From assembly GCF_041053055.1 (NCBI RefSeq), contig NZ_CP163443.1, positions 9,841,001 through 9,905,000 on the forward strand: DNA of 64,000 nt, in the 5' to 3' direction. Below are positions 1 to 64,000 of this stretch, in pieces. Under the pieces are notes generated by a model that was not told the origin of the DNA, searched no databases, and saw only the letters and a program-made list of their open reading frames with translations. How positions within the stretch are numbered: the first letter of the stretch is position 1; each line of letters opens with the position of its first letter. The DNA comes from Streptomyces sp. R41. Lineage in GTDB: Bacteria; Actinomycetota; Actinomycetes; Streptomycetales; Streptomycetaceae. The position numbers and the translations under genes were made by a program.

Positions 1-841
1 ACCGTGCGACGTCGGCGGGGTAGGGCGCCGGCAGTCCGAGGACGATGTGCCGGAAGCCGGCGTCGATCGCGTCGCCGATCGCGTCCCGCGTGACGCCGGG
101 CTGGTCGTAGGAGACGGGCAGGTGGATCGAGCGGGTGACCGAGGCGGGGTCGCGGCCGATCTCGGCGCAGTAGCGGTCAAGGAGTGCGCTGCGGTTGATG
201 ACGTCCTCGATGTCGCCGCCCGGGATGTTCCACAGGTCGGCGTGCTCGGCGGCCACGCGCAGCGTCGGGGACGAGCGTCCGCCGATGAGGATCGGCGGGT
301 GGGGGCGCTGGACGGGTTTGGGGTTGCCGAACGCTCCGGTGAGGTGGTGGTAGGTGCCGTGGTGGTCGAACGGTTCCTCCTCGGTCCACAACCGCCGGAT
401 CACCGTGCAGGCTTCGGCGAGGCTCCCCACGGCATGCGCGGAGTCGTGAAAGGGCAGGCCGTGTGCTTCGTACTCACGCCGGGCCAGGGGATGTCCGGGT
501 CGTGAGCCGACGCCGATGCCGAAGTCGAGCCGTCCGCCGGAGACGATGTCGACCGTCGTGGCGATCTTGGCCAGCATCGCGGGCGGTCGGAACCGGTTAC
601 TGGTCACCAGCACGCCGAGCCGCAGTCGTCGGGTGTGCGCGGCGAGGGCTGAGAGCAGCGTCCAGCCTTCGTGGGTCGGACCGTCGGGGTCGCCCCCGAT
701 CGGCATGAGGTGATCGAACAGCCACGCGTGCTCGATCTCCGGGATCGTGTCCGCCTCGCGCCAGACCCGCAGGACGTCGTGGTAGTCGACCTGCATGGGG
801 GCGGTCATGATCCCGAAACGGGGCCGGGGCGTGTGTGGCAT
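1..841 (-). CDS. LLM-class flavin-dependent oxidoreductase (partial, C-terminus beyond window edge)
   Basis: About 280 residues are visible, starting at ATG 841; the C-terminus runs off the left edge. The protein opens MPHTPRPRFGIMTAP and carries features of bacterial luciferase-like F420/FMN monooxygenases: LGVLVTSNRFRPPAMLAK, DIVSGGRLDFGIGVG and IGGRSSPTLRVAAEHADLWN. Such enzymes are cytoplasmic TIM barrels that use reduced F420 or FMN; the substrate cannot be read from the sequence. It lies on the same strand as the aldo/keto reductase, 271 bp away, so cotranscription is possible but not shown. The family assignment is firm, the specific function is open. Confidence 0.85.
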   Translation of the reverse strand, partial: MPHTPRPRFGIMTAPMQVDYHDVLRVWREADTIPEIEHAWLFDHLMPIGGDPDGPTHEGWTLLSALAAHTRRLRLGVLVTSNRFRPPAMLAKIATTVDIVSGGRLDFGIGVGSRPGHPLARREYEAHGLPFHDSAHAVGSLAEACTVIRRLWTEEEPFDHHGTYHHLTGAFGNPKPVQRPHPPILIGGRSSPTLRVAAEHADLWNIPGGDIEDVINRSALLDRYCAEIGRDPASVTRSIHLPVSYDQPGVTRDAIGDAIDAGFRHIVLGLPAPYPADVAR

Positions 842-1112
842 GGAGCCGTTGGTCCTTTCGACGCCGTCGGTGCGCCGGCTGGGGCGTGTTACCGAGGTTC
901 AGGCGGAACGTGCTTCCGGAAGGTGCGGGACTTGATTCGCTTGGGCGGTTGCGGCGAGGACGTGGCCTTCACCCGCTGCGATGAGCTGCGGCACCTCCCA
1001 TCTCGGCGGGTGCCGGCGAGCTGGAGGAAGAACACCTTCTCGCCGGGCGCCTGCGCGATTCCCGCGGGCGCGGGAGCTGCGGGGGAGGATGTGGAGGCTG
1101 TACCTCGGACGA

Positions 1113-2132
1113 TCAGCGGCGCCGCAGTGACGGGTCGAGCAGCGCGGGCGGGGTGTCGTACTTCTCGTCCGCGGCGAGGTCGGTGCCGGGTGCGACGATG
1201 GCGTCGATCGCGTCCAGTACGTCGGCGGAGAGCACGGTGTCTGCGGCGGCGAGTTGCGAGTGCAGGTGGTCCAGTGTGCGGGGGCCGATGAGCGCGCTGG
1301 TCACGGCGGGGTGCGCGGTCACGAATCCGAGCGCGAGCTGGATCATGGTCAGACCGGCTTCGTCGGCGACCTTGGCCAGCTGCTCGACGGCATCGAGCTT
1401 GGCCCGGTTGGAGGGGATCGTGGTGTCGAAGCGTTGCGGCATGAACGTTGAGCGGCTGGTGACGATTTCCTGGCCCTCGCGGATCGTGCCCGACAGCCAG
1501 CCCGAAGCCAGCGGGCTCCATACCAGCACACCGAGCCCGTACTGCTCGGTCACGGGCAGCACGTGGGTCTCGATCCCGCGCTGCAGGATCGAGTAGCTGG
1601 GCTGTTCGGTGACGTAACGGCTCAGGTGGTACTCGCGGGCGGCCCACTGGGCTTGCACGAGGCGGTAGGCCGGGAAGGTCGAGGAGCCGAAGTAGCGAAT
1701 CTTTCCCGCGCGCTGCAGATCGGTCAGGGCCGACAGGGTCTCCTCGTCGCTGGTGCGCGGGTCCCACCGGTGGATCTGGTAGAGATCGACGTGGTCGACG
1801 CCGAGCCGGCGCAGGCTGTTGTCCAGCTCGGTGACCAACCAGCGGCGCGAACTGCCCTGGTGGTTGCGCTCGTCGCCCATGGGCATGCTCGCCTTGGTGG
1901 CCAGCACGATGTCGTCGCGTCGGCCGGCGATGGCTTTGCCGACCATCTCTTCCGACTCGCCGTCGCTGTACATGTCGGCGGTGTCGATGAGGTTGATCCC
2001 GCCCTCGAGAGCGGCGTCGACGATGGCGGTGGCCTCGTCCTGGGTGGTGCGCCCGATCTTGCCGAAGTTCATCGCGCCGAGCGCGAGGGAGCTGACCTGC
2101 ACACCGGTGCGGCCCAAGGTGCGGTACTGCAT
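1113..2132 (-). CDS. Aldo/keto reductase
   Basis: This 339-residue protein has the AKR tetrad in order: Asp50 and Tyr55 (DTADMYS), Lys80 (LATKAS) and His121 (YQIHRWD), on a TIM-barrel frame opening MQYRTLGRTGVQVSSLALG. The length is normal for the family. It would reduce aldehydes or ketones with NADPH in the cytoplasm; the substrate is unknown. It is transcribed away from a TetR gene, with a perfect 17-bp palindrome in the shared intergenic region, so it is probably the TetR protein's target. Confidence 0.92.
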   Translation of the reverse strand: MQYRTLGRTGVQVSSLALGAMNFGKIGRTTQDEATAIVDAALEGGINLIDTADMYSDGESEEMVGKAIAGRRDDIVLATKASMPMGDERNHQGSSRRWLVTELDNSLRRLGVDHVDLYQIHRWDPRTSDEETLSALTDLQRAGKIRYFGSSTFPAYRLVQAQWAAREYHLSRYVTEQPSYSILQRGIETHVLPVTEQYGLGVLVWSPLASGWLSGTIREGQEIVTSRSTFMPQRFDTTIPSNRAKLDAVEQLAKVADEAGLTMIQLALGFVTAHPAVTSALIGPRTLDHLHSQLAAADTVLSADVLDAIDAIVAPGTDLAADEKYDTPPALLDPSLRRR

Positions 2133-2209
2133 GACCGTGTTCCTCCATTGCGGATGAAGCGTGGTGAATGCATGGCTTGGTTGTCGGCCCTTGCTCTGAC
2201 ATCATGAGC

Positions 2210-2255
2210 AAACGGAACCTTGTCCCGTTTGACGATACGGGACGCTGTCCCGTTT
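2210..2255. promoter_or_regulatory. Operator cluster between AKR and TetR genes
   Basis: A perfect 17-bp palindrome, ACGGGAC-gct-GTCCCGT, spans 2237-2253. The word TGTCCCGTTT occurs at 2221-2230 and again at 2246-2255, and AAACGG at 2210-2215 forms another inverted half-site. The cluster sits between the divergent starts at 2132 and 2286, the usual layout for a TetR-type repressor controlling itself and its neighbour. The palindrome is seen; the binding protein is inferred. Confidence 0.75.
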
Positions 2256-2285
2256 AGCAATCGCGGTAGCGGAGAGGACGGCGCG

Positions 2286-2876
2286 GTGAACGACAGCGAC
2301 CAGGGCGCAGGGCACACGGCCCGGCCCAAACGGGCGGACGCCCGGCGCAACAAGGAGACCCTGCTCGACGCGGCCGCCGCGATCTTCGTCACGTCAGGCG
2401 TGGAAGCGCCGATCCGTGACATCGCGGCCAAGGCCGGCGTCGGGACGGCCACGATCTACCGCCACTTCCCGACGCGAGCGGACCTCATCATCGCCGTCTA
2501 CCGCCACCAGGTCGAAGCCTGCGCCGAGTCCGGTCCAGCCCTCCTGGCGACCAGCCCAACTCCGCACGCCGCACTAGGGCGATGGATCAACCTCTTCGTC
2601 GATTTCCTCGTCACCAAGCACGGACTCGCCGCCGTGCTGCAGTCCGACAACGCCGGCTTCGACACCCTGCACGCCTACTTCCTCGACCGCCTCCTGCCCG
2701 TGTGCACCCAACTGCTCGACGCCGCAGCCGCCTCCGGCGAGATCCGATCCGACCTGCAGGCCTACGAACTCATGCGCGGCGTCGGGAACCTCTGCATCGG
2801 CGCGGACGGCGATCCCCGCTACGACCCACGCCGACTGGTCGAACTCCTCATCGCAGGACTGCGCCGACCGCACTGA
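2286..2876 (+). CDS. TetR-family transcriptional regulator
   Basis: The protein has 196 residues from GTG 2286, preceded by GGAGAGG. A longer TTG frame from 2220 would run through the operator palindrome and is less likely. The N-terminal helix-turn-helix reads ETLLDAAAAIFVTSG...IRDIAAKAGVGTATIYRHF, followed by a variable ligand domain. It is divergent from the aldo/keto reductase and is expected to bind the palindrome at 2237-2253, with an unknown small-molecule inducer. Confidence 0.9.
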   Translation: MNDSDQGAGHTARPKRADARRNKETLLDAAAAIFVTSGVEAPIRDIAAKAGVGTATIYRHFPTRADLIIAVYRHQVEACAESGPALLATSPTPHAALGRWINLFVDFLVTKHGLAAVLQSDNAGFDTLHAYFLDRLLPVCTQLLDAAAASGEIRSDLQAYELMRGVGNLCIGADGDPRYDPRRLVELLIAGLRRPH

Positions 2877-3386
2877 CTACCGGACAGGCAACTATCGATT
2901 CGAAGAACTGGGCGCTGAAGATCCGGAAGGCTGGACGCGCTCGGAGATCAGCTCGGTCACGATATGGCCTTGCCGTACTCGAATGCCTCGACGAGGGCGG
3001 GGATGCCGAAGCCTCAGGAGAACACCCGGGCTGGAGCCTGGTGGAGGTAGGCGGAGCCAGCGGATGGTGGCGACCCCGGGCGGGGCGGCAGTGGGCTGGG
3101 CAGGGCGGCGGACCGGCTCGGGCCAGGCGGCCGCACGCTTGCTGTCCCGCTGCATGGCAAGGCGCGGGTCCTCGCTGGCCAGTTCGGCGTGCACAAGCCG
3201 GTCGGTGCGGGCCGGCTCGCGGCGGAAGGATGCGGTCTCGGGCCCGGTCCACGGCCGCGTGCGCTCCACGCGCACCGCCCGCTCTGCCGCGGGACGGCAC
3301 CACCAACAGCCATCGGGTGTCAGCTCGTTGGCGTACAGCCCGGGGATCCCCGGGCCTGCCCCGATCGAAACAGCCTGACGACCCCC
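2877..3386. other. Intergenic stretch without a convincing gene
   Basis: No reading frame here has a plausible start, RBS and family signature. One short minus-strand run ending at the stop 2957-2959 (GFGIPALVEAFEYGKAIS) looks protein-like but has no intact upstream frame, so it may be a remnant. The stretch also holds the 18-bp palindrome at 3338-3355. Confidence 0.4.
3338..3355. repeat. 18-bp perfect palindrome, copy 1 (chitinase 3' side)
   Basis: GCCCGGGGATCCCCGGGC reads the same on both strands. An identical core recurs at 4639-4656, upstream of the chitinase gene, so the pair brackets the gene. It could act as a terminator-like hairpin 32 bp past the chitinase stop. Bracketing by the same palindrome also fits a cassette boundary. 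Confidence 0.6.
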
Positions 3387-4463
3387 CTAGTTGACGCCGA
3401 CGCCGCGTGTGAACGGCTCGAAGGTGTGGCTGAAATGCCAGGGGTCCTGGGCGATCCCGGAGCAGGAGTTGGCGCCGGCGGTGCCTACGCAGCCGCCGTT
3501 GTCGCGCTGGAGTGCCCAGAAGGAGAGCGTGTTGATGCCCTTGGCGACGGCCCACTTCTCGACCGTGACGGCGTCCTGCGTGGTGAACGTCTCCTCGGGT
3601 CCGTAGTCGTCGATGCCGGGCATCTCGGTGACGCCGATCATGTGCCAAAGCTTCGTCGGGTTCTTCTTCGGGTAGAGGGCCGCCAGTTGGTCGTGCAGAC
3701 CGGAGGCGGCCGTCTCGGTGTCGGCCGCCATGTCGTGGGTGGCGCCGTCCCAGTAGTCGAACGTCATGATGTTGACGACGTCTACGCGCGCGCCGTTGTC
3801 GACGGCGTTCTGCAGCAGGGCCACGCCGCTGGGCGCGAGGCCGGTGGTGGTCGTGGGGAGGGTGTAGGAGAACTGCACGTGGTGGCCGGTGCGTTCGGCC
3901 CAGTGCTGGACCTTGGCGATGGCCTTGTTGCGGCGGGCGATCCCGGCGGTGTTGTTGATGGAGTCGGCCTCGATGTCGAGGTCGATCCGGGTGACGCCGT
4001 AGGTCGTGACGAGGCTTTCGTACACCTTGGCGATGGAGTCGACGCTGGTGCAGCTGTCGGCCAGTTCGGTGCCGGTGGTGTCGGCGCTGTAGCCGCCGAA
4101 GGACGGGATGACGTTGCCTCCGCGGGCCTGGATCTCGGCGATGTCACTGCCGAAGGTCGCCTTGCCGATCGGCTGGGAGGACTCACCGTTCCAGTAGGCG
4201 GTGCATGATCCCGCCCCGGCTGTCTGGAGGAAGGCCATCGTGAGGTACTTGTTGCCCGACTCGATGGCGAGCGTGGCCGGGCTTTCGCCGGTCCATGCCT
4301 CGAAGTACGGCGCCGCAACGTGTGCGGGCATGGGCTTCGCGGCGTACGGGGGTGTCGATTGCGCGGCGAGCGCGCCACCTCCTCCGACGGCAACCAGCCC
4401 GGCCGACAGGGCGGTGACGGTCATGCAGGACAGCAACACGCGAAGAGGACCAGGTCGTCTCAT
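3387..4463 (-). CDS. Secreted GH18 chitinase
   Basis: The protein has 358 residues from ATG 4463, chosen because GGGAG lies 6 nt upstream and a signal peptide follows directly (MRRPGPLRVLLSC...ALAAQS); in-frame ATGs upstream lack this fit. The GH18 barrel shows the SxGG strand (PSFGGY, about 120-125) and the catalytic DxDxE as DLDIE, with Glu165 as acid. It carries no separate chitin-binding or fibronectin domain, so it is a catalytic-only exochitinase or endochitinase. Late Trp and Tyr residues (MTFDYWDG, SFWALQRD) fit the substrate groove. The promoter has a dre-like box, implying control by DasR and N-acetylglucosamine status. Confidence 0.93.
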   Translation of the reverse strand: MRRPGPLRVLLSCMTVTALSAGLVAVGGGGALAAQSTPPYAAKPMPAHVAAPYFEAWTGESPATLAIESGNKYLTMAFLQTAGAGSCTAYWNGESSQPIGKATFGSDIAEIQARGGNVIPSFGGYSADTTGTELADSCTSVDSIAKVYESLVTTYGVTRIDLDIEADSINNTAGIARRNKAIAKVQHWAERTGHHVQFSYTLPTTTTGLAPSGVALLQNAVDNGARVDVVNIMTFDYWDGATHDMAADTETAASGLHDQLAALYPKKNPTKLWHMIGVTEMPGIDDYGPEETFTTQDAVTVEKWAVAKGINTLSFWALQRDNGGCVGTAGANSCSGIAQDPWHFSHTFEPFTRGVGVN

Positions 4464-4580
4464 TGACGCTCCCATAGTGAAAAAGAGCAGGCGGGGACAG
4501 CGGAAAGACAGAACCGAGAGACGCACGCCGGATCGGTGAGCGCCGGCGAACTCCCCCCTTAACGGGGGCGAACGACGACC

Positions 4581-4609
4581 ATCGTTGGACTAGACCAATC
4601 ATCTGTCAA
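4581..4609 (-). promoter_or_regulatory. Chitinase promoter with DasR-type (dre) box
   Basis: On the minus strand a TTGACA -35 box (4609-4604) is followed after 17 nt by AACGAT (4586-4581). The spacer holds ATTGGTCTAGTCCAAC (4599-4584), close to the Streptomyces dre consensus ACTGGTCTAGACCAGT and to the direct-repeat element known from chitinase promoters. An operator inside the spacer suits repression. The site lies about 120 nt upstream of the chitinase ATG. Confidence 0.75.
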
Positions 4610-4637
4610 GGTTCTTTACAGTTAACTGACCCGAGTT

Positions 4638-4657
4638 GGCCCGGGGATCCCCGGGCC
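4638..4657. repeat. Perfect palindrome, copy 2 (chitinase 5' side)
   Basis: GGCCCGGGGATCCCCGGGCC contains the same 18-bp core as the palindrome at 3338-3355, 1301 bp away. Both copies are followed by CT. Together they frame the chitinase gene and its promoter. Confidence 0.6.
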
Positions 4658-4960
4658 TCTGGGGTCGATTCCGCAGGTCGATGCACACTCGTTGCGGCGG
4701 CACGTCCGATTCGCCCAAGCCGCCGTGAGTCTGGACCTGAGCAACGACGAACTCCTCTGGCCCACATCGCTGTTCGTGTCCGAGGTGGAGTGCGTCCTCC
4801 GATCCACGGGCTCTTGGCGGGGCCGGGCGATATGGCTCATGCCTGAGGCCTGGCTGGCGGAACCGCAGTCGCCGGCTTCGAGGACCTGCCCAACCACACC
4901 GTGCCGACAGCCGATCCCTGGGCGACCACCGCCACCGGCTGGGGCACCAAACGGGCCGTA
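4658..4960. other. Intergenic stretch before the 4961 pseudogene
   Basis: No convincing gene is visible. A 217-residue minus-strand frame spans this area and the pseudogene beyond it but shows no family signature and is read as a shadow. The stretch probably contains the former promoter of the pseudogene at 4961. Confidence 0.35.
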
Positions 4961-5855
4961 ATGGACCCGCACGACTGGTTCACGGAGCTCATCAACCGGG
5001 CGCCCGAGCTCAGGCACGCGGCCACGCCACGACCGTACTGGCCGCAGCGCCGTGGCAACGGACTCGCCCACGACGGCAGTACCGCGCGGGACACCCGACG
5101 TCACTTCGCGCGGCTCGTCGGCGAGTTCGCCGACAACGGCTACCTGGCTGAGGTGTTCGGCGAGGAACGCGTCGACGATCACAGCGAGCTGTTCGACGCT
5201 TCCGAGGTGATCGACAGGGCGCCTGGGCATCCCTGATCTGTGACCTCTGGCGCCGTAGGTGTGGGACGAGGACACCTTCTACGGGCTGATCGAAGTGTTC
5301 CATGACCTGGTGAGCCGCCCCCGCGTGCGGCACTTCCACTCCTACAGCGGCTGCGGATGGCGCCACTCGGAGTTCCGTAACGGCCCGGCACGCGTCCTGT
5401 ACCGGTGGAAGGCCAACCAGCTGGTGCGCTCGGCCGGCATCGAGTACGAACTGGCCGCGGAAGGCGAGGACCTGGGGCGCATGACCGCCGTCACCGACGA
5501 CGCCCGAAGCCGGCTGGTTCACCGAGCGCTCAACGACAGCGCACCCGACATCACCACTCGCATCCGCCACGCCATCGCGCTCTTCCGAGGACACGACACG
5601 TCAACCGAGGGCAGGCGGTTGGCGATCGTCACCCTCGCGGGCATCCTCGAAGAACGCCGCTCACTGATCAAGGAGCAGGTCGGGAAACCCGATGAAGGAG
5701 CGCTGTTCGAGATCGCCAACCGCTAGGATCTGCGCCATCGCAGGGCTGACCAGCGCGGTGAATACGACGAAGCGTTCCTCGACTGGATCTTCTGGTGATA
5801 CCTGGTCACGGTAGAAGTCACCAACCGGCTGATCGCCTCGCGGAACCTCGCCTGA
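4961..5855 (+). pseudogene. Decayed hypothetical gene (frameshift plus two in-frame stops)
   Basis: A first segment from ATG 4961 (MDPHDWFTELINRAPEL...HARLVGEFADNG region) ends at a TGA at 5234-5236. Coding continues in another frame from about 5259 (VWDEDTFYGLIEVFHDLVSRP...) to a TAG at 5724-5726. The same frame then stays protein-like (YDEAFLDWIFW), meets a TGA at 5796-5798, and continues (YLVTVEVTNRLIA) to a final TGA at 5853-5855. One frameshift and two nonsense codons within about 900 bp show a single gene of roughly 290 residues in decay. Its function is unknown to me. Sequencing error is possible but would need three separate errors. Confidence 0.75.
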
Positions 5856-5920
5856 GACGGCGGATCAGTCGTCGAAGCAGTGGCCCTGGCCCTGCTTCCA
5901 GTCCGGCCTCTGCCGCCCGC

Positions 5921-5938
5921 TGGTAACAGCTGTTACCA
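5921..5938. promoter_or_regulatory. 18-bp palindromic operator before the RHH antitoxin
   Basis: TGGTAACAGCTGTTACCA is a perfect palindrome ending 7 nt before the antitoxin ATG at 5946, so it covers the place of an RBS. Ribbon-helix-helix antitoxins typically repress their own operon by binding such sites. The lack of a Shine-Dalgarno sequence suggests a leaderless or nearly leaderless transcript starting in or just after the operator. Confidence 0.75.
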
Positions 5939-5945
5939 TTCTGCT

Positions 5946-6185
5946 ATGGCGAAAACACAACTCGGTGCCAGGGTCGACGACGAGATCGCCGAACTTGCCA
6001 AAGCGCGGGCCAAGGACCGCGGGTTGAGCATGGGCGACTACATCGCAGAGCTGATCCGGGAAGACGCCGAGGGCCTCCGCGCCCGCGGGCTGGAGGCAGC
6101 CCGCCGGTTCCTCGATGAGCACCAGACCGTCTTCGATGAGGCCGAAGATGCCGGGCAGTCTGCCCCGGGGGCGCGCGCCGCGTAA
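5946..6185 (+). CDS. Ribbon-helix-helix antitoxin / DNA-binding protein
   Basis: This 79-residue protein starts MAKTQLGARVDDEIAELAKA, with a short beta strand followed by two helices (IAELAKARAKDRGLSMGDYIAELIRED), the RHH/MetJ-Arc layout. Its C-terminal acidic tail (EHQTVFDEAEDAG) would be the toxin-binding part. Its TAA stop overlaps the next gene's ATG (TAATG at 6183-6187), giving translational coupling typical of antitoxin-toxin pairs. It is expected to bind the palindrome at 5921-5938. Confidence 0.8.
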   Translation: MAKTQLGARVDDEIAELAKARAKDRGLSMGDYIAELIREDAEGLRARGLEAARRFLDEHQTVFDEAEDAGQSAPGARAA

Positions 6186-6562
6186 TGGATCTGCACATCG
6201 ATGTTCCCTGGATCCTGCAGGTCGCCGAGATCGCCGGGGCAGGTGACCCGGCACCCGACGACTACGGGGTGCCAGTGGCCGCCGTCGCCTGCCACCGGGC
6301 CGAACTGCTCGAGCAGCCGGTCTACGACGGCCCTTACGCCCGGGCTGCGGCCCTGGTGCACATCCTCGGCCGCTGCCGCTGGCTGGAGCGCTCCAACATG
6401 GCGGTTGCCGCTGCGACCGGAGTCATGTACCTCGAAGCCTCCGGCATCCCGGTCAAGCCCACCCGCGAAGACGCTGTCGCCCTGCGTGACCTGCTCCGTG
6501 ACCCGGCCTGCACGGCCATGAAGATCGCTGGTCTGCTGCGGTCCTGGCCCACTGCCACCTGA
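6185..6562 (+). CDS. Putative toxin of a Fic/Doc-like toxin-antitoxin pair
   Basis: A 125-residue protein (MDLHIDVPWILQVAEIAG...) overlaps the RHH gene by one base. Size, order and opening MDLHID resemble actinobacterial proteins annotated as Fic-family toxin components. The Fic active-site motif HxFxxGNGR is absent, so AMP or phosphate transfer of the usual kind cannot be assumed. It may be a degenerate Fic fold or a different toxin. The central stretch GPYARAAALVHILGRCRWLERSN takes the place where Fic proteins have their helical core. Confidence 0.6.
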   Translation: MDLHIDVPWILQVAEIAGAGDPAPDDYGVPVAAVACHRAELLEQPVYDGPYARAAALVHILGRCRWLERSNMAVAAATGVMYLEASGIPVKPTREDAVALRDLLRDPACTAMKIAGLLRSWPTAT

Positions 6563-6975
6563 TTAACTGCCCCTGCCTGCAGCCCGTCTCTTCCCATCCG
6601 CACGGGCCGCCGTGCTCCACGCCGCCAGTACATTCTGGTGCTGATGGGGCATCATGCGCCGTGTGGAGACGCCGTGTTCGCGGTGTGGCCGTCTCGTGAC
6701 CCGTCGAGGTGGTGTCCGCCGCCTGGTCGCTGCGCGCACCGTGACCCGCGTTCATTCCGCGGTGAAGGCTCTCTGGCCCTTCGCCAGGCGGCGCACGTTA
6801 TGCGACCCGCCGTCGGAGCATCGTGACGACAGACTGCGGGCCATGCCTGTTTGGGGTTGAATGGCTCATTCGCCTACATCCGGGGGGACGTATGTGGATG
6901 GCCGCTTCTTTCCCACTTGCACTCTCTGACGACGTTGGGTCGTGGTCAACTGCCCAGTGAGCTTTCGTGATCACC
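6563..6975. other. Intergenic stretch without a convincing gene
   Basis: Only short frames occur. One of 68 codons (6654-6860) has a CxxC near its start (TPCSRCGRLVTR) but no RBS and an arginine-rich, out-of-frame look. I see no clear terminator or promoter. Confidence 0.4.
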
Positions 6976-7137
6976 ATGGGCATCCTCGGGAGGCTGGCGT
7001 TCATGGGGATCCTCTTGGCGGCCCTCTTCGGCGGCCCAGTGGGAGCCTTCTTCGCCCTGCTCGCCGTCATCCTGCTGTGGCTCTTGGGCCACTGGATCTG
7101 GACAGCGTGGCTCGCGCCGCTCCTCGGCGGCTCCTAA
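6976..7137 (+). CDS. Small hydrophobic membrane protein (53 aa)
   Basis: The frame starts ATG 6976 (or GTG 6967) and ends TAA 7135-7137. It encodes MGILGRLAFMGILLAALFGG, then PVGAFFALLAVILLWLLGHW and a short tail, that is two transmembrane segments joined by a Gly-Pro turn. Hydrophobic residues dominate and the frame keeps G/C at third positions. No strong RBS is visible. Function unknown. Confidence 0.4.
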   Translation: MGILGRLAFMGILLAALFGGPVGAFFALLAVILLWLLGHWIWTAWLAPLLGGS

Positions 7138-7143
7138 AGGACA

Positions 7144-7660
7144 CGACGAAGCCCCAGCCGGAGGCGGTGCCGCTGAACCTCGCCTCGGCGAAACCGACCG
7201 TGCCGCCGCTGAACGTCACGCCGACGAAGGAGACCGCTCCTCGAAGGCGGTTGGTTGAGAAGCTACCGCCGTCGAAGACGGCGCCGGTGAAGTTGAAGTC
7301 GTGCTGGCACCAGGCGGCGGGTGCGTCCGGGTGCTGTAGATGGTTGTGGAAGACGCGGATGACGGTCTGCCGGACTTCCCGCTCACCGGCCTTGTGCTCG
7401 GGGGCTGTCGGGTCGGGTTGGTAGGGCATTCGGAGGCAGGCGCACAGGACGTCGACGCGCACCTGGCGTTGTTCTGCCCAGTCACGCCGGTGAGACGGAC
7501 GGCGTCCTGGACGTGGCCGAGCTGTCGGCGGCGGTGGTGTACCGCTCGGCGCGCTGGCTTGCGTCCGCGCGGTGTGCGTCCCCCTCGGCGAGGAGCTGTT
7601 TGCGGTAGGCGTAGAGACCAGCGAGGACGCGGCTCGCTCGGCCGCCCCAAGACCTGCGGG
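7144..7660 (-). pseudogene. Decayed pentapeptide-repeat protein gene
   Basis: Pieces of one protein are spread over three minus-strand frames. In reading order these are LLAEGDAHRADASQRAERYT, QLGHVQDAVRLTGV, and WAEQRQVRVDVLCACLRMPY leading into pentapeptide-like turns (FNFTGAVFDGGSF, VSFVGVTFSGGTVGF). Intact Streptomyces relatives have a membrane-anchored N-terminus, a QLG...VRLGG segment, the VDVLCAYLRMPY segment and then repeats. Two frameshifts and a lost middle piece show decay. The piece order and motifs are seen; the intact family layout is from memory. Confidence 0.65.
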
Positions 7661-7866
7661 GCCGAAGTGAGGGTGGCGATCGTGGCCACAGTGACCAGCG
7701 ACCCTGCGTATCCAGCGGATGTGTCAGCACCGAAGCCAACGAACTCTGCCCATCGGTTGGCCCGAAGACGCCCTGGACCACCCCTGCGGCTGCTACCTCG
7801 GTGACCCGAGCCTCGGAATCAACACCTCTCCACGAGCTTCCGCGGGGCAGCACTAGGATCTTCGGC

Positions 7867-8562
7867 ATGGCGAAGGGCAAGGTGCAGCGGCGGGCGCGGA
7901 AGGTCCTGGGAGAGGAACCCGTGGCCTTGGTCTGGTGTGAAATCCACAAGCCAATCCCCGTGCCGCCCAAGGAAGTTCACCGTGCCGCGGGCAAAGGTCG
8001 CCTGAAATCGCGCCACCACTGGTTGTTGTACGCCGGGGCCGTGGTGTTCTTCTTCGTGGTCGTGCCGATGATCTTGATCGACAAACTCGGCCGCAAACTG
8101 GACCAACTGCTGTGGTCCGGACGGAGCCGTAGCCATAGGACCGGACGGCCACGGACGACTCCACCTGACGCACAGCGCTCCGGCCGAGACCGCTCCCGTG
8201 AGAGCGATCCCGAGCAGGATCCGACCAACGGCGTCTTCGACGGGGACTGGAACCTGACCGCGGGCCAGCTGCTGCTGCGCTGGTACGGCCACTCGCCCAG
8301 CCCCAAGCGCCTGGTCATGCTGGCCCGCGACCGCATCTGCGTGGCCGCGTCCCCTCGCCGCCGGCTGTCGCCGACCAAGGCCGACGACTTCCGGACGGTC
8401 AGGGAGTTCACCCTCGACCAAGCCCGGATCGAGGGCGAAGCGGGCCAGCCGCGCGGGTACGCCACCTTCCGGCTCTGCTTTGCCGACGGTTCCTGGCTGG
8501 AGGTGGGCCGACTCGGCGAGCCGGAAGACGCCGATCACTTTCTGCGCACGGTCAGCGGCTGA
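7867..8562 (+). CDS. Single-pass membrane protein with a PH-like C-terminal domain
   Basis: The protein has 231 residues from ATG 7867 (MAKGKVQRRARKV); 22 upstream in-frame codons are less likely. A basic N-terminus is followed by one transmembrane segment (HWLLYAGAVVFFFVVVPMIL, about 55-75), a charged linker (about 85-120) and a globular C-terminus with alternating strands (LVMLARDRICVAASPRRRLS ... FRLCFADGSWLEVGRLG) resembling bacterial PH/GRAM-like folds. It is probably anchored with the domain in the cytoplasm. No partner is evident. Confidence 0.65.
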   Translation: MAKGKVQRRARKVLGEEPVALVWCEIHKPIPVPPKEVHRAAGKGRLKSRHHWLLYAGAVVFFFVVVPMILIDKLGRKLDQLLWSGRSRSHRTGRPRTTPPDAQRSGRDRSRESDPEQDPTNGVFDGDWNLTAGQLLLRWYGHSPSPKRLVMLARDRICVAASPRRRLSPTKADDFRTVREFTLDQARIEGEAGQPRGYATFRLCFADGSWLEVGRLGEPEDADHFLRTVSG

Positions 8563-8828
8563 TCAACCCTTCCGGCCCGCCACGGCCGCTCAGTTGGGCT
8601 TGCCTCCGCAGCGCAACTGGCCGTGTGAGTGGAGCTCGTCAGCGACTCCTCCGACGTCCTGGTGGTGGAGGCGATGTCCACGGGTCGTCCGGGGCATCCC
8701 TGGATCTCAGCCCGGTGGCGGGTGGCTGCCCGGCCGGCGGCACCACAGGATCCGGGCAGCACCCAGAGCGTCGGTGCCGGTGCTCCCTACCGCACCTGTG
8801 CCACCGGTCGTCGCCGCACGACCGAGGT
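8563..8828. other. Gap before a possible remnant; no gene seen
   Basis: This stretch lies downstream of the PH-like membrane protein. Frames here are short and lack an RBS, and no hairpin stands out. Confidence 0.3.
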
Positions 8829-9130
8829 GTGAAGAAGACCGCCCGCCAGCGAGCCACCACCTCCTGGTCCCAGCTGCACCGCCAGCTGGGCTCCGAGCTG
8901 CCGCACCTGCATCCGGATGATCAGGTGGAAGTCCTCGTTCAGGTCGACGTGACAACCCCGGCGGACGAGCCGCTTCTGTCAGCCCTCATCGCAACGAGCT
9001 GTGCGCGGCCAACGCCGGGTCGGCCGCGCAGCTCCTGCCACCTATCGAGCCACCGCCTTCGCCGACACCACTGTGGTACCGGGGGCTGCTCATCCCTCGG
9101 AATCCGCTTCACGTCGAGTTGAGACGGTGA
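8829..9130 (+). pseudogene. Possible frameshifted small gene
   Basis: From GTG 8829 a protein-like stretch (VKKTARQRATTSWSQLHRQL...DQVEVLVQVDVTT) runs to about 8990. The same frame then becomes Arg/Cys/Ser-rich, while the alternate frame becomes plausible (NELCAANAGSAAQLLPPIEP...LHVELRR) and ends at TGA 9128-9130. One indel near 8990 would join them into a protein of about 100 residues. I do not recognise the family, and it could be chance. Confidence 0.3.
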
Positions 9131-9186
9131 TTACTTGGTTCGTGCTCCAGCGGTGGCCTTCCGCCCGCTCCTGCGGGGCGCTGTGG

Positions 9187-9390
9187 TCACACTGGTCGGA
9201 TGTTCTCCGCCTGCGGTCCCTTCTGGCCCTGGGTGACGTCGAACTCGACTTTCTGCCCCTCCTGCAGCTCGCGGAAGCCCTGGGCGGCAATGTTCGAGTA
9301 GTGGGCGAAGACATCAGGTCCGCCGCCCTCCTGCTCAATGAAGCCGAAACCCTTTTCGCTGTTGAACCACTTCACGGTGCCCTTGGCCAT
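9187..9390 (-). CDS. Cold shock protein CspA family
   Basis: This 67-residue protein, [20 protein letters not shown]..., has both RNA-binding motifs: RNP1 as KGFGFI and RNP2 as VFAHYSNI. It is a single OB fold of normal length, an RNA chaperone that binds single-stranded nucleic acid in the cytoplasm. AGGAG lies 8 nt upstream of ATG 9390. The gene stands alone, with about 480 bp of gene-free DNA upstream where a long 5' leader, common for csp mRNAs, could lie. Confidence 0.96.
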
Positions 9391-9871
9391 GGCCTGCTCC
9401 TTCGAGGAAAGCCGGGCTCGCACTCTGCAGGCCCGGGAGGTGATCGCCCTGGTCCGGAGAGGCGCTGAACAGCAAGAACGCCCATGATCGTGATCACGGG
9501 CGAACGGGACTTCGGAACCACGACTGCTGATTACGACGCTACACCGCTCGGCCGACAGCCGCTGGCGACGCGGCCGGACTGCCGCCCTCGCGTCACGAGA
9601 GAGCCGCTTCTGCCGGCCGCAGCGACGACGGGCAGGCCGTCCAGGTGGAAGCGGGTGCTGATCGACGGAATCCGGTGGCGAGTGCAGGCGCGAGCCAACG
9701 CGCGCGGTCGCATCGGGTGGACGGTGAACGTCGGCTCCACGATCTGCCGGACTCACCAGCACGCCGCCTGGGCACGCCGGGACGGCCAGGCCCAGAAGGA
9801 ACGGCTAACAGAGTGGTCCTGGAAGCGAGTGCTGTCGCCCGCCGGTCCCCGGCTTGACGATTCCGGGTGGT
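9391..9871. other. Upstream region of csp gene; no gene seen
   Basis: No convincing coding frame occurs. The segment separates the cold shock gene from the glycosyltransferase, which lies upstream on the same strand. It likely holds the csp promoter and leader. No long stable hairpin was recognised by eye. Confidence 0.35.
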
Positions 9872-11107
9872 TCACACGGACACGGACGGCCTTTCCTGGC
9901 TGACTGCGTCGAGTAGCAGTTTCGCGGCCACCCTCGCCCCGTCGGTGCGGATCGTGCCGGCCACGGCCCTCGCTCGTGCGCTGGTCTGAGGCGTCAGGGC
10001 CGTGGTGAGCGCGGCCGACAGGGAGTCGAAGGTCGGCGTCAGGCCCTCGTGCGCCGCGCCGATGCCCAGCTCGGCCACCCGCCTCGCCCAGTACGGCTGG
10101 TCCGCGATCCGGGGGACCACCACCTGGGGCGCGCCGGCGACGGCCGCCGTAGTCGTCGTACCCGCGCCGCCGTGGTGCACGACGGCGGCCACGCGGCGGA
10201 ACAGTGCCTGCTGGTTGACCTCGCCCACGACGAAGCAGTCGGCGGAGTCGTCGATCGGGGCCAGGTCCGCCCAGCCGCGGGCGAGGAGTACGCGGCGGCC
10301 CTGCGCGCGGCTCGCTTCCGTGGCCACCCGGGCGATGTCCGCTGGGGCGTGCGCGGCCATGCTGCCGAAGCCCACGTACACCGGCGATTCGCCGGCGTCC
10401 AGGAACGCCTCCAGCTCCTCCGGGAGCGGCCGGTCGTCGGGCAGGATCCACGCCCCGGTCTGCACGAGGTCGAGGTCCGTCATGCCCTGCGACGGACACA
10501 GCGTCGGGTCCGCGGCCAGCCATGGCCGGCCGGTGAGGACGTGGTCGCGGACGTTGTCCACCGGCGGCAGGCCGATCGCCGCCCGATGGCTGTTGAGCGC
10601 CTCGCCGTACAACGCGTTCACCCGCTGGGCGTCCTGCTCCCACAGCACCCGGTTGTCGGTCTCACCCTGCGGGGACGGCGTGCCCGGCCGCCTCCCCGGA
10701 GGGAAGTGCCGCGACGGCAGGCCCAGGATGTGGAAGCACGCGAGCACGTAATGGATGCCCAGTTTCTCGGCCACGTCCCGTGCGCCGGCCGGCATCAGGC
10801 CGGTCGCCAGCAGCGCGTCACATCCCTCGGCCGCCGCGGTGAGCGTCTCGAACCGTGCCGCGACCAGCTCGGGAGCGAGCCGGAACGCGTCCTTGGCCGT
10901 CGGTGGCTTCGTGCCGGCGACCACCGAGCGCACCGACGGGCCGAGCGGCACCAGCGGCACACCGACACGCGCCAGCAGCGCCGCGAACTCCTCGTCCGGC
11001 GGCGCGCACACCCGAGCCTCCACACCGAGTTCCCGCAACCCCACCGCCAGTCCCGCCAGCGGTTCGACATCTCCGCGCGATCCCCACGTCGTCAGCAACA
11101 CACGCAC
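9872..11107 (-). CDS. GT1 glycosyltransferase (vancomycin aglycone glycosyltransferase-like)
   Basis: The 411-residue GT-B protein opens MRVLLTTWGSRGDVEPLAGL, the acceptor-domain signature of GtfA/B/D-type enzymes. Its C-terminal domain has the donor motif HHGGAGTTTTA (about 313-323) and an SPVYVGFGSM strand. Such enzymes transfer a nucleotide-activated sugar to a polyketide, glycopeptide or other aglycone. No biosynthetic genes surround it, so it may act in self-protection, xenobiotic glycosylation or on a product made elsewhere. Start GTG/ATG choice is clear from the strand-start motif. Confidence 0.88.
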   Translation of the reverse strand: MRVLLTTWGSRGDVEPLAGLAVGLRELGVEARVCAPPDEEFAALLARVGVPLVPLGPSVRSVVAGTKPPTAKDAFRLAPELVAARFETLTAAAEGCDALLATGLMPAGARDVAEKLGIHYVLACFHILGLPSRHFPPGRRPGTPSPQGETDNRVLWEQDAQRVNALYGEALNSHRAAIGLPPVDNVRDHVLTGRPWLAADPTLCPSQGMTDLDLVQTGAWILPDDRPLPEELEAFLDAGESPVYVGFGSMAAHAPADIARVATEASRAQGRRVLLARGWADLAPIDDSADCFVVGEVNQQALFRRVAAVVHHGGAGTTTTAAVAGAPQVVVPRIADQPYWARRVAELGIGAAHEGLTPTFDSLSAALTTALTPQTSARARAVAGTIRTDGARVAAKLLLDAVSQERPSVSV

Positions 11108-11341
11108 TTCGCGACTCCCGTTTCTGCAGGTCCTGGCTTTCGGCCGCCGATTCTGCGATACAACCCGGGTCTTGCCGCAAGCCCCCCGGTGCGCTATAAG
11201 TTGAGAGTGGCAAGGAGTGGGACCTCCTTGCCTTTGCCTTTTGGTCGTCCGCTGTGGACGGCCAGCCTCCTCGCGAAGCGGCGACCCGCCGCGTACGGCG
11301 GTACATCGAGCAGGAGGACCTCCCCTCGGCCGTGCGCCGTC

Positions 11342-11812
11342 TCAGAACTTCCGACGCGGTGACGCGAGCCGCTTCCAGCAGATGAGGGCGCATCCGAGGC
11401 TGAGCAGAGCTTCGTGCATGTCGTCGTGGATCTCCCAGGGGCTCCGCAGACGGCGGAAGTGATGGAAGAGCGCGAAGGCACGCTCGACAACCCATCGCTG
11501 CGTGCCCAGACCAGAGCCGCGTTCGGTGTTGCGGCGTGGAATCAGCGGCCGGATGCCGTGTTCGCGCACCAGCCGTCGGTACTTGTCGTGGTCGTATCCG
11601 CGGTCCGCGAGGACCACGTCCAGGCGTCGGCGGGGCCGGCCGCGCTTGCCCCGCACCGGCGGCACGGCTTCCAAGAGCGGGACGAGCTGGGTGACTTCGT
11701 TGCGGTTGCCACCGGTGAGCGTGACAGCGAGCGGGATTCGGGTCCCGTCCGTGATCAGGCGGTGCTTGCCGCCCGTCCTGCCCCGGTCAACAGGACTACG
11801 TCCCGTCTTGGG
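11342..11812 (-). CDS. IS5-type transposase, C-terminal frame (orfB)
   Basis: The frame reads PKTGRSPVDRGRTGGKHRLI... from about 11812 and overlaps orfA by a few codons, offset by one base. It supplies the second catalytic Asp (VVLADRGYDHDKYR) and the Glu (QRWVVERAFALFHHFR). It has no RBS of its own and is probably made only by frameshifting from orfA. A shorter frame could start at ATG 11674. Confidence 0.85.
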   Translation of the reverse strand, partial: PKTGRSPVDRGRTGGKHRLITDGTRIPLAVTLTGGNRNEVTQLVPLLEAVPPVRGKRGRPRRRLDVVLADRGYDHDKYRRLVREHGIRPLIPRRNTERGSGLGTQRWVVERAFALFHHFRRLRSPWEIHDDMHEALLSLGCALICWKRLASPRRKF

Positions 11813-12164
11813 CCGCCTTGAAGGGCCTGACGTGCGAGGAGTCCACGGCCGCGCCGCAGAAGTCGAGCGCGTCGGCGGCCCGCAGCTTCGCGAGCAGGAC
11901 CTCGTGCAGCCGCTGCCACACGTCGGCCTCGTGCCACTCGGCCAAGCGTCGCCAGCAGGTCATCTCCGAGCCGAAGCCCAGCTCCTGGGGCAGATGTTCC
12001 CAGGAGATTCCGGTGTGCAGCACGAACAGGATGCCGTGCAGGACCAGGCGGTCATCCAGGCGCTTGCGGCCCGGGTAGCGCGAGCGGCGCTCGACCTTGG
12101 GCAACAGTGGCTCGATCACCGCCCACAGCTCGTCGCTGACCTCCCATGGCTTCGGCCGTGCCAT
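11796..12164 (-). CDS. IS5-type transposase, N-terminal frame (orfA)
   Basis: 122 residues, MARPKPWEVSDELWAVIEPL..., contain the DUF4096-type helix-turn-helix region (LDDRLVLHGILFVLHTGISW) and the first catalytic Asp in AAVDSSHVRP. The frame ends at TAG 11796-11798 where the second frame takes over, a layout common in this IS group, where slippage makes the full transposase. Confidence 0.88.
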   Translation of the reverse strand: MARPKPWEVSDELWAVIEPLLPKVERRSRYPGRKRLDDRLVLHGILFVLHTGISWEHLPQELGFGSEMTCWRRLAEWHEADVWQRLHEVLLAKLRAADALDFCGAAVDSSHVRPFKAAQDGT

Positions 12165-12307
12165 CCAAGACCCCTACACCTTCATCAACCTGACACCGAG
12201 TCGGCTCCAACCACACTGTTGATCATTCTGTTAGAGGTTCTTGGCCCAGGGATCCCGCGAGCCGCGATGAGTCCTGGCGGCGTCCGGCGGTCGTACTGTC
12301 GAACCCG

Positions 12308-12763
12308 TTACCGAGGTGGGCTTCTGGTGCGCCCGAGGGGAATGGCCCGGTACTCGTCGATCAGACCCAACGCGGCCGCCTCGGCGGCGAGCGTCGCGCC
12401 GCCGATCGCGATGTCGCCCTCCCGCGGCTCGGCTTGCAACCGCTCGATCTCCTCCGCCAGGCCGCCGGAGGCCAGGCGGGCATTGCCCTGCACCGCCGAC
12501 AGCGTGGTGGAGAACACCACCTTGGGGAGCGGCTTCCAGAGCGCGGCCCACTCGAGCCTTGAGTCGTCGAGCGAGGGATCCTGGTCGGCGGTCTCCCCGT
12601 ACAGCATCGTCTCGTACAGCCGTCGTCCCAACAGGTGGACGCCGACCTGTCGAATCTCGTCGATCCAGAAGCGAAAGACCTCCTCGTCGGGCCCCGTCCA
12701 GTCGAAGTCGCCGTCCGGCCCGACGATGTAGCCGTCAAGTGACACGCCCATCGAATAGGTCAC
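12308..12763 (-). pseudogene. Truncated dihydrofolate-reductase/RibD-like protein
   Basis: The frame reads SVTYSMGVSLDGYIVGPDGD...FDW and carries the family's HLLGRRLYETMLYGETAD and GDIAIGGATLAAEAA segments. After LIDEYR the usual strands (pattern PVLVGGG..FF) are replaced by AIPLGRTRSPPR and a stop, so about 35-40 C-terminal residues are missing. Starts possible are GTG 12763 or ATG 12751; a CTG at 12775, 7 nt after GAGGAG, sits where relatives have ATG and may be a mutated start. The IS element lies directly downstream. Probably non-functional. Confidence 0.7.
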
Positions 12764-12817
12764 GCTTGGGCGCAGATCTCTCCTCGATGGCGTGGGCGGT
12801 TTCGGTGTCGCGGCTCC

Positions 12818-12857
12818 CGTTTTTACTGACGGTGACTCGTTTTTACTGACGGTGACT
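12818..12857. repeat. 20-bp perfect tandem repeat (2 copies)
   Basis: CGTTTTTACTGACGGTGACT occurs at 12818-12837 and again, directly abutting, at 12838-12857. It lies between the divergent RibD-like remnant and the PP2C phosphatase gene. Two tandem sites 20 bp apart (about two helical turns) could bind a dimeric or cooperative regulator; a slippage duplication is the alternative. Confidence 0.65.
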
Positions 12858-12897
12858 CTGTTTGTTGTCGGAGTTGTGAGTAATACGGGCATATAGC

Positions 12898-15057
12898 ATG
12901 GCTTGCACATTTCTCGTCAATATTTCTCAGGCAGATCGAAACAGGGCGCGGGAGCAGGTGTCTGTGGGGCGGTGTCCTCCTCGCGGCCGGTCAGGGCTTG
13001 GCATGGTCGTAGAGCGGTCGGATTCGGGCAGTGGCCCGCCGGTGGAGGGGCCCCCGGCAGTCGGTCACCCTGGTGTGTTCCGGGAGCTGCTTCCTATGGC
13101 GGTTTGGGCGATCGACCACGACGGGCGTATGTGGATGTGGGCGTTGGCGGCGCAGGAGCTGCTGGGCTGGCGGCCGGAGCAGATCATCGGCCATGACGGG
13201 CTTCCCCTGCTGGTTCCGGAATGCAACTGGGAGCTGGCCAGGGAATTGAGTGCCCGGTCCCGGGCCGGCGAGACCGTGGTGGGGGCCTATCCGGTGCGGC
13301 ACCGGGATGGGCACACCGTCGAGATGGAAATGTGGATATCCCCGATCAGCGACCCGGCAGGGCGGCCCGGCACGCAGGTCATCGCTGCCGAGACCTCTGC
13401 CGTGCGGCGCATGCGGGACTCGCTGGCGGCCCTGGAAGGGCTGTTCGGGCAGTCGCCGATCGGCCTGGCGCTGTTCGACCGCGAGCTGCGCTATGTGCGG
13501 GTCAACGGTGCTCTAGCTGAAATGAACGGCCTGCCCGCAGCCGCGCACGTGGGCAAGCGGATCCGTGACGTGGTTCCTGGTATCGACCATGGGGCAGCGG
13601 AAGCTTCGATGCGGAACGTGCTCCGTATCGGGCGCGCTGTGCTGGATCGCCGCACCGGCCGCACTGCCGCTGCCCCCGACCAGGACCGCATCTGGTCGTC
13701 TTCCTACGCCCCGTTGACCGACAGTAATGGCGAACGGCTCGGTGTGATCGCCTCGGTCATCGACATCACGGAGGGGGAGGCCGATCACCTGCGGGCCGAG
13801 CGGGCGCGCCAGCGGTTCGCCTTGCTGGCCGAAGCCGGAGAGCGCATCGGCACCACCTTGGACCTGCGGCAGGCGGCCCGTGGACTGGCCCAGATGCTCG
13901 TGCCCCAGCTCGCCGACACCGCCGAGGTGCTGCTGCTGAAGGGAGTGCTCGCACCCGACGACGTGGGCGCATCCGCCCACGGCCTGTTGCACCGGGTGGC
14001 CACGGCGGGACCCGGCCCCGTCACGCCGGCTGGGCAGCCGGCCGGCGAGGTGACGCACCCCATCCCACCCGGATCGGTGTATGCGACCGTCCTCGCCCAC
14101 GGACGCCCCCGCACCGTGCCACTGCCGCTGCCTGTGCTGGGCGCCGTGCCCTCGATCCCGGTGGCGGGCCTGTTTGCCTACAGTGCCCCGGGCACCGCGC
14201 GTGTCGTCCCGCTGAACGCGCGGGGCAAGGTCCTCGGTTTGGTGATCGTCACCTGTACCCACGGCGAAGCGTTCGACGAACAGGACATGGTACTCATCGA
14301 CGAGCTGGTCGCCCGGGCAGCTCTGAACATCGAAAACGCCCGCCTCTACGCCAGTCGGCACCAAGCGGCCCTCACCCTGCAGCGCAGCCTCATCAAGCCG
14401 CTCCCTACCGTGCCCGGACTCGAACTGGCCAGCGGCTACCTCCCAGCCAGCAGCGAGAACGAAGTGGGCGGCGACTGGCTCGACGTCCTGACACTCACCG
14501 ACGGCAGGACCGGCCTGATCATCGGGGACGTCATGGGACACGGCATCCGGGCCGCGGCGGTCATGGGCCAGCTGCGCACCGTGGCCCGCACCCTGGCCTC
14601 CCAGAACGTCCCGCCGGGCCGCTTGATGCACCACCTGGATGCCGCAGTGGCCGATCTCGGCGACAGCGAACTCGCCACCTGCGCCTACGCCGTCTACGAC
14701 CCGGCCACCTGCGGGTGTCTGATCACCCGCGCCGGCCACCCTCCGCCCGTCCTCGTCGACCCCCACGGCATGGTCCGGTTCCTCAACGGAACCTGCGGCC
14801 CACCCCTGGGTGCCCCACGCAATGTGCCCTTCGAGACCGAACACGTCCCTCTCCCGCCCGGCAGCCTCCTCGTCCTCTACACCGACGGACTCATCGAAAG
14901 CCACGACTACGACCTGGACCACGGCCTGGACCAGCTGGCCCACGCCCTGCACCGGCCATGCCAGACACTGCACGAAGTCCGGGACCACCTCATCACCGAC
15001 CTGCTGCCCACACCATCGCATGACGACGTCGCCGTCCTTCTGGCCCGGCCTCGATGA
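12898..15057 (+). CDS. PAS-PAS-GAF-PP2C (SpoIIE-type) serine phosphatase
   Basis: Up to 719 residues. Two PAS domains (about 60-150: MAVWAIDHDGRMWMWALAAQ; about 165-295: LFDRELRYVRVNGALAEMNG) are followed by a GAF domain (about 315-485) and a C-terminal PP2C/SpoIIE phosphatase (about 495-719) with metal motifs NEVGGDWLDV, IGDVMGHGIRAA, LVLYTDGLIES and HDDVAVLLARP. Proteins of this build dephosphorylate anti-anti-sigma factors in response to redox, light or ligand signals. The start is uncertain: GTG 12964 follows GGGAG at good spacing, whereas ATG 12898 has no RBS. It stands alone, so its partner STAS protein is elsewhere. Confidence 0.92.
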   Translation: MACTFLVNISQADRNRAREQVSVGRCPPRGRSGLGMVVERSDSGSGPPVEGPPAVGHPGVFRELLPMAVWAIDHDGRMWMWALAAQELLGWRPEQIIGHDGLPLLVPECNWELARELSARSRAGETVVGAYPVRHRDGHTVEMEMWISPISDPAGRPGTQVIAAETSAVRRMRDSLAALEGLFGQSPIGLALFDRELRYVRVNGALAEMNGLPAAAHVGKRIRDVVPGIDHGAAEASMRNVLRIGRAVLDRRTGRTAAAPDQDRIWSSSYAPLTDSNGERLGVIASVIDITEGEADHLRAERARQRFALLAEAGERIGTTLDLRQAARGLAQMLVPQLADTAEVLLLKGVLAPDDVGASAHGLLHRVATAGPGPVTPAGQPAGEVTHPIPPGSVYATVLAHGRPRTVPLPLPVLGAVPSIPVAGLFAYSAPGTARVVPLNARGKVLGLVIVTCTHGEAFDEQDMVLIDELVARAALNIENARLYASRHQAALTLQRSLIKPLPTVPGLELASGYLPASSENEVGGDWLDVLTLTDGRTGLIIGDVMGHGIRAAAVMGQLRTVARTLASQNVPPGRLMHHLDAAVADLGDSELATCAYAVYDPATCGCLITRAGHPPPVLVDPHGMVRFLNGTCGPPLGAPRNVPFETEHVPLPPGSLLVLYTDGLIESHDYDLDHGLDQLAHALHRPCQTLHEVRDHLITDLLPTPSHDDVAVLLARPR

Positions 15058-15410
15058 CGAACCAGCCGACCAGTCGTCGCGAACAAGCGAACAGGCAGCG
15101 GACCGCTGACCTGGCCCGACATCACCGCTCACACTCAACGCCGCTTCCCTGCCCCGCTTGCCGCCGACCAGAGCAAGCCCTGGGAGAAGGCCACACGCCC
15201 CGGTGTGGCCCTCACCCCGATCCGCGTCCGGCGCGGGTCCCCACACATCCGCCCTCACCTGCCCGGCCCGCGTGCCCAAACCCAGCCGCCCCGGCCCCGG
15301 CCGCCCTCCCGGTTCCAAGAACCGACATCCCGCCACGCGTCACGATGTGGGCAAAACCGTCAGTGCCTGTTTCTGATGGCTCGGTCAAGTTCCCCTCAGC
15401 ATCTGTCTGT
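15058..15410. other. Intergenic stretch, no gene seen
   Basis: Proline/arginine-rich frames here look like shadows and lack start signals. It separates the phosphatase gene from the convergent 55-codon gene at 15411. Confidence 0.35.
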
Positions 15411-15578
15411 TCAGAAGGACCGGTAGATTCCCTCCGGGTCAGCGCGGGCCCATGCCGCGTACTCCTCGAAGCCCAGGTTGCCGATACTCAGGTTCGCGTG
15501 AACGTCGTGGACTGAGGCGGGGATGGTGCGGAACTCGCGGCCGTACTCGGTCAGCTGCTCGTGGTCCTCATCGTCCAC
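15411..15578 (-). CDS. Small acidic hypothetical protein (55 aa)
   Basis: GTG 15578 is preceded by AGGAG at about 4 nt, and the frame ends at TGA 15411-15413. It encodes VDDEDHEQLTEYGREFRTIP then ASVHDVHANLSIGNLGFEEY and AAWARADPEGIYRSF. Composition is balanced and acidic, with few arginines, unlike shadow frames. No domain is recognised. It may be intact or the tail of a longer lost gene, since an in-frame TAG lies just upstream of the RBS. Confidence 0.5.
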   Translation of the reverse strand: MDDEDHEQLTEYGREFRTIPASVHDVHANLSIGNLGFEEYAAWARADPEGIYRSF

Positions 15579-15994
15579 GCGCTCCTATCGCGTCAGCGTG
15601 GTGACCGCGGAGACGAAGCTGCACACTGTGGTCTGCTCCGGCAAGGTCAACCCTCGACGCTGCGCAGCAGGCCATCGTCACCGAATGGACCACGGCACTC
15701 AGCAGTCCTGGTCTCGGCTGAACTGCCGACACTGCGCGGTGATGTGGGCGCAGCGGTCAACCGATAGGGGCGGCGCTGTGGCTGTGTGCGGGAGTTGCGA
15801 CGTCGTTGCGACGCGAGATGGGGAGCCGCACTCGCGCGAATGTCCGCTGTGCGCGACTTCGGGAGTCACCTGCCTCGCCAGCCAATCGGCTTACGAAACG
15901 TGACGACGGCCTGATCGTTGTGGGGGGCGGGGCACGAACCGGCCATACCCTCAAGGAATATGGTCAGGGCCTCGTGCTGGAAGGTGATCAATCG
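15579..15994. other. Intergenic stretch before the PIG-L gene
   Basis: A plus-strand frame (15523-15903) has several CxxC pairs (LNCRHCAVM, VCGSCDVV, CPLCATSGVTC) that suggest a zinc ribbon, but it overlaps the reverse small gene and has no RBS. I do not call it. AAGGTGA lies 8 nt before the PIG-L start. Confidence 0.35.
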
Positions 15995-16753
15995 ATGCCG
16001 GTGCCGAGCTTGCTCGCGGTGTTCGCCCACCCCGACGACGAGTCCCTGTTCTCGGGCGGCGTGCTCGCCCGGCACGCGGCCGCAGGCGCTCGAACCGCAG
16101 TTGTCACAGCAACCTGGACCGCGGACACGCAACGCGGCGCGGAACTCGCCGAAGCACTTCGGATCCTAGGCACTGACGAGCCACGCATGCTCGGCTATGC
16201 AGACGCTCGCGTACCGCAGTCGGCTCCGGGTGTGTCGCGTTTCTGCGATGCGCCCCTCGACGAGACGGTGGGGCGGTTGGTCGCTCACCTGCGCCAGTTC
16301 CGCCCGGAGATCGTGGTCACCCATGACGCCTACGGCGGCCTGACCGGCCATCCAGACCATGTGCACACCAACCGGGTGACCACGCTCGCAGTCCAGGCCT
16401 CCGGGCTTGAGGGGCTCTATCCGGATGCCGGTGAACCTTGGCAACCGAGCGCCCTCTACCTGGCCACGCACCCGCACTCGGCTATCGGTGCGCTGAGCGA
16501 CCTGGTCCGTGGGGGCAAGGCCATGAACACCGTTGCCGACGAGCGGATCACCGCAACCGTCGATGTCAGCCCCTGGCTGGAGCAGAAGTGGGCCGCCGTG
16601 CTGGCTCATCGCACCGAGGTGGATCGGGGGGCCGCGCCGGGCTTGCTTGCCGGATTCCCGACGGCCGTCCGGGAGCGGATTCTCTCCACCGAGTGGTTCA
16701 TCCGCTACGAAACCGTCTCCACTGTGTCGTCCCAAACGAACCTGACCGTGTGA
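15995..16753 (+). CDS. PIG-L/LmbE family deacetylase
   Basis: 252 residues from ATG 15995 (MPVPSLLAVFAHPDDESLFS), preceded by AAGGTGA. The zinc site is seen as AHPDDE (about 11-16) and the downstream GHPDHVHTNR. Family members remove N-acetyl groups from glucosamine conjugates (MshB and Mca in mycothiol metabolism) or from antibiotic intermediates. The neighbours give no pathway, so the substrate is open. Length fits the MshB-like subgroup. Confidence 0.9.
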   Translation: MPVPSLLAVFAHPDDESLFSGGVLARHAAAGARTAVVTATWTADTQRGAELAEALRILGTDEPRMLGYADARVPQSAPGVSRFCDAPLDETVGRLVAHLRQFRPEIVVTHDAYGGLTGHPDHVHTNRVTTLAVQASGLEGLYPDAGEPWQPSALYLATHPHSAIGALSDLVRGGKAMNTVADERITATVDVSPWLEQKWAAVLAHRTEVDRGAAPGLLAGFPTAVRERILSTEWFIRYETVSTVSSQTNLTV

Positions 16754-17092
16754 GCATGAGGTGCCGCAGCGACTCCCAAACCGATCGACTTTGATCACGC
16801 GGCACAGCCGCGACGTGACTCCCGAAGCCGTCGACAATCGACTCCCGTTCCCGCGTGCACAGCCAGCGTCGGCTACCACAGGGTTCCGTAGGTCCGGCAG
16901 GGGGGACGGCGGCCAGCAACGCCTGGGAGCGGGTGTCGATTCCTGCCGCCGCGGGAGCTCGCTCGCCTCGTCACGGACCAAGGACGCGAGGATGAGGCGG
17001 AACACTGGTGTCGTCGCGCCACGGAGATTCAATACAGTCCGCTCGCGCCTTCCCGCTCTACCTCCAGTGCCTCGTTCCCCGGCGAGCAAGTC
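16754..17092. other. Intergenic stretch, no gene seen
   Basis: Short frames only, rich in Arg and Ser, with no RBS or motif. It separates the PIG-L gene from the remnant at 17093. Confidence 0.3.
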
Positions 17093-17269
17093 GTACTGAC
17101 GGCCCTGGTCACCACGGCCGTGTTGCCCTTCGTCCAGACGCTGGTGTCAAAATCCGCCGAGGACGCATACGCACAGGCCCGTGAACTGATCCGCCGCCTG
17201 CCCCTATGGCACCCGGGAAACCGCGGCGGCACCCGTGGTATCCCAGGTGCCCCTTCCATGCCGGCGTAG
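17093..17269 (+). pseudogene. Fragment of a small hydrophobic/helical protein
   Basis: The frame VLTALVTTAVLPFVQTLVSK then SAEDAYAQARELIRRLPLWH ends at TAG 17267-17269. The first 20 residues form a hydrophobic helix and the next an amphipathic one, a pattern seen in short Streptomyces membrane-associated proteins. There is no ATG or GTG start next to it. Likely a remnant. Confidence 0.35.
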
Positions 17270-17317
17270 GCGCGGTTCGTCATCCTCGAGCCGAAGCCCA
17301 CCGGCTGAGCCCTTCCA

Positions 17318-18025
17318 CTAAAAGGCGTGGAACTCCTCAAAGGGCGGCTCAAACGGCGGGTCAGGCAAGCGCATGGCCTTGCAACGCGTCGCTGATTCGG
17401 CCTGGACATTGGCGGCAACCGTCGTAGGAGTGCTGCCCGGGAAGGCGCCGGGAATCACCGTCCACCCCAGGTTCTGCTCGTAGTAGCGCACAGCGGTTAG
17501 CACTGATGGCGCCCCGGCGTCGTCCATAACGATCAGTCCGCCAGGCCGGATAATCTTGCGCAAGAAGTAGAGATCGACGAAGACTTCATGGAACCGGTGA
17601 CTGCCATCCACGAATGCCGCGTCGGCCACAAGACCTTCGGTGAGGAGTTGCGGGAGCGCGATCGACGAAGGAGCCGGGATGAGCGAGGCGATCGAGTCCA
17701 GCCCCGCGGAGCGCAGCAAGTCCCAGCCGGCATTGGACCAGTCACGTTCTTGAAACGGGTCGATGATGATGTGCCGGGGACTCGGCCGCTGGACTGTGAC
17801 CAGCGCTTCACCGATCGCGAGCGCGGAACTGGCGTAGGCGAGACCGACCTCGACAACCGTCTGCACGCCCTCGGAGATCAGCAGGTCGCGCAACTGGTCG
17901 CAATCGCGTTCGGGTACCGTGACCGTCTCGAAGTCCGCCTTGCGGTCCCGCGTCCACGGCGGCCCCTCCTGCGCGAGCCGACGACGTACCTCCCGGATCC
18001 GCGTCCTGCGTTCATCCGATTTCAT
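17318..18025 (-). CDS. Class I SAM-dependent methyltransferase (Methyltransf_24-like)
   Basis: 235 residues from ATG 18025, with GGAGGG 8 nt upstream. The Rossmann core shows VQTVVEVGLAYASSALAIGE (motif I), HIIIDPFQE, DAAFVDGSHRF and RPGGLIVMDDAG. The pattern matches O-methyltransferase or sugar/phosphonate methyltransferases of the Methyltransf_24 type that act on unknown metabolites. The gene starts 30 bp from a transposase remnant and has no pathway neighbours. Confidence 0.82.
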   Translation of the reverse strand: MKSDERRTRIREVRRRLAQEGPPWTRDRKADFETVTVPERDCDQLRDLLISEGVQTVVEVGLAYASSALAIGEALVTVQRPSPRHIIIDPFQERDWSNAGWDLLRSAGLDSIASLIPAPSSIALPQLLTEGLVADAAFVDGSHRFHEVFVDLYFLRKIIRPGGLIVMDDAGAPSVLTAVRYYEQNLGWTVIPGAFPGSTPTTVAANVQAESATRCKAMRLPDPPFEPPFEEFHAF

Positions 18026-18054
18026 CGTGCTGGCCCTCCCTCCCCGTGCCCGCG

Positions 18055-18596
18055 CTGCCATCTTGTCTGCTCGAACCCCTGTGGGACCAGTTCGCCGCGC
18101 TCCTGTCCGCACGGGAGGCGTTCGCCGCGGACCACTCGCTGGGCTGTCACCGCCGCTGGATCGCCGACCGGACGGTCTTCGAGCACGTCGTGCTCGCGCT
18201 GGTCCATGGCTCCGGCCACGAGCGCATCTCCACTCCCGGATGTTGCGACCGCACTGTCCGACGGCGTGTCAAAGAGTGGGCTGAGCTCGGGATATCCGAG
18301 CAGATTCACGCCCTCGCCCTGGAAGCCTGCGACCGGATGATTGGTCTCGGGCTGGGCGAGATCTTGGTGGCCGGCTGCATCACCAAGGCCCCGTCCGTTG
18401 GCGAGAAGGCGGGGCGGTCACCAGTCGACCGGGGCAAGCGGGGACTGAAACAGCGTCGTGGACTTCTACCTCTGCCTCGCCGCTGTACTCGTCGCGCTCC
18501 GCATGCTCATCCGACGCGCGACCAGGCGCTACCGCTGGGACGGCCGACCCACCACCGCTGACTCAAGTGATCCATTTGCCGCCGGCGACCCTTAGC
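18055..18596 (+). mobile_element. Internally deleted IS transposase remnant
   Basis: The frame opens LPSCLLEPLWDQFAALLSAR, with DHSLGCHRRWIADRTVFEHV and CDRTVRRRVKEWAELGISEQ, the N-terminal helix-turn-helix part of an IS5/IS4-type transposase. It reaches GCITKAPSVGEKAGRSPVDR, where the expected Asp in the VDGCITKAP block is Ala (EILVAGCITKAP). It then jumps, near 18455, into another frame encoding the C-terminal tail FYLCLAAVLVALRMLIRRAT. The catalytic centre is deleted, so the element is dead. Confidence 0.75.
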
Positions 18597-18666
18597 CGGC
18601 GCTTGGGCCTGGTCACCGAACCATCCCAGCGCTGAACCCGCTACGCGCAGGGCGTGGACTCGAAGC

Positions 18667-19092
18667 TCAGGCATGTTCTTCGTCGTGAAGCGAGGGGGCG
18701 TAGGAGATTCCGACGATCAAGCCATCGTCCGTGAGGAGCCGGGTCACCGTCTGTCCCCACGGCTCGGTACGGGCCGGGTGCAGCAGTTCGAAGCCCGCGC
18801 GTTCAAGCTCGCCGCCAGCCGCTGCGACAGCGTCCGCGTCCTCGACCTCGAACTCGATCGATGCTTGGGGGACCACTTGGTCGGCGGGCCACGTCGGCGT
18901 GCCAAAGCATGCCTCGGCTGCCTGGGAGAGCGGCCACACGCCGAAGTGCTTGCTGCCCGGGATGCTCTCGCTGGAGTAGTAGCCGTCGTCTTCGCCCTGC
19001 AGCGGGAGGCCGAGGGCGTCAATGAACAGTTTGCGGCTCCGCGGCGGGTCAGCGGCGACAACCGCCGTACTCGCGATGAAGAGAACGTTCAT
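18667..19092 (-). CDS. VOC (glyoxalase/bleomycin-resistance superfamily) protein
   Basis: 141 residues with two beta-alpha-beta-beta-beta units: MNVLFIASTAVVAADPPRSR...LFIDALGLPL and the second half QASIEFEVEDADAVAAAGGE...WGQTVTRLLTDDGLIVGISY. Size and fold fit VOC enzymes or antibiotic-binding proteins. Metal ligands cannot be assigned with confidence. No operon partner is present. Confidence 0.85.
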   Translation of the reverse strand: MNVLFIASTAVVAADPPRSRKLFIDALGLPLQGEDDGYYSSESIPGSKHFGVWPLSQAAEACFGTPTWPADQVVPQASIEFEVEDADAVAAAGGELERAGFELLHPARTEPWGQTVTRLLTDDGLIVGISYAPSLHDEEHA

Positions 19093-19202
19093 GTGACGCA
19101 GCCTACGGGCCGTGGTTCCCAGGAGGCGGAGACACCAGCAGCCCGGACGGCCCTGACCCTACAAGCAGCTTTACTGCCCCCTTTCTGGCCTACAGCGGTC
19201 CC

Positions 19203-19252
19203 CAATCGCCGGTCGGTCTTAACACTGCAATCGCCGGTCGGTCTTAACACTG
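19203..19252. repeat. 25-bp perfect tandem repeat (2 copies)
   Basis: A 25-bp unit beginning CAATCGCCGGTCGG and ending CTTAACACTG occurs at 19203-19227 and is repeated without a gap at 19228-19252. It lies 110 bp upstream of the VOC gene start and could be paired operator sites or a simple duplication. Confidence 0.65.
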
Positions 19253-19706
19253 CGCGCCCCTTGAGGGTGAAGGTTGATCGGTTCTGCGCTCATTCAGCAC
19301 AGACTCCTCCTTTCAGGCCGGCCCTCCAGGTGACCCGCTTGCGGTCATGCCGGGGCGAGAGAGAGCCCTGTCGACGAAGTCCCCTACGAGCGCTGCGGTC
19401 TCGGGCACCATGATGTCCTTCGTAGGTAGCCACGGCACTCCAGCAGGTGCAGCGCGGCCCCCTCCCTTTCCTCGAGGAAGTAGCGCGGGATGCCCTTGCC
19501 TTCGAGGGTGTTGCAGCTGCCGCAAAGTGGCCCTTCTCCGAACTAGGCAGCTTCGGCTATCTGGGGTCGCCAGAAGGCTTCAGGTATGTGAGGCAGGTGG
19601 TCTTGCGCCGTATGCGCCTCACAAGTATCTGGGGGCTGTTGAGGCGCATTGGGCACGTGAGCCACGATTTGCCGCGCCGCGCCGCGCCGCGCCGCGCCCC
19701 CGCCCG
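19253..19706. other. Intergenic stretch with possible degenerate coding remnant
   Basis: Minus-strand segments such as VPWLPTKDIMVPETAALVGD (around 19400) and GKGIPRYFLEEREGAALHLL (around 19480) look protein-like but lie in different frames. This suggests an eroded gene I cannot identify. No intact gene is called. Confidence 0.3.
19671..19695. repeat. (GCCGC)5 microsatellite
   Basis: Five tandem copies of GCCGC lie 12 bp beyond the stop of the MFS gene. Such pentamer runs are slippage-prone; their presence at the 3' end would not change the protein unless the run extended across the stop. Confidence 0.7.
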
Positions 19707-20948
19707 TCAGGCGCGGCTCGCCGGCTCCGGCTCGGAGGGAAGTGCTGCCGCGCGGCGGGGGAGCAGCAGGGGGGTCGCCAGCAGGAGCACGCCGGCCAGG
19801 CCGATGGCCGTACGCGGGCCGAGCAGGCCGCCCAGCACGCCCCAGACGGCCGTCAGGAGCGCGGTCGAGGCCTTGGTCGTCACCGCCCAGGCGGACAGCG
19901 TGCGGGCGACCCGGTCGGTCGCGGTGCGCTCGAGGCGGTAGGTGGCGTAGACGGGGTTGAAGACCCCGCAGCAGAAGATGAGCCCGAGCTCGACGCCCAT
20001 CACCAGCAGCAGCCCTCCGGTGCCCGGTCCCAGGAAGGCCAGGCCGACGGGCCAGAGCGCGCGCAGCGCCCCGGCCACGATCAGGACCCGGTGCTGCCCG
20101 AACCGGGTGACGAGCGGTCGGGCCAGCCGCGAACCGAGGAGCCCGCCGATCGAGGGGGCGGCGAAGGCGAGGCCGTACTGCCACGGTGCGAACCCGAGTC
20201 GGCCGAGCATCAGGACGGCCAGCAGTGGCTGGGCGGCCATCACCAGGCCGTTGAACAGGGCGGTGTTGAAGAACAGCGGACGCAGCGTCGCGTCGGCGAG
20301 GATGTACCGCCAGCCGTCGAGCAGGTCCCCGGCCCGCATGCGCGCGGTCTCCCGGCCCTCGGGTCGCGGCTCGTGCCCGCCCGTCGCGCGGATGCCCAGG
20401 GCCGAGAGCAGGTAGCTGACCGCGTCGGCCACCACCGTCGCCACCGGGCCGAGGAGCCCTATCGCCACGCCGCCCAGCGGCGGTCCGATGATCGTGGTCG
20501 TCCAGGCAGTGGACTCGAATCTGGCGTTGGCGACGAGCAGGTCCTCGGCCGGCAGCAGTGTCTTCAGGTACGCGCCGGAGGCGGCGCGGAAGGTGATGTC
20601 GGCCGCCGCGACGACGACCGAGACCAGCAGGAGCTGAAGGAAGGTGAGCACGCCGAGCGCGAACGCGGCGGGGATCGTCAGCAGCGCCGCGAACCGCACC
20701 AGGTCCATCGCGATCAGCACCGACCGCTTACGGCGGAACTCCACCCACGGGCCGAGCGGCACCGCCACGGCTGCGCCCACCGCAGCCCCCACGGAGGAGA
20801 GGGCGGCGACCTCGGCCGGTCCGGCGTGCAGCACCCGGATGGCGATCAGCGGGAACGCGCCGAAGGCGAGCCACGTGCCGAGCGCGCTGGTCCCGTACGC
20901 TCCCCAGAGCCACCCGAACCGCCGCCCCAGCCGGTGCCCGCTCCTCAT
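19707..20948 (-). CDS. MFS transporter
   Basis: 413 residues from ATG 20948 (MRSGHRLGRRFGWLWGAYGT); a longer frame to 21008 would reach toward the LysR operator. About 10-12 transmembrane segments alternate with short loops, with the MFS_3/EntS-like N-terminus (GTWLAFGAFPLIAIRVLHAG) and a loop FRRKRSVLIAMDLVRF like MFS motif A. It is likely a proton-driven drug or metabolite exporter. It is divergent from a LysR gene, which probably controls it. Confidence 0.88.
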   Translation of the reverse strand: MRSGHRLGRRFGWLWGAYGTSALGTWLAFGAFPLIAIRVLHAGPAEVAALSSVGAAVGAAVAVPLGPWVEFRRKRSVLIAMDLVRFAALLTIPAAFALGVLTFLQLLLVSVVVAAADITFRAASGAYLKTLLPAEDLLVANARFESTAWTTTIIGPPLGGVAIGLLGPVATVVADAVSYLLSALGIRATGGHEPRPEGRETARMRAGDLLDGWRYILADATLRPLFFNTALFNGLVMAAQPLLAVLMLGRLGFAPWQYGLAFAAPSIGGLLGSRLARPLVTRFGQHRVLIVAGALRALWPVGLAFLGPGTGGLLLVMGVELGLIFCCGVFNPVYATYRLERTATDRVARTLSAWAVTTKASTALLTAVWGVLGGLLGPRTAIGLAGVLLLATPLLLPRRAAALPSEPEPASRA

Positions 20949-21041
20949 GCCCGACGCCCCTCGCCCGCACAACCGATCCGCGATCGGAAGCATCAAAGCG
21001 AGGACCATACCCGGGGATCAAACAACCGCGGGGCCGCCGGC

Positions 21042-21058
21042 CACAACCAACGGTTGTG
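21042..21058. promoter_or_regulatory. LysR-type operator (17-bp palindrome)
   Basis: CACAACC-aac-GGTTGTG is a perfect inverted repeat 16 bp before the LysR ATG at 21075. A related half-site, AACAACCG, lies at 21030-21037. The position between divergent MFS and LysR genes fits autoregulation plus control of the transporter. Confidence 0.7.
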
Positions 21059-21074
21059 TCCATAGGGTATCGGC

Positions 21075-22010
21075 ATGGACTTCGACACCGTCCGGACCTT
21101 CGTCGCCGCCGCCGACGGAGGGCAGTTCCAGGAGGCCGCCGCCGAGCTGGCGGTCACCCAGCAGGCTGTCTCCAAGCGCATCGCCGCGCTGGAGCGCAAT
21201 CTCGGCGTGCGGCTGTTCACCCGCACCGCGCGCGGCGCCGAGCTCACCATCGACGGGCAGGCGTTCCTGCCCCACGCGCGCGAGCTGCTGCGCGTCGCCG
21301 AGCGCGCGGTCGCGTCCGTGCGCACCGGCAGCCGTCCGCTGCGCGTCGATGTGATCGCCTCGCGCGTCGCGCCGTCGGGCCTGATGCGCGGCTTCCACCG
21401 CGCGCACCCCGAGATCGAGCTCGACGTGGTGATGCTGTTCGACGTCGAGACGGCCGTCGACGCCATTCGGTCCGGCGCGATCGACGCCTCCTTCCGCGCC
21501 GTCGCCGTGCCCGGCTGGCCCCTTCCCGAAGACATCGAGTCCGTCCGGGTGCTCGACGAGCCGCTCCAGCTCCTCACCGGCCCCGCCCACGCGCTGGCAG
21601 GCGCCCGGTCGGTGACCGTCGCTCAGCTCGCCGGGCACCGGATCTGGATGCCCGGCATCGTCCCCGGTACCGAGTGGGCCGCCTATTACGACGACCTCGT
21701 CGCCGAGTTCGGCCTCACCATCGAGGCGACCGGCCCCAACTTCGGCTCCGATGCGCTCCTCGACACCGTCGCCGACACCCCGGCCCTGGCCACCTTCATG
21801 GGCGAGCAGACCCGCCTCGTCTGGCCCGCCGACCACGGACTGCGCCGCATCCCGGTGACCGACCCGACGCCCGTCTACCCGCACTCGCTCCTCTGGCACC
21901 GCGACAACCCCCACCCGGCGCTGGCCACCCTCCGCGCCCACCTCGCCGCCACAGCGGCCGGCCACGACGCCGCCGGGACCTGGGCGCCGGGCTGGGTGAT
22001 TCCGCACTGA
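21075..22010 (+). CDS. LysR-family transcriptional regulator
   Basis: 311 residues. The N-terminal winged helix (FVAAADGGQFQEAAAELAVT, then QQAVSKRIAALERNLGVRLF) is typical, followed by a periplasmic-binding-like effector domain to the C-terminus. Full length for the family. It is divergent from the MFS exporter, and the perfect palindrome at 21042-21058 is its likely site. The inducer is unknown. Confidence 0.93.
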   Translation: MDFDTVRTFVAAADGGQFQEAAAELAVTQQAVSKRIAALERNLGVRLFTRTARGAELTIDGQAFLPHARELLRVAERAVASVRTGSRPLRVDVIASRVAPSGLMRGFHRAHPEIELDVVMLFDVETAVDAIRSGAIDASFRAVAVPGWPLPEDIESVRVLDEPLQLLTGPAHALAGARSVTVAQLAGHRIWMPGIVPGTEWAAYYDDLVAEFGLTIEATGPNFGSDALLDTVADTPALATFMGEQTRLVWPADHGLRRIPVTDPTPVYPHSLLWHRDNPHPALATLRAHLAATAAGHDAAGTWAPGWVIPH

Positions 22011-22159
22011 ACGCCACCGTGTCTGCGATCACCGTGGCCGGATCGACGGACGGTGGCTCGGGGGCAGGCGTGGCCATCGGCACACTCCGGCCATCTCGGA
22101 CTGGATCGGCGCGGCGCGGAAATGCTCTTCGAGGTTCTCACTGAGCGTGAGGAAAGAGC

Positions 22160-22336
22160 AGTCTCGCGATCGCCTCCAACGAGGCGCTCACCGGCTGGAG
22201 CAGGACCCTCACCGATTCGGGGCTCTGCGCGGCGATCGTAGACCGGCTCACCTTCAACGCCTCTGCCATCGAGACCGGCACCGAGTCATATCGCCTGGCT
22301 CGCCCCAAATCACAGAAGAACACAGCCGCAGGGTGA
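22160..22336 (+). mobile_element. istB remnant (IS21-type helper ATPase C-terminus)
   Basis: A 58-codon plus-strand frame reads SLAIASNEALTGWSRTLTDS, then GLCAAIVDRLTFNASAIETG and TESYRLARPKSQK before TGA 22334-22336. It matches the C-terminal block of IstB-like ATPases (pattern ASNE...TDP.LCAAIVDRLTF...IETGTDSYRL). The Walker motifs and the istA partner are absent, so it is a scar of an IS21-family element. Confidence 0.7.
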
Positions 22337-22346
22337 CGCGCTCTGG

Positions 22347-23090
22347 TCAGTCTTCCAGGGGAAGCTCCTCCTGGTTGAAGCGGAGGCTGAGCTGGCTTCC
22401 CAGCTCGCGAAACCCCAGCGCCCGTGCGACGTTACGGGAAGCCATCGGGCGGGCACGCCATTGCGGGAGCAGACCGTCGGCGAGTGCTTGCGCCACCGCC
22501 GCGGAAGCGACCTGCCGCGCCAGCCCGCGGCCTCTTTCCCCTGGTGCGGTGAGCACGCACAGATGGGCTGCTGCCGCGGGCCAGGCTTGAAACCCTGCCG
22601 CGGCCACCACGTCCGCGCCATTGCGCACGACGAACGCAGCGGAGGTGATCTCGTCCATCCCGCTCTCACGGGCGTCCTCGGGCGGCACCGAGTTCACCAA
22701 CGTCATCAGGTCATGATGTCCGGGGGCAAGCCGTTTCACGGAACGGTCAGCCGGCGCCGGGCGGAAGCCGTCACGTGACACGTATCCCAAGACCGCCGGA
22801 CCCAGCACTTCATCCACCGGCAATACGGCCCGAACCGCGACTGGAGATGTCAATGCGGTGGTCGGCATCCTGGCCAGGATCCGACGCAGAACCTGTGCAG
22901 CCCTGTCGGTCGGCGCCGTGATGATCGCCGAGTCACCCAGCACCACAATCCCGACCCACGGTGGCGGAGCCATCTGCGAGGCAGGCGACGTGACCACGTT
23001 CAAGCCGTCCACCGGGGGAAACGACACCGGCACAGCAGCCAGCGTTTCCCATACTTCCTGGGCCTGCTTCAGCAACGGATCAACAGCCAT
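22347..23090 (-). CDS. GNAT-family N-acetyltransferase
   Basis: 247 residues. The C-terminal half has the acetyl-CoA site as APGERGRGLARQVASAAVAQ (motif A, RGRGLA) and the strand VLTA just before it; MASRNVARALGFRELGSQLS is the typical end of the fold. The first 120 residues form a distinct N-terminal domain. The substrate is unknown. The gene is tail-to-tail with the istB scar. Confidence 0.85.
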   Translation of the reverse strand: MAVDPLLKQAQEVWETLAAVPVSFPPVDGLNVVTSPASQMAPPPWVGIVVLGDSAIITAPTDRAAQVLRRILARMPTTALTSPVAVRAVLPVDEVLGPAVLGYVSRDGFRPAPADRSVKRLAPGHHDLMTLVNSVPPEDARESGMDEITSAAFVVRNGADVVAAAGFQAWPAAAAHLCVLTAPGERGRGLARQVASAAVAQALADGLLPQWRARPMASRNVARALGFRELGSQLSLRFNQEELPLED

Positions 23091-23280
23091 CAGCGGATCC
23101 TGTCACCCCGAGATCACACGCGCGGAGGGATTCCGCCGGCCGCCCCAGTGACAAGACGCTTAGGTGGTCCCAACACACGCCATTCCCCAGGGCCACTGCA
23201 GGACGTCCGCAAGCCTCGAAGTCCCCACCAACTGGGGCCGCCCAGTTCCGGGCCAATCTGACCCCCGCCCCAGCGGCCGC

Positions 23281-23706
23281 TTGCCATGCCAACGAGATCA
23301 CGCGCGAGGCGCGCGCCCTGCTGCAGGCCGACACCGCAGTGATCCGCGATACCGGAGACAACTGCCCTGGAGGGGCAGGCCGTTGAGATCGCCGTCCTGG
23401 ACGCGGCTACTGGCCGGAAGCTCATGGAGACTCTCGTACGGCCAACCGAGAAAATCAGCCGGCAGGCGTCCTGGGTGCATGGTCTCTCCGACCACGACGT
23501 CGGCCGCGCGGCACCGTGGGAGAAAGTCCTGCCGCACCTGCGAAGAGTCACCCGTGGGCGCACGATCTGGGCCTACAACGCAGACTTCGACCGAGGCATC
23601 GTCGTGGGCGACACCCGTCGCGGGCAAGAAGCCGCTACACCTGGACGACCCGGGCGCCTGGTACTGCCTGATGGAGGGGTACACCCCTGATCACGGCCTT
23701 CTGTAA
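23281..23706 (+). pseudogene. Decayed DEDDh-type 3'-5' exonuclease gene
   Basis: Segments in three frames line up in order: NEITREARALLQADTAVIRD (start of the nuclease), AVEIAVLDAATGRKLMETLV...WVHGLSDHDV...GRTIWAYNADFDRGIVVGDT (core), then KKPLHLDDPGAWYCLMEGYT. The core matches epsilon-like exonucleases, with H..D and YNADFDR. The first catalytic block, normally DxET, is degraded (RDTGDN), and two frameshifts split the gene. Inactive as it stands. Confidence 0.65.
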
Positions 23707-23712
23707 CACGAC

Positions 23713-24507
23713 TTAGTGCTGGACGTCCTGGACATCCCGCCGTGACACGGCCAGATAGCCGACGAACCCGACGATGGCGACGGTCCAGGACAGGGTGACG
23801 GGCCCCAGTCCCAGGGCGAGGCCGCCGCGGGAATGGCCGAGCGCCATCCAGTCGGCGACCGAGGCGCCGAGCGGGCGGGTGATGACGTACGCGGACCAGA
23901 AGGCGGCGACCGCGCCGAGTGCGCCCCAGCGGTGCAGGACGGCCGGGACGGCGATGGCGACGGTGTACAGGACGGCGGAGCCCAGGTAGCCGAGGCCGAT
24001 CGTGGCGGAGAGGTCCCCGGCGGCGGTGCCGAGCGCGAAGGTGGCCAGCACGGTGGCCCAGTAGAAGATCTCGCGGCGGCGGGTGCGGACGCTGTGGATG
24101 GACAGGGTGCGTTCGCTCGAGTACCAGACGACGAACACGGCGGCAAGCGCGACCATGAAGAAGGGAGTCGAGATCGTGTACGGGACACCGAGGCCCACAT
24201 GCAGGACGTCGGCGGCCATCGTGCCGAACACACTGACCATGACGATCGCCGTCCAGTAGATCCAGGCGACGTAGCGGCGGACAGTGAGCTGGAGGGCCAG
24301 CGAGACCGCGAGGGCCAGCCCGCCGAGGCCGACGGCGGGGACGGGCCCGAGCCGCTGGGCAAGGAAGTCGGAGGCTGTCTCGCCCATGCCGGTGGTGAGC
24401 ACCTTGATCACCCAGAAGTAGACGGTGACTTCCGGAACCTTGCTCGCCAGGGCGGTGGCGGAGGGGCCGGCGACGCGGGGGTGACGGGTGAGGTGCTCTG
24501 TGCTCAT
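23713..24507 (-). CDS. COG4705-like multi-pass membrane protein
   Basis: 264 residues from ATG 24507 (MSTEHLTRHPRVAGPSATAL); a longer frame to 24960 has no support. About seven or eight transmembrane helices carry a repeated pattern GMGETASDFL, FGTMAADVLH, LGTAAGDLSA and PLGASVADWM, an internal repeat of Gly/Thr/Asp helices. This is the uncharacterised COG4705 layout. The Asp in each repeat could line an ion path, but that is inference. The function is unknown. Confidence 0.75.
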   Translation of the reverse strand: MSTEHLTRHPRVAGPSATALASKVPEVTVYFWVIKVLTTGMGETASDFLAQRLGPVPAVGLGGLALAVSLALQLTVRRYVAWIYWTAIVMVSVFGTMAADVLHVGLGVPYTISTPFFMVALAAVFVVWYSSERTLSIHSVRTRRREIFYWATVLATFALGTAAGDLSATIGLGYLGSAVLYTVAIAVPAVLHRWGALGAVAAFWSAYVITRPLGASVADWMALGHSRGGLALGLGPVTLSWTVAIVGFVGYLAVSRRDVQDVQH

Positions 24508-24712
24508 GCCCCGCACGATGACATGGCGAACTGGCGTTGCCACAGGGGTCTTTACGATCGCTTGGGGGCTTCTGGTGCAGGAATTGCCAAGGGCGGCAAC
24601 GGGCCTGAACGCAACCTGAACACCTGAACGGAACACCTGGTCAACGGCATGATCCCGGTGATATGAAGAGCGGTCACCCTGCAGTCGGCGCCCCAGTCGT
24701 CGGAGGGTTCCT

Positions 24713-24754
24713 TTCGTAATTCGAGAGTGAAACCTTCGTAATTCGAGGGTGAAA
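24713..24754. repeat. Two 20-bp direct repeats, 22-bp period
   Basis: TTCGTAATTCGAGAGTGAAA at 24713-24732 and TTCGTAATTCGAGGGTGAAA at 24735-24754 differ at one base. The 22-bp period places both on nearly the same helix face. The inner TTCGTAATTCGA is near-palindromic (TCGTAATTCGA), suggesting a repressor or sigma-responsive site. Confidence 0.6.
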
Positions 24755-24828
24755 GGGAGCGGGTGAAATCGAAGTCGGTCACACTCCAGGACCGGACGAT
24801 TGCCGGGCGTCACATTATTCACGAATCT

Positions 24829-24852
24829 GTTTGCGTTCGTCGACGCGGGGAA
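24829..24852 (+). promoter_or_regulatory. Possible SigB-type promoter
   Basis: GTTT (24829-24832), 14 nt, then GGGGAA (24847-24852) resembles the Streptomyces SigB consensus GNNT-N14-16-GGGTAC. It lies upstream of a SigB-family gene, consistent with autoregulation. The -10 match is only partial. Confidence 0.35.
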
Positions 24853-24990
24853 TTTGATTTCTAGTGCTTCGGACAGGAGGCACGTCCGTGGGAGTCGGTA
24901 CGCCGGCCGCGGGTGTCTCCGACCGGTCCCCGTGCGCGTACTCCCATGGTGACTGTCCACTCAACACCCCACGAGGGAGTTGTGAGCACC

Positions 24991-25785
24991 ATGCGCGCCA
25001 CGGCCAGAACGAAGCAACATCCCCACGACGACGCCCCGGACACCGCGGCCGCCTTCGTCCGGCTCCACCGTCTGCCCGACGGACCCGAGCGGCAGGCGCT
25101 GCGCGACGAGATCGTCCGCGCCTGGCTTCCCATGGCGGACCGCATCGCGGGCCGGTACCGCGGCAGGGGCGAATCCATCGAGGACCTGAGCCAGGTCGCG
25201 GCCCTCGGCCTGGTCAAGGCCGTCGACCGGTACGAACCGGCTCTGGGCAACGCCTTCGAGAGCTACGCGATCCCCACCATCACGGGCGAGATCAAGCGTC
25301 ACTTCCGCGACCACATGTGGATCCTGCATGTGCCGCGTCGCGTCCAGGACCTGCGCACCCGGGTGCGCGCCGCACTGAAGGACCTGTCCCAGACGATCCA
25401 GGGCCGACAGCCCACCGTCGCTGAGATCGCCGAGTGCGCGCACCTGTGCGAGGAGGACGTACGCATCGCCCTGGAGGCCCTGGACAGCTTCGCCGCCCTC
25501 TCGCTGGACGCCGAGCTGCCGGGCAGCGAGGACGGATATGCCCTGGCGGACGCTCTGGGCGAGCTCGATGTCGGCTTCGACCTGGTCGTCGACCGCGAGG
25601 CCGTGAAGCCCGCGCTGAGCGCGCTGCCCGAGCGCGAGCGGACCATCCTCTACCTGCGGTTCTTCGGCGGTATGACACAGAGCCTCATCGCTGAGCAGCT
25701 CGGCATCTCGCAGATGCACGTGTCCCGTCTGATCAGCAATTGCTGTGCCACGCTGCGTGAGCAGGTGCTCGCCGATGCGGCATAG
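24991..25785 (+). CDS. SigB/SigF-family RNA polymerase sigma factor
   Basis: 264 residues from ATG 24991 (MRATARTKQHPHDD); GTG 24982 is an alternative. Region 2 shows IEDLSQVAALGLVKAVDRYE and the -10 recognition helix block FESYAIPTITGEIKRHFRDH. Region 3 follows (RRVQDLRTRVRAALKDLSQT) and region 4 ends with ERTILYLRFFGGMTQSLIAE...GISQMHVSRLI. This is the SigB/F/G group used for osmotic and general stress in Streptomyces. No anti-sigma gene is adjacent, so its RsbW/RsbV partners lie elsewhere. The stress-type osmolyte importer downstream may be functionally related. Confidence 0.93.
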   Translation: MRATARTKQHPHDDAPDTAAAFVRLHRLPDGPERQALRDEIVRAWLPMADRIAGRYRGRGESIEDLSQVAALGLVKAVDRYEPALGNAFESYAIPTITGEIKRHFRDHMWILHVPRRVQDLRTRVRAALKDLSQTIQGRQPTVAEIAECAHLCEEDVRIALEALDSFAALSLDAELPGSEDGYALADALGELDVGFDLVVDREAVKPALSALPERERTILYLRFFGGMTQSLIAEQLGISQMHVSRLISNCCATLREQVLADAA

Positions 25786-25795
25786 CTTCCGGAAC

Positions 25796-25847
25796 GGCCG
25801 GGTGAGCCTACCCGGCCGCCCGGTCGAGTCTCCTCGGGCCGGGCGGC
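25796..25847. terminator. Two adjacent hairpins between convergent genes
   Basis: GGCCGGGT-gagcct-ACCCGGCC (25796-25817) has a perfect 8-bp stem. A second stem pairs GCCGCCCGG (25815-25823) with CCGGGCGGC (25839-25847). Lying between the sigma factor stop and the ANTAR gene's 3' end, they probably form a bidirectional terminator. The two stems overlap by three bases, so only one can form fully at a time. Confidence 0.7.
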
Positions 25848-25946
25848 CGGGGGCGAGCTCACTGCCGAACCCTCCCGGGAATGGTTGGCCAGCATCTCGC
25901 CTTTCTTCGAACTACCGGGGCGGGCTGGATCCAAACACTTTTCGGG

Positions 25947-26270
25947 TCACGGAGTGGACGGAGGATCCGGGATCTGGGCCGGCCCGTATTTGTCGAGCGT
26001 GTCCTCGAGGACCGCGCGAACATCGGGCGACAGATCTCCTTTCTGACCCCAGACAATGATCATCTCCGCGATGGTGCGCAGCTTGATGTTCGTGTGCTGG
26101 GAGACCTCCCGCAGAACGGCCCACCCTTGATCGGGTGTCACCCGCCCGAGGGCGACCACCATGCCGATCGCCTGGTCCACGACGGCGTGCGAGGTGACTG
26201 CTTCCTTCAACTGGTCTATTTCTTCCCGCAGCTCGACGATCCGTTCCGGCTCCTGGGCGTCTTGGTTCAT
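25947..26270 (-). CDS. ANTAR-domain protein (107 aa)
   Basis: Start ATG 26270 with GGAGGGG 3 nt before it. A short coiled coil (ERIVELREEIDQLKEAVTSH) leads into an ANTAR domain (AVVDQAIGMVVALGRVTPDQ...HTNIKLRTIAEMIIVW) and an acidic tail. ANTAR domains bind paired RNA hexaloop hairpins and act as antiterminators. There is no receiver or GAF domain on the chain, so it may sense through a partner. It is last before a terminator-like hairpin pair. Confidence 0.88.
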   Translation of the reverse strand: MNQDAQEPERIVELREEIDQLKEAVTSHAVVDQAIGMVVALGRVTPDQGWAVLREVSQHTNIKLRTIAEMIIVWGQKGDLSPDVRAVLEDTLDKYGPAQIPDPPSTP

Positions 26271-26339
26271 CGTCCCCTCCGGGATCGGGCCGCGTCCTTC
26301 GAGTACATCGTCGCCACTCGACGGGGTGCGTGCCAACGC

Positions 26340-26374
26340 GGGGAGGGGCACCCGCTCGGCGGGTGCCCCTCCCC
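26340..26374 (-). terminator. Strong hairpin terminator after the MacB-like ABC operon
   Basis: A perfect 16-bp stem pairs GGGGAGGGGCACCCGC (26340-26355) with its reverse complement (26359-26374) around a TCG loop. It starts 16 bp past the permease stop at 26390. No U-tract follows, as is usual in Streptomyces. It would insulate the ANTAR gene from read-through. Confidence 0.85.
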
Positions 26375-26389
26375 GGATCGAGCATCCGG

Positions 26390-27700
26390 TCACGCGGCGA
26401 TCGTCACCGCCGCCACCGCGGGCGTCCGCAGGGCGCGCCGGGCCGTGAACAGGCTGGTCCCGAGCGTCACCGCCGCCGCCACCGCGACGATGGCGAGCCA
26501 GATGCCCAGGCCCTGGCCCGGCCATGTCGCGTCCGTACGGACCAGGGTGAACGGGAGGATTCCCGCGAGCCCGGCCACGGTGCCGAAGAAGACCCCGGTC
26601 ACCGTCAGGAGCATGCCTTCGGCGCCGACCATGGAGAGCACCTGGCCCGGCGTCGCACCGGCCAGCCGCTGCTGCCCGAACTCCCGGCTGCGGTAAGTCG
26701 TCGCCGCGTACAGGGAGTTGATCAGCATGATGCAGGAGAAGACCACGATGATGCCGACGACCACGAGATTGAGGGTCTCCAGGTTCTTGGCGTCGACGGA
26801 CTTCGGCACGCCCGAGTCGTCGATCGCGTCGTTCTCCACCGCCTGCATATAGAGCGTCGCCGTCGCCATGCAGGTGAACAGGATCAGCGGCATCAGGACA
26901 CCGGACAGTTCCTCGGCGCGCCGGCGCATGTTCCGTACGGCCAGATACCCGCTCGGGCCCGACAGCGGGAGCCGGTCGAGCAGGCCCTTCAGCAGCCTCG
27001 GGGACAGCAACGCGAACCCCACCGACAGCAGGATCGCGCCGTACGCGGGAGGCGCCATCAGCGCGGCGTCCCGCGCGGAGAAGGCAAACGTGGAGCAGAC
27101 CGCCGCGACGCCCACGGCCAGGGCCGCGTACGCGAGGAACTTCCGCGCCCCGCCCCGGGGTTGACGGCGCTGCGTCGCCCGGCGTACCGCCAGGAACGCC
27201 GCGCCCGCAGCCGCGAGCACCGTGACGTCGATACCCGACAGGAGCGCGATGGGACCGAAGGAGTAGTCCACGGACCGCCGCACCTGACCGCTGTCCTGGA
27301 AGACGTGCAACAGGGCCTGCCCGCCGAGCATCGCCGGACCGATCGCCAGCACCGCGCCCACCAGCGCGACCGCCACCGACTCGCCGACGACCATGCGCTT
27401 GATCTGCGCCGGAGTCGCCCCCGAGCACCGCAACAGCTCGATCTCGGCGCCGCGTTGACGGACATTCACCGTCAGCGTCGAGGCGACCGCGAAGAACACC
27501 AGCAGGCTGCCGTAGCCGCCGACGACGCTCGCCGCGGTGGACAGCGACTCCGCGCTCACCGAGTCGACGCCCGGCTGCCCGGCCGTGTCGTGCATCGAGT
27601 TGAACGTCATGATGATCGCCGCGCCGAGGAACGCGGACAGCAGCGTCGCCGTGAAGCGCCCGGGGCGCTTGCGAATCGAGCGCAGGGCCAGAGCGAACAT
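26390..27700 (-). CDS. FtsX-like ABC transporter permease (MacB/LolE type)
   Basis: 436 residues: an N-terminal helix (KRPGRFTATLLSAFLGAAII), then a FtsX-like four-helix core, a second core at about 270-436 with the family pattern REFGQQRLAGATPGQVLSMV, and the end ATLGTSLFTARRALRTPAVA. The order TM1, extracytoplasmic segment, TM2-4, then a repeat is that of the duplicated FtsX permeases. Together with the ATPase 3 bp upstream it forms a drug, peptide or lipid exporter. Confidence 0.88.
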   Translation of the reverse strand: MFALALRSIRKRPGRFTATLLSAFLGAAIIMTFNSMHDTAGQPGVDSVSAESLSTAASVVGGYGSLLVFFAVASTLTVNVRQRGAEIELLRCSGATPAQIKRMVVGESVAVALVGAVLAIGPAMLGGQALLHVFQDSGQVRRSVDYSFGPIALLSGIDVTVLAAAGAAFLAVRRATQRRQPRGGARKFLAYAALAVGVAAVCSTFAFSARDAALMAPPAYGAILLSVGFALLSPRLLKGLLDRLPLSGPSGYLAVRNMRRRAEELSGVLMPLILFTCMATATLYMQAVENDAIDDSGVPKSVDAKNLETLNLVVVGIIVVFSCIMLINSLYAATTYRSREFGQQRLAGATPGQVLSMVGAEGMLLTVTGVFFGTVAGLAGILPFTLVRTDATWPGQGLGIWLAIVAVAAAVTLGTSLFTARRALRTPAVAAVTIAA

Positions 27701-27703
27701 GAC

Positions 27704-28495
27704 TCACACCCCCATCAACGCGTCGTCGCCCAGGTGCGCCAGACGCTCGGCCACGGCGTCAACCGTCGGCGCGTGCAACCCGCCCGCCAGCCGTCCGTCC
27801 GCGAGGAACACGACGGAGTCGGCGTAGGAGGCGGCGACCGGGTCGTGCGTCACCATCACCACGGTCCTGCCGTGCACCCGTACCGCCTCCTGGAGCAGAC
27901 GCAGCACATCCCGCGCACTGCGCGTGTCCAGCGCGCCGGTCGGCTCGTCCGCGAAGATCACCCGAGGCTCGGTGACCAGCGCACGGGCGATCGCCACGCG
28001 CTGCCGCTGTCCTCCGGAGAGCTGGTCGGGCAGATGGCCGAGCCGGTCGCCGAGACCGACCGCCGTCAGGATCTCCCGGGCCCGCGCACGGTCGACACGC
28101 CGGTGGGCGAGCCTGAGCGGCAGGACCGTGTTCTGGGCGACGGTCAGCGTCGGCAGCAGGTTGTACTGCTGGAACACGAAGCCGATCCGACTGCGCCGGA
28201 ACTTCGTCAGTTCGGCCTCGCCACCGCCCGTCATCTCCGCGCCGTCCACCATCACGATGCCGCTGTCGGGCCGATCGAGCCCGGCCGCGCACTGCAGCAG
28301 CGTGGACTTGCCGGACCCCGAGGGCCCCATCACCGCGGTGAACGAGCCCCGCGCCAGGCTGAGCGTCACCCCGTCCAGGGCCGTCACGGCACTCTCCTCG
28401 ACCCCGAACGTCTTGCTGACCTTGACCAGCCGCAGAGCCTCCGGGGCGGGTCCCGATTCGTGCGTACGTCGCGCTCGGCGAAACATCGTCATCAC
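27704..28495 (-). CDS. ABC transporter ATP-binding protein (MacB/LolD type)
   Basis: 263 residues. Walker [10 protein letters not shown] (57-65), Q-loop [10 protein letters not shown], signature [14 protein letters not shown], Walker [13 protein letters not shown] and H-loop VTHD are all intact. The LolD/MacB subclass fits the partner permease, which starts 3 bp downstream. No membrane-fusion protein or two-component system is adjacent, so the cargo is open. Confidence 0.95.
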
Positions 28496-28653
28496 TCTCC
28501 GTCCGGCACGCCCTGTGCCATGCCAACGAAGCTACGGAGACGCAGGCGGGACCACATGGGGCGCAGAACCCGTAATCCGGGGTGTAGACAGCACCACCCC
28601 GTACGGGTCACCACAACGCGCCGACCCCCGCCCGCCCCCGATGGAATGGACGC

Positions 28654-29334
28654 GTGACCGCGCCCCCGGACGACTGCCTCGCGCGCAACGAGTGGATCTG
28701 CGGTGAGTATCTGAGCACCCGCCGCCAGATCCTCCTCGATGCGGTGGTCCAGCACCTCCAGCTGACAGCGGTCTCCGTGCTCATCGGGCTCGTCCTCGCG
28801 GTGCCGCTCGCGGTACTCGCCCGCCGCTGGGGCTGGGCCGCGGGACCCGTCCTCGGCGTGACCACGATCCTCTACACCATCCCGTCACTGGCGATGTTCT
28901 CGCTGCTCCTGCCGCTGTACGGACTGTCGGCCGCCCTGGTCGTCGCGGGCCTCGTCCTCTACTCGCTGACGCTCCTGGTGCGGAACATCCTCGCGGGCCT
29001 GCGCGCCGTCCCCGAGGAGACCCGGCAGGCCGCGCGCGGCATGGGATACGGGCCCATCCGGCTGCTGCTCACCGTGGAACTGCCGCTCGCCGTGCCCGCA
29101 GCCATGGCAGGGCTGCGGATCGCCACGGTCTCGGCCGTTTCGCTGGTCACGGTCGGCGCGATCGTCGGCTTCGGAGGGCTCGGCAACCTCATCTACTCGG
29201 GCATGAACACCTACTTCAAGGCCCAGGTCCTCACCGCGTCCGTGCTGTGCGTCGTCATCGCCGTCGCCGCGGACCTCCTCCTGCTGGGCGTCCAGCGGCT
29301 CATCACCCCCTGGACCAGGGCGGCCCGCGGATGA
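28654..29334 (+). CDS. Osmolyte ABC importer permease (OpuCB/ProW type), first
   Basis: 226 residues from GTG 28654 ([20 protein letters not shown]). About five or six transmembrane helices include the EAA coupling loop [20 protein letters not shown]. It overlaps the second permease start in ATGA (29331-29334), so the two are translationally coupled. With the next two genes it forms the glycine betaine/choline type QAT importer. Confidence 0.9.
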
Positions 29335-30002
29335 ACACCTTGAGCGAGGCCTGGGACTGGCTCACCGACCCCGCGCACTGGTCGGGCGCCGACGGCATCT
29401 GGCACCGCCTCGCCCAGCACCTCGTGCTGACCGTGGTCTGCCTGGTCATCAGCTGTCTGATCGCGCTGCCCGTGGCCCTCGTCCTCGGCCACCTCGGCAA
29501 GGGCGGCGCGCTGGCGGTCAACATCTCCAACATCGGCCGGGCGGTCCCCACTTTCGCCGTGCTGGTGCTTCTGCTGCTCACCCCGATCGGCAAGTGGGGC
29601 GAGGGCCCGACCGTCGTCGCCCTCGTCCTGTTCGCCGTGCCGCCTCTGCTCACCAACGCCTACGTCGGGATGCGCGAGGTCGACCGCGACGTGGTGCGGG
29701 CGGCGCGCGGGATGGGGATGACCGGGCGGCAGATGCTGTTTCACGTGGAACTGCCCCTTTCGCTCCCGATGGTCATGAACGGGGTGCGGATCGCCGCCGT
29801 GCAGCTCGTGGCGACCGCCACCATCGCGGCGCTCGCGGGCGGCGGCGGGCTCGGCCGGATCATCACCGCCGGCTTCAATCTGGCCAGTACGCCGCAGGTC
29901 GTCGCCGGTGCCGTCCTGGTCGCCGTGTTCGCGCTGATCGTCGAGGGGATCTTCGAGGTCGCCGAGCGGCTGGCGCCGTACTGGGCGAGAGGCTCGCGGT
30001 GA
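29331..30002 (+). CDS. Osmolyte ABC importer permease (OpuCD type), second
   Basis: 223 residues from ATG 29331 ([20 protein letters not shown]). The coupling loop is RAARGMGMTGRQMLFHVELP, and the rest is a five- to six-helix permease. The TGA of the first permease overlaps its ATG, and its own stop overlaps the binding protein's GTG, so all three genes are coupled. It makes a heterodimeric channel with the first permease. Confidence 0.9.
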   Translation: MNTLSEAWDWLTDPAHWSGADGIWHRLAQHLVLTVVCLVISCLIALPVALVLGHLGKGGALAVNISNIGRAVPTFAVLVLLLLTPIGKWGEGPTVVALVLFAVPPLLTNAYVGMREVDRDVVRAARGMGMTGRQMLFHVELPLSLPMVMNGVRIAAVQLVATATIAALAGGGGLGRIITAGFNLASTPQVVAGAVLVAVFALIVEGIFEVAERLAPYWARGSR

Positions 30003-30934
30003 GGCGACGTACCGCACTGGTGTCCTTGGTCTTGGTGAGCGGCTGCACCACCGGCCCCTCCCTGGAGACCCGGGGCGCGGTCACCGCGTCGCCCGGCGAC
30101 AGCAAGCACCTGACCATCGGCTCGGCCGGGTTCACCGAGAGCGACCTGCTGGCCCAGATGTACGCGCTGCTGCTGAACCAGGCCGGCTACAAGACATCCA
30201 TGCTCACCGTCGCCAACCGCGAACTGTACGAACCGGCCCTGGAATCCGGCCAGATCGACGTCGTCGCCGAATACGCTGCCACCTTCGCCGACTGGCTCAA
30301 CGCCAAGACCAACGGCGCCGACGCACCCCCCGTCGGCTCACCCGACCTCGACGCGACGATGGCCGCGCTGCGCAAGCTGGCCACGCCTCGCGGACTCACC
30401 GTCCTCGACGCCGGCAAGGCCGTCGACCAGAACGCCTTCGCCGTGACTCGGGCGTACGCGCGTCAGCACCACCTCAAGATGCTCGGCGACCTCGGAAGGT
30501 CCGGCCTGAAGGTGCGGCTCGCCGCGGGCGACGAGTGCGTGCAACGGCCGTACTGCGAGCCCGGGTTGAAGAAGACGTACGGCATCGACATCACCGCCGT
30601 CGACCCGAAGGGCGTCGGCACCACCCAGGCCAAGCGGGCCGTGCAGAACGGCCAGGACCAGATGGTGCTGACCACCACGACGGACGCCACCCTGGACGAC
30701 TTCGGGCTCGTCCTGCTCGCCGACGACAAACATCTGCAGAACGCCGACTACATCGTGCCCGTCGTCAACCGCTCCCGCGCCGGCAGCGAGGGTGTCACCA
30801 AGGCGCTCGGCAAGCTCAACGACGTACTCACGACCGCCGACTTGGCGTCCATGAACGAGCAGGTGGACAGCTGGCGACGGCTGCCGGAGGAGGTGGCCCG
30901 GACCTATCTGAAGGACCAGGGCCTGCTGAAGTGA
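29999..30934 (+). CDS. Osmolyte-binding lipoprotein (OpuCC/ProX type)
   Basis: 311 residues from GTG 29999, with a signal peptide ending in the lipobox LVSGC (VRRRTALVSLVLVSGC), then HLTIGSAGFTESDLLAQMYA, a strand-helix block typical of OpuAC family. The body has DVVAEYAATFADWLNA and VLLADDKHLQNADYIVPVVN. As an extracytoplasmic lipoprotein it would deliver betaine, choline or related solutes to the permease pair. The ATPase gene is 1.7 kb away on the other strand (32608-33762). Confidence 0.9.
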   Translation: MRRRTALVSLVLVSGCTTGPSLETRGAVTASPGDSKHLTIGSAGFTESDLLAQMYALLLNQAGYKTSMLTVANRELYEPALESGQIDVVAEYAATFADWLNAKTNGADAPPVGSPDLDATMAALRKLATPRGLTVLDAGKAVDQNAFAVTRAYARQHHLKMLGDLGRSGLKVRLAAGDECVQRPYCEPGLKKTYGIDITAVDPKGVGTTQAKRAVQNGQDQMVLTTTTDATLDDFGLVLLADDKHLQNADYIVPVVNRSRAGSEGVTKALGKLNDVLTTADLASMNEQVDSWRRLPEEVARTYLKDQGLLK

Positions 30935-30974
30935 GGTTCCATGCGTTGTCAGTGGTGCCTTGTACGTTGCGGTC

Positions 30975-31565
30975 ATGGGCGTATATCTGGTGAGTGTCGG
31001 CGCGCAGGAGTGGTGCGACGACAGCGAGGACGGGCGGGGAGAGACAGCCTCCGCCTTGAACGAGGAGTTGAGGCGGCGCGGTCTGCCGCCGTACGAGTCC
31101 GTTCCCGAGGAGACGGACTTCGTTCGCGGCTCCGGCCTGGGGTTCGAGGAGAAGCTGGTTCCTCCCATGGACGGATTCGCCGCTCTGTGCCGTGCGCACC
31201 TGTCGCGGGAGGAGGTGGAAACTCTCTGCGGCTGGTCGGTGCTGGTGCCGTTGTCGCTCGACGAGGAGATCTGGCTGCCCGTCGAATCGTCCTATACGGA
31301 GTCGACGATGGTCGCGGGTGCTCCTCAGGTCCTCGCCCTCGCGGAGCGGCTGGCGGCGGCCATCGAGCTGCCGGACGACGAGATACCGGCGACGTGCGAC
31401 AACCTCGATCTGACCATGTGGTTCCTGGACGGGCCGGCGAAGGAAGCCGCCACCGCCGGATCGGGACCGTGGCGGGACGACCTGGACACGTGCTTCTACG
31501 TGGCGCTGTACCTGCGAGCCGCCCAGCACTCGCTGCGGCGCGGCTGCCCGATCGTCTACTGCTGA
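30975..31565 (+). CDS. Hypothetical protein (196 aa)
   Basis: MGVYLVSVGAQEWCDDSEDG begins at ATG 30975, with five upstream in-frame codons from 30960 less likely. Mixed alpha/beta composition with acidic stretches and no signal peptide or membrane segment; Cys residues at both ends (WCDD, RGCPIVYC). I recognise no family. It lies between the osmolyte importer genes and a membrane protein, all in one direction. Confidence 0.55.
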   Translation: MGVYLVSVGAQEWCDDSEDGRGETASALNEELRRRGLPPYESVPEETDFVRGSGLGFEEKLVPPMDGFAALCRAHLSREEVETLCGWSVLVPLSLDEEIWLPVESSYTESTMVAGAPQVLALAERLAAAIELPDDEIPATCDNLDLTMWFLDGPAKEAATAGSGPWRDDLDTCFYVALYLRAAQHSLRRGCPIVYC

Positions 31566-31675
31566 CGACGCTCCGCTGCGGTCATGAAGGCCGGAGCCCG
31601 AGGTGACGGCTCCGTGACGTCGGTGACCGTACTGGTGCGGTCGGGCGGCTTCCCGGGCGGGCCGGGTGCCGGTAC

Positions 31676-32641
31676 ATGTTCTCTATGGGGGACTACGGGG
31701 GTATCCGCCGGACATGGCGGCAGGCATTACGTGAAGCGGTCCTGGGGGCGCGCACCGACACCAAGGCCGATGGACTGGCGAATCTCGTCGAGCCCGGCTG
31801 CGAGAAGGCGTACGAGCGGTTCGAACTCGTCTATTCCAAGCAGCAGGTGCAGCTTCAGCTGCTCTACGGGGAGTCGCAGCGGGCCTTCGAGTCGCAGACC
31901 AGACAGTCGCTCAGGATCACCGTGGGATGCGTGCTGAGCAACGTCCTGCGGGACGCGCGGCTGACCGGCACGGAGCCCGATCGTCACCTCGCCGACTATC
32001 TCAACAAGGAGATCTCCGGCCTGCGGGCGCGCATCGACCAGGACGGCGCGCTGGCGGTCAGCAGGGGCATCAACGTGGGGCTCAGCCTGGGCGCGCTCAT
32101 CAGTGTCGTGCTGCTGTTCGTGCCCCTGCTGGTGGGAGCCGCCGGGCTGCTCGACCTGCTGCGGGTCGAGGTGGGCTGTAGCGATCGCTGGAGTCTGATG
32201 GGGGCCTTCGTGTGCGGGGGAGTAGGGGCATTCGGCGCGGTGCTCAGCGTCCTCGTACGGCTGCGCAACAGCGGGGAGGAGCTGTCGCGCCGCAGGACCA
32301 ACGGCGACCGGGGTGCCGTCGCGCCCGGCCAGATGGCCCGCGGGATGCGCCACGAAGGCGTCTACCGGGTCTTGGTCGGCTGGATCCTGGCGCTGGCTGT
32401 CTACTTCCTGCTCAACGCCGGTTTCATCAAGCTGTTCGACATGCCCGCCACGCCCGCCGGGATCTGCGCGGACAACGGGGACGGACAGAGCACCGCCTTC
32501 TGGGGATTCTGGTGCGCCGTCGGCTTCCTGGCGGGCTTCAACGAACGCTGGGCCTTCGGACTCCTCGACCGCTCGAACCGGTCGGAGCACACCACCCCGT
32601 CCACGGTTCAGGCGTCCGCCACGGAGTCGAAGTCCACCTGA
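31676..32641 (+). CDS. Hypothetical four-helix membrane protein (321 aa)
   Basis: An N-terminal soluble domain (about 1-130) holds a long helix (AYERFELVYSKQQVQLQLLY), followed by four transmembrane segments: VGLSLGALISVVLLFVPLLV, then GAFVCGGVGAFGAVLSVLV, then VLVGWILALAVYFLLNAGFI and FWGFWCAVGFLAGFN. The 3' end overlaps the convergent ATPase gene by 34 bp. Unknown function; it separates that ATPase from its permeases. Confidence 0.6.
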   Translation: MFSMGDYGGIRRTWRQALREAVLGARTDTKADGLANLVEPGCEKAYERFELVYSKQQVQLQLLYGESQRAFESQTRQSLRITVGCVLSNVLRDARLTGTEPDRHLADYLNKEISGLRARIDQDGALAVSRGINVGLSLGALISVVLLFVPLLVGAAGLLDLLRVEVGCSDRWSLMGAFVCGGVGAFGAVLSVLVRLRNSGEELSRRRTNGDRGAVAPGQMARGMRHEGVYRVLVGWILALAVYFLLNAGFIKLFDMPATPAGICADNGDGQSTAFWGFWCAVGFLAGFNERWAFGLLDRSNRSEHTTPSTVQASATESKST

Positions 32642-33762
32642 CCCCGCGACACGCCGAGGGCGTCCGCGTCCACCGAGCGCCGCAGCGCCTCGTGCAGCTT
32701 CGCCGGGGTCAGTACGCCGAGGAAGCGCGCCCCCTCCAGCACGGCGACCCAGCCCGCGTCGTGCTGGAGCATCACACCGAAGGCCTGCTTCAGCGGGGAG
32801 CCCACCGGAACCCAGGAGTTCATGCGGTGGGCGAGGTCGCCGACCGTACCGCCCGCCGCGAGTTCGTCGACGCCGACCCACCCGTGCAGATCGCCATCGG
32901 CGTCGAGCACGACGGCCCAGCGGGCGCCCTCGGCGTCCAGCCGCCCGGCGGCCTGCGCGGCGGGCTCGTCCAGGCGCGCGATCGGCGGCTGCTCCAGGTC
33001 GTCGACCTCGATCGCGGTGACCGACAGCCGCTTCAGGCCGCGGTCGGCGCCCACGAACTCGGCGACGTACGGCGTGGCGGGCGTGCCGAGGACCGCCCCG
33101 GGCGTGTCGAACTGCTCGATGCGCCCCTGCCCGTACACCGCGATCCGGTCGCCGAGCCGCACCGCCTCCTCGATGTCGTGCGTGACCAGCAGCACCGTCT
33201 TGCGCACGGCCTCCTGCATCCGCAGGAACTCGTCCTGCAACTGCTCCCGCACCACCGGGTCGACGGCCCCGAACGGCTCGTCCATCAGCAGCACGGGCGG
33301 GTCGGCGGCGAGCGCCCGCGCCACGCCGACCCGCTGACGCTGACCGCCCGAAAGCTGCTCCGGATAGCGCGATCCGTAGGTCTTCGGGTCCAGGCCCACC
33401 AGATCGAGCAGCTCGGCGGCGCGCGCCCGCGCCTTCGCCTTCTTCCAGCCGACCAGCGTCGGCACGGTCGCCGTGTTGTCGAGCACCGTCCGGTGCGGGA
33501 ACAGTCCGACCTGCTGGATGACGTATCCGATGCGCCGCCGCAGCAGCACGGGGTCGACCGTGGCGATGTCCTCGCCGTTCACGAAGATCCGGCCCGACGT
33601 CGGCTCGATCAGCCGGTTCACCATCATCATGGTCGTCGTCTTGCCGCAGCCCGACGGGCCGACGAGCGTGACGAGTTCGCCCTCGGCAACCTCGAAGGAG
33701 AGGCCGTCCACGGCGGTCGTGCCGTCCGGGTAGCGCTTGGTGACCTGCTCGAACCGGATCAT
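32608..33762 (-). CDS. Osmolyte ABC importer ATPase with CBS pair (OpuCA/ProV type)
   Basis: 384 residues. Walker A GPSGCGKT (35-42), signature [16 protein letters not shown], Walker B VLLMDEPFGAVD and H-loop VTHD are intact. A C-terminal pair of CBS domains (about 265-384) matches OpuCA-type osmosensing. It fits the permeases and binding protein at 28654-30934, being the only CBS-type ATPase here, but is transcribed toward them from the opposite strand. Confidence 0.9.
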   Translation of the reverse strand: MIRFEQVTKRYPDGTTAVDGLSFEVAEGELVTLVGPSGCGKTTTMMMVNRLIEPTSGRIFVNGEDIATVDPVLLRRRIGYVIQQVGLFPHRTVLDNTATVPTLVGWKKAKARARAAELLDLVGLDPKTYGSRYPEQLSGGQRQRVGVARALAADPPVLLMDEPFGAVDPVVREQLQDEFLRMQEAVRKTVLLVTHDIEEAVRLGDRIAVYGQGRIEQFDTPGAVLGTPATPYVAEFVGADRGLKRLSVTAIEVDDLEQPPIARLDEPAAQAAGRLDAEGARWAVVLDADGDLHGWVGVDELAAGGTVGDLAHRMNSWVPVGSPLKQAFGVMLQHDAGWVAVLEGARFLGVLTPAKLHEALRRSVDADALGVSRGQVDFDSVADA

Positions 33763-33838
33763 TCCCTCACGCTAACCGGGCCGCCCGACGCCCGCTCACC
33801 AGCTGCGTCCCCCTGTGCATGAAGTGCAAGTTCCGTTT

Positions 33839-34005
33839 TTGAAAAGTTTCAATCCCGCCCGAGCGGCGCGCGTGTCTCGATCGCTCCATGACTGCGCCCC
33901 GCGGTCAGTTCTGTTGAATTCTGTCTGATAGTCGCGTTGTTGGAGTGGTGGACATGCGCCCCAGCCGCCACTACCTTCGCAGCCAGTTGAAGTGAAACGT
34001 TACAA
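33839..34005. promoter_or_regulatory. Predicted LacI-type operators before the rhamnosidase
   Basis: TTGAAA-ag-TTTCAA (33839-33852) is a perfect 6-2-6 palindrome. GTGAAA-cg-TTACAA (33992-34005) matches it at 10 of 12 arm positions and lies 32 bp before the GH78 start. Related sites occur at 45064-45077 and 45229-45242 in the rhamnose regulon. The LacI protein at 51810 is the likely binder. Confidence 0.65.
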
Positions 34006-34037
34006 CTCACTTCCTCCGAAGCCGAAGGGATGACGGC

Positions 34038-37000
34038 GTGAACGAGGCGACACACAACGAAGGAACAGGCAACGTCCGGCGCAGAACGGTGCTCACCACC
34101 GCGCTGGGGGCCGGAGCCGTGGCGATGGCCGGAGGAATCGGCACCGGAGGCTCGGCATGGGCCGCGCCGGCCTCCGACCGCACCTCCCTGACGGGGCTGA
34201 CGGTGGAACACCGCACGAGCCCACTCGGCGTGGACACGGACAAGCCACGCTTCGCCTGGCGCATGGCGTCCCCAGCCCGTGGCCGGCGCCAGACGGCCTA
34301 TCGGATCCTGGTGGCCACCTCGCCCGAGCGACTCACCCGTGCCCGCTCGGACGTGTGGAACAGCGGCCGCGTCGAGTCACCGGACTCGGTGGCGGTGCGC
34401 TACGACGGCAATCCGCTGCGCGCCTCGACGCGCTACTTCTGGACCGTGAGCGTGTGGGACGAGGACGGCCGCGCCGTCACCGGCGCGCCGCCCGCCCATT
34501 TCGAGACCGGTCTGCGCAGCACCGACGGCGTGTCGGGCTGGGACGGCGCGAAGTGGATCAGCATGGCGGGCAAGGCTCCGAACAGCGCGGGGGCGCCGCT
34601 GCTGCGACGGCAGACCGCGCTCAAGGGGCGGGTCCGCGAGGCCCGGCTCTACATATCGGCCCTGGGCGTCTACGACGCCTATGTCAACGGCCTCCGGGTC
34701 TCGGTGCCGCAGGGCGAGGGCAGCACGTATGAGCTGCTCACCCCGGGCTGGACCAACTACGACACCACCGTCAACTACATGACGTACGACGTCACGGAAC
34801 TGGTCGCGCGGGAGCGGCGGGTGACGCTCGCGGCGGTGCTCGGCAACGGCTGGTACAACTCCCGGATCAGCGAGGCGGCGACGGGCATCCCGGGACTGGA
34901 CGACAGCAAGTACTACGCGAAGGACGGCAACCCTCTCGCCCTCAAGGCCAAGCTGCTGATCCGGTACGCCGACGGGTCCACCCAGACCCTGGTGACCGAG
35001 CCCGGCGGCGGATGGAAGGCCACGGACGCCGGCCCGTACCGGAAGGACGACATCTACGACGGGCAGACGTACGACGCCCGCAGGGAACTTCCCGGCTGGT
35101 CGGCGAACGGCTTCGACGACTCCGACTGGGCGGAGGTGGAGGAGCACGGCTTCGGCGCGAAGTTCCCCGACGCGAAGCTCGTCGCCTACCCCGGCGAGAC
35201 AGCCCGGCTGATGGAGCAGTGGGACCGGCGCCCTGAGTCCGTCACCGTCTACAACCAGGTGGCCGGCGAGTCCACCAGCCCGAACGGCAAGGGCCACATC
35301 GTCGTCGACCCCGACCGGTCGGTCACCGATCCGAAGCAGGCGGCGAAGGCGGCCGTGACCCTGCGCACCGGGGACACCGCGGTCTTCGACCTGGGGCAGA
35401 ACATGGTCGGCGTCCCCCGCTACACCCTGAAGGGCCCCGCGGGGGCCGAAGTCGTGTTCCGCTTCGGTGAGATGCTCAACGACGACAGCGAAGGCGCCGA
35501 CGGACCGAAGGGCTCGGTCTACCTGGCCAACCTGCGCACCGCCAAGGCGACCAGCACCTACACCCTCAAGGGCGCGAAGGACGGCGAGACCCACCAGGAC
35601 TCGCTGACCTTCTACGGCTTCCGCTACGTCCAGGTGACCATCGCCAGCCCGGACACCACCGTCACGGTCTCCGCTGTCACGGGCAAGGTCGCCACCTCCG
35701 CGATCCGTGACACCGGCACGGTGACGACCGACAACGCGCCGGTCAACCAGCTGTTCAGCAACGTCCGTTGGGGCCAGCGCGGCAACTACCTGTGGGTGCC
35801 CACCGACTGCCCGCAGCGCGACGAGCGCCAGGGCTGGACCGGTGACACCCAGGTGTTCTGCAACACCGGCCTCTACAACGGCGACGCGGTCAACTTCCTC
35901 AGCCACTTCCAGGACACCCTGATCGAGTCGCAGAAGACTTACGGCGTCGACGGTGCCCAGTTCACCTGTATCGCGCCCGGTTCCCGGTTCGCCTTCCCGG
36001 CCCCGGAGAGCGGCTGGTCCGACGTGGGCGTGATCCTGCCGTGGACCGTCTGGCAGATGTCCGGCGACACCAGTGTCATCGACCGCAGCTGGTCGGCCAT
36101 GGCCAAGTACATCGACTGGATCCACGGCAAGTCGGGCGACTCGTACGCGGGTCAGGGCTCGGTGTTCGGCGACTGGCTGGCCTTCCAGAACACCAGCTCC
36201 CAGCTCATGAGCGATGTCTACTACGGTCACTCGACCCGCCTCATGGCCGACATGGCCCGTGCCACCGGACGAGACACCGAGGCCCGCGCGTACGACGAGC
36301 TCTTCGCGAACATCAAGCGCAAGTTCGTCGCCAAGTACCTCGGCACCGACTCCTCGGGCAGCCTCGTCCTCCGCTCCAGCCTCGGCAAGGCGTCGGAGGT
36401 GGGCGGCGCCGCTCCCACCGAGGACAACTCCCAGACCGCGCTGCTGTGGGCCCTGAAACTCGGCCTGTACGACACGCAGGTACAACGTCGCGAACTCCTG
36501 AGGCTGCTCGCGGAGAACATCGGGAACGACGCGGCCTACAAGAGCGCCCACCCGGACAGCACCCGCGTGCAGTACGCGGAGAACACGCTGTCCGTGGGCT
36601 TCCTTGGGGTGAACGTCCTCGCCCCTGTGCTGACCGACGAAGGCCGCGACGACCTGGCGTACAAGCTGCTCCATCAGGACGAGTTGCCCTCATGGCTGTT
36701 CTCGGTGAAGAACGGTGCCACCACCGTCTGGGAGCGCTGGAACTCGTACTCGAAGGCGGACGGCTTCGGCCCGGTCGAGATGAACTCCTTCAACCATTAC
36801 GCCTACGGCGCCGTCGTCGAATGGATGTACGAGGGCGTGGCCGGTATCGCCAAGGACCCGGCCCACCCCGGGTTCAAGCACTTCTTCCTCCAGCCGCACC
36901 TCGACCCCACCGGGAAGATCACGCAGGTGACCGGCTCGCATGAGTCACCGTACGGAGAGATCGTCAGCGAGTGGTCGGTGAAGGGGACGACGATGACCTA

Positions 37001-37187
37001 CCGGGCCGTGGTCCCGTCCAACAGCACGGCGACCCTGCGCATCCCCGCCACCGACCCCTCCACCGTCCGTGAAGGCAGGACGCCCCTGGCGCGGGTGCCC
37101 GGAGTCGAGTGCCAGGGCTTCGTGGACGGCGTGGCCGTCTACCGGCTGCCGTCCGGGGCCTACGAGCTGACTTCCGCCCTGGCCTGA
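34038..37187 (+). CDS. Secreted GH78 alpha-L-rhamnosidase
   Basis: 1049 residues. A Tat signal (RRRTVLTTALGAGAVAMAGG) is followed by an N-terminal Ig-like domain, the DUF-type beta domains, the (alpha/alpha)6 barrel with the active-site block PTDCPQRDERQGWTGDTQVF, and a C-terminal beta domain. NSFNHYAYGAVVEWMYEGVA is the typical late barrel helix. It removes terminal L-rhamnose from glycans or glycosides outside the cell. Its 3' end overlaps lutC by 28 bp, head to head. Confidence 0.93.
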   Translation: MNEATHNEGTGNVRRRTVLTTALGAGAVAMAGGIGTGGSAWAAPASDRTSLTGLTVEHRTSPLGVDTDKPRFAWRMASPARGRRQTAYRILVATSPERLTRARSDVWNSGRVESPDSVAVRYDGNPLRASTRYFWTVSVWDEDGRAVTGAPPAHFETGLRSTDGVSGWDGAKWISMAGKAPNSAGAPLLRRQTALKGRVREARLYISALGVYDAYVNGLRVSVPQGEGSTYELLTPGWTNYDTTVNYMTYDVTELVARERRVTLAAVLGNGWYNSRISEAATGIPGLDDSKYYAKDGNPLALKAKLLIRYADGSTQTLVTEPGGGWKATDAGPYRKDDIYDGQTYDARRELPGWSANGFDDSDWAEVEEHGFGAKFPDAKLVAYPGETARLMEQWDRRPESVTVYNQVAGESTSPNGKGHIVVDPDRSVTDPKQAAKAAVTLRTGDTAVFDLGQNMVGVPRYTLKGPAGAEVVFRFGEMLNDDSEGADGPKGSVYLANLRTAKATSTYTLKGAKDGETHQDSLTFYGFRYVQVTIASPDTTVTVSAVTGKVATSAIRDTGTVTTDNAPVNQLFSNVRWGQRGNYLWVPTDCPQRDERQGWTGDTQVFCNTGLYNGDAVNFLSHFQDTLIESQKTYGVDGAQFTCIAPGSRFAFPAPESGWSDVGVILPWTVWQMSGDTSVIDRSWSAMAKYIDWIHGKSGDSYAGQGSVFGDWLAFQNTSSQLMSDVYYGHSTRLMADMARATGRDTEARAYDELFANIKRKFVAKYLGTDSSGSLVLRSSLGKASEVGGAAPTEDNSQTALLWALKLGLYDTQVQRRELLRLLAENIGNDAAYKSAHPDSTRVQYAENTLSVGFLGVNVLAPVLTDEGRDDLAYKLLHQDELPSWLFSVKNGATTVWERWNSYSKADGFGPVEMNSFNHYAYGAVVEWMYEGVAGIAKDPAHPGFKHFFLQPHLDPTGKITQVTGSHESPYGEIVSEWSVKGTTMTYRAVVPSNSTATLRIPATDPSTVREGRTPLARVPGVECQGFVDGVAVYRLPSGAYELTSALA

Positions 37188-37828
37188 TCGCTCACCAGCA
37201 CCACCTCCAGGGTGCGTGGACCGTGCACCCCTTCGACCCGGTCCAGCTCGATGTCACTGGTCGCGGAAGGACCGGAGATCCACGTCAGCGGGCGGGCCGG
37301 GTCGAGGCGCTCCAGGGCCTGGGGGACCGAGGAGACGACCTGATCCGGGACGCGTACGACACAGATGTGGTGGTCGGGGACGAGGGTGATGCGGCGGCGG
37401 CCCTGGTCGGGGCCACCGTCCAGGACGATGGTGCCGGTCTCTGCGATGGCCACCGCGCACGCGGTGACCACGCTGTCGACCGCGTCCAGCTCGTGCGGCG
37501 TACTGCCGAGCCGGTCCGGGACACGCGTCGCATCGGTCGCCGCCAGCCAGGCCTCGTCCAGCCCCACCGGTGCGACCACCGTCTCCGCGCCGCGCTCGGT
37601 GAGCAGCCCGGCGATCGTCGCCGCCAACTCGCCGGCCTGGCAACGGTGCACGACCGCCCGATAGTCCGCCAGATTCTCGGCGAGCAGATCCACCGTCTCT
37701 GCGACACTCCGAGCGCCGTGCTCGCGCAGATAACTCCGGTCAACGGCCTGCTCGTAAGGCGTGTCGTCCTGTCGTACGTCCGCGATCGCGCGCCGTACCC
37801 GGCCCAGGATCACATCCCTGCTGCTCAC
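37160..37828 (-). CDS. lutC: Lactate utilisation protein C (LutC)
   Basis: 222 residues from GTG 37828, overlapping the lutB stop (GTGA). The LutC/YkgG (DUF162) fold shows RAVVHRCQAGELAATIAGLL..., ITLVPDHHICVVRVPDQVVS and GPSATSDIELDRVEGVHGPR. It is the third subunit of the LutABC L-lactate oxidation system. It sits last in the rhamnose operon. Confidence 0.9.
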   Translation of the reverse strand: MSSRDVILGRVRRAIADVRQDDTPYEQAVDRSYLREHGARSVAETVDLLAENLADYRAVVHRCQAGELAATIAGLLTERGAETVVAPVGLDEAWLAATDATRVPDRLGSTPHELDAVDSVVTACAVAIAETGTIVLDGGPDQGRRRITLVPDHHICVVRVPDQVVSSVPQALERLDPARPLTWISGPSATSDIELDRVEGVHGPRTLEVVLVSDQARAEVSS

Positions 37829-39303
37829 TTCGAGTCCGCCTTTCCGCCCTGCGTACGCTGCCACCAGTCGCGGAACGGCTCCGCGGGCACCGCCGGCAGA
37901 TCACGGCTCGCACTCCACGCCTTGCCGGGGCCCGGCAGCGTCCGCGGATGGAAGCGGCGCGTCCGCGACGCGAGCCGCTGGCCGGTGCGCAGCGCGCCGG
38001 GGTGACTGAACGCCCAGCGCGCCGCGCGCATCGCCGCCCGCTCGGCGGCATGCCCCTTCGCGGGCTTGAGGACGACCTTGTTGCCGTCCCGCGTCGTCAG
38101 ACCGCCCTCGACGACCCGTTCCCGCAGATGGACGAGGACTTCCGGGATGTCGATGGCGACCGGGCAGACCTCGTAGCAGGCGCCGCACAGCGAGGAGGCG
38201 TACGGGAGGGAGGCGTCGATCTCGCTCTGTATGCCTCGGAGTTGGGGGCTGAGGATGGCGCCGATCGGGCCCGGGTAGACCGAGCCGTACGCGTGGCCGC
38301 CCGCCCGCTCGTACACAGGGCAGACGTTGAGACACGCCGAGCAGCGGATGCAGCGCAGCGCCTGGCGGCCGACCTCGTCGGCGAGCGTGTCGGTGCGGCC
38401 GTTGTCGAGGAGGACCAGGTGGAAGGTCTGGGGGCCGTCCTCGTCCGTGGTGCCGGTCCATGTCGAGGTGTACGGGTTCATGCGCTCGGCCGTCGACGAG
38501 CGCGGGAGGGTCTGGAGGAACACCTCCAGGTCCTGCCACGTCGGCACGATCTTCTCGATGCCGACGACCGAGATCAGGGTCTCGGGGAGCGTCAGGCACA
38601 TCCGGCCGTTGCCCTCCGACTCGACGACGACCAGCGTGCCGGTCTCGGCGACCATGAAGTTGGCGCCGGAGATGCCGACCTTGGCGCGCAGGAACTTCTC
38701 CCGCAGGTGCAGCCGGGCGGCCTCGGCCAGCTCGGAGGGCGTGTCGGTCAGGCCCTCGGGGGCCGGGCGGCCCCACTCGCTCATCTCACGGGCGAAGATG
38801 TCCCGGATCTCGCCGCGGTTGCGGTGGATCGCCGGGACGAGGATGTGCGATGGCCGGTCCTTGCCCAACTGGACGATGAGTTCGGCGAGATCGGTCTCGT
38901 AGGCGCGGATGCCCTCCGCTTCGAGGGCTTCGTTGAGCCCGATCTCCTGCGTGGCCATCGACTTGACCTTGACGACCTCGCTCTCGCCCGTCATTTTGAC
39001 CAGCTCCGCGACGATCCGGTTGGCCTCGTCGGCGTCGGCGGCCCAGTGCACGGTGCCGCCCGCTGCGGTGACCGACTCCTCCAACTGCACGAGGTAGCGG
39101 TGGAGATGACGGAGTGTGTGGTCCTTGATCTGCTTGCCCGCCTCGCGCAGCGCGGCCCAGTCGGACACCTCGGCGACCGCCTTGGCGCGCTTGCTGCGGA
39201 TCGTGTGGGTGGCGTGGCGCAGATTGCCGCGCAGGGTGGCGTTGTGCACGGCTTCGTGCGCGGCCTCGGGGAAGGCCGGCATCCCGACGAAGGTCCCGCT
39301 CAT
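37825..39303 (-). CDS. lutB: Lactate utilisation protein B (LutB), iron-sulfur
   Basis: 492 residues. An N-terminal LUD domain (VKVKSMATQEIGLNEALEAE...GISGANFMVAETGTLVVVES) is followed by two 4Fe-4S clusters: CIRCSACLNVCPVY and CGACYEVCPV. With LutA and LutC it oxidises L-lactate to pyruvate. Its stop overlaps lutC's start, and it follows lutA by 28 bp. Confidence 0.94.
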   Translation of the reverse strand: MSGTFVGMPAFPEAAHEAVHNATLRGNLRHATHTIRSKRAKAVAEVSDWAALREAGKQIKDHTLRHLHRYLVQLEESVTAAGGTVHWAADADEANRIVAELVKMTGESEVVKVKSMATQEIGLNEALEAEGIRAYETDLAELIVQLGKDRPSHILVPAIHRNRGEIRDIFAREMSEWGRPAPEGLTDTPSELAEAARLHLREKFLRAKVGISGANFMVAETGTLVVVESEGNGRMCLTLPETLISVVGIEKIVPTWQDLEVFLQTLPRSSTAERMNPYTSTWTGTTDEDGPQTFHLVLLDNGRTDTLADEVGRQALRCIRCSACLNVCPVYERAGGHAYGSVYPGPIGAILSPQLRGIQSEIDASLPYASSLCGACYEVCPVAIDIPEVLVHLRERVVEGGLTTRDGNKVVLKPAKGHAAERAAMRAARWAFSHPGALRTGQRLASRTRRFHPRTLPGPGKAWSASRDLPAVPAEPFRDWWQRTQGGKADSK

Positions 39304-39331
39304 GTGCTCGGCTCCTCCACTGTGCTTGCGT

Positions 39332-40087
39332 TCATGTCAGCGGCTCCTCTTCCGTGCTCGCCAGGATCTCCGCGATGTGGACCGGCCGCATGCCCGTGTT
39401 GAGGCGGCCCATCGTGCCGCCGATGTGCATCAGGCAGGAGTTGTCGGCGGCGCACAGCACATCGGCGCCGGTCGACTCGGCGTTGCGCACCTTGTCGGCG
39501 CCCATCGCCGCGGAGACATCGGCGTTCTTGACGGCGAAGGTGCCGCCGAAGCCGCAGCACTCGTCGGCGCCGGGCAGCTCGCGCAGCTCGAGTCCCTTGA
39601 CGGCCTGGAGCAGCCGGCGCGGCCGGTCGCCCAGGCCGAGGCTGCGCAGGCCGTGGCAGGTGGGGTGGTAGGTCACCGTGTGCGGGTAGTACGCGCCGAC
39701 ATCGGTCACGCCGAGCACGTCCACCAGGAACTCGGTGAGCTCGTACGTCTTCGGTACGACCGGAGCCAGTGTCCTGGCCAGCGTGTCGCCACGCCCCTCG
39801 GCGCGCGCCCGCTCACCCATCCGCGGATACAGCTCCCGCACCATCGCCCCGCACGATCCGGACGGCGTCACGATCGCCTCGTACTCCCCGAATACATCGG
39901 AGAAATGCCGGGCGAGCGGCTCGGCCTCATGGCGATACCCGGTGTTGTAGTGGGCTTGCCCGCAACACGTCTGACCCATCGGGAAATCGACGTCCACGCC
40001 CAGCCTGGTCAGCAGTTTCACCACGGCGCGGCCGGTGTCCGGATACAGCGTGTCGTTGACACAGGTCAGGAACAGAGCGACACGCAT
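39332..40087 (-). CDS. lutA: Lactate utilisation protein A (LutA)
   Basis: 251 residues from ATG 40087. Two CCG (cysteine-rich) domains each bear the pair pattern: QTCCGQAHYNTGY and DECCGFGGTF, with HPTCH between. This is the Fe-S subunit of the LutABC oxidase. It follows rhaB by about 105 bp, with an inverted repeat in between. Confidence 0.94.
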   Translation of the reverse strand: MRVALFLTCVNDTLYPDTGRAVVKLLTRLGVDVDFPMGQTCCGQAHYNTGYRHEAEPLARHFSDVFGEYEAIVTPSGSCGAMVRELYPRMGERARAEGRGDTLARTLAPVVPKTYELTEFLVDVLGVTDVGAYYPHTVTYHPTCHGLRSLGLGDRPRRLLQAVKGLELRELPGADECCGFGGTFAVKNADVSAAMGADKVRNAESTGADVLCAADNSCLMHIGGTMGRLNTGMRPVHIAEILASTEEEPLT

Positions 40088-40128
40088 CGCAGCTCCTTGC
40101 TCTCGATCATCGGATGAGTGCTGGGGAC

Positions 40129-40149
40129 ACCCTGACACGCGTTCAGGGT
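40129..40149. promoter_or_regulatory. Inverted repeat before lutA
   Basis: ACCCTGA-N7-TCAGGGT is a perfect 7-7-7 repeat in the 105-bp gap between rhaB's stop and lutA's start. It could be a lutABC-specific operator (for example a GntR-type lactate regulator) or a weak terminator that trims the operon. Confidence 0.45.
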
Positions 40150-40192
40150 AGTGGGGGAGTAGGCGGCGGGCGCGCGCCAGGGGAGTCCTCGC

Positions 40193-41638
40193 TCACGCAC
40201 GGGTGAGCCGGTCCTCGGCGGCGCGCCACGCCGCCGTGTCACCCCGAGGCTCGTATCGCTTCAACGGCTGCGTGCGAGCGAGGAGTCGCCGCATCGACGT
40301 ACGGTCGCCCACCAGGCCGTGCGTCCGGGCCTGGACGAGGACGTTGCCGAGCGCGGCGGCCTCCGCGGGGCCCGCCACGACCGGCAGGCCGCAGGCGTCG
40401 GCGGTCAGCTGGCACAGCAGGGCGTTGCGGGTGCCGCCGCCGACGATGTGCACGACGTCGACCGGGTGGTCGGCGAGGGACTGGGCCGCGCCGATCGCCC
40501 GGCGGTGGGCGAGCGCGAGGGAGTCGAGGATGCAGCGTGTGACCTCGGCGGGTGACTCGGGCACCGGCTGCCCCGACTCCCGGCAGGCGTCGGCGATCCG
40601 GTCGGGCATCCGGCCCGGCGCCAGGAACACGGCGTCGCCCGCGTCCACGACGGACCGCAGTGGCGCCACCTCGGCGGCGGCAGACAGGAGATCTCCCAGG
40701 TCGGGGTGCCCCCATTCGCGTACGCACTCCTGGAGCAGCCACAGGCCCATGATGTTGCGCAGATAGCGGACCGTGCCGTCCAGGCCCAGCTCATTGGTGA
40801 AGTTGGCCGCCCGGCTCGCCTCGGTGAGCACGGGCGCGTCCAGCTCCAGCCCGGCCAGGGACCAGGTGCCGGTGCAGATGTACGCGAACCGTTCCCCGGT
40901 GGCGGGCACGGCGGCCACCGCCGAGGCGGTGTCGTGCGAACCGACCGTGGTCACCGGGACCGGGCCGGTGAGCCCGGTCTCCTCCAGCACGCGCGGCTGG
41001 AGCAGCCCCGCCGGGTCGCCGGGACGGCGCAGCGGCGCGAACAGCTTCAGGTCGATGCCGAGCCGCTCGGCCACGTCGTACGACCAGTCGCGGGTGCGCG
41101 GGTCGATCAACTGGGTGGTCGAGGCGTTGGTGAGCTCGGTGCCCGCCTCACACGTGAGCCAGTACGTCAGCAGATCGGGGATGAGCAACAGCCGTTCGGC
41201 AGAGGCGAGTTGACGCGTCGAGCGGGCCGCCGTCAACTGGTACAGCGTGTTGAACGGCGCGTACTGCAGCCCGGTCGCCGCGTACAGCTCGGCGGCGGGC
41301 ACAGTCGCCCACACCTTCTCCGCGACGCCCTCCGTACGCGCGTCCCGATAGTGCACCGGGTTGCCGAGCAGCGTCCCGTCCGCGTCCAGCAGACCGTAGT
41401 CCACGGCCCAGCTGTCGATGCCGACCGAGTCGACCTGCCCGGCCGCGCGCAGACCGTCGAGGACGCCCGCGTACAGCGCGAGGATGTCCCAGCGCAGACC
41501 CTCGGGGACCCGGACCGGCCGGTTCGGGAAGCGGTGCGCCTCGGCGAGTTCCAGGGTGTCGGGGCCGACGCGGCCGACCATGACGCGTCCGCTGGACGCG
41601 CCGAGGTCGACCGCGGCGTACGACTTCACAGCGGTCAC
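40193..41638 (-). CDS. rhaB: L-rhamnulokinase
   Basis: 481 residues of FGGY-kinase type. The N-terminal phosphate loop is DLGASSGRVMVGRV, with YAPFNTLYQLTAARSTR and the C-terminal ATP motif VHIVGGGTRNALLCQLTADA. It phosphorylates L-rhamnulose at O1. It starts 4 bp after the rhaD stop, so they are cotranscribed. Confidence 0.94.
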   Translation of the reverse strand: MTAVKSYAAVDLGASSGRVMVGRVGPDTLELAEAHRFPNRPVRVPEGLRWDILALYAGVLDGLRAAGQVDSVGIDSWAVDYGLLDADGTLLGNPVHYRDARTEGVAEKVWATVPAAELYAATGLQYAPFNTLYQLTAARSTRQLASAERLLLIPDLLTYWLTCEAGTELTNASTTQLIDPRTRDWSYDVAERLGIDLKLFAPLRRPGDPAGLLQPRVLEETGLTGPVPVTTVGSHDTASAVAAVPATGERFAYICTGTWSLAGLELDAPVLTEASRAANFTNELGLDGTVRYLRNIMGLWLLQECVREWGHPDLGDLLSAAAEVAPLRSVVDAGDAVFLAPGRMPDRIADACRESGQPVPESPAEVTRCILDSLALAHRRAIGAAQSLADHPVDVVHIVGGGTRNALLCQLTADACGLPVVAGPAEAAALGNVLVQARTHGLVGDRTSMRRLLARTQPLKRYEPRGDTAAWRAAEDRLTRA

Positions 41639-41642
41639 CGCG

Positions 41643-43682
41643 TCACCGAAGGAACGCGGCGGCGACGCCGGCGTCGACCGGGACGTGCAACCCCGTGGTG
41701 TGCGTCAAGTCTCCACCCGTCAGGGCGAACACCGCGTTCGCCACGTGCTCGGGCAGCACCTCCCGCTTCAGGATCGTCCGCTGGGCGTAGAACTCGCCCA
41801 GCTTCTCCTCCTCGATGCCGTACGTCGCCGCCCGCTGCGCGCCCCAGCCGCCCGCGAAGATCCCCGAGCCGCGGACCACCCCGTCGGGGTTGACGCCGTT
41901 GACCCGGATCCCGTGCTCGCCCAACTCGGCGGCCAGCAGGCGCACTTGGTGGGCCTGGTCGGCCTTGGTCGCGGAGTACGCGATGTTGTTGGGACCGGCG
42001 AAGACCGCGTTCTTGGACGCGATGTAGACGACGTCCCCGCCCAGCCCCTGCGCGATCATCACCCTGGCCGCCTCGCGCGAGACGAGGAAGGAGCCGCGGG
42101 CCATGATGTCGTGCTGGAGATCCCAGTCGCGGACCGAGGTCTCCAGCAGCGGCTTGGAGATGGAGATACCGGCGTTGTTGACCACCAGGTCGACCCCGCC
42201 GAACGCGAGTAGCGCCGCCTTGAACGCCTCGGCGATCTGCTCCTCGGACGTCACGTCGACGGTGACGGCCACGGCCTTGTCGGGACCGCCAAGCGCCGAG
42301 GCGACGTCCGCCGCGCCGTCCGCATTGAGGTCCGCGACCACCACGCACGCGCCCTCGGCAGCCAGTCGCTCGGCGATCGCCTTGCCGATGCCGCTGCCGG
42401 CGCCCGTCACCAGCGCGACCCGCGTCGCGAGCGGCTTGGGCTTCGGCATCCGCTGGAGCTTGGCCTCCTCAAGAGCCCAGTACTCGATGCGGAACTTCTC
42501 CGACTCCTCGATCGGCGCGTATGTCGAGACGGCCTCGGCACCGCGCATCACGTTGATGGCGTTGACGTAGAACTCGCCCGCCACGCGCGCGGTCTGCTTG
42601 TCCTTGCCGAAGGAGAACATGCCGACACCGGGCACGAGCACGATCGCCGGGTCCGCGCCGCGCATCGCGGGGGAGTCGGGCAGGGCATGCCGCTGGTAGT
42701 AGGCGGCGTACTCCTCGCGGTACTCGGCGTGCAGCTCCTTCAGCCGGGCGATCGCCTCGTCCAGGCCGGTGGCCGGCGGCAGATCGAGGACGAGCGGCCT
42801 GACCTTCGTCCGCAGGAAGTGGTCCGGGCAGGAGGTGCCGAGCGCCGCGAGACGCGGGTGCTCGGCGCGGGCGAGGAAGTCCAGGACGACGTCGGTGTCG
42901 GTGAAGTGTCCGACCTGCGGGCGGTCCTGGGAGGCGATCGCCCGGATGTACGGCGCCAGAGCCGCGGCCCGCTCCCGGCGGTCCGCTTCGGACAGCGCTT
43001 CGTACCCCTCGACGACCGGCCCGAACGGCTCCGCCTTCCCGCGCTCGGCGAGGAAGGCCTCGGCGGTGCGGATGATGTGCAGCGAGTTGCGCTCGCACTC
43101 CTCGGCCGTGGCGCCCCAGGCGGTGATGCCGTGCCCGCCGAGGACGCAGCCGATCGCCTGCGGGTTGGACTCCTTGACCGCCGCGATGTCCAGGCCGAGC
43201 TGGAAACCGGGCCGGCGCCAGGGCACCCACACCACGCTGTCCCCGAAACACTCGGCGGTCAGCTTCTCCCCGTCGGCCGCGCAGGCGAGCGCGATCCCGG
43301 AGTCGGGGTGAAGGTGGTCGACGTGCGGCGCGTCCACCAGCCCGTGCATCGCCGTGTCGATCGAGGGGGCCGCGCCGCCCTTGCCGTGCAGGCAGTAGTC
43401 GAACGCGGCGACCATCTCGTCCTCGCGCTCGACGCCCGGGTAGACGTCGACGAGCGCGCGCAGCCGGTTTAGCCGCAGAACGGCCAGACCGGCCTCGGTC
43501 AACGTGCCCAGATCACCGCCCGAGCCCTTGACCCACATCAGCTCGACGTCACCACCTGTCACGGGATCGGTGTCGGAGCCCTTCGCGGACGTGTTTCCGC
43601 CCGCGTAGTTCGTGTTCCGCGGATCGGCGCCGAGCCGGCGCGACCGGGCGAGGAGGGCGGCGGCTTCGGGATGGGGTGCCAT
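41643..43682 (-). CDS. rhaD: Bifunctional rhamnulose-1-phosphate aldolase / L-lactaldehyde dehydrogenase
   Basis: 679 residues. The N-terminal class II aldolase part (about 1-400) has LMWVKGSGGDLGT, DAPHVDHLHPDSGIALA and GGHGITAWGATAEE, with clustered His residues for the metal. The C-terminal SDR part (about 425-679) has VTGAGSGIGKAIAERLAAEG, NNAGISISKP and YSATKADQ (Tyr and Lys). It splits rhamnulose-1-phosphate to DHAP and L-lactaldehyde and oxidises the aldehyde to L-lactate. This is the RhaEW-type fusion. The SDR start GTG/ATG is not separate. Confidence 0.92.
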   Translation of the reverse strand: MAPHPEAAALLARSRRLGADPRNTNYAGGNTSAKGSDTDPVTGGDVELMWVKGSGGDLGTLTEAGLAVLRLNRLRALVDVYPGVEREDEMVAAFDYCLHGKGGAAPSIDTAMHGLVDAPHVDHLHPDSGIALACAADGEKLTAECFGDSVVWVPWRRPGFQLGLDIAAVKESNPQAIGCVLGGHGITAWGATAEECERNSLHIIRTAEAFLAERGKAEPFGPVVEGYEALSEADRRERAAALAPYIRAIASQDRPQVGHFTDTDVVLDFLARAEHPRLAALGTSCPDHFLRTKVRPLVLDLPPATGLDEAIARLKELHAEYREEYAAYYQRHALPDSPAMRGADPAIVLVPGVGMFSFGKDKQTARVAGEFYVNAINVMRGAEAVSTYAPIEESEKFRIEYWALEEAKLQRMPKPKPLATRVALVTGAGSGIGKAIAERLAAEGACVVVADLNADGAADVASALGGPDKAVAVTVDVTSEEQIAEAFKAALLAFGGVDLVVNNAGISISKPLLETSVRDWDLQHDIMARGSFLVSREAARVMIAQGLGGDVVYIASKNAVFAGPNNIAYSATKADQAHQVRLLAAELGEHGIRVNGVNPDGVVRGSGIFAGGWGAQRAATYGIEEEKLGEFYAQRTILKREVLPEHVANAVFALTGGDLTHTTGLHVPVDAGVAAAFLR

Positions 43683-43760
43683 GGTGTTCTCAGTCCTTAG
43701 TCGATCAAGAGCGTGTACGTGTGTTCAGGCGCGCCGAGCTTTCAAGCGCCCCGAGCAGGA

Positions 43761-43777
43761 GCGCCCCGAAGGGGCGC
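43761..43777. terminator. GC-rich hairpin in the rhaI-rhaD gap
   Basis: GCGCCCC-gaa-GGGGCGC is a perfect 7-bp stem. The segment after it (GCGGGGAACTGCGC) matches the stem at 58307-58348, so it belongs to a common Streptomyces intergenic hairpin repeat. It could weaken or trim rhaI-rhaD read-through in the 168-bp gap, or just be a repeat scar. Confidence 0.5.
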
Positions 43778-43850
43778 GGGGAACTGCGCGAGCAGCCCAA
43801 TTCGGCCCGCGGCCTGCGACCGGCCTCGCGCGGCAGACGAAGCCCAGCAA

Positions 43851-45011
43851 TCACGCCCCCCAACCGGCCTGCTGCCCACCGACCCGCTCCGAGGCAATCC
43901 GGTCCGCCCATCCGGACCGGTGGTACGCGGCGACCGGATCGGGATCAAGCCCCAGCTCCTCACGAACCTCGCCGAGCAGCGGCCGTACGTCGGTGTTGTA
44001 CGCATCCATGACCACGGCGTTCGCGGCAAGCACATCCCCGCTGCGCTGAGCCTCGGCGAGCGCGGCACGATCGACGAGGAGAGCCTTGGCGGTGGCCTCC
44101 TGGACGTTCATGACCGAACGAATGATCGCCGGGATCTTCGCCTCGATGTTGTGGCACTGGTCGAGCATGAACGCCACGTCCGGCGTGAAGCCGCCGCCCC
44201 GGATCACCTCGTACATGATCCGGAACAGCTGGAAGGGGTCGGCGGCGCCCACCATCAGGTCGTCGTCGGCGTAGAAGCGCGAGTTGAAGTCGAATCCGCC
44301 GAGCTTCCGCTCGCGCAGCAGCGTGGCGACGATGAACTCGATGTTGGTGCCCGGCGCGTGGTGGCCGGTGTCGACGACGACCTGCGCCTTCTCGCCGAGC
44401 TTGAGGCAGTGCGCGTACGCCGTACCCCAGTCCGGCACGTCGGTCGCGTAGAAGGCGGGCTCGAAGAACTTGTACTCCAGGAGCATCCGCTGGTCGTCAC
44501 CGAGCCGCTCGTACACCGCGGCCAGAGCCTCCGCGAGGCGGTCCTGGCGCTCACGGATGTCGTCCTGACCGGGATAGTTCGTGCCATCGGCGAACCACAG
44601 CTTCAGGTCCTTCGAACCCGTCGCGTCCATGATGTCGACGCACTCGAGCAAGTGATCAAGAGCCTTGCGGCGCACCGCGGCGTCCGGATGGCAGATGCTG
44701 CCGAGCTTGTAGTCGTCGTCCTGGAAGGTGTTGGAGTTGATCGCGCCCAGCTTCAGGCCGCGCTCCTCGGCGTACTTGGCCAGGGCCGCGTAGTCGTCGA
44801 CCTTGTCCCAGGGGATGTGCAGCGCGACGGTCGGCGCGGCCCCGGTGAACTCGTGCACCTTCGCGGCGTCGTCCAGCTTCTCGAACGGATCGCGCGGCAC
44901 TCCGGGCTGCGCGAACACCTTGAATCGGGTCCCCGAATTCCCGTACGCCCATGACGGCGTCTCGACGGCCTGGGTCTTGAGGGCGGCCTTCACCGCGGCG
45001 AGCTCGGTCAC
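43851..45011 (-). CDS. rhaI: L-rhamnose isomerase (RhaI type)
   Basis: 386 residues from GTG 45011, with AGGAG 8 nt upstream; longer frames in the track are unsupported. The sugar-isomerase TIM barrel includes KLGAINSNTFQDDDYKLGSI, LWFADGTNYPGQDD, VVVDTGHHAPGTNIEFIVAT and FDFNSRFYADDDL, which give the metal and substrate ligands. It converts L-rhamnose to L-rhamnulose. First gene of the minus-strand catabolic operon. Confidence 0.94.
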   Translation of the reverse strand: MTELAAVKAALKTQAVETPSWAYGNSGTRFKVFAQPGVPRDPFEKLDDAAKVHEFTGAAPTVALHIPWDKVDDYAALAKYAEERGLKLGAINSNTFQDDDYKLGSICHPDAAVRRKALDHLLECVDIMDATGSKDLKLWFADGTNYPGQDDIRERQDRLAEALAAVYERLGDDQRMLLEYKFFEPAFYATDVPDWGTAYAHCLKLGEKAQVVVDTGHHAPGTNIEFIVATLLRERKLGGFDFNSRFYADDDLMVGAADPFQLFRIMYEVIRGGGFTPDVAFMLDQCHNIEAKIPAIIRSVMNVQEATAKALLVDRAALAEAQRSGDVLAANAVVMDAYNTDVRPLLGEVREELGLDPDPVAAYHRSGWADRIASERVGGQQAGWGA

Positions 45012-45063
45012 TTCGGGGCTCCTACGACTTCGGGTCTGAAAAGGACTTCTTGAAGAGTTCAGT

Positions 45064-45242
45064 CTGAAACGATTCAGCAGGCCGAAGCTATGAGCCCTCC
45101 GTAGGGCTGTCAAGCCCTCACGCAAATACCGCTCTCCGTGACTCGGTTGTGACCTTTGGCTATCGAAAATTTCGACCCGTACCCATTGACGTGACCTGCG
45201 CTACCTGCCTAACGTCCCGGCAACCTAGTTGAAACCTTTCAC
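45064..45242. promoter_or_regulatory. Divergent rhamnose promoter region with LacI-type sites
   Basis: CTGAAA-cg-ATTCAG (45064-45077) and TTGAAA-cc-TTTCAC (45229-45242) match the proposed operator TTGAAA-NN-TTTCAA. A promoter TTGACG (45186-45191), 18-nt spacer, TAACGT (45210-45215) points toward the ABC genes, with the 45229 site just downstream of its start. TCGAAA-a-TTTCGA (45163-45175) is a perfect palindrome of another type, resembling the CGAA-N-TTCG motif reported for the xylan-linked regulator BxlR. Confidence 0.7.
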
Positions 45243-45285
45243 GACGTCGTGAGGCCGACCCGCCCGCGTCGTTGAGGAGCCCCTA

Positions 45286-46803
45286 ATGACCCACCAGTCC
45301 GACGCGGGTCCGGCCCCCGTGCTGGCGCTCAAGGACATCTCGAAGTCCTTCGGCGCCGTACGAGCCCTGCGGGACGTGTCCCTGGAACTGTTCCCCGGCG
45401 AAGTGCACGCGCTCGCCGGAGAGAACGGCGCGGGCAAGTCGACCCTCATCAAGACGCTCGCCGGCGTGCACCGACCGGACGCCGGTCAGGTGCTGCTGGA
45501 CGGCGAACCCACCGTCTTCCACGGTCCCGCCGACGCCCGCGACGCGGGCATCGCGGTGATCTACCAGGAGCCCACGCTCTTCCCCGACCTGTCGATCGCC
45601 GAGAACATCTTCATGGGCCGCCAGCCTCGGCGGGCCCTCGGCCGTATCGACCACAAGGCCACCCACGCGGCGACCGCCGCCCTGATGAAGCGCCTCGGCG
45701 TGGAACTCGACCCCGACCGCCCGGCGCGCGGCCTGTCCATCGCAGACCAGCAGATCGTCGAGATCGCCAAGGCGCTCTCCTTCGACGCCCGCGTCCTGAT
45801 CATGGACGAGCCGACCGCCGCCCTCACCGGCAGCGAGGTGGCCCGCCTCTTCGGCGTCGTGCGCACCCTGCGTGAGCAGGGCTCGGCGGTGCTGTTCATC
45901 TCGCACCGGCTGGAGGAGATCTTCCAGATCTGCCGGCGGGTCACGACCCTGCGGGACGGAGCCCTGATCTCCAGCGAACCGATCGACGGCATGACCGAGG
46001 ACGACCTCGTACGCCGGATGGTCGGCCGCGATCTCGACGAGCTCTACCCCAAGCAGGACGTCGAGGCGGGCGAGGTCGCGCTGAGTGTGCGCCGCCTGAC
46101 CCGCGAGGGCATCTTCACCGATGTGTCGTTCGACGTGCGACGCGGCGAGATCGTCGGTCTCGCCGGGCTCGTCGGAGCCGGGCGCACCGAGGTCGCCCGG
46201 GCCGTCTTCGGCGTCGACCGCTGGGACGCCGGTGAGGTGGAGGTCGACGGCAGGAAACTGACGAACGGAGCGCCCTCCACGGCCATGGCCGCCGGGCTCG
46301 CCCTCGTACCCGAGGACCGGCGCGCCCAGGGCCTGGTGATGGACATGTCCATCGAGCGCAACATCGGGCTCACCGGGCTGCGGACGACGGTCAAGGCGGG
46401 CCTGATGGACCGCGGTGCCGAACGCAGCCGCTCGCTCGACTGGGCGGTCAAGCTCCAGGTGAAGTACGCGCGGATCGCCGACACCGTGTCGACCCTGTCC
46501 GGTGGCAACCAGCAGAAGGTCGTCCTCGCCAAGTGGCTCGCCACCGGCCCGAAGGTGCTGATCGTCGACGAGCCGACCCGCGGCATCGACGTCGGAACGA
46601 AGGCCGAAGTGCACCGGCTGCTCAGTGAGTTGGCCGCCGACGGCGTGGCCGTCCTGATGATCTCCTCCGACCTGCCCGAGATCCTCGGCATGGCCGACCG
46701 CGTGCTGGTGATGCACGAGGGCCGGCTCACCGCCGAGATCCCACGCACCGATGCCACCGAGGAAGTCGTGATGGCCGCAGCCACGGGGAGGGCAGCCGCA
46801 TGA
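45286..46803 (+). CDS. rhaT: Rhamnose ABC importer ATPase (RhaT/RbsA type, two NBDs)
   Basis: 505 residues from ATG 45286, after GAGGAG. NBD1 has Walker [11 protein letters not shown] and [19 protein letters not shown]2 has a degenerate P-loop (GLVGAGRTE) and a strong [18 protein letters not shown] signature with [12 protein letters not shown]. Such one-intact, one-degenerate pairs are typical of RbsA-like importers. It starts the divergent operon and overlaps the next gene's ATG. Confidence 0.9.
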
Positions 46804-47840
46804 CGGTGACCGCACCCAACCCCGCCCCCGCCGCCGAGGTGCCCAAGTCGAGCGGCACCCGGCTGGTGGACCGCGTCTTCAAGATGCGCGAACTCGCCAT
46901 CCTGCTCGTCTTCCTGGTGATGATCGCCATCACCCAGATGGGCAACAGCCAGTTCCTGTCCGAGCAGGGCATCAAGGACCTGCTGCTGAACGCGACCATC
47001 CTGGTGCTGGTCGCCACCGGTCAGTCGCTGGTCGTGATCAGCCGGAACGTCGACCTGTCGGTCGGTTCGACGCTGGGCATCAGCGCCTTCGCCGCCGGTA
47101 CCTATCTGCAGGGCGGCGGGAACTCCGTCGTCGCGGTGGTCCTGGCCGTGCTGCTCGGCATCGGCTGCGGACTGGTGAACGGGCTGCTCGTGAGCCTCGG
47201 TCAGGTGCCCGCGCTCGTCGTCACCCTCGGCACGCTCTACATCATCCGCGGCATCGACTCGATCTGGGTCGGGTCCCGGCAGATCACCGCGGCCGGCCTG
47301 CCGGACGGATTCATCGACTTCGGTTCCGGCGGTCTCTCGGCCGTGCCGTGGCTGGCGATGATCGCGCTGGCCGTGCTGGTCGCGACGGCGTACTACCTCA
47401 AGCACTTCGGCAGCGGACGCGAGCTGTACGCACTCGGCTCCAACCCGGAGGCCGCGCGGCTCGCGGGCATCCCCGTCCGCAAGCGGATCCTGACCGCGTA
47501 CACCTTCTGCGGAGCCCTCGCGGGTCTGGCGGGCGCGCTGTACCTCGCCCGGTTCGGCAACGTGGACTCCGGCACCGGCAACGGCTACGAACTCACCGTC
47601 GTCAGCGCGGTCGTGGTCGGCGGTGTCGTCTTCACCGGCGGCTCCGGCAGCGTCTACGGAGCCGCTCTCGGCGCGCTGCTCCTCACCTCCATCAACAGCG
47701 TGCTGCCGGCCCTCGGCGTCAGCTCTGTCTGGGTGCTCGCCATCAACGGCATCCTGCTCATCCTCGCCATCGCGGTCGACCGGATCGTGGCGCTGCGCGT
47801 GGCCTCCGCCCTGAAGAAGAGGAACGCCCGCCATGGCTGA
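46800..47840 (+). CDS. rhaP: Rhamnose ABC importer permease 1
   Basis: 346 residues, with about ten transmembrane segments and the CUT2 permease pattern [20 protein letters not shown] and [20 protein letters not shown]. It begins in the ATGA overlap of the ATPase stop, and overlaps the second permease by 8 bp. Confidence 0.9.
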
Positions 47841-48846
47841 CTCCGCTCTCGCGCGCGCCGTCCGCTGGGACACGGTCGTCGGCGCCCTCCTCATCGTCGT
47901 CCTGCTGCTGTCCTTCGGGACCGTGGACGGCTTCGGCAACGCCCTCAACCTGTCGTTCCTGCTCGGCAACACCCTGCCGATCGCACTGATCGCCCTGCCG
48001 ATGACCCTGCTCGTGGTGGCCGGGGAGATCGACCTGTCCGTCGCCTCCACGGCCGGCCTTTCCGGCGCGGTGATGGGCGCCCTGTGGAACCAGGGCATGA
48101 CGATCGAGGTGATCATCCCGCTGTGCCTGCTCCTGGGCGTGGTGTGCGGGCTGATCAACGGCCTGTTGGTGACCCGGCTCGGGCTGCCGTCCCTCGCCGT
48201 CACCATCGGCACCCTCGCCGCCTACCGGGGCATCGCGCAGATCGTGCTCGGCTCGGACGCGGTGACCGACTTCCCCACGCAGTACCTGGACTTCGCGGCC
48301 GGACGCATCGGGAACACCTTCCTCCCGCAGGCGTTCCTGCCCTTCCTGGTGCTCCTCGCGATCGCCGTGGTCGTGCTGCACGCCACGCCGTTCGGCCGCT
48401 CGCTCTTCGCGGTCGGAGCCAGCGAGGAGGCGGCCCGGTTCGCGGGCATCCGCGTCAAGCGGCACAAGCTGATCCTGTTCACCGCGACAGGATTCATGGC
48501 CTCCCTCACCGGCATCTTCTGGGCGCTGCACTACGCCAGCGCCCGCTACGACAACGCCACCGGTCTCGAACTCTCCGTCGTCGCGGCCGTGTTGCTCGGC
48601 GGCATCGACTTCGACGGCGGCAAGGGCACGCTCGGCGGCGCGGTCGCGGGAGTCTTCCTGCTCGGCGCGCTGCAGAACGTGATGAGCCTCCAGGATGTCT
48701 CCGCCCAGTCGCAGATCGTCGTCACCGGCGTCCTGCTCGTCCTGTCCGTGCTCGGCCCCCGGGTGGCACGGCAGATCTCCGTCGCGAGGGCTGGGCGCAG
48801 AGCCGCCTCGGCGCCGCTGCCGAAGGCGCCCACTCCGACCTCGTAA
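47833..48846 (+). CDS. rhaQ: Rhamnose ABC importer permease 2
   Basis: 337 residues of CUT2 permease, with EIDLSVASTAGLSGAVMGAL and GLLVTRLGLPSLAVTIGTLA. It is the partner of the first permease and is translationally coupled to it. The binding protein follows after 32 bp. Confidence 0.9.
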   Translation: MADSALARAVRWDTVVGALLIVVLLLSFGTVDGFGNALNLSFLLGNTLPIALIALPMTLLVVAGEIDLSVASTAGLSGAVMGALWNQGMTIEVIIPLCLLLGVVCGLINGLLVTRLGLPSLAVTIGTLAAYRGIAQIVLGSDAVTDFPTQYLDFAAGRIGNTFLPQAFLPFLVLLAIAVVVLHATPFGRSLFAVGASEEAARFAGIRVKRHKLILFTATGFMASLTGIFWALHYASARYDNATGLELSVVAAVLLGGIDFDGGKGTLGGAVAGVFLLGALQNVMSLQDVSAQSQIVVTGVLLVLSVLGPRVARQISVARAGRRAASAPLPKAPTPTS

Positions 48847-48878
48847 CCGCTCGCTCACCCTCGTAAAGGACGTACGCC

Positions 48879-49961
48879 ATGCGCAAGTCATCCATCCGCC
48901 GCAGCTGCGCGGCCCTCGCCGCAGTCACCTCGTTCGCCCTGGCGGCCACCGCCTGCGGCGGCACCACCAAGAACGATGTCAAGGAGGACAGCGGTTCGGC
49001 CGCCTCGGCCGGCAAGGCCGACCCCAACGCCGCCACCAAGAAGGGCCTGACCGTCGGCTTCCTGCCCAAGCAGGTCAACAACCCGTACTTCACCTCCGCC
49101 GACAAGGGCGGCGAGAAGGCCCTGACGGAGCTGGGCTCCAAGTACAAGGAGGTCGGCCCGAGCAGCGCCACCGACACCTCCGGCCAGGTCAGCTACGTCA
49201 ACACGCTGACCCAGCAGCAGGTCGACGCGATGGCCGTCTCCGCGCAGGACCCGGGCGCCCTGTGCACCGCGCTCAAGCAGGCGATGACGAACAAGATCAA
49301 GGTCGTCACCTACGACTCCGACACCAAGACCGACTGCCGCAACGCCTTCGTCTCGCAGGCCAGTGCCGAGGACCTGGGCCGCACCGAGGTGCAGCTGCTC
49401 GCCGAACAGATCGGTTACAAGGGCGAGATCGCGATCCTGTCCGCGGCGCAGACCGCGACGAACCAGAACACCTGGATCGACTTCATGAAGGACGAGCTGA
49501 AGGACCCCAAGTACAAGGACGTCAAGCTGGTCAAGGTCGCCTACGGCAACGACGACGCCCAGCAGTCCTTCCAGCAGACCCAGGGCCTGCTCCAGGAGCA
49601 CCCGAACCTCAAGGGGATCATCTCCCCGACCACCGTCGGCATCAAGGCGGCGGCCCAGTACCTGTCCGGCTCGAAGTACAAGGGCAAGGTCAAGCTGACC
49701 GGCCTCGGCACCCCCAACGACATGCGCAAGTACGTCAAGAACGGCACGGTCGAGGCTTTCGAGCTGTGGGACCCGGCGAAGCTCGGCGAGCTGGCCGCGC
49801 GTACCGCCGTGGCGCTGTCGTCCGGGCAGATCACCGGCAAGGAGGGCGAGACCTTCAAGGCCGGTGACATGGGCTCCTTCACGATCGGCAAGGACGGCGT
49901 GATCAGCCTGGGCAAGCCGACCGTCTTCAACGCGAAGAACATCGACCAGTTCAACTTCTAG
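48879..49961 (+). CDS. rhaS: Rhamnose-binding lipoprotein
   Basis: 360 residues with a lipobox (LAATAC) and the CUT2 periplasmic-binding fold: GLTVGFLPKQVNNPYFTSAD, KIKVVTYDSDTKTDCRNAFV, LKGIISPTTVGIKAAAQYLS. It delivers the sugar to RhaP/RhaQ. The family assignment comes from position and sequence style together. Confidence 0.9.
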   Translation: MRKSSIRRSCAALAAVTSFALAATACGGTTKNDVKEDSGSAASAGKADPNAATKKGLTVGFLPKQVNNPYFTSADKGGEKALTELGSKYKEVGPSSATDTSGQVSYVNTLTQQQVDAMAVSAQDPGALCTALKQAMTNKIKVVTYDSDTKTDCRNAFVSQASAEDLGRTEVQLLAEQIGYKGEIAILSAAQTATNQNTWIDFMKDELKDPKYKDVKLVKVAYGNDDAQQSFQQTQGLLQEHPNLKGIISPTTVGIKAAAQYLSGSKYKGKVKLTGLGTPNDMRKYVKNGTVEAFELWDPAKLGELAARTAVALSSGQITGKEGETFKAGDMGSFTIGKDGVISLGKPTVFNAKNIDQFNF

Positions 49962-49977
49962 TTCGGAGCGGTACTTC

Positions 49978-50298
49978 ATGCAGCGCGTCTGTTTCCTGCT
50001 CAAGGTCCGCGAGGACCGGCTCGACGAGTACCGCGAGCGGCACGCCGCCGTGTGGCCCGAGATGCTCGAAGCGCTCTCGGCCACCGGCTGGCACAACTAC
50101 TCGCTCTTCCTGCGCGAGGACGGCCTGCTGGTCGGCTACTTGGAGACCGAGGACTTCGCGGCCGCACAGGCCGGCATGGAGGCCACCGACATCAATGCGC
50201 GTTGGCAGGCGGAGATGGCGCCGTTCTTCGAGTCGCTGGACGGCGCCAGACCCGACGAGGCCATGAAGCCTCTCACCGAAGTGTTCCACCTAGCCTGA
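49978..50298 (+). CDS. rhaM: L-rhamnose mutarotase
   Basis: 106 residues, MQRVCFLLKVREDRLDEYRE..., with His22 in RHAAVWPEM, the position of the catalytic His in RhaM, and WHNYSLFLREDGLLVGYLET. It interconverts alpha and beta L-rhamnose so that the isomerase gets its anomer. Its presence confirms L-rhamnose as the operon's sugar. Confidence 0.94.
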   Translation: MQRVCFLLKVREDRLDEYRERHAAVWPEMLEALSATGWHNYSLFLREDGLLVGYLETEDFAAAQAGMEATDINARWQAEMAPFFESLDGARPDEAMKPLTEVFHLA

Positions 50299-50314
50299 CC
50301 AGGAGCTCCGCACG

Positions 50315-51733
50315 ATGAGACGACGCACACTGCTCGCGACGGCGCTGCTGGGCGCGGTGGCCGGCCCCGGTCTGAGCGCCGGTACGGCGCGGGCGGCCGA
50401 CCCCGGCCCCTCCGTCACGCCGACCGGCACCACTCGACTCGACGCCCAGGCCCTGTTCTTCGTCTCCTACGACGGCCTGGTCAACAACAACTCGTTCCAG
50501 AAGAACGGGCTGTTGACCTACAAGGGCTACCAGTACGCGGCCTGGTACACCACGGACCGCAGCGCTGTCGTCGCCCGCCGGGCGCTCGGCGCGTCCAGCT
50601 GGTCCACGGTCACCCTCGCCCACCAGCTCAAGAGCTCCGACTCGCACAACGTGATCTCGATGGGCGTGTCCAGGACCGACGGCCGGCTGCACCTCAACAT
50701 GGACTCGCACAGCGACGGCTTCTTCTACGTGAAGTCCGTGGCCGGGCTGCTCGACAACGCCCCCGCGTGGACTTCTGCGGTCTTCGGTGCCGTACAGACG
50801 AGCCTCGACGGGCTCGCGCTCACGACGCAGTTCACCTATCCGCAGTTCATCTCGACCCCGGAAGGCAAACTCCAGCTCAGCTATCGCGTCGGCATCTCCG
50901 GAAACGGCCGCAACGCCCTGGCGGAGTACGACGGTTCGGCCTGGACCGCGCTCGGCGAGTGGTCGAGCTCCACCGGGACGTACACCAGCGCGCACGGCTC
51001 CAGCACCGCCCGCAACATGTATCTGCACGGCATCGACTACGACGCGGGCGGCCGACTGCACTCCTTCTTCACCTGGCGCGAGCAGAACGGCGCCGTGATG
51101 TGCAACAGCGGCGGCATCACCAACCACGACACGGGCTACGTCTACTCCACCGACCGCGGCCGCACCTGGCGCAACGACGCGGGCACCCTCGTCGGCACCA
51201 CCGGAAGCTCCGACACGGTCGCCGTCACCGACGCGGGACTCGTCGTCGACTCCCTCAACCCGGACCACTCCCTCATGAACCAGGAGAGCCAGTCCACCGA
51301 CTCCACCGGCCTGCCGCACGCGATCATCAGCTATGTGCCCGGCCGCTTCGGCCAGTGCACCACCAACTACGTCACCGACCGGACGAACAACGGCCGCGCC
51401 TTCCACCTCCGCAAGAACTCCTCGGGCACCTGGACGAAGACCGAGATCCCGATCGCCCTGAATTCCAGCCAGCGCACCAAGCTGGTGCTCGACAAGTACG
51501 ACAACGCCTACGCGATCATGCCGTTCGGCCGGATCGCCGGCGCCTCGAAGGCCTCCGGATACACCGACTGGACGCTCCTGTACGACGGCAGCGGTCTGAA
51601 CGCTTTCGGCGAGGTCGTGATCGATGAGACGCGGGTCTCGCAGGATGGAATCCTGTCGTTCATGTACCAGGAGAAGTCCAGCGGTACGACGCCCTCGCCG
51701 CTCCATGTCGTCGACTTCCGGCTGCCCTCGTGA
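50315..51733 (+). CDS. Secreted BNR_4-type beta-propeller, PL24/PL25-like lyase candidate
   Basis: 472 residues with a Tat-like signal (MRRRTLLATALLGAVAG...ARAADP), then propeller blades. His111 (SSDSHNVISMGV), His132 (MDSHSDGFFYV), Tyr175 and Arg191 (TYPQFIS ... SYRVG) match in kind and spacing (21, 43, 16) the His/His/Tyr/Arg set known from PL24 and PL25 ulvan lyases. Such lyases cut L-rhamnose-glucuronate or sulfated rhamnose-uronate bonds. It lies inside the rhamnose operon after rhaM, so a rhamnose-uronate polymer is a sensible substrate. The exact PL family and substrate are inference. Confidence 0.7.
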   Translation: MRRRTLLATALLGAVAGPGLSAGTARAADPGPSVTPTGTTRLDAQALFFVSYDGLVNNNSFQKNGLLTYKGYQYAAWYTTDRSAVVARRALGASSWSTVTLAHQLKSSDSHNVISMGVSRTDGRLHLNMDSHSDGFFYVKSVAGLLDNAPAWTSAVFGAVQTSLDGLALTTQFTYPQFISTPEGKLQLSYRVGISGNGRNALAEYDGSAWTALGEWSSSTGTYTSAHGSSTARNMYLHGIDYDAGGRLHSFFTWREQNGAVMCNSGGITNHDTGYVYSTDRGRTWRNDAGTLVGTTGSSDTVAVTDAGLVVDSLNPDHSLMNQESQSTDSTGLPHAIISYVPGRFGQCTTNYVTDRTNNGRAFHLRKNSSGTWTKTEIPIALNSSQRTKLVLDKYDNAYAIMPFGRIAGASKASGYTDWTLLYDGSGLNAFGEVVIDETRVSQDGILSFMYQEKSSGTTPSPLHVVDFRLPS

Positions 51734-51809
51734 GCGTCGTTACCGGCGGGCACGCGGGTAATGTGATGGCCTGCCCGCCGCTTCTCGTTCCCCTGGAGGT
51801 TCCCGCCTG

Positions 51810-52835
51810 ATGGCCCAGTCGGTGGGTATCAAGGACGTCGCCCGTGCCGCCGGAGTCTCCGTCGGCACGGTGTCGAACGTGATCAACCGCCCTGACTCGG
51901 TCGCCTCCGAGACCCGGGCCCGCGTGCTGTCCGCGATCGACCGGCTCGGCTACGTGCGCAGCGAATCGGCGCGTCAGCTGCGGGCGGGGCGCAGCCGGAT
52001 CATGGGCCTGCTCGTCCTCGACATGGGCAACCCGTTCTTCGTGGACGTGGCGCGCGGCGCCGAGCGCGCCGCGCGGGACGCCGGGCTCGGCGTGATGGTC
52101 TGCAACAGCGCGCAGAGCTCGAGCGAGGAGGCCGACTATCTGTCGCTCTTCGCCGAGCAGCGGGTGCGCGGGGTACTGCTGACGCCCACCGACGCGAGCG
52201 GACGCAACATCGAGGCGTTCCGCCGCAACGGCATTCCCTTCGTGCTGGTCGACCGCGTCGCCGAGGGCACCACGGAGTGTTCGGTCTCCGTCGACGACGT
52301 GGCGGGTGGCGCGCTGGCCGTACGGCACCTCGTGGACGCCGGTCACCGTTCCATCGCGTACGTCAGCGGGCCGCCCGGACTGAACCAGGTCAGGGACCGC
52401 CGCACGGGCGCGCTGAACGCCCTGGCCGAGGCCGGACTCGGCCCGGACAGCCTGCGCGAGCTGCCCACCGAGCGCCTGGATGTGGCCGCAGGGCGCGACG
52501 CCGGCGCCCGGCTGCTTGGCCTCGCCGAGCGCCCCACCGCCGTTTTCTGCGCCAACGACCTGCTCGCGCTCGGCGTCCTGCAGGCCATGTACGCGGCGGG
52601 GGTCGGCGTGCCCGACGACCTGGCGATCGTGGGCTACGACGACATCGAGTTCGCGGCCGCCGCGGCCGTCCCGCTCACCTCCGTACGCCAGCCGGCCGTG
52701 ACCATGGGCGCCCTCGCCGCCGAACTGCTCCTGGAGGAGATCGAGACGGAGACCGCGCCGGCGCCGCACGAACACCGGCGGGTCGTGCTCCAGCCGGAAT
52801 TGGTGGTGCGTCGCTCGAGTCTGTCGGCGCGCTGA
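51810..52835 (+). CDS. LacI-family regulator of the rhamnose regulon
   Basis: 341 residues from ATG 51810, after GGAGG. The LacI helix-turn-helix is GIKDVARAAGVSVGTVSNVI and the sugar-binding domain follows, with GLLVLDMGNPFFVDVARGAE. It ends the divergent operon, so it probably represses it and the catabolic operon, binding TTGAAA-NN-TTTCAA-like sites until rhamnose or rhamnulose is present. Confidence 0.9.
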   Translation: MAQSVGIKDVARAAGVSVGTVSNVINRPDSVASETRARVLSAIDRLGYVRSESARQLRAGRSRIMGLLVLDMGNPFFVDVARGAERAARDAGLGVMVCNSAQSSSEEADYLSLFAEQRVRGVLLTPTDASGRNIEAFRRNGIPFVLVDRVAEGTTECSVSVDDVAGGALAVRHLVDAGHRSIAYVSGPPGLNQVRDRRTGALNALAEAGLGPDSLRELPTERLDVAAGRDAGARLLGLAERPTAVFCANDLLALGVLQAMYAAGVGVPDDLAIVGYDDIEFAAAAAVPLTSVRQPAVTMGALAAELLLEEIETETAPAPHEHRRVVLQPELVVRRSSLSAR

Positions 52836-52969
52836 GCGCTTGTTCAGTTCCTGTCGACCGGAGGGCTGAGCCGCTGTTCAGTAGATTTTCTTGATCCCGG
52901 GCGCCGCGGCCTGAGGAACATGTGCTCAACTGGGACGCAGCCTGGAATCCGTTCGTCTCGGGAGCCCTG

Positions 52970-54280
52970 TTGACCGTCAGCTACCGCCAGCCCGGTGTCG
53001 TCCTCACCGACCACCGCTTCACCGTGCCCCTCGACCACGACGACCCGGCGGGGGAGAGCATCGAGCTCTTCGCCCGCGAGGTCGTCGCGAGCGACAGGGC
53101 CGACAAAGCACAGCAGGACCTCCCCTGGCTGGTCTACCTCCAAGGCGGCCCCGGCTTCGGCGCCAACCGCTTCGTCGGCAAACAGGCCTGGCTCGGCCGT
53201 GCGCTGAAGGAGTTCCGGGTGCTGCTCCTCGACCAGCGCGGCACCGGCCACTCCACGCCCGCCAACCGGCAGACCCTTCCGCTGCGCGGCGGCCCGCGCG
53301 AACAGGCCGAGTACCTCGCGCACTTCCGCGCCGACGCCATCGTCCGCGACTGCGAGGCCATCCGCCCCCGGCTCACCGGCGGCGCCCCCTGGACCGTACT
53401 CGGCCAGAGCTTCGGCGGCTTCTGCGCGGTGCACTACCTGTCCACCGCGCCGGAGGGGCTGCGGGCCGCCGTCATCACCGGTGGGCTGCCCTCGCTCGAC
53501 GGGCATGCGGACGACGTCTACCGGGCGGCGTATCCCCGTATCGAGCGCAAGGTCGCCGCGCACTACGCGCGCTATCCGCAGGACGTCGAGCGGGCCCGCC
53601 AGATCGCGGAGTACCTCCTGCAGCACGAGCCGGTCCTCAACGGCGGCTACCGCCTGACCGTCGAGGCCTTCCAGTCGCTCGGCATCGTCCTCGGCGGCAG
53701 CGAGGGCAGCCACCGGCTGCACTACCTCCTCGAGGAGGCCTTCGTCCGCACCCCGCAGGGCCCGGCCCTCTCCGACGCCTTCCAGGAGGACGTACAGGGC
53801 CTCCTCTCGTACGCGGGCCACCCCCTGTACGCCCTCGTCCACGAGGCCTGCTACGCCCAGGGCGACCGCCCCACCGCCTGGTCCGCCGAGCGGGTACGCG
53901 CCGAGTTCCCGCAGTTCGACGCGGCCAAGGCCCTCGCGGACGACGGACCGCTGCTGTTCACCGGCGAGTCCGTGCACCCCTGGACGTTCGAGACCGACCC
54001 GGCGCTGCGCCCCCTGCGCGAGACCGCCGAGGAACTGGCCGCCCGGAGCGACTGGCGGCCGCTGTACGATCCCGCCCGCCTCGCCGCCAACGAGGTGCCG
54101 GTCGCCGCGGCGGTCTACCACGACGACATGTACGTCGACGCCGAGCACTCCCTGCGCACCGCGCGCGCCATCCGGGGCCTGCGCACCTGGGTGACGGACG
54201 AGTTCGAGCACGACGGGGTACGGGCCGGCGGGCCGCGCGTGCTGGACCGGTTGCTGGCGTTGACGCGCAACGAGGTCTGA
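52970..54280 (+). CDS. Alpha/beta hydrolase, S33 proline iminopeptidase-like
   Basis: About 436 residues from TTG 52970 (TVSYRQPGVVLTDHRFTV) after GGGAG; GTG 52922 would give 452. The oxyanion strand is YLQGGPGFGANRF, then VLLLDQRGTGHSTPANRQ, and the nucleophile elbow GQSFGG with Ser. The C-terminal third is the alpha-helical cap typical of S33 prolyl aminopeptidases. Cytoplasmic or loosely bound; no signal peptide is seen. Confidence 0.88.
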   Translation: MTVSYRQPGVVLTDHRFTVPLDHDDPAGESIELFAREVVASDRADKAQQDLPWLVYLQGGPGFGANRFVGKQAWLGRALKEFRVLLLDQRGTGHSTPANRQTLPLRGGPREQAEYLAHFRADAIVRDCEAIRPRLTGGAPWTVLGQSFGGFCAVHYLSTAPEGLRAAVITGGLPSLDGHADDVYRAAYPRIERKVAAHYARYPQDVERARQIAEYLLQHEPVLNGGYRLTVEAFQSLGIVLGGSEGSHRLHYLLEEAFVRTPQGPALSDAFQEDVQGLLSYAGHPLYALVHEACYAQGDRPTAWSAERVRAEFPQFDAAKALADDGPLLFTGESVHPWTFETDPALRPLRETAEELAARSDWRPLYDPARLAANEVPVAAAVYHDDMYVDAEHSLRTARAIRGLRTWVTDEFEHDGVRAGGPRVLDRLLALTRNEV

Positions 54281-54298
54281 GATCTCCGAGGGGCCTCT

Positions 54299-54325
54299 AG
54301 GATTCTGACGAGCCGTCAGAATCCT
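54299..54325. promoter_or_regulatory. Perfect 27-bp hairpin/operator before the enoyl-CoA hydratase
   Basis: Arms AGGATTCTGACG (54299-54310) and CGTCAGAATCCT (54314-54325) pair perfectly around AGC. It lies 18 bp after the hydrolase stop and 12 bp before the hydratase ATG at 54338. It could be a TetR-type operator (TCTGACG..CGTCAGA cores recur near acyl-CoA genes) or a terminator of the hydrolase gene. Confidence 0.6.
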
Positions 54326-54337
54326 TGGGGGGCACGG

Positions 54338-55171
54338 ATGATCGACACCACGCGGACGGACATCCCGGAGGGTGAGGAGCGGCTGCGCCTCGACGTCGAG
54401 GACGGCATCGGTGTCCTCACCCTCTGCCGCCCGGCGAAGCTCAACGCGTGGAGCTGGGAGTCCACGCGTCAACTCGGCCTGTTCGCCGGCCGGATCCGCT
54501 TCGACGAGTCGATCCGGGTGGTCCTGCTGCGGGCCGAGGGGCGGGCCTTCTGCGCGGGGATCGACGTCACGGCGCCGGGCGGCGCGATCACCGGCCGATC
54601 CGGGGCGGAGCGCGCCCGCCACTACTACGAGGGCATCCGCTGGGCGCACGAACGGTTCGCGGCCTTCGCACGGCTGCCGCAGCCCGTTGTCGCGGCGGTA
54701 CAGGGGTACTGCCTGGGCTTCGGATTCGAGCTCGCGCTGATGGCGGACGTCCGGATCGCGTCCGACGACTCGGTGTTCGCGCTGCCGGAGGCCCAGCTGG
54801 GGGTCGCGGTCGACGCGGGCGGTGATCTGCGGATCGCGCGCGAGGCGGGCGCGGGATGGGCGAAGCTGCTCGCGCTGACGGGGCGCCGCCTGGACGCCGT
54901 CACTGCCGAGCGCCTCCACCTCGTCCAACTTCTGGTCGCACCCGACGAATTGGACACGGCGGCCCGCGCGGTCGCCGCCGAGATCGCGGCCAACGCGCCC
55001 CTCGCGGTCCAGGGGATCAAACGCGACATCGACGGGTTCGCGGACGCCGGACTCGCCGCGGCCCTCGACCGTACGGCGATGTCGGCGGCACTCAGCCTGA
55101 CCTCGGACGACTCGCGCGAGGGATACGGGGCGAAGGGCGCCCGCCGCCTGCCTCGCTTCGAGGGGAAGTGA
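54338..55171 (+). CDS. Enoyl-CoA hydratase/isomerase family protein
   Basis: 277 residues of crotonase fold: DVEDGIGVLTLCRPAKLNAW, the oxyanion blocks RAFCAGIDVTAPGGA and QGYCLGFGFELALMADVRIA, and ALPEAQLGVAVDAGGDLRIA. In the first block Ala-Gly-Ile-Asp fits the acyl-CoA binding turn. It stands alone behind the 27-bp hairpin, so the exact acyl-CoA substrate is unknown. Confidence 0.9.
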   Translation: MIDTTRTDIPEGEERLRLDVEDGIGVLTLCRPAKLNAWSWESTRQLGLFAGRIRFDESIRVVLLRAEGRAFCAGIDVTAPGGAITGRSGAERARHYYEGIRWAHERFAAFARLPQPVVAAVQGYCLGFGFELALMADVRIASDDSVFALPEAQLGVAVDAGGDLRIAREAGAGWAKLLALTGRRLDAVTAERLHLVQLLVAPDELDTAARAVAAEIAANAPLAVQGIKRDIDGFADAGLAAALDRTAMSAALSLTSDDSREGYGAKGARRLPRFEGK

Positions 55172-55222
55172 TCGGCATGTTTTGATCGGGCACTGTTCTG
55201 CACTACGGAGGATGGGGCACCG

Positions 55223-56113
55223 ATGCACGACAGCGAACTCCTCGCGGACCGGTTCGAAGAGCACCGCGGCCACTTGAGAGCGGTGGCCTACCGGATGCTC
55301 GGCTCGCTCACCGAGGCGGACGACGCCGTCCAGGAGGCCTGGCTGAAGCTCAGCCGCACCGACGCCGACGAGGTCAGAAACCTCGGGGGCTGGCTGACCA
55401 CCGTGGTCGGCCGGGTGTGCCTGGACATGCTGCGCTCGCGCGCGTCGCGCCGCGAGGAGCCCATGGACGCCTTCGTCCCCGACCCGGTCGTCAGCCCTTT
55501 GGCGCGGATCGACCCCGAGCAGGAGGTGCTGCTGGCCGACTCGGTCGGGCTCGCCCTCCTCGTGGTGCTGGAGACGCTGGAGCCCGCCGAGCGGCTCGCG
55601 TTCGTCCTGCACGACATGTTCGCGGTGCCCTTCGACGACATCGCGCCCGTCGTCGGCCGTTCCTCCGCCGCGACCCGCCAGCTCGCCAGCCGGGCCCGGC
55701 GCCGGGTGCAGGGAGCCGCTGCGGAGCCCGAGCGCGACGTCACCCGGCAGAAGAAGGTCCTCGACGCCTTTCTTGCGGCCTCGCGCGGCGGAGACTTCGA
55801 GGCCCTCGTCTCCGTCCTCGACGCCGACGTCGTGCTGCGCGCCGACTCGGGCCCGCTCGTGGGCGGAGCGGCCGCCTCCAAGGTGGTCCGTGGCGCGGCG
55901 GCCGTCGCTCAACAGGCGCTCACCTTCGCGCGGTTCGCGGCGTCCTCGCGGCTCGTGCTGGTCAACGGTGAGGTGGGCGTCGTCGCGACCGTCGACGGAC
56001 AGCCGATGTCGGTCATGGGCGTCACCGTCGCCGACGGGAAGATCGTCGCAATGCACATCCTGGCCGACCCCGAGCGGCTCGCGCGGCTCGACCTCGGGGA
56101 GCTGGGCGACTGA
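55223..56113 (+). CDS. ECF41-like sigma factor with SnoaL-type C-terminus
   Basis: 296 residues. Regions 2 and 4 are seen in AYRMLGSLTEADDAVQEAWL and LAFVLHDMFAVPFDDIAPVV...SSAATRQLASRARRRVQ. A SnoaL-like domain follows (about 170-296), with the region FLAASRGGDFEALVSVLDAD and the ECF41-type tail VAMHILADPERLARLDLG. ECF41 sigma factors are regulated by this C-terminal extension rather than by a classic anti-sigma. No COE-type partner gene is adjacent. Confidence 0.88.
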   Translation: MHDSELLADRFEEHRGHLRAVAYRMLGSLTEADDAVQEAWLKLSRTDADEVRNLGGWLTTVVGRVCLDMLRSRASRREEPMDAFVPDPVVSPLARIDPEQEVLLADSVGLALLVVLETLEPAERLAFVLHDMFAVPFDDIAPVVGRSSAATRQLASRARRRVQGAAAEPERDVTRQKKVLDAFLAASRGGDFEALVSVLDADVVLRADSGPLVGGAAASKVVRGAAAVAQQALTFARFAASSRLVLVNGEVGVVATVDGQPMSVMGVTVADGKIVAMHILADPERLARLDLGELGD

Positions 56114-56116
56114 CCT

Positions 56117-56992
56117 TCAGCCGGTGAAGGGCCCCCGCCCCAGCTGGTCCCGCACCGCCACCACCGGCTGGCTGACGAGCCCCCTGCGCTGCCAGTTCGC
56201 ACCGTCCACCACCAGCGTGTGGCCGGTGATGAAACGGGCGTAGGGGGACGCCAGAAAGGTGGCGGCCCAGCCGAGTTCGCGCGGCGCGCCGACCCGGAGG
56301 GCGGGCTGGCGCGCGTCGTGGGCGTCGGCCCGGTCCAGCCGGCCCCGAATGTCGTCGGTCATGTCCTCGTGCGGCATCAGCCCCGGCACAAGACCGTTGA
56401 CCTGGATGCCGTACGGCCCCCACTCCACGGCCAGCGTCCGGACGAGGTTCTGCACCCCCGCCTTGGCCGCCGCGCTGTGCGCGAAACCGGGGCCGCCCGT
56501 CCAGGCGTACGACGCGCCGACGTCGATGATCGAACCCGGTGTGCCCGCGGCGAGATGACGCCGGCCGAACTCGCGGGTCATCAGGAACGTCCCGGTGAGC
56601 GTGATGTCGACGACCGCCCGCCAGGCGTTCGGGGACATGTCCTCGGCGGGGACGGGGAAGTTCGCCGCCGCGTTGTTGACCAGCACGTCGGGCAGTGCGC
56701 ACGCGTCGAACACCTCGGCGATCCGCTCCGGGTCCCGTATGTCGCACACGGCTGTGGTCACTCGCGTGCCCAGCTTCGCCAACTCCTCCTGTGCGGGGGC
56801 CAGATGCTCCTCGCGGCGACTGACGATCACCAGATCGGCCCCCAGCCGGGCGAACTCCGCCCCGATCGCCTTGCCGAGTCCGGTGCCGCCGCCGGTGATC
56901 AGTACGAGCGAGCCGTCGTACGTCCCGGCCGGGAGCGCGCTCGCGCCCAGCGGGGGAGGCACGGGGAGCCCGGAGAGCAGTGTGTCGTCCAT
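56117..56992 (-). CDS. 2,4-dienoyl-CoA reductase-type SDR
   Basis: 291 residues with GGGTGLGKAI (NADP loop), NNAAANFPVPAEDM, and Tyr162, Ser173, Lys177 in ASYAWTGGPGFAHSAAAK. The spacings, Tyr to Lys 15 and Ser to Lys 4, equal those of the mitochondrial 2,4-dienoyl-CoA reductase triad (Tyr199, Ser210, Lys214), in place of the usual YxxxK. It would reduce an enoyl or dienoyl-CoA. It lies 52 bp downstream of the serine hydrolase gene, in its direction. Confidence 0.88.
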   Translation of the reverse strand: MDDTLLSGLPVPPPLGASALPAGTYDGSLVLITGGGTGLGKAIGAEFARLGADLVIVSRREEHLAPAQEELAKLGTRVTTAVCDIRDPERIAEVFDACALPDVLVNNAAANFPVPAEDMSPNAWRAVVDITLTGTFLMTREFGRRHLAAGTPGSIIDVGASYAWTGGPGFAHSAAAKAGVQNLVRTLAVEWGPYGIQVNGLVPGLMPHEDMTDDIRGRLDRADAHDARQPALRVGAPRELGWAATFLASPYARFITGHTLVVDGANWQRRGLVSQPVVAVRDQLGRGPFTG

Positions 56993-57043
56993 GGCGGCCT
57001 CGATACCCGGTGTGCCTCCAAACCTCCAGGCATGAGGCGGGAT

Positions 57044-58177
57044 TCAACGGCGCACGGCGTCGTGGAGCGCCGCCAGCAGATCCAGGGGCCGCCGGTCCGG
57101 CCACACGGCGCTCGTGCGGTTCATCGCGTACGAGAACCCGACCCGGCTGCCGGGCCAGGCGCCGTGCCGTGATCCCCACGCCCCGGCGTGCCCGAAGGCG
57201 TCGGGCGCCGGGCCGAAGAGGCCCAGCTCTGTCTGCAGCTCGAAGCCCGCCGCGTACGCCATCGGGCTGTTCCACAACGGCTCGGTGCCGCGCCGCAGTT
57301 CGCGCCGTCCGAGTTGTACGGTCGCCTCCTCCAGGACGCGGACGCCGTCCAGTTCGCCGCCCCGGGCGAGGCAGGCGTAGAAGCGCGCCATCGAACGGGC
57401 CGTCACATGGGCGCCCACGGCGGGGACTTCGGACCGGCGGAACGCGGCGCTGTTCCACAGGGCGGGCGCGTCCGCCGCGGCGAGGGGATTGCGGGTCAGG
57501 ACGCGCAGCGGATCGTCGCCCGGAGGCGGTACGAGGACGCCCGGACCCGCGAGCGTGGTGGCGACCCGGTGATGCTCCTCGTCCGGCAGCCCGAGCCACA
57601 CGTCCAGACCGAGCGGCTCCGCGAACTCGTCGGCGAAGAAGGCCCCGGCGCTCCGCCCGTCGACGCGGCGTATCAACTCGCCCGCCAGCCAGCCGTAGGT
57701 CTGCGCGTGATACACGAACGCGGCGCGCGGATCGTCCGCGGGCGCCTGCGAGGCGAGCAGCCCGGCCATGTGTACTGGGTCGAGGAACTCCTCGTTGTCG
57801 AACGGGACTTGGACGCCCGGCAGGCGCGCCTGGTGCGACATGATCTCGGCGACCGTGATCCCGGCCTTGCCCGCCGCGGCGAACTCCGGCCAGTAGCGGG
57901 CGGCCGGGGTGTCGAGGTCCAGTTGGCCGCGCTCGACGAGGAGGAGTACGCAGGCGGCGGTGAGGCCCTTGGCGCCGGAGAAGACGAGCTGCAGGGTGTC
58001 CACGCGCCAGGGGCGGCCGCTGTCCGGGTCGGCTGTGCCGCCCCACAGGTCGACGACCGGTTCTCCGTCCCGGTACGCGGCGAAGGCTGCGCCCGCCTCC
58101 TCGTGCTCCTTGAAGTTGCGGCCGAAGACCTCCGCGACCGCCTCGAAACCGGGGGCTGTGTGGCCCTGGATGTCCAT
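57044..58177 (-). CDS. Serine hydrolase of the beta-lactamase class C/esterase EstB group
   Basis: 377 residues. The nucleophile motif SxxK is Ser67-Gly-Ala-Lys70 (VFSGAKGL); Tyr156 in YHAQTYG and the C-terminal HAGAWG complete the EstB-like site. No signal peptide is seen, so it acts in the cytoplasm, as an esterase or amidase rather than a secreted beta-lactamase. It heads a two-gene run with the SDR. Confidence 0.88.
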   Translation of the reverse strand: MDIQGHTAPGFEAVAEVFGRNFKEHEEAGAAFAAYRDGEPVVDLWGGTADPDSGRPWRVDTLQLVFSGAKGLTAACVLLLVERGQLDLDTPAARYWPEFAAAGKAGITVAEIMSHQARLPGVQVPFDNEEFLDPVHMAGLLASQAPADDPRAAFVYHAQTYGWLAGELIRRVDGRSAGAFFADEFAEPLGLDVWLGLPDEEHHRVATTLAGPGVLVPPPGDDPLRVLTRNPLAAADAPALWNSAAFRRSEVPAVGAHVTARSMARFYACLARGGELDGVRVLEEATVQLGRRELRRGTEPLWNSPMAYAAGFELQTELGLFGPAPDAFGHAGAWGSRHGAWPGSRVGFSYAMNRTSAVWPDRRPLDLLAALHDAVRR

Positions 58178-58241
58178 CGTTCCGTCACCTCGGGATCGAT
58201 CGGTGGGGCGGGGCGAGTGCGTGCCTGGCGGGTGTGGGGTT

Positions 58242-58683
58242 TTTCGCCCCCTCCGCCCCTACCCGTCCCGACCAGCCTTTCGGCTGCGGGTGTGTGGGGG
58301 CTTGTCGCGCAGTTCCCCGCGCCCCTTTAGGGGCGCGGGGAACTGCGCAATCTTTTGAGCGGGGGTCTGGGCAAACAATATCTTTTTTACCAACATAAAT
58401 ATACCCAACCCCCCCCCCCAATTTCCTCCAGTATATTAATTCTTATCCTAAATAATATATTCCCTTTTTCCCCCCCCTTATATAATATTATTTTGTCCCT
58501 ATTTTATCTTTCTCTCTTTCCCTATTTTAAAAATATACCCCCCCCATATAATTTTTTTTTTCTCTTCTTTTTCTTTCCCCCCCCCCCAGCTCCTTTTCCA
58601 CCTATATTTCTCCCCCTCTTTTGAGCGGGGGTCTGGGGGCGCAGCCCCCAGGGACGGGACGGGTAGGGGCGGAGGGGGCGAAA
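58242..58683. repeat. Inverted repeat arms around a hairpin and an insert
   Basis: A 28-bp arm at 58242-58269 (begins TTTCGCCCCCTCCG) is the reverse complement of 58656-58683. Inside lie a 19-bp perfect stem, left 58307-58325 and right 58330-58348 around TTTA, and a second hairpin, CTGGGGGC-gca-GCCCCCAG at 58633-58651. This nested palindrome separates the divergent serine hydrolase and Cys-rich genes and shares sequence with the repeat at 43761. Confidence 0.75.
58351..58637. other. Anomalous AT-rich, nearly G-free insert flanked by a 21-bp repeat
   Basis: TCTTTTGAGCGGGGGTCTGG (with one more G) occurs at 58351-58371 and 58617-58637. The 245 bases between are runs of C, T and A with only about three G's, unlike anything else in the window. 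Dropping one repeat copy plus the insert (266 bp) restores ordinary Streptomyces-like sequence across the hairpin. It is probably an artefact of sequencing or assembly at a strong palindrome, though a real insertion is not excluded. A 89-codon frame within it is not a gene. Confidence 0.7.
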
Positions 58684-58793
58684 TCCACTCGCCCAGGCAT
58701 GGCGGAGAGGCTACCGACCGATGCAGTAATGGTCCAGACCATGTGCCATCGGTCCAGTTCAGACCGCCCCTCCCGGCTCAGTACGCTGGGGCC

Positions 58794-59648
58794 ATGCAAG
58801 AAGACAGCGGAACAGTCCAGGACCGGCTCCTCGATCTGCGCGCCGACTGCGGATCGTGCTTCGGGCTGTGCTGTGTCGCCCTGCCCTTCGCCCGCTCGGC
58901 GGACTTCGCGATCGACAAGGACGCCGGGAAGCCCTGTCCGAACCTGGCGACCGACTTCCGGTGCGGCATCCACACACAACTGCGCCAGAAGGGCTTCACG
59001 GGCTGCACGGTGTACGACTGCTTCGGCGCCGGGCAGAAGGTGTCGCAGGCCACCTTCGGCGGTGAGGACTGGCGCTCGGGCTCGCGAGAGCACGCCCGGC
59101 AGATGTTCGACGTGTTCCCGGTCGTACGCCAGCTCCACGAACTGCTCTGGTACCTGAACGAGGCGCTCACGCTTTCCGCCGCCCGCCCGGTGCACGCCGA
59201 TGTCCGCCGCGCGCTCGACAAGACCGAGCGGCTCACCCGCCAAACCCCCGAGGAACTCGCGGAGTTGGACGTGGCCGCGCACCGGCAGGAGGTCAATGTG
59301 CTGCTGCTGCGGACCAGCGAACTCGTGCGCGCGGGCGCCGGCCGCGGAAGGAAGGCCCGTCCCAAGGACCGCCGCGGCGCCGACCTCATGGGCGCCCGTC
59401 TCAAGGGAGCCGACCTGCGCGGCGCCAACCTGCGCGGCGCCTACCTCATCGCCGCCGATCTGACCGGCGCCGATCTGCGCGGCGCGGACCTGATCGGTGC
59501 CGACCTGCGCGACACCGACCTCACGGACGCCGATCTGACCGGCGCGTTCTTCCTGACCCAGCCCCAGCTGAACGCGGCCCGGGGGAGCGCCGGCACCAGG
59601 CTGCCGGAGTCAGTCACCCGCCCGGGCCACTGGGCGGGCCGGCACTGA
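58794..59648 (+). CDS. Cys-rich (YkgJ-like) domain fused to pentapeptide repeats
   Basis: 284 residues from ATG 58794 ([20 protein letters not shown]). An N-terminal Cys cluster, CGSCFGLCC then [21 protein letters not shown], suggests a metal (zinc or Fe-S) site. The C-terminal third (about 195-265) is a run of pentapeptide repeats ([19 protein letters not shown]). I know of similar Streptomyces proteins but not their function. Its 3' end overlaps the P450 gene by 39 bp. Confidence 0.75.
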
Positions 59649-61094
59649 GTCCGGTGCGGGCGCGCGGCGTTCGAGGTGCAGGCGCAGCCCCTCCGGCATC
59701 AGCGTCAGCCGCTCGGCCACCCGCAGCCGGTAGTCCGGGTCGGCCCGCAGTTCGTAGCGGCGCAGCAGCAGGCCGAGGACCAGGGTCGCCTCGTGCAGCG
59801 CGAACTGGCGGCCGATACAGGCCCGCGCCCCGGTGCCGAACGGCTTGAAGGTGTGCCCGGGCCGGGCCCGCACCGCCTTCGCGTCGAAGCGGTCCGGGTC
59901 GAACTTCTCGGCGTCGGCGCCCCACACGTCCGGATCGCGGTGCAGCATCGCCGTCAGGACCAGTGCCCACGCGCCCTGCCGCATGGGATGGACGCCGCCC
60001 AGCACCGTGTCCTGCCGGGCCTCGCGCGCGAAGGCCGGCGCCGTCGGCCACAGGCGCAGCGACTCGTCGAGGACCCGGCGGACATAGCGCAGCTTGGCGA
60101 CCTGGTCGTAGCCGGGCCGGTCCGTGTCGCCCCAGACGCGGTCGACCTCGGCCCGGGCGCGCGCGGCGACGTCCGGGTGCCGGGAGAGGTAGTGCAGGGC
60201 GAAGGAGAGTGCACCGGACGTGGTCTCGTGGCCGGCGATCAGGAAGGTGATGACCTGGCGGCGGATGTTCTGCGGCGCCAGCCGTTCCCCGGTCTCCGGG
60301 TGGGCGGTCTCCAGCATCCGGTCGAGCAAGTCCCCCTCCCCGCTTGAGGATTGACGGTCCTTCACCACCGCATCGACCGTGCGATTGAGATACGCCATGT
60401 CCGCCTCGTTGCGACGGGAGGCGCCGCGCATGAGCAGCGGAGCCATCGGCGCGGGCACGGCATTGAGGCGCTGCGCGTACGTAAGGGTGCCCACCATCGC
60501 GTCCACGAAGGGATGCGGCCGGGAGCGCTCGAAGGAACCGAAGTCATGACCGAAGCCGGTCCGGGCGATCGTCTCCAGCGTCAGCTTCGTCATGTCGCCG
60601 GGTACGTCCACGCTGCGCCCCGCCGCCTGCTCCCGGTCCCAGCGGTCCGTCAGCCGCTCGGTCACGGCCAGCATCATCGGGTGGTAGCCCTCCATCGCCT
60701 CACGGCTGAAGCCGGGGGCCAGGACGTCGTGCGCCAGCTGCCAGTTGGGCTCGTGGTTGTACGCCGTGAACAGGCCGTCCCCGGCCACCGGGCGGAGATT
60801 GGCGACCCCCAGGCCCACATGCTTCGCGAACCGCGTCTCGTCCGCCAGCTCGGCCGCGAGATCCGCGCCCCAGACGAAGACGATCTCCTTGCCGAAGATC
60901 TTGCGCCGGAAGATCGGCCCGAGCAGGCGGCCGAAGCGCATCGAGTCCTGGAGCGGCGAACGGACATTGACGCCGAGCACATCGCCCAGCAGCGGGACAC
61001 GGCGCGGTGGATGCGGAATGCGGTGCAGCTCCGGCCAGCCCAGCTCCGCGCTGCGGAACCCCTTGGGCAGTGCGGCCCCCGTCGTCTCCGCCAT
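59610..61094 (-). CDS. CYP102-type cytochrome P450, heme domain only
   Basis: 494 residues from ATG 61094, with AAGGAG 9 nt upstream. I-helix AGHETTSG (287-294), K-helix ExxR Glu344/Arg347 and the heme loop [10 protein letters not shown] with Cys426. Sequence style is that of the P450-BM3 heme domain (fatty acid hydroxylase), but no FMN/FAD reductase follows, so an external ferredoxin or reductase is needed. It is divergent from a TetR gene, with a long palindromic operator between. Confidence 0.92.
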
Positions 61095-61136
61095 GACGCC
61101 ATCTCCTTCGTGCCTGCGGCAGTTCGAATCTGTTGT

Positions 61137-61186
61137 ACGTGGGTTCAATAACGGATTTCAGTCTCGTCCCGTTGTTGAACCCACGT
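61137..61186. promoter_or_regulatory. Long interrupted palindrome between P450 and TetR genes
   Basis: ACGTGGGTTCAATAACGG (61137-61154) and CCGTTGTTGAACCCACGT (61169-61186) are inverted copies with one mismatch, separated by 14 bp. The centres of the two arms are 32 bp apart, about three helical turns. It lies between the starts at 61094 and 61203 and is the likely TetR operator. It may hold two dimer sites. Confidence 0.8.
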
Positions 61187-61202
61187 CAAGTAAAGTGCGG
61201 GC

Positions 61203-61811
61203 ATGGCCGGGAAACAGGGGGAGCGCCCGCGTCGGCGGCTCAGCACCGAGGAGCGCCGGGAGCAGTTGCTGTCGGTCGGGGCCTGCCTGTTCTCGGAGAG
61301 CCCGTACGACGACGTGTGGATCGAACAGGTCGCCGAGATCGCCGGAGTCTCGCGCGGGCTGCTGTACCACTACTTCCCGACGAAACGGGACTTCTTCGCG
61401 GCCGTCGTCGAGCGTGAGAGCAAGCGGATGCTGCGGATGACCGCGGCCGTGCCCGGAATCCCGGTCCGCCGGCAGCTCGGCGCGGGCCTCGACACCTTCC
61501 TCGGATACGTCGAGGAGCATGCGCACGGCTTCCGCGCCTTCCACCGCGCCGACGCGGCGGGCGACCAGGCCGTGCGCAAGGTCTATCAGCAGGCGCTGGC
61601 CGCACAGGAGCGGCAGATCCTGGAGGCGCTCGCCGCGGACCCCGAACTCGGCTGGGCGCCGGAGGACCGCCCCGAACTCCGCATAGCCGTCCGGGGATGG
61701 CTGGCCTTCACCACGGCCGTGTGTCTGGAGTGGCTCAGAGGGGCGGAGCTGACCCGGGAGCAGGTGCGCGATCTGTGCGCGCGAGCGCTGCTGGGCGCGA
61801 TCGCACCCTGA
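61203..61811 (+). CDS. TetR-family regulator, likely of the P450
   Basis: 202 residues with the TetR helix-turn-helix REQLLSVGACLFSESPYDDV...VAEIAGVSRGLLYHYFPTKR and a ligand-binding C-terminus. Divergent from the P450 gene, with the 18-bp-arm palindrome between, so it probably represses the P450 and itself until a fatty-acid-like ligand binds. Confidence 0.92.
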   Translation: MAGKQGERPRRRLSTEERREQLLSVGACLFSESPYDDVWIEQVAEIAGVSRGLLYHYFPTKRDFFAAVVERESKRMLRMTAAVPGIPVRRQLGAGLDTFLGYVEEHAHGFRAFHRADAAGDQAVRKVYQQALAAQERQILEALAADPELGWAPEDRPELRIAVRGWLAFTTAVCLEWLRGAELTREQVRDLCARALLGAIAP

Positions 61812-61900
61812 GCCGACTCCCGCTCGGCGGGGCCGCAGGCTGAACAGGGTGCTCACAGGGTGGCGAGGCCTGGTTGGCGTACACCCGGATCTTCGATAGG

Positions 61901-61919
61901 TTAGGCAAGCCTTACCTAA
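61901..61919 (+). promoter_or_regulatory. Iron box (DmdR/IdeR type)
   Basis: TTAGGCAAGCCTTACCTAA matches the consensus TTAGGTTAGGCTAACCTAA at 15 of 19 positions. It overlaps the start of the AAGGAGG RBS of the DUF2470 gene, whose ATG is at 61931, so Fe-loaded repressor would block both transcription and access to the leader. Confidence 0.85.
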
Positions 61920-61930
61920 GGAGGAATCTG

Positions 61931-62656
61931 ATGGGTGACCGTCACACCTGGACGGCCGCGCCCGCCGCGGCGGAACGTGCCCGCTCGGTGCTCGCCGCGG
62001 CATGGTCCTGCGCGGTGACCGCCGAGGGCGGCCGGGAGGAGTTCGTCGGCGCGCACACCGTCGCCGCGGACGGCCGGGTGCTCCTGCACGTGCCGGAGGA
62101 CAGCGTGCTGCTCGCGACGGCGATCTGCGCACCGCGCGGCGAGCCGTCCGCCGTCCTCGAGTTCGCCGACGTCGCGCCCGTTCCGCTGCGCAACCGGATT
62201 CGCGCCCGGCTGTGGCTCGCCGGCTGGTTCGTCCCCGAGGACGGGCACCTGGCGTTCCGGCCGACGCGTGCGGTGCTGCGCCAACCGTCCGGGACGGTCG
62301 TGCTCGACCTCGACGAGTTCGCCGACGCCCGGCCCGACCCGCTCGCGACGGCCGAGGCCACACTGCTGACCCACCTCGCCGATGCCCACCCCGACGCGGT
62401 CGAGCGGCTCACCCGCCTCGTCGAACCGGACAGCCTGCACGGCGCGGTGCGCGTCCAGCCCCTCGCCGTAGACCGCCACGGCCTCACCCTGCGCATCGAG
62501 CGGGCGCGCGGCAACGGCGACGTACGACTGCCCTTCCACTCACCAGCCGACGATGTCGCCGAGCTCACGGAACGCATGCACGTCCTGCTCACGCAGGCCG
62601 GCTCCACCGCCTGCCCCCGTGCCCTACAGCGGCAGCGCACAGACGGCGACGGGTGA
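61931..62656 (+). CDS. DUF2470 protein, iron-regulated (HugZ-like)
   Basis: 241 residues from ATG 61931, with AAGGAGGAATCTG before it; 19 further in-frame codons upstream would run through the iron box and are rejected. A split-barrel N-terminus (RVLLHVPEDSVLLATAICAP) is followed by the DUF2470 domain (about 110-220, with DAVERLTRLVEPDSLHGAVR). DUF2470 occurs in HugZ-type heme oxygenases and in chlorophyll-linked proteins. Under an iron box, a role in heme or siderophore iron use is likely. It converges with the lactonase gene, overlapping 33 bp. Confidence 0.82.
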   Translation: MGDRHTWTAAPAAAERARSVLAAAWSCAVTAEGGREEFVGAHTVAADGRVLLHVPEDSVLLATAICAPRGEPSAVLEFADVAPVPLRNRIRARLWLAGWFVPEDGHLAFRPTRAVLRQPSGTVVLDLDEFADARPDPLATAEATLLTHLADAHPDAVERLTRLVEPDSLHGAVRVQPLAVDRHGLTLRIERARGNGDVRLPFHSPADDVAELTERMHVLLTQAGSTACPRALQRQRTDGDG

Positions 62657-63856
62657 GGCGAACGGCTCGCCCGCTAGCAGGAGTTCGCCGCTCTTGCCGT
62701 CGACATGGAAGACGCTGACCGTGCTCGACTTCTGGTTGGCGGCGAACAGCAGCCGCCCGTCCGGGGAGAACGCGATGTGGCGCGGGAAGTCGCCGCCCAC
62801 CGGCACGGTGTCCAGGAGCCTCAGGCGGGCGCCGTCCGCCTCGATCGCGTAGCGCGTCAGGCTGTTGTGCCCGCGGTTGGCGAGATAGGCGTACGACCCG
62901 TTCGACGTCACCAGGATCTGTGCCGGGTAACTCGTGCCCGCACCCGTGCCCGTGGACTGCGCCGGGCCCGGAGTGAGCCGCCCGGTCGCCGGGTCGTAGG
63001 CGCAGACGGCCACGGTGTTGTCGACCTCGTTGGCGAGGTAGGCGTAGCGGCCGCCGGGGTGGAACGTGAGATGGCGCGGGCCGGCGCCCGGCCGCGTATG
63101 CGCCTGGGAGACCTCCGTGAGCGTGCCCTTGGACTGGTCGAGGCGGTAGCTGTAGACGGTGTCGGTGCCCAGGTCGACGGCGAGCACATGGCCGGCGTCG
63201 GGGCTGGTGATGAACTGGTGGGCATGCGGGCCCTGTTGGCCCGGGCCGGGCGCGGGGCTGGAGTGCGTGACGAGATCAGTGCGCTCGCCGAGCGCGCCCG
63301 AGGCGTCGATGGGGTGCACGGCCACGCTGCCCGAGCCGTAGTTCGCGCTCAGCAGCCAGCGCCCGCTCGGATGCACGGACAGATGGCAGGGGGCCGCGCC
63401 TCCGGTGCCGCGCGTGCCGAGCACCTTGTTCTTCGGCAGCCCTACGGCCGTCACACCGCCCTCCTCCCGCTCGTCGACGGCGTACAGCGTGCGGCCGTCC
63501 GGATGCAGCGCGAGATACGACGGGTCGCCGACGCCCGTGATGGTGCCGGCGGCGGTGATCCCGCCCGTCGTGGGGTCGTAGCCGGCGAGGCCGATGCCGG
63601 TGCCGCCGCCGTCGACCGAGGTGTACGTGCCGAGGAAGAGCGGGCGTGGTCCGGAGCGGTGGGCGGGGGACGGGGAGGAGCCGGTTGTGGGAGCTGTAGG
63701 CGTTGTCGGTGTCGTGGAGGCGACTGCGCGGTCCGCCCGGGGCGTGGCCGGTGCCGGGACCGTCGTCACCGCGACGGCTCCCGCAAGCACCCCGACGAAG
63801 CGGCGCCTGGTCCAGCCGCCGCCCGGGCCTCGCGCCGGGTCTGCACCACTGCTCAT
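62624..63856 (-). CDS. Tat-exported lactonase-family beta-propeller
   Basis: 410 residues from ATG 63856, after GAGGTG. A Tat signal (WTRRRFVGVLAGAVAVTTVP) and a Pro/Thr-rich linker lead into a seven-bladed lactonase propeller: GDPSYLALHPDGRTLYAVDE, HLSVHPSGRWLLSANYGSGS, FPRHIAFSPDGRLLFAANQK. The family includes 6-phosphogluconolactonase-like proteins, but an exported form acts on other substrates. The leader run of Thr and Pro (TTPTTPTAPTTGSSPSP) is a flexible spacer. Confidence 0.9.
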   Translation of the reverse strand: MSSGADPARGPGGGWTRRRFVGVLAGAVAVTTVPAPATPRADRAVASTTPTTPTAPTTGSSPSPAHRSGPRPLFLGTYTSVDGGGTGIGLAGYDPTTGGITAAGTITGVGDPSYLALHPDGRTLYAVDEREEGGVTAVGLPKNKVLGTRGTGGAAPCHLSVHPSGRWLLSANYGSGSVAVHPIDASGALGERTDLVTHSSPAPGPGQQGPHAHQFITSPDAGHVLAVDLGTDTVYSYRLDQSKGTLTEVSQAHTRPGAGPRHLTFHPGGRYAYLANEVDNTVAVCAYDPATGRLTPGPAQSTGTGAGTSYPAQILVTSNGSYAYLANRGHNSLTRYAIEADGARLRLLDTVPVGGDFPRHIAFSPDGRLLFAANQKSSTVSVFHVDGKSGELLLAGEPFASPVAVCALPL

Positions 63857-63932
63857 GCCTGCACCTCGGGTGTCGGTTGCCTCAGCTGTGACAGCCACCT
63901 TGACGTGTGACACCCGTGGAGTGCAAGAACGG

Positions 63933-63966
63933 CAACAGCCGTTGCGTACGGTGCAACGGCTGGTTG
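63933..63966 (-). terminator. Hairpin terminator for a gene entering from the right
   Basis: CAAC-AGCCGTTGC pairs with GCAACGGCT-g-GTTG around a 7-nt loop, a 13-bp stem with one bulge. It lies 4 bp past the stop of the partial minus-strand gene at 63971 and before the lactonase start region. Confidence 0.65.
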
Positions 63967-63970
63967 TCGG

Positions 63971-64000
63971 TTACCAGTCACCGTCCTCGACCGGTTTGCC
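63971..64000 (-). CDS. C-terminal ten codons of a gene beyond the right edge
   Basis: The minus strand reads GKPVEDGDW then TAA at 63971-63973, directly followed by a terminator-like hairpin. Nine residues do not allow a family call. It depends on the hairpin and frame being real. Confidence 0.35.
   Translation of the reverse strand, partial: GKPVEDGDW

Follow-up and report, generated by a model that had tools for sequence, protein, structure and literature searches.

As judged from its sequence, the locus analysed here belongs to the known RhaR/RhaEW type of actinobacterial loci for L-rhamnose scavenging, and the lutABC genes that lie behind rhaB probably form a self-contained module with its own L-lactate-released promoter (a TAnnCT box plus a LutR-type palindrome), which read-through from the rhaI promoter would also reach.

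The gene content and order of the rha/lut locus were confirmed in the window, i.e., the whole 64,000-nucleotide stretch of Streptomyces sp. R41 that was analysed (NZ_CP163443.1, positions 9,841,001 to 9,905,000). NCBIfam, Pfam and the coordinates bore out the arrangement described in the earlier note (rhaI, rhaD, rhaB, lutA, lutB and lutC on one strand, with a divergent rhaT-P-Q-S-M, lyase-like and LacI set and a GH78 gene), and each named gene was in its place and orientation. On the minus strand, rhaI (L-rhamnose isomerase, 43851..45011) scored 678 bits to TIGR02635 (cut-off 531), followed by rhaEW, the rhaD of the earlier note (41643..43682; TIGR02632, 1094 bits, cut-off 568), which encodes a 679-aa fusion of rhamnulose-1-phosphate aldolase and lactaldehyde dehydrogenase, and rhaB (L-rhamnulokinase, 40193..41638), for which TIGR02627 was the best match though under its curated cut-off (469 bits against 528). 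With the fusion and the isomerase over their cut-offs and the kinase alongside, the RhaEW pathway is present. The next three genes were lutA (39332..40087; PF02754, CCG, two stretches), lutB, an iron-sulfur protein gene (37825..39303; TIGR00273, 454.8 bits, cut-off 444.8; PF11870), and lutC (37160..37864; PF02589, LUD_dom). Since lutA gave no NCBIfam match over cut-off and lutC none at all, these two were assigned from Pfam and context; a LutB over cut-off with an adjacent CCG-domain LutA and LUD-domain LutC makes up the LutABC complex. Two starts were corrected by inspection: rhaI probably starts at a GTG at 45011, and lutA probably at an ATG at 40087 (MRVALF...), a start common to relatives, with the reading frame open to a GTG at 40138. 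The lutA start sets the rhaB-lutA gap at 105 nt.

On the plus strand, the sugar-ABC ATPase rhaT (45286..46803) and the permeases rhaP (46800..47840) and rhaQ (47833..48846) matched NCBIfam sugar-ABC families under cut-off and were named by context, and rhaS (48879..49961) matched the rhamnose-binding protein family TIGR02637 with 483 bits (cut-off 342). The mutarotase gene rhaM (49978..50298; TIGR02625, 67 bits, cut-off 99.6) is, like rhaB, a weaker assignment below the curated cut-off. It is followed by a BNR_4 gene (PF15892, 50315..51733), called lyase-like in the earlier note, and by a LacI-family regulator gene, candidate RhaR (PF00356 and PF13377, 51810..52835). At the other end, a GH78 alpha-L-rhamnosidase gene (34038..37187, plus strand) is convergent with lutC.

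The GH78 protein matched five Pfam domains over cut-off, catalytic and flanking (PF17389, PF08531, PF25788, PF05592 and PF17390), and its closest solved relative was 3w5m, a "putative rhamnosidase". The BNR_4 protein aligned to FoRham1 (7esl) with an E value of 1.7e-32, and counting by hand in the alignment found His85, His105, Tyr150 and Arg166 of FoRham1 identical, as well as Ser170, Tyr202, Arg220, Asn275, Gln276, Arg331 and Glu381; Tyr26 is replaced by Phe. Going by the residue roles given for FoRham1, of polysaccharide lyase family 42, in the sections of PMC8377490 drawn on here, both proteins share the catalytic residues and almost all of the substrate-binding ones listed. FoRham1 is a fungal enzyme, whereas the BNR_4 protein is bacterial and lies within a rhamnose catabolic cluster, and it is predicted to be a PL42-type L-rhamnose-alpha-1,4-D-glucuronate lyase. 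Assignment of the gene to GH145 was rejected; the catalytic His48 of BT3686 is Tyr in the alignment to 5muk. Read by eye, both N-termini were Arg-rich and signal-peptide-like, that of GH78 being a Tat-like leader, so both enzymes look secreted.

By family, GH78 and the PL42-type lyase would free terminal rhamnose from mixed glycans. Because the lyase-like gene is PL42-type, likely targets are gum arabic or arabinogalactan, at their rhamnose caps, along with other rhamnosides. Rhamnose freed in this way outside the cell would be imported via the ABC importer with the mutarotase; by known enzymology, RhaI-RhaB-RhaEW would cut it to DHAP and L-lactate, and LutABC would oxidise the L-lactate to pyruvate. 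The earlier note had proposed a path from L-rhamnose polymer to pyruvate. Uptake, breakdown to DHAP and L-lactate, and LutABC are indeed encoded, but a polymer as the source is not indicated, the enzyme families pointing to terminal rhamnose on mixed glycans and not to a homopolymer. The extension of the RhaEW route to pyruvate by co-regulated L-lactate dehydrogenase genes is not new: Rodionova et al. (2013) had inferred it for Actinomycetales.

A LacI-family gene in the locus and a shared palindromic candidate operator before the rha genes point to a RhaR regulon. Allowing up to three mismatches, the RhaR-type pattern matched five times in the window, where 0.22 matches were expected, and four of the five lay at rhaI-rhaT or GH78. 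Two candidate operators are upstream of GH78, TTGAAAAGTTTCAA (33839..33852) and GTGAAACGTTACAA (33992..34005), and two are in the divergent rhaI-rhaT region, CTGAAACGATTCAG (45064..45077), with similar sites in relatives, and TTGAAACCTTTCAC (45229..45242), with the same site in many relatives. At least one such site (up to three mismatches) was found in 38 of 40 relatives' loci. At up to two mismatches the whole genome held four sites, three of them in the rhamnose locus, but this count was rejected as evidence of enrichment and only site placement is informative, because a reversed control pattern matched as often genome-wide (four forward and four reverse matches). The fourth site precedes a solute-binding-protein gene; the same run of genes encodes a permease and also a PcRGLX-type (PL26-like) protein. 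No RhaR-type site was found in the rhaB-lutA gap of the window or in that of any of the 27 relatives' loci with lutA. The claim that the position of lutABC places it in the same regulon is therefore supported only in part: RhaR-type sites lie at rhaI-rhaT and GH78, but the rhaB-lutA gap held a LutR-type palindrome instead.

This palindrome, TCATC-N-GATGA (40107..40117), lies at -30 to -20 from the lutA ATG, and its exact form occurs at two sites in the 10.46-Mb genome; the other stands before a GH97 gene rather than one of lactate metabolism. Upstream of it is a -10-like box, TACCCT (40145..40150, minus strand; TAnnCT in relatives), at -63 versus the usual -40, 23 nt further upstream, so that the box starts 33 nt from the palindrome versus the usual 10. 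Inspection by eye revealed no -35 box in the gap of the window. A G+C-rich hairpin just past the rhaB stop was dropped as a terminator; its predicted folds vary from one relative to the next, and it is not followed by a T-run. For LutR, the operator described in print is TCATC-N1-GATGA, which lies downstream of the lutA and lutP promoters, and L-lactate is the effector (PMC11734750, in the part drawn on here). The same palindrome between lutA and a predicted promoter, placed from the conserved box, would fit LutR-type control of the operon in the window.

Upstream regions were compared among 44 lut loci with lutA of at least 62% identity; L057, L063, L067 and L068 fell below this threshold, and 13 of L030-L049, having no lutA, were left out. 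Among the 28 loci with lutA at least 87% identical (window included), the palindrome was exact in 14 and had at most one mismatch in 23, and TAnnCT was present within 140 nt upstream of lutA in all 28; only one of the 16 loci with lutA 63-75% identical had either palindrome or box. Mean pairwise identity was 0.89 for columns -42 to -18 versus 0.55 for columns -75 to -45 (14 rows), figures that are biased upward because the 14 and 8 rows of the comparison were chosen for TAnnCT at -40 or -41. In a whole-genome search of 40 linked genomes, chosen by the analyst from 80, exact TCATCCGATGA was found 826-864 bp before the LutB match in 28 and was absent at lutA in 12; 39 of its 67 sites were elsewhere. 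TAG and CTA are rare in such genomes. The reversed control contains both, and its single match in the 40 genomes was rejected as a yardstick.

It is also conceivable, but in our judgement unlikely, that a single transcript, started at the RhaR-controlled rhaI promoter, spans rhaI-rhaEW-rhaB-lutABC, the element at lutA being vestigial or a leader feature. The co-directional order, the short gap and the position of the nearest RhaR-type site, in the rhaI region, all suit a single regulon, and so does the published inference: in certain Actinomycetales and Rhodobacterales that have RhaEW, the RhaR regulons include lldD and lldEFG, which makes pyruvate the probable end of the pathway (Rodionova et al., 2013; PMC3870299, in the sections drawn on here). 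The element was also absent in more divergent linked loci (L026, L027, L029, L036, L039, L042, L044 and L049), in which lutA overlaps or nearly touches rhaB (gaps of -18 to 51 nt) and which look like plain operon structure. Against a single regulon stand the greater likeness of columns -42 to -18 in the preselected rows and the presence of the element, whole or partial, before lutABC without rha genes. Eight close lut loci lacked an intact rhaB; the box was kept in all eight, and the palindrome was found with one mismatch in four (L050, L051, L052 and L054) and with two in L065, while L053, L055 and L066 had the box and no palindrome. One lutABC locus with the element appears to have had most of the rha cluster deleted; L052 retained a RhaR-like gene and rhaB only as its 3' end (residues 374-479).

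Gene order was compared across Streptomyces, as the earlier note had proposed. Of 127 same-genus genomes with RhaEW, 93, this one among them, had the lut genes on the rhaEW strand and downstream of it (31 did not, 3 were undecidable); for 58 of 80 linked genomes the linkage was read from LutB position and strand alone. Such recurrence argues that the rha-lut grouping is not due to chance, and we consider it improbable that lutABC, as an ordinary lactate operon, is a chance neighbour of the rha genes, with rhamnose control no part of it. Its own promoter-like element, a lactate permease encoded at another place in the genome and free-standing copies within the same LutB clade, where free and linked LutB are interleaved (38 rows, support 100/99), would fit such an operon. 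However, besides the linkage across the genus, a second, distant lutABC lineage (LutB 59%) was also downstream of rhaB in L067, and another lut group was inside a fucose-type cluster in L060, a recurrent placement that argues for selection on deoxysugar-lactate coupling. The tree label "fuc" was assigned by the analyst to L056, L058-L061 and L063; L056 did not group with the others, and a fucose cluster was not seen there.

Under the favoured reading, a lutABC module with its own promoter, we infer that lutABC is more than the end piece of the rha operon, that its promoter is released by L-lactate, and that it can also be reached by read-through from the RhaR-controlled rhaI promoter. Lactate formed from rhamnose inside the cell would then induce the genes for its own removal, and lactate from outside could induce lutABC without rhamnose. 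A six-frame tblastn search gave no clear LutR orthologue among the 28 FCD-type GntR proteins of the genome; the top match to the LutR DNA-binding domain was 41.5% identical, and several more scored almost as well. No match to the palindrome at up to two mismatches was found in the 4.5-kb stretch around the lactate permease. The only near-full-length FMN_dh match in the genome was below the curated NCBIfam cut-offs and was rejected as lldD, an alternative lactate dehydrogenase; its closest solved structures were lactate oxidase and lactate 2-monooxygenase, and this protein is a possible second lactate sink. The suggestion of the earlier note that the cell may be spared from excreting lactate has to be set beside this protein and the lactate permease of the same genome.

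Similar systems have been described. The RhaR regulons of Actinomycetales share with this locus RhaEW, a LacI-type regulator, rhamnose-oligosaccharide genes, L-lactate dehydrogenase genes and pyruvate as the inferred end product, but the sections of PMC3870299 drawn on here mention neither a PL42-type lyase nor, ahead of the lactate genes, a LutR-type site or a promoter of their own. Bacillus subtilis, in the corresponding part of PMC11734750, has lutABC and TCATC-N1-GATGA downstream of a promoter, here of a promoter-like box; unlike in B. subtilis, lutABC here lies behind rhaB and a clear LutR orthologue was not found. A system from another phylum likewise has lutABC together with a rhamnulokinase gene, but lactaldehyde is handled in metabolosomes there, according to the part of the description drawn on here.

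For the genus, we tentatively propose, as a view somewhat short of even odds, that lutABC may be a mobile, self-regulated "lactate disposal" cassette placed more than once behind lactate-yielding deoxysugar pathways (two distant lut lineages behind rhamnose genes, a third group behind a fucose-type pathway), which keeps an ancient LutR-type operator shared with Bacillus; the locus would integrate two signals, rhamnose by way of RhaR read-through and L-lactate, the pathway's own product, at the internal promoter. The previously unlabelled BNR_4 gene gains a testable activity, in which rhamnose caps would be released from gum arabic or arabinogalactan. Genes that lie behind a catabolic gene are commonly taken to belong to its regulon; the conserved sequence before lutA, which suggests a second switch, counters this. 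If true, the locus would offer a directly testable case in which the last module of a catabolic operon responds to the end product of the pathway itself, and it would suggest that the LutR-type operator was retained across two phyla.

The genome is a single contig of 10.46 Mb (C1), and every gene named in the earlier note was recovered by NCBIfam and Pfam domain matches at 34.0-52.8 kb of the window (9,841,001-9,905,000). The minus strand carries rhaI, the RhaEW aldolase/dehydrogenase fusion (679 aa; rhaD in the earlier note), rhaB, lutA, lutB and lutC, while the plus strand carries an ABC importer (ATPase, two permeases and rhamnose-binding protein), rhaM, a BNR_4 protein and a LacI regulator; the GH78 gene and lutC are convergent. 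RhaI, RhaEW, RhaS and LutB passed their curated cut-offs, RhaB and RhaM scored under theirs, and the putative LutA and LutC assignments rest on Pfam domains and context.

RhaEW was over the cut-off in 127 of 199 same-genus genomes (own genome counted), and in at least 80 of the 127 LutB followed it on the same strand at a distance of 2.3-3.6 kb downstream. Twenty-two other loci from those 80 linked genomes were inspected: lut genes stood immediately behind rhaB in L010-L029 and L069, and a distant lut lineage stood about 1.1 kb behind rhaB in L067. The rha region was fetched for all 47 remaining RhaEW genomes (20 + 27), and lut genes were found behind rhaB in 6/20 and 7/27, two of the latter seven loci being truncated at a contig end and one having no lutC match. 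The gene-order comparison proposed earlier therefore bore out the linkage: the rha-lut arrangement is common in the genus, with lut genes downstream of rhaEW in 93 of 127 RhaEW genomes. The others comprised 30 without lut genes, three ending at a contig edge, and one (L031) with a lutA remnant (residues 16-131) behind rhaB at L031:7175-7525 and, over that stretch, neither a lutB nor a lutC match. In the available text of Rodionova et al. (PMC3870299), lldD and lldEFG are placed in RhaR regulons of some RhaEW-containing Actinomycetales and Rhodobacterales, and extension of the pathway to pyruvate is called probable; the metabolic reading of the coupling, with pyruvate as end product, is already published there.

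Variation in the locus lies in its extracellular genes: among 20 linked relatives (L010-L029), a GH78 orthologue faced lutC in 6 and a BNR_4 gene was present in 11. The GH78 protein has five Pfam domains of its family, and its nearest solved relative is 3w5m. The best match of the BNR_4 protein, described earlier as lyase-like, was the fungal PL42 enzyme FoRham1 (E 1.7e-32). Residues were compared by hand in printed alignments, with roles taken from the accessible part of PMC8377490: His85, His105, Tyr150, Arg166, Ser170, Tyr202, Arg220, Asn275, Gln276, Arg331 and Glu381 are kept, whereas Tyr26 is Phe. A GH145 identity was rejected, the catalytic His48 of BT3686 being replaced by Tyr. With the FoRham1 residues kept and the GH145 histidine lost, the protein is expected to be an L-rhamnose-alpha-1,4-D-glucuronate lyase, which would remove rhamnose caps from gum arabic/arabinogalactan; the "L-rhamnose polymer" of the earlier note was an overstatement of the substrate.

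Judged by LUD domain, lutB/lutC of the window are the only LutB/LutC pair found in the genome, and a second TIGR00273 match was counted. A third LUD-domain protein, an orphan 210 aa long (C1:9814267; L009:4211-4843), lies about 63 kb from lutC and gave no NCBIfam match. The genome also encodes a lactate permease and a single near-full-length FMN-dependent protein, which is closest to lactate oxidase and lactate 2-monooxygenase. LutABC is thus not the sole conceivable lactate sink, and the earlier suggestion that the cell can do without lactate excretion is tentative.

Candidate RhaR-type sites resembling TTGAAACGTTTCAA (up to 3 mismatches) lie upstream of GH78 (33839 and 33992) and in the rhaI-rhaT divergent region (45064 and 45229); a fifth match, at 17750, is away from the rha locus genes, and 0.22 matches were expected by chance in the window. 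Genome-wide, up to 2 mismatches, there were four sites, three of them at the rha locus. The fourth (C1:2117188; L007:7189) lies about 35 bp upstream of a solute-binding protein gene, followed by a permease gene, a 1.6 kb stretch and a PcRGLX-type (rhamnogalacturonan exolyase, PL26-like) protein, a run that is probably another RhaR regulon member. At least one site (up to 3 mismatches) occurred in 38 of 40 relatives' rha loci, those in L028, L036, L044, L046 and L049 falling only outside the places labelled by rule as upstream of rhaI. The pattern appears to fit the LacI-family RhaR regulon that the available text of PMC3870299 reports from Actinomycetales. The rhaB-lutA gap had no such site (up to 3 mismatches) in any of the 27 relatives' loci having lutA.

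Three features come before the lutA ATG (MRVALF...) in close relatives: a TAnnCT box near -40, TCATCCGATGA near -30, and then a ribosome-binding site. The LutR-type palindrome TCATC-N-GATGA (LutR operator of Bacillus: PMC11734750, available part) was exact in 14 and within one mismatch in 23 of 28 loci with lutA at least 87% identical, window included, and all 28 had one TAnnCT within 140 nt upstream of lutA. Among 16 divergent loci (63-75%), the palindrome at one mismatch plus TAnnCT was found in one (L064). A whole-genome search of 40 linked genomes of our choice gave 67 exact TCATCCGATGA sites; in 28 genomes one lies 826-864 bp upstream of the LutB match, and the remaining 39 sites are at other places. 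In the window the palindrome (40107-40117) keeps the usual position, but the putative promoter is less certain than in relatives because the TACCCT box starts at -63, displaced 23 nt; about 23 nt extra lie between this -10-like box and the palindrome (40118-40144). The own genome has two exact palindromes, one before lutA; the second (C1:7368015; L070:6016) precedes a GH97 gene by about 22 bp and has no obvious lactate link. The LutR DNA-binding domain (PDB 8PQM) was compared with 28 FCD-type GntR proteins, and the top-scoring match was 41.5% identical. The matches listed in the open-licence literature, as far as their text was available, held no report of a LutR-type promoter within a rha locus.

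The earlier claim that lutABC belongs to a single RhaR regulon through its placement behind rhaB stands in part, with RhaR-type sites at rhaI-rhaT and GH78, and is weakened by the separate element before lutA. More divergent linked loci do look like a plain operon of the kind pictured in the earlier note, lutA touching or overlapping rhaB and the element being absent. The element, whole or in part, also persists where rha genes are gone. Eight loci (L050-L055, L065 and L066) have close lutABC relatives and no intact rhaB within the fetched stretch; TAnnCT is kept in all eight, and the palindrome is at one mismatch in L050, L051, L052 and L054, at two in L065, and not kept in L053, L055 and L066. 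L052 has a RhaR-like gene (87%) that diverges from lutABC, with only the rhaB 3' end (residues 374-479) between them; the remnant region spans about 8.1-12.6 kb (oriented), and the stretch has no RhaR-type site. There the rha cluster appears largely deleted, with lutABC and its element retained. Such persistence argues that lut would not be controlled by RhaR alone, and we consider a single regulon rather unlikely.

Free and linked copies were interleaved in one clade of the 47-row LutB tree (38 rows, support 100/99), and across the tree as a whole the starred branches required the "linked" label to change at least five times. Mere neighbourhood of lutABC and the rha genes is still more doubtful, since linkage to rhamnose or deoxysugar genes recurs in distant lut lineages. 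L067 belongs to one of these (LutB 59%) and has a different palindrome, ATGGTCGGACCAT, before lutA, also found in L068; perhaps it is an independent rha-lut coupling with another regulator type. In a third group, lutABC is beside LacI, alpha-L-fucosidase, amidohydrolase, RhaM-like, MR_MLE and FAA-hydrolase genes in L060 and beside MR_MLE and FAA-hydrolase genes in L063; for L058, L059 and L061 the resemblance is limited to ORF sizes and weak matches. We take these fucose-type genes to be an L-fucose route to pyruvate and L-lactate. Recurrent linkage points to deoxysugar-derived lactate as the reason for the lut neighbourhood and, with the persistent element, favours dual control of lutABC, by RhaR and by its own LutR-type element, as the likelier arrangement.
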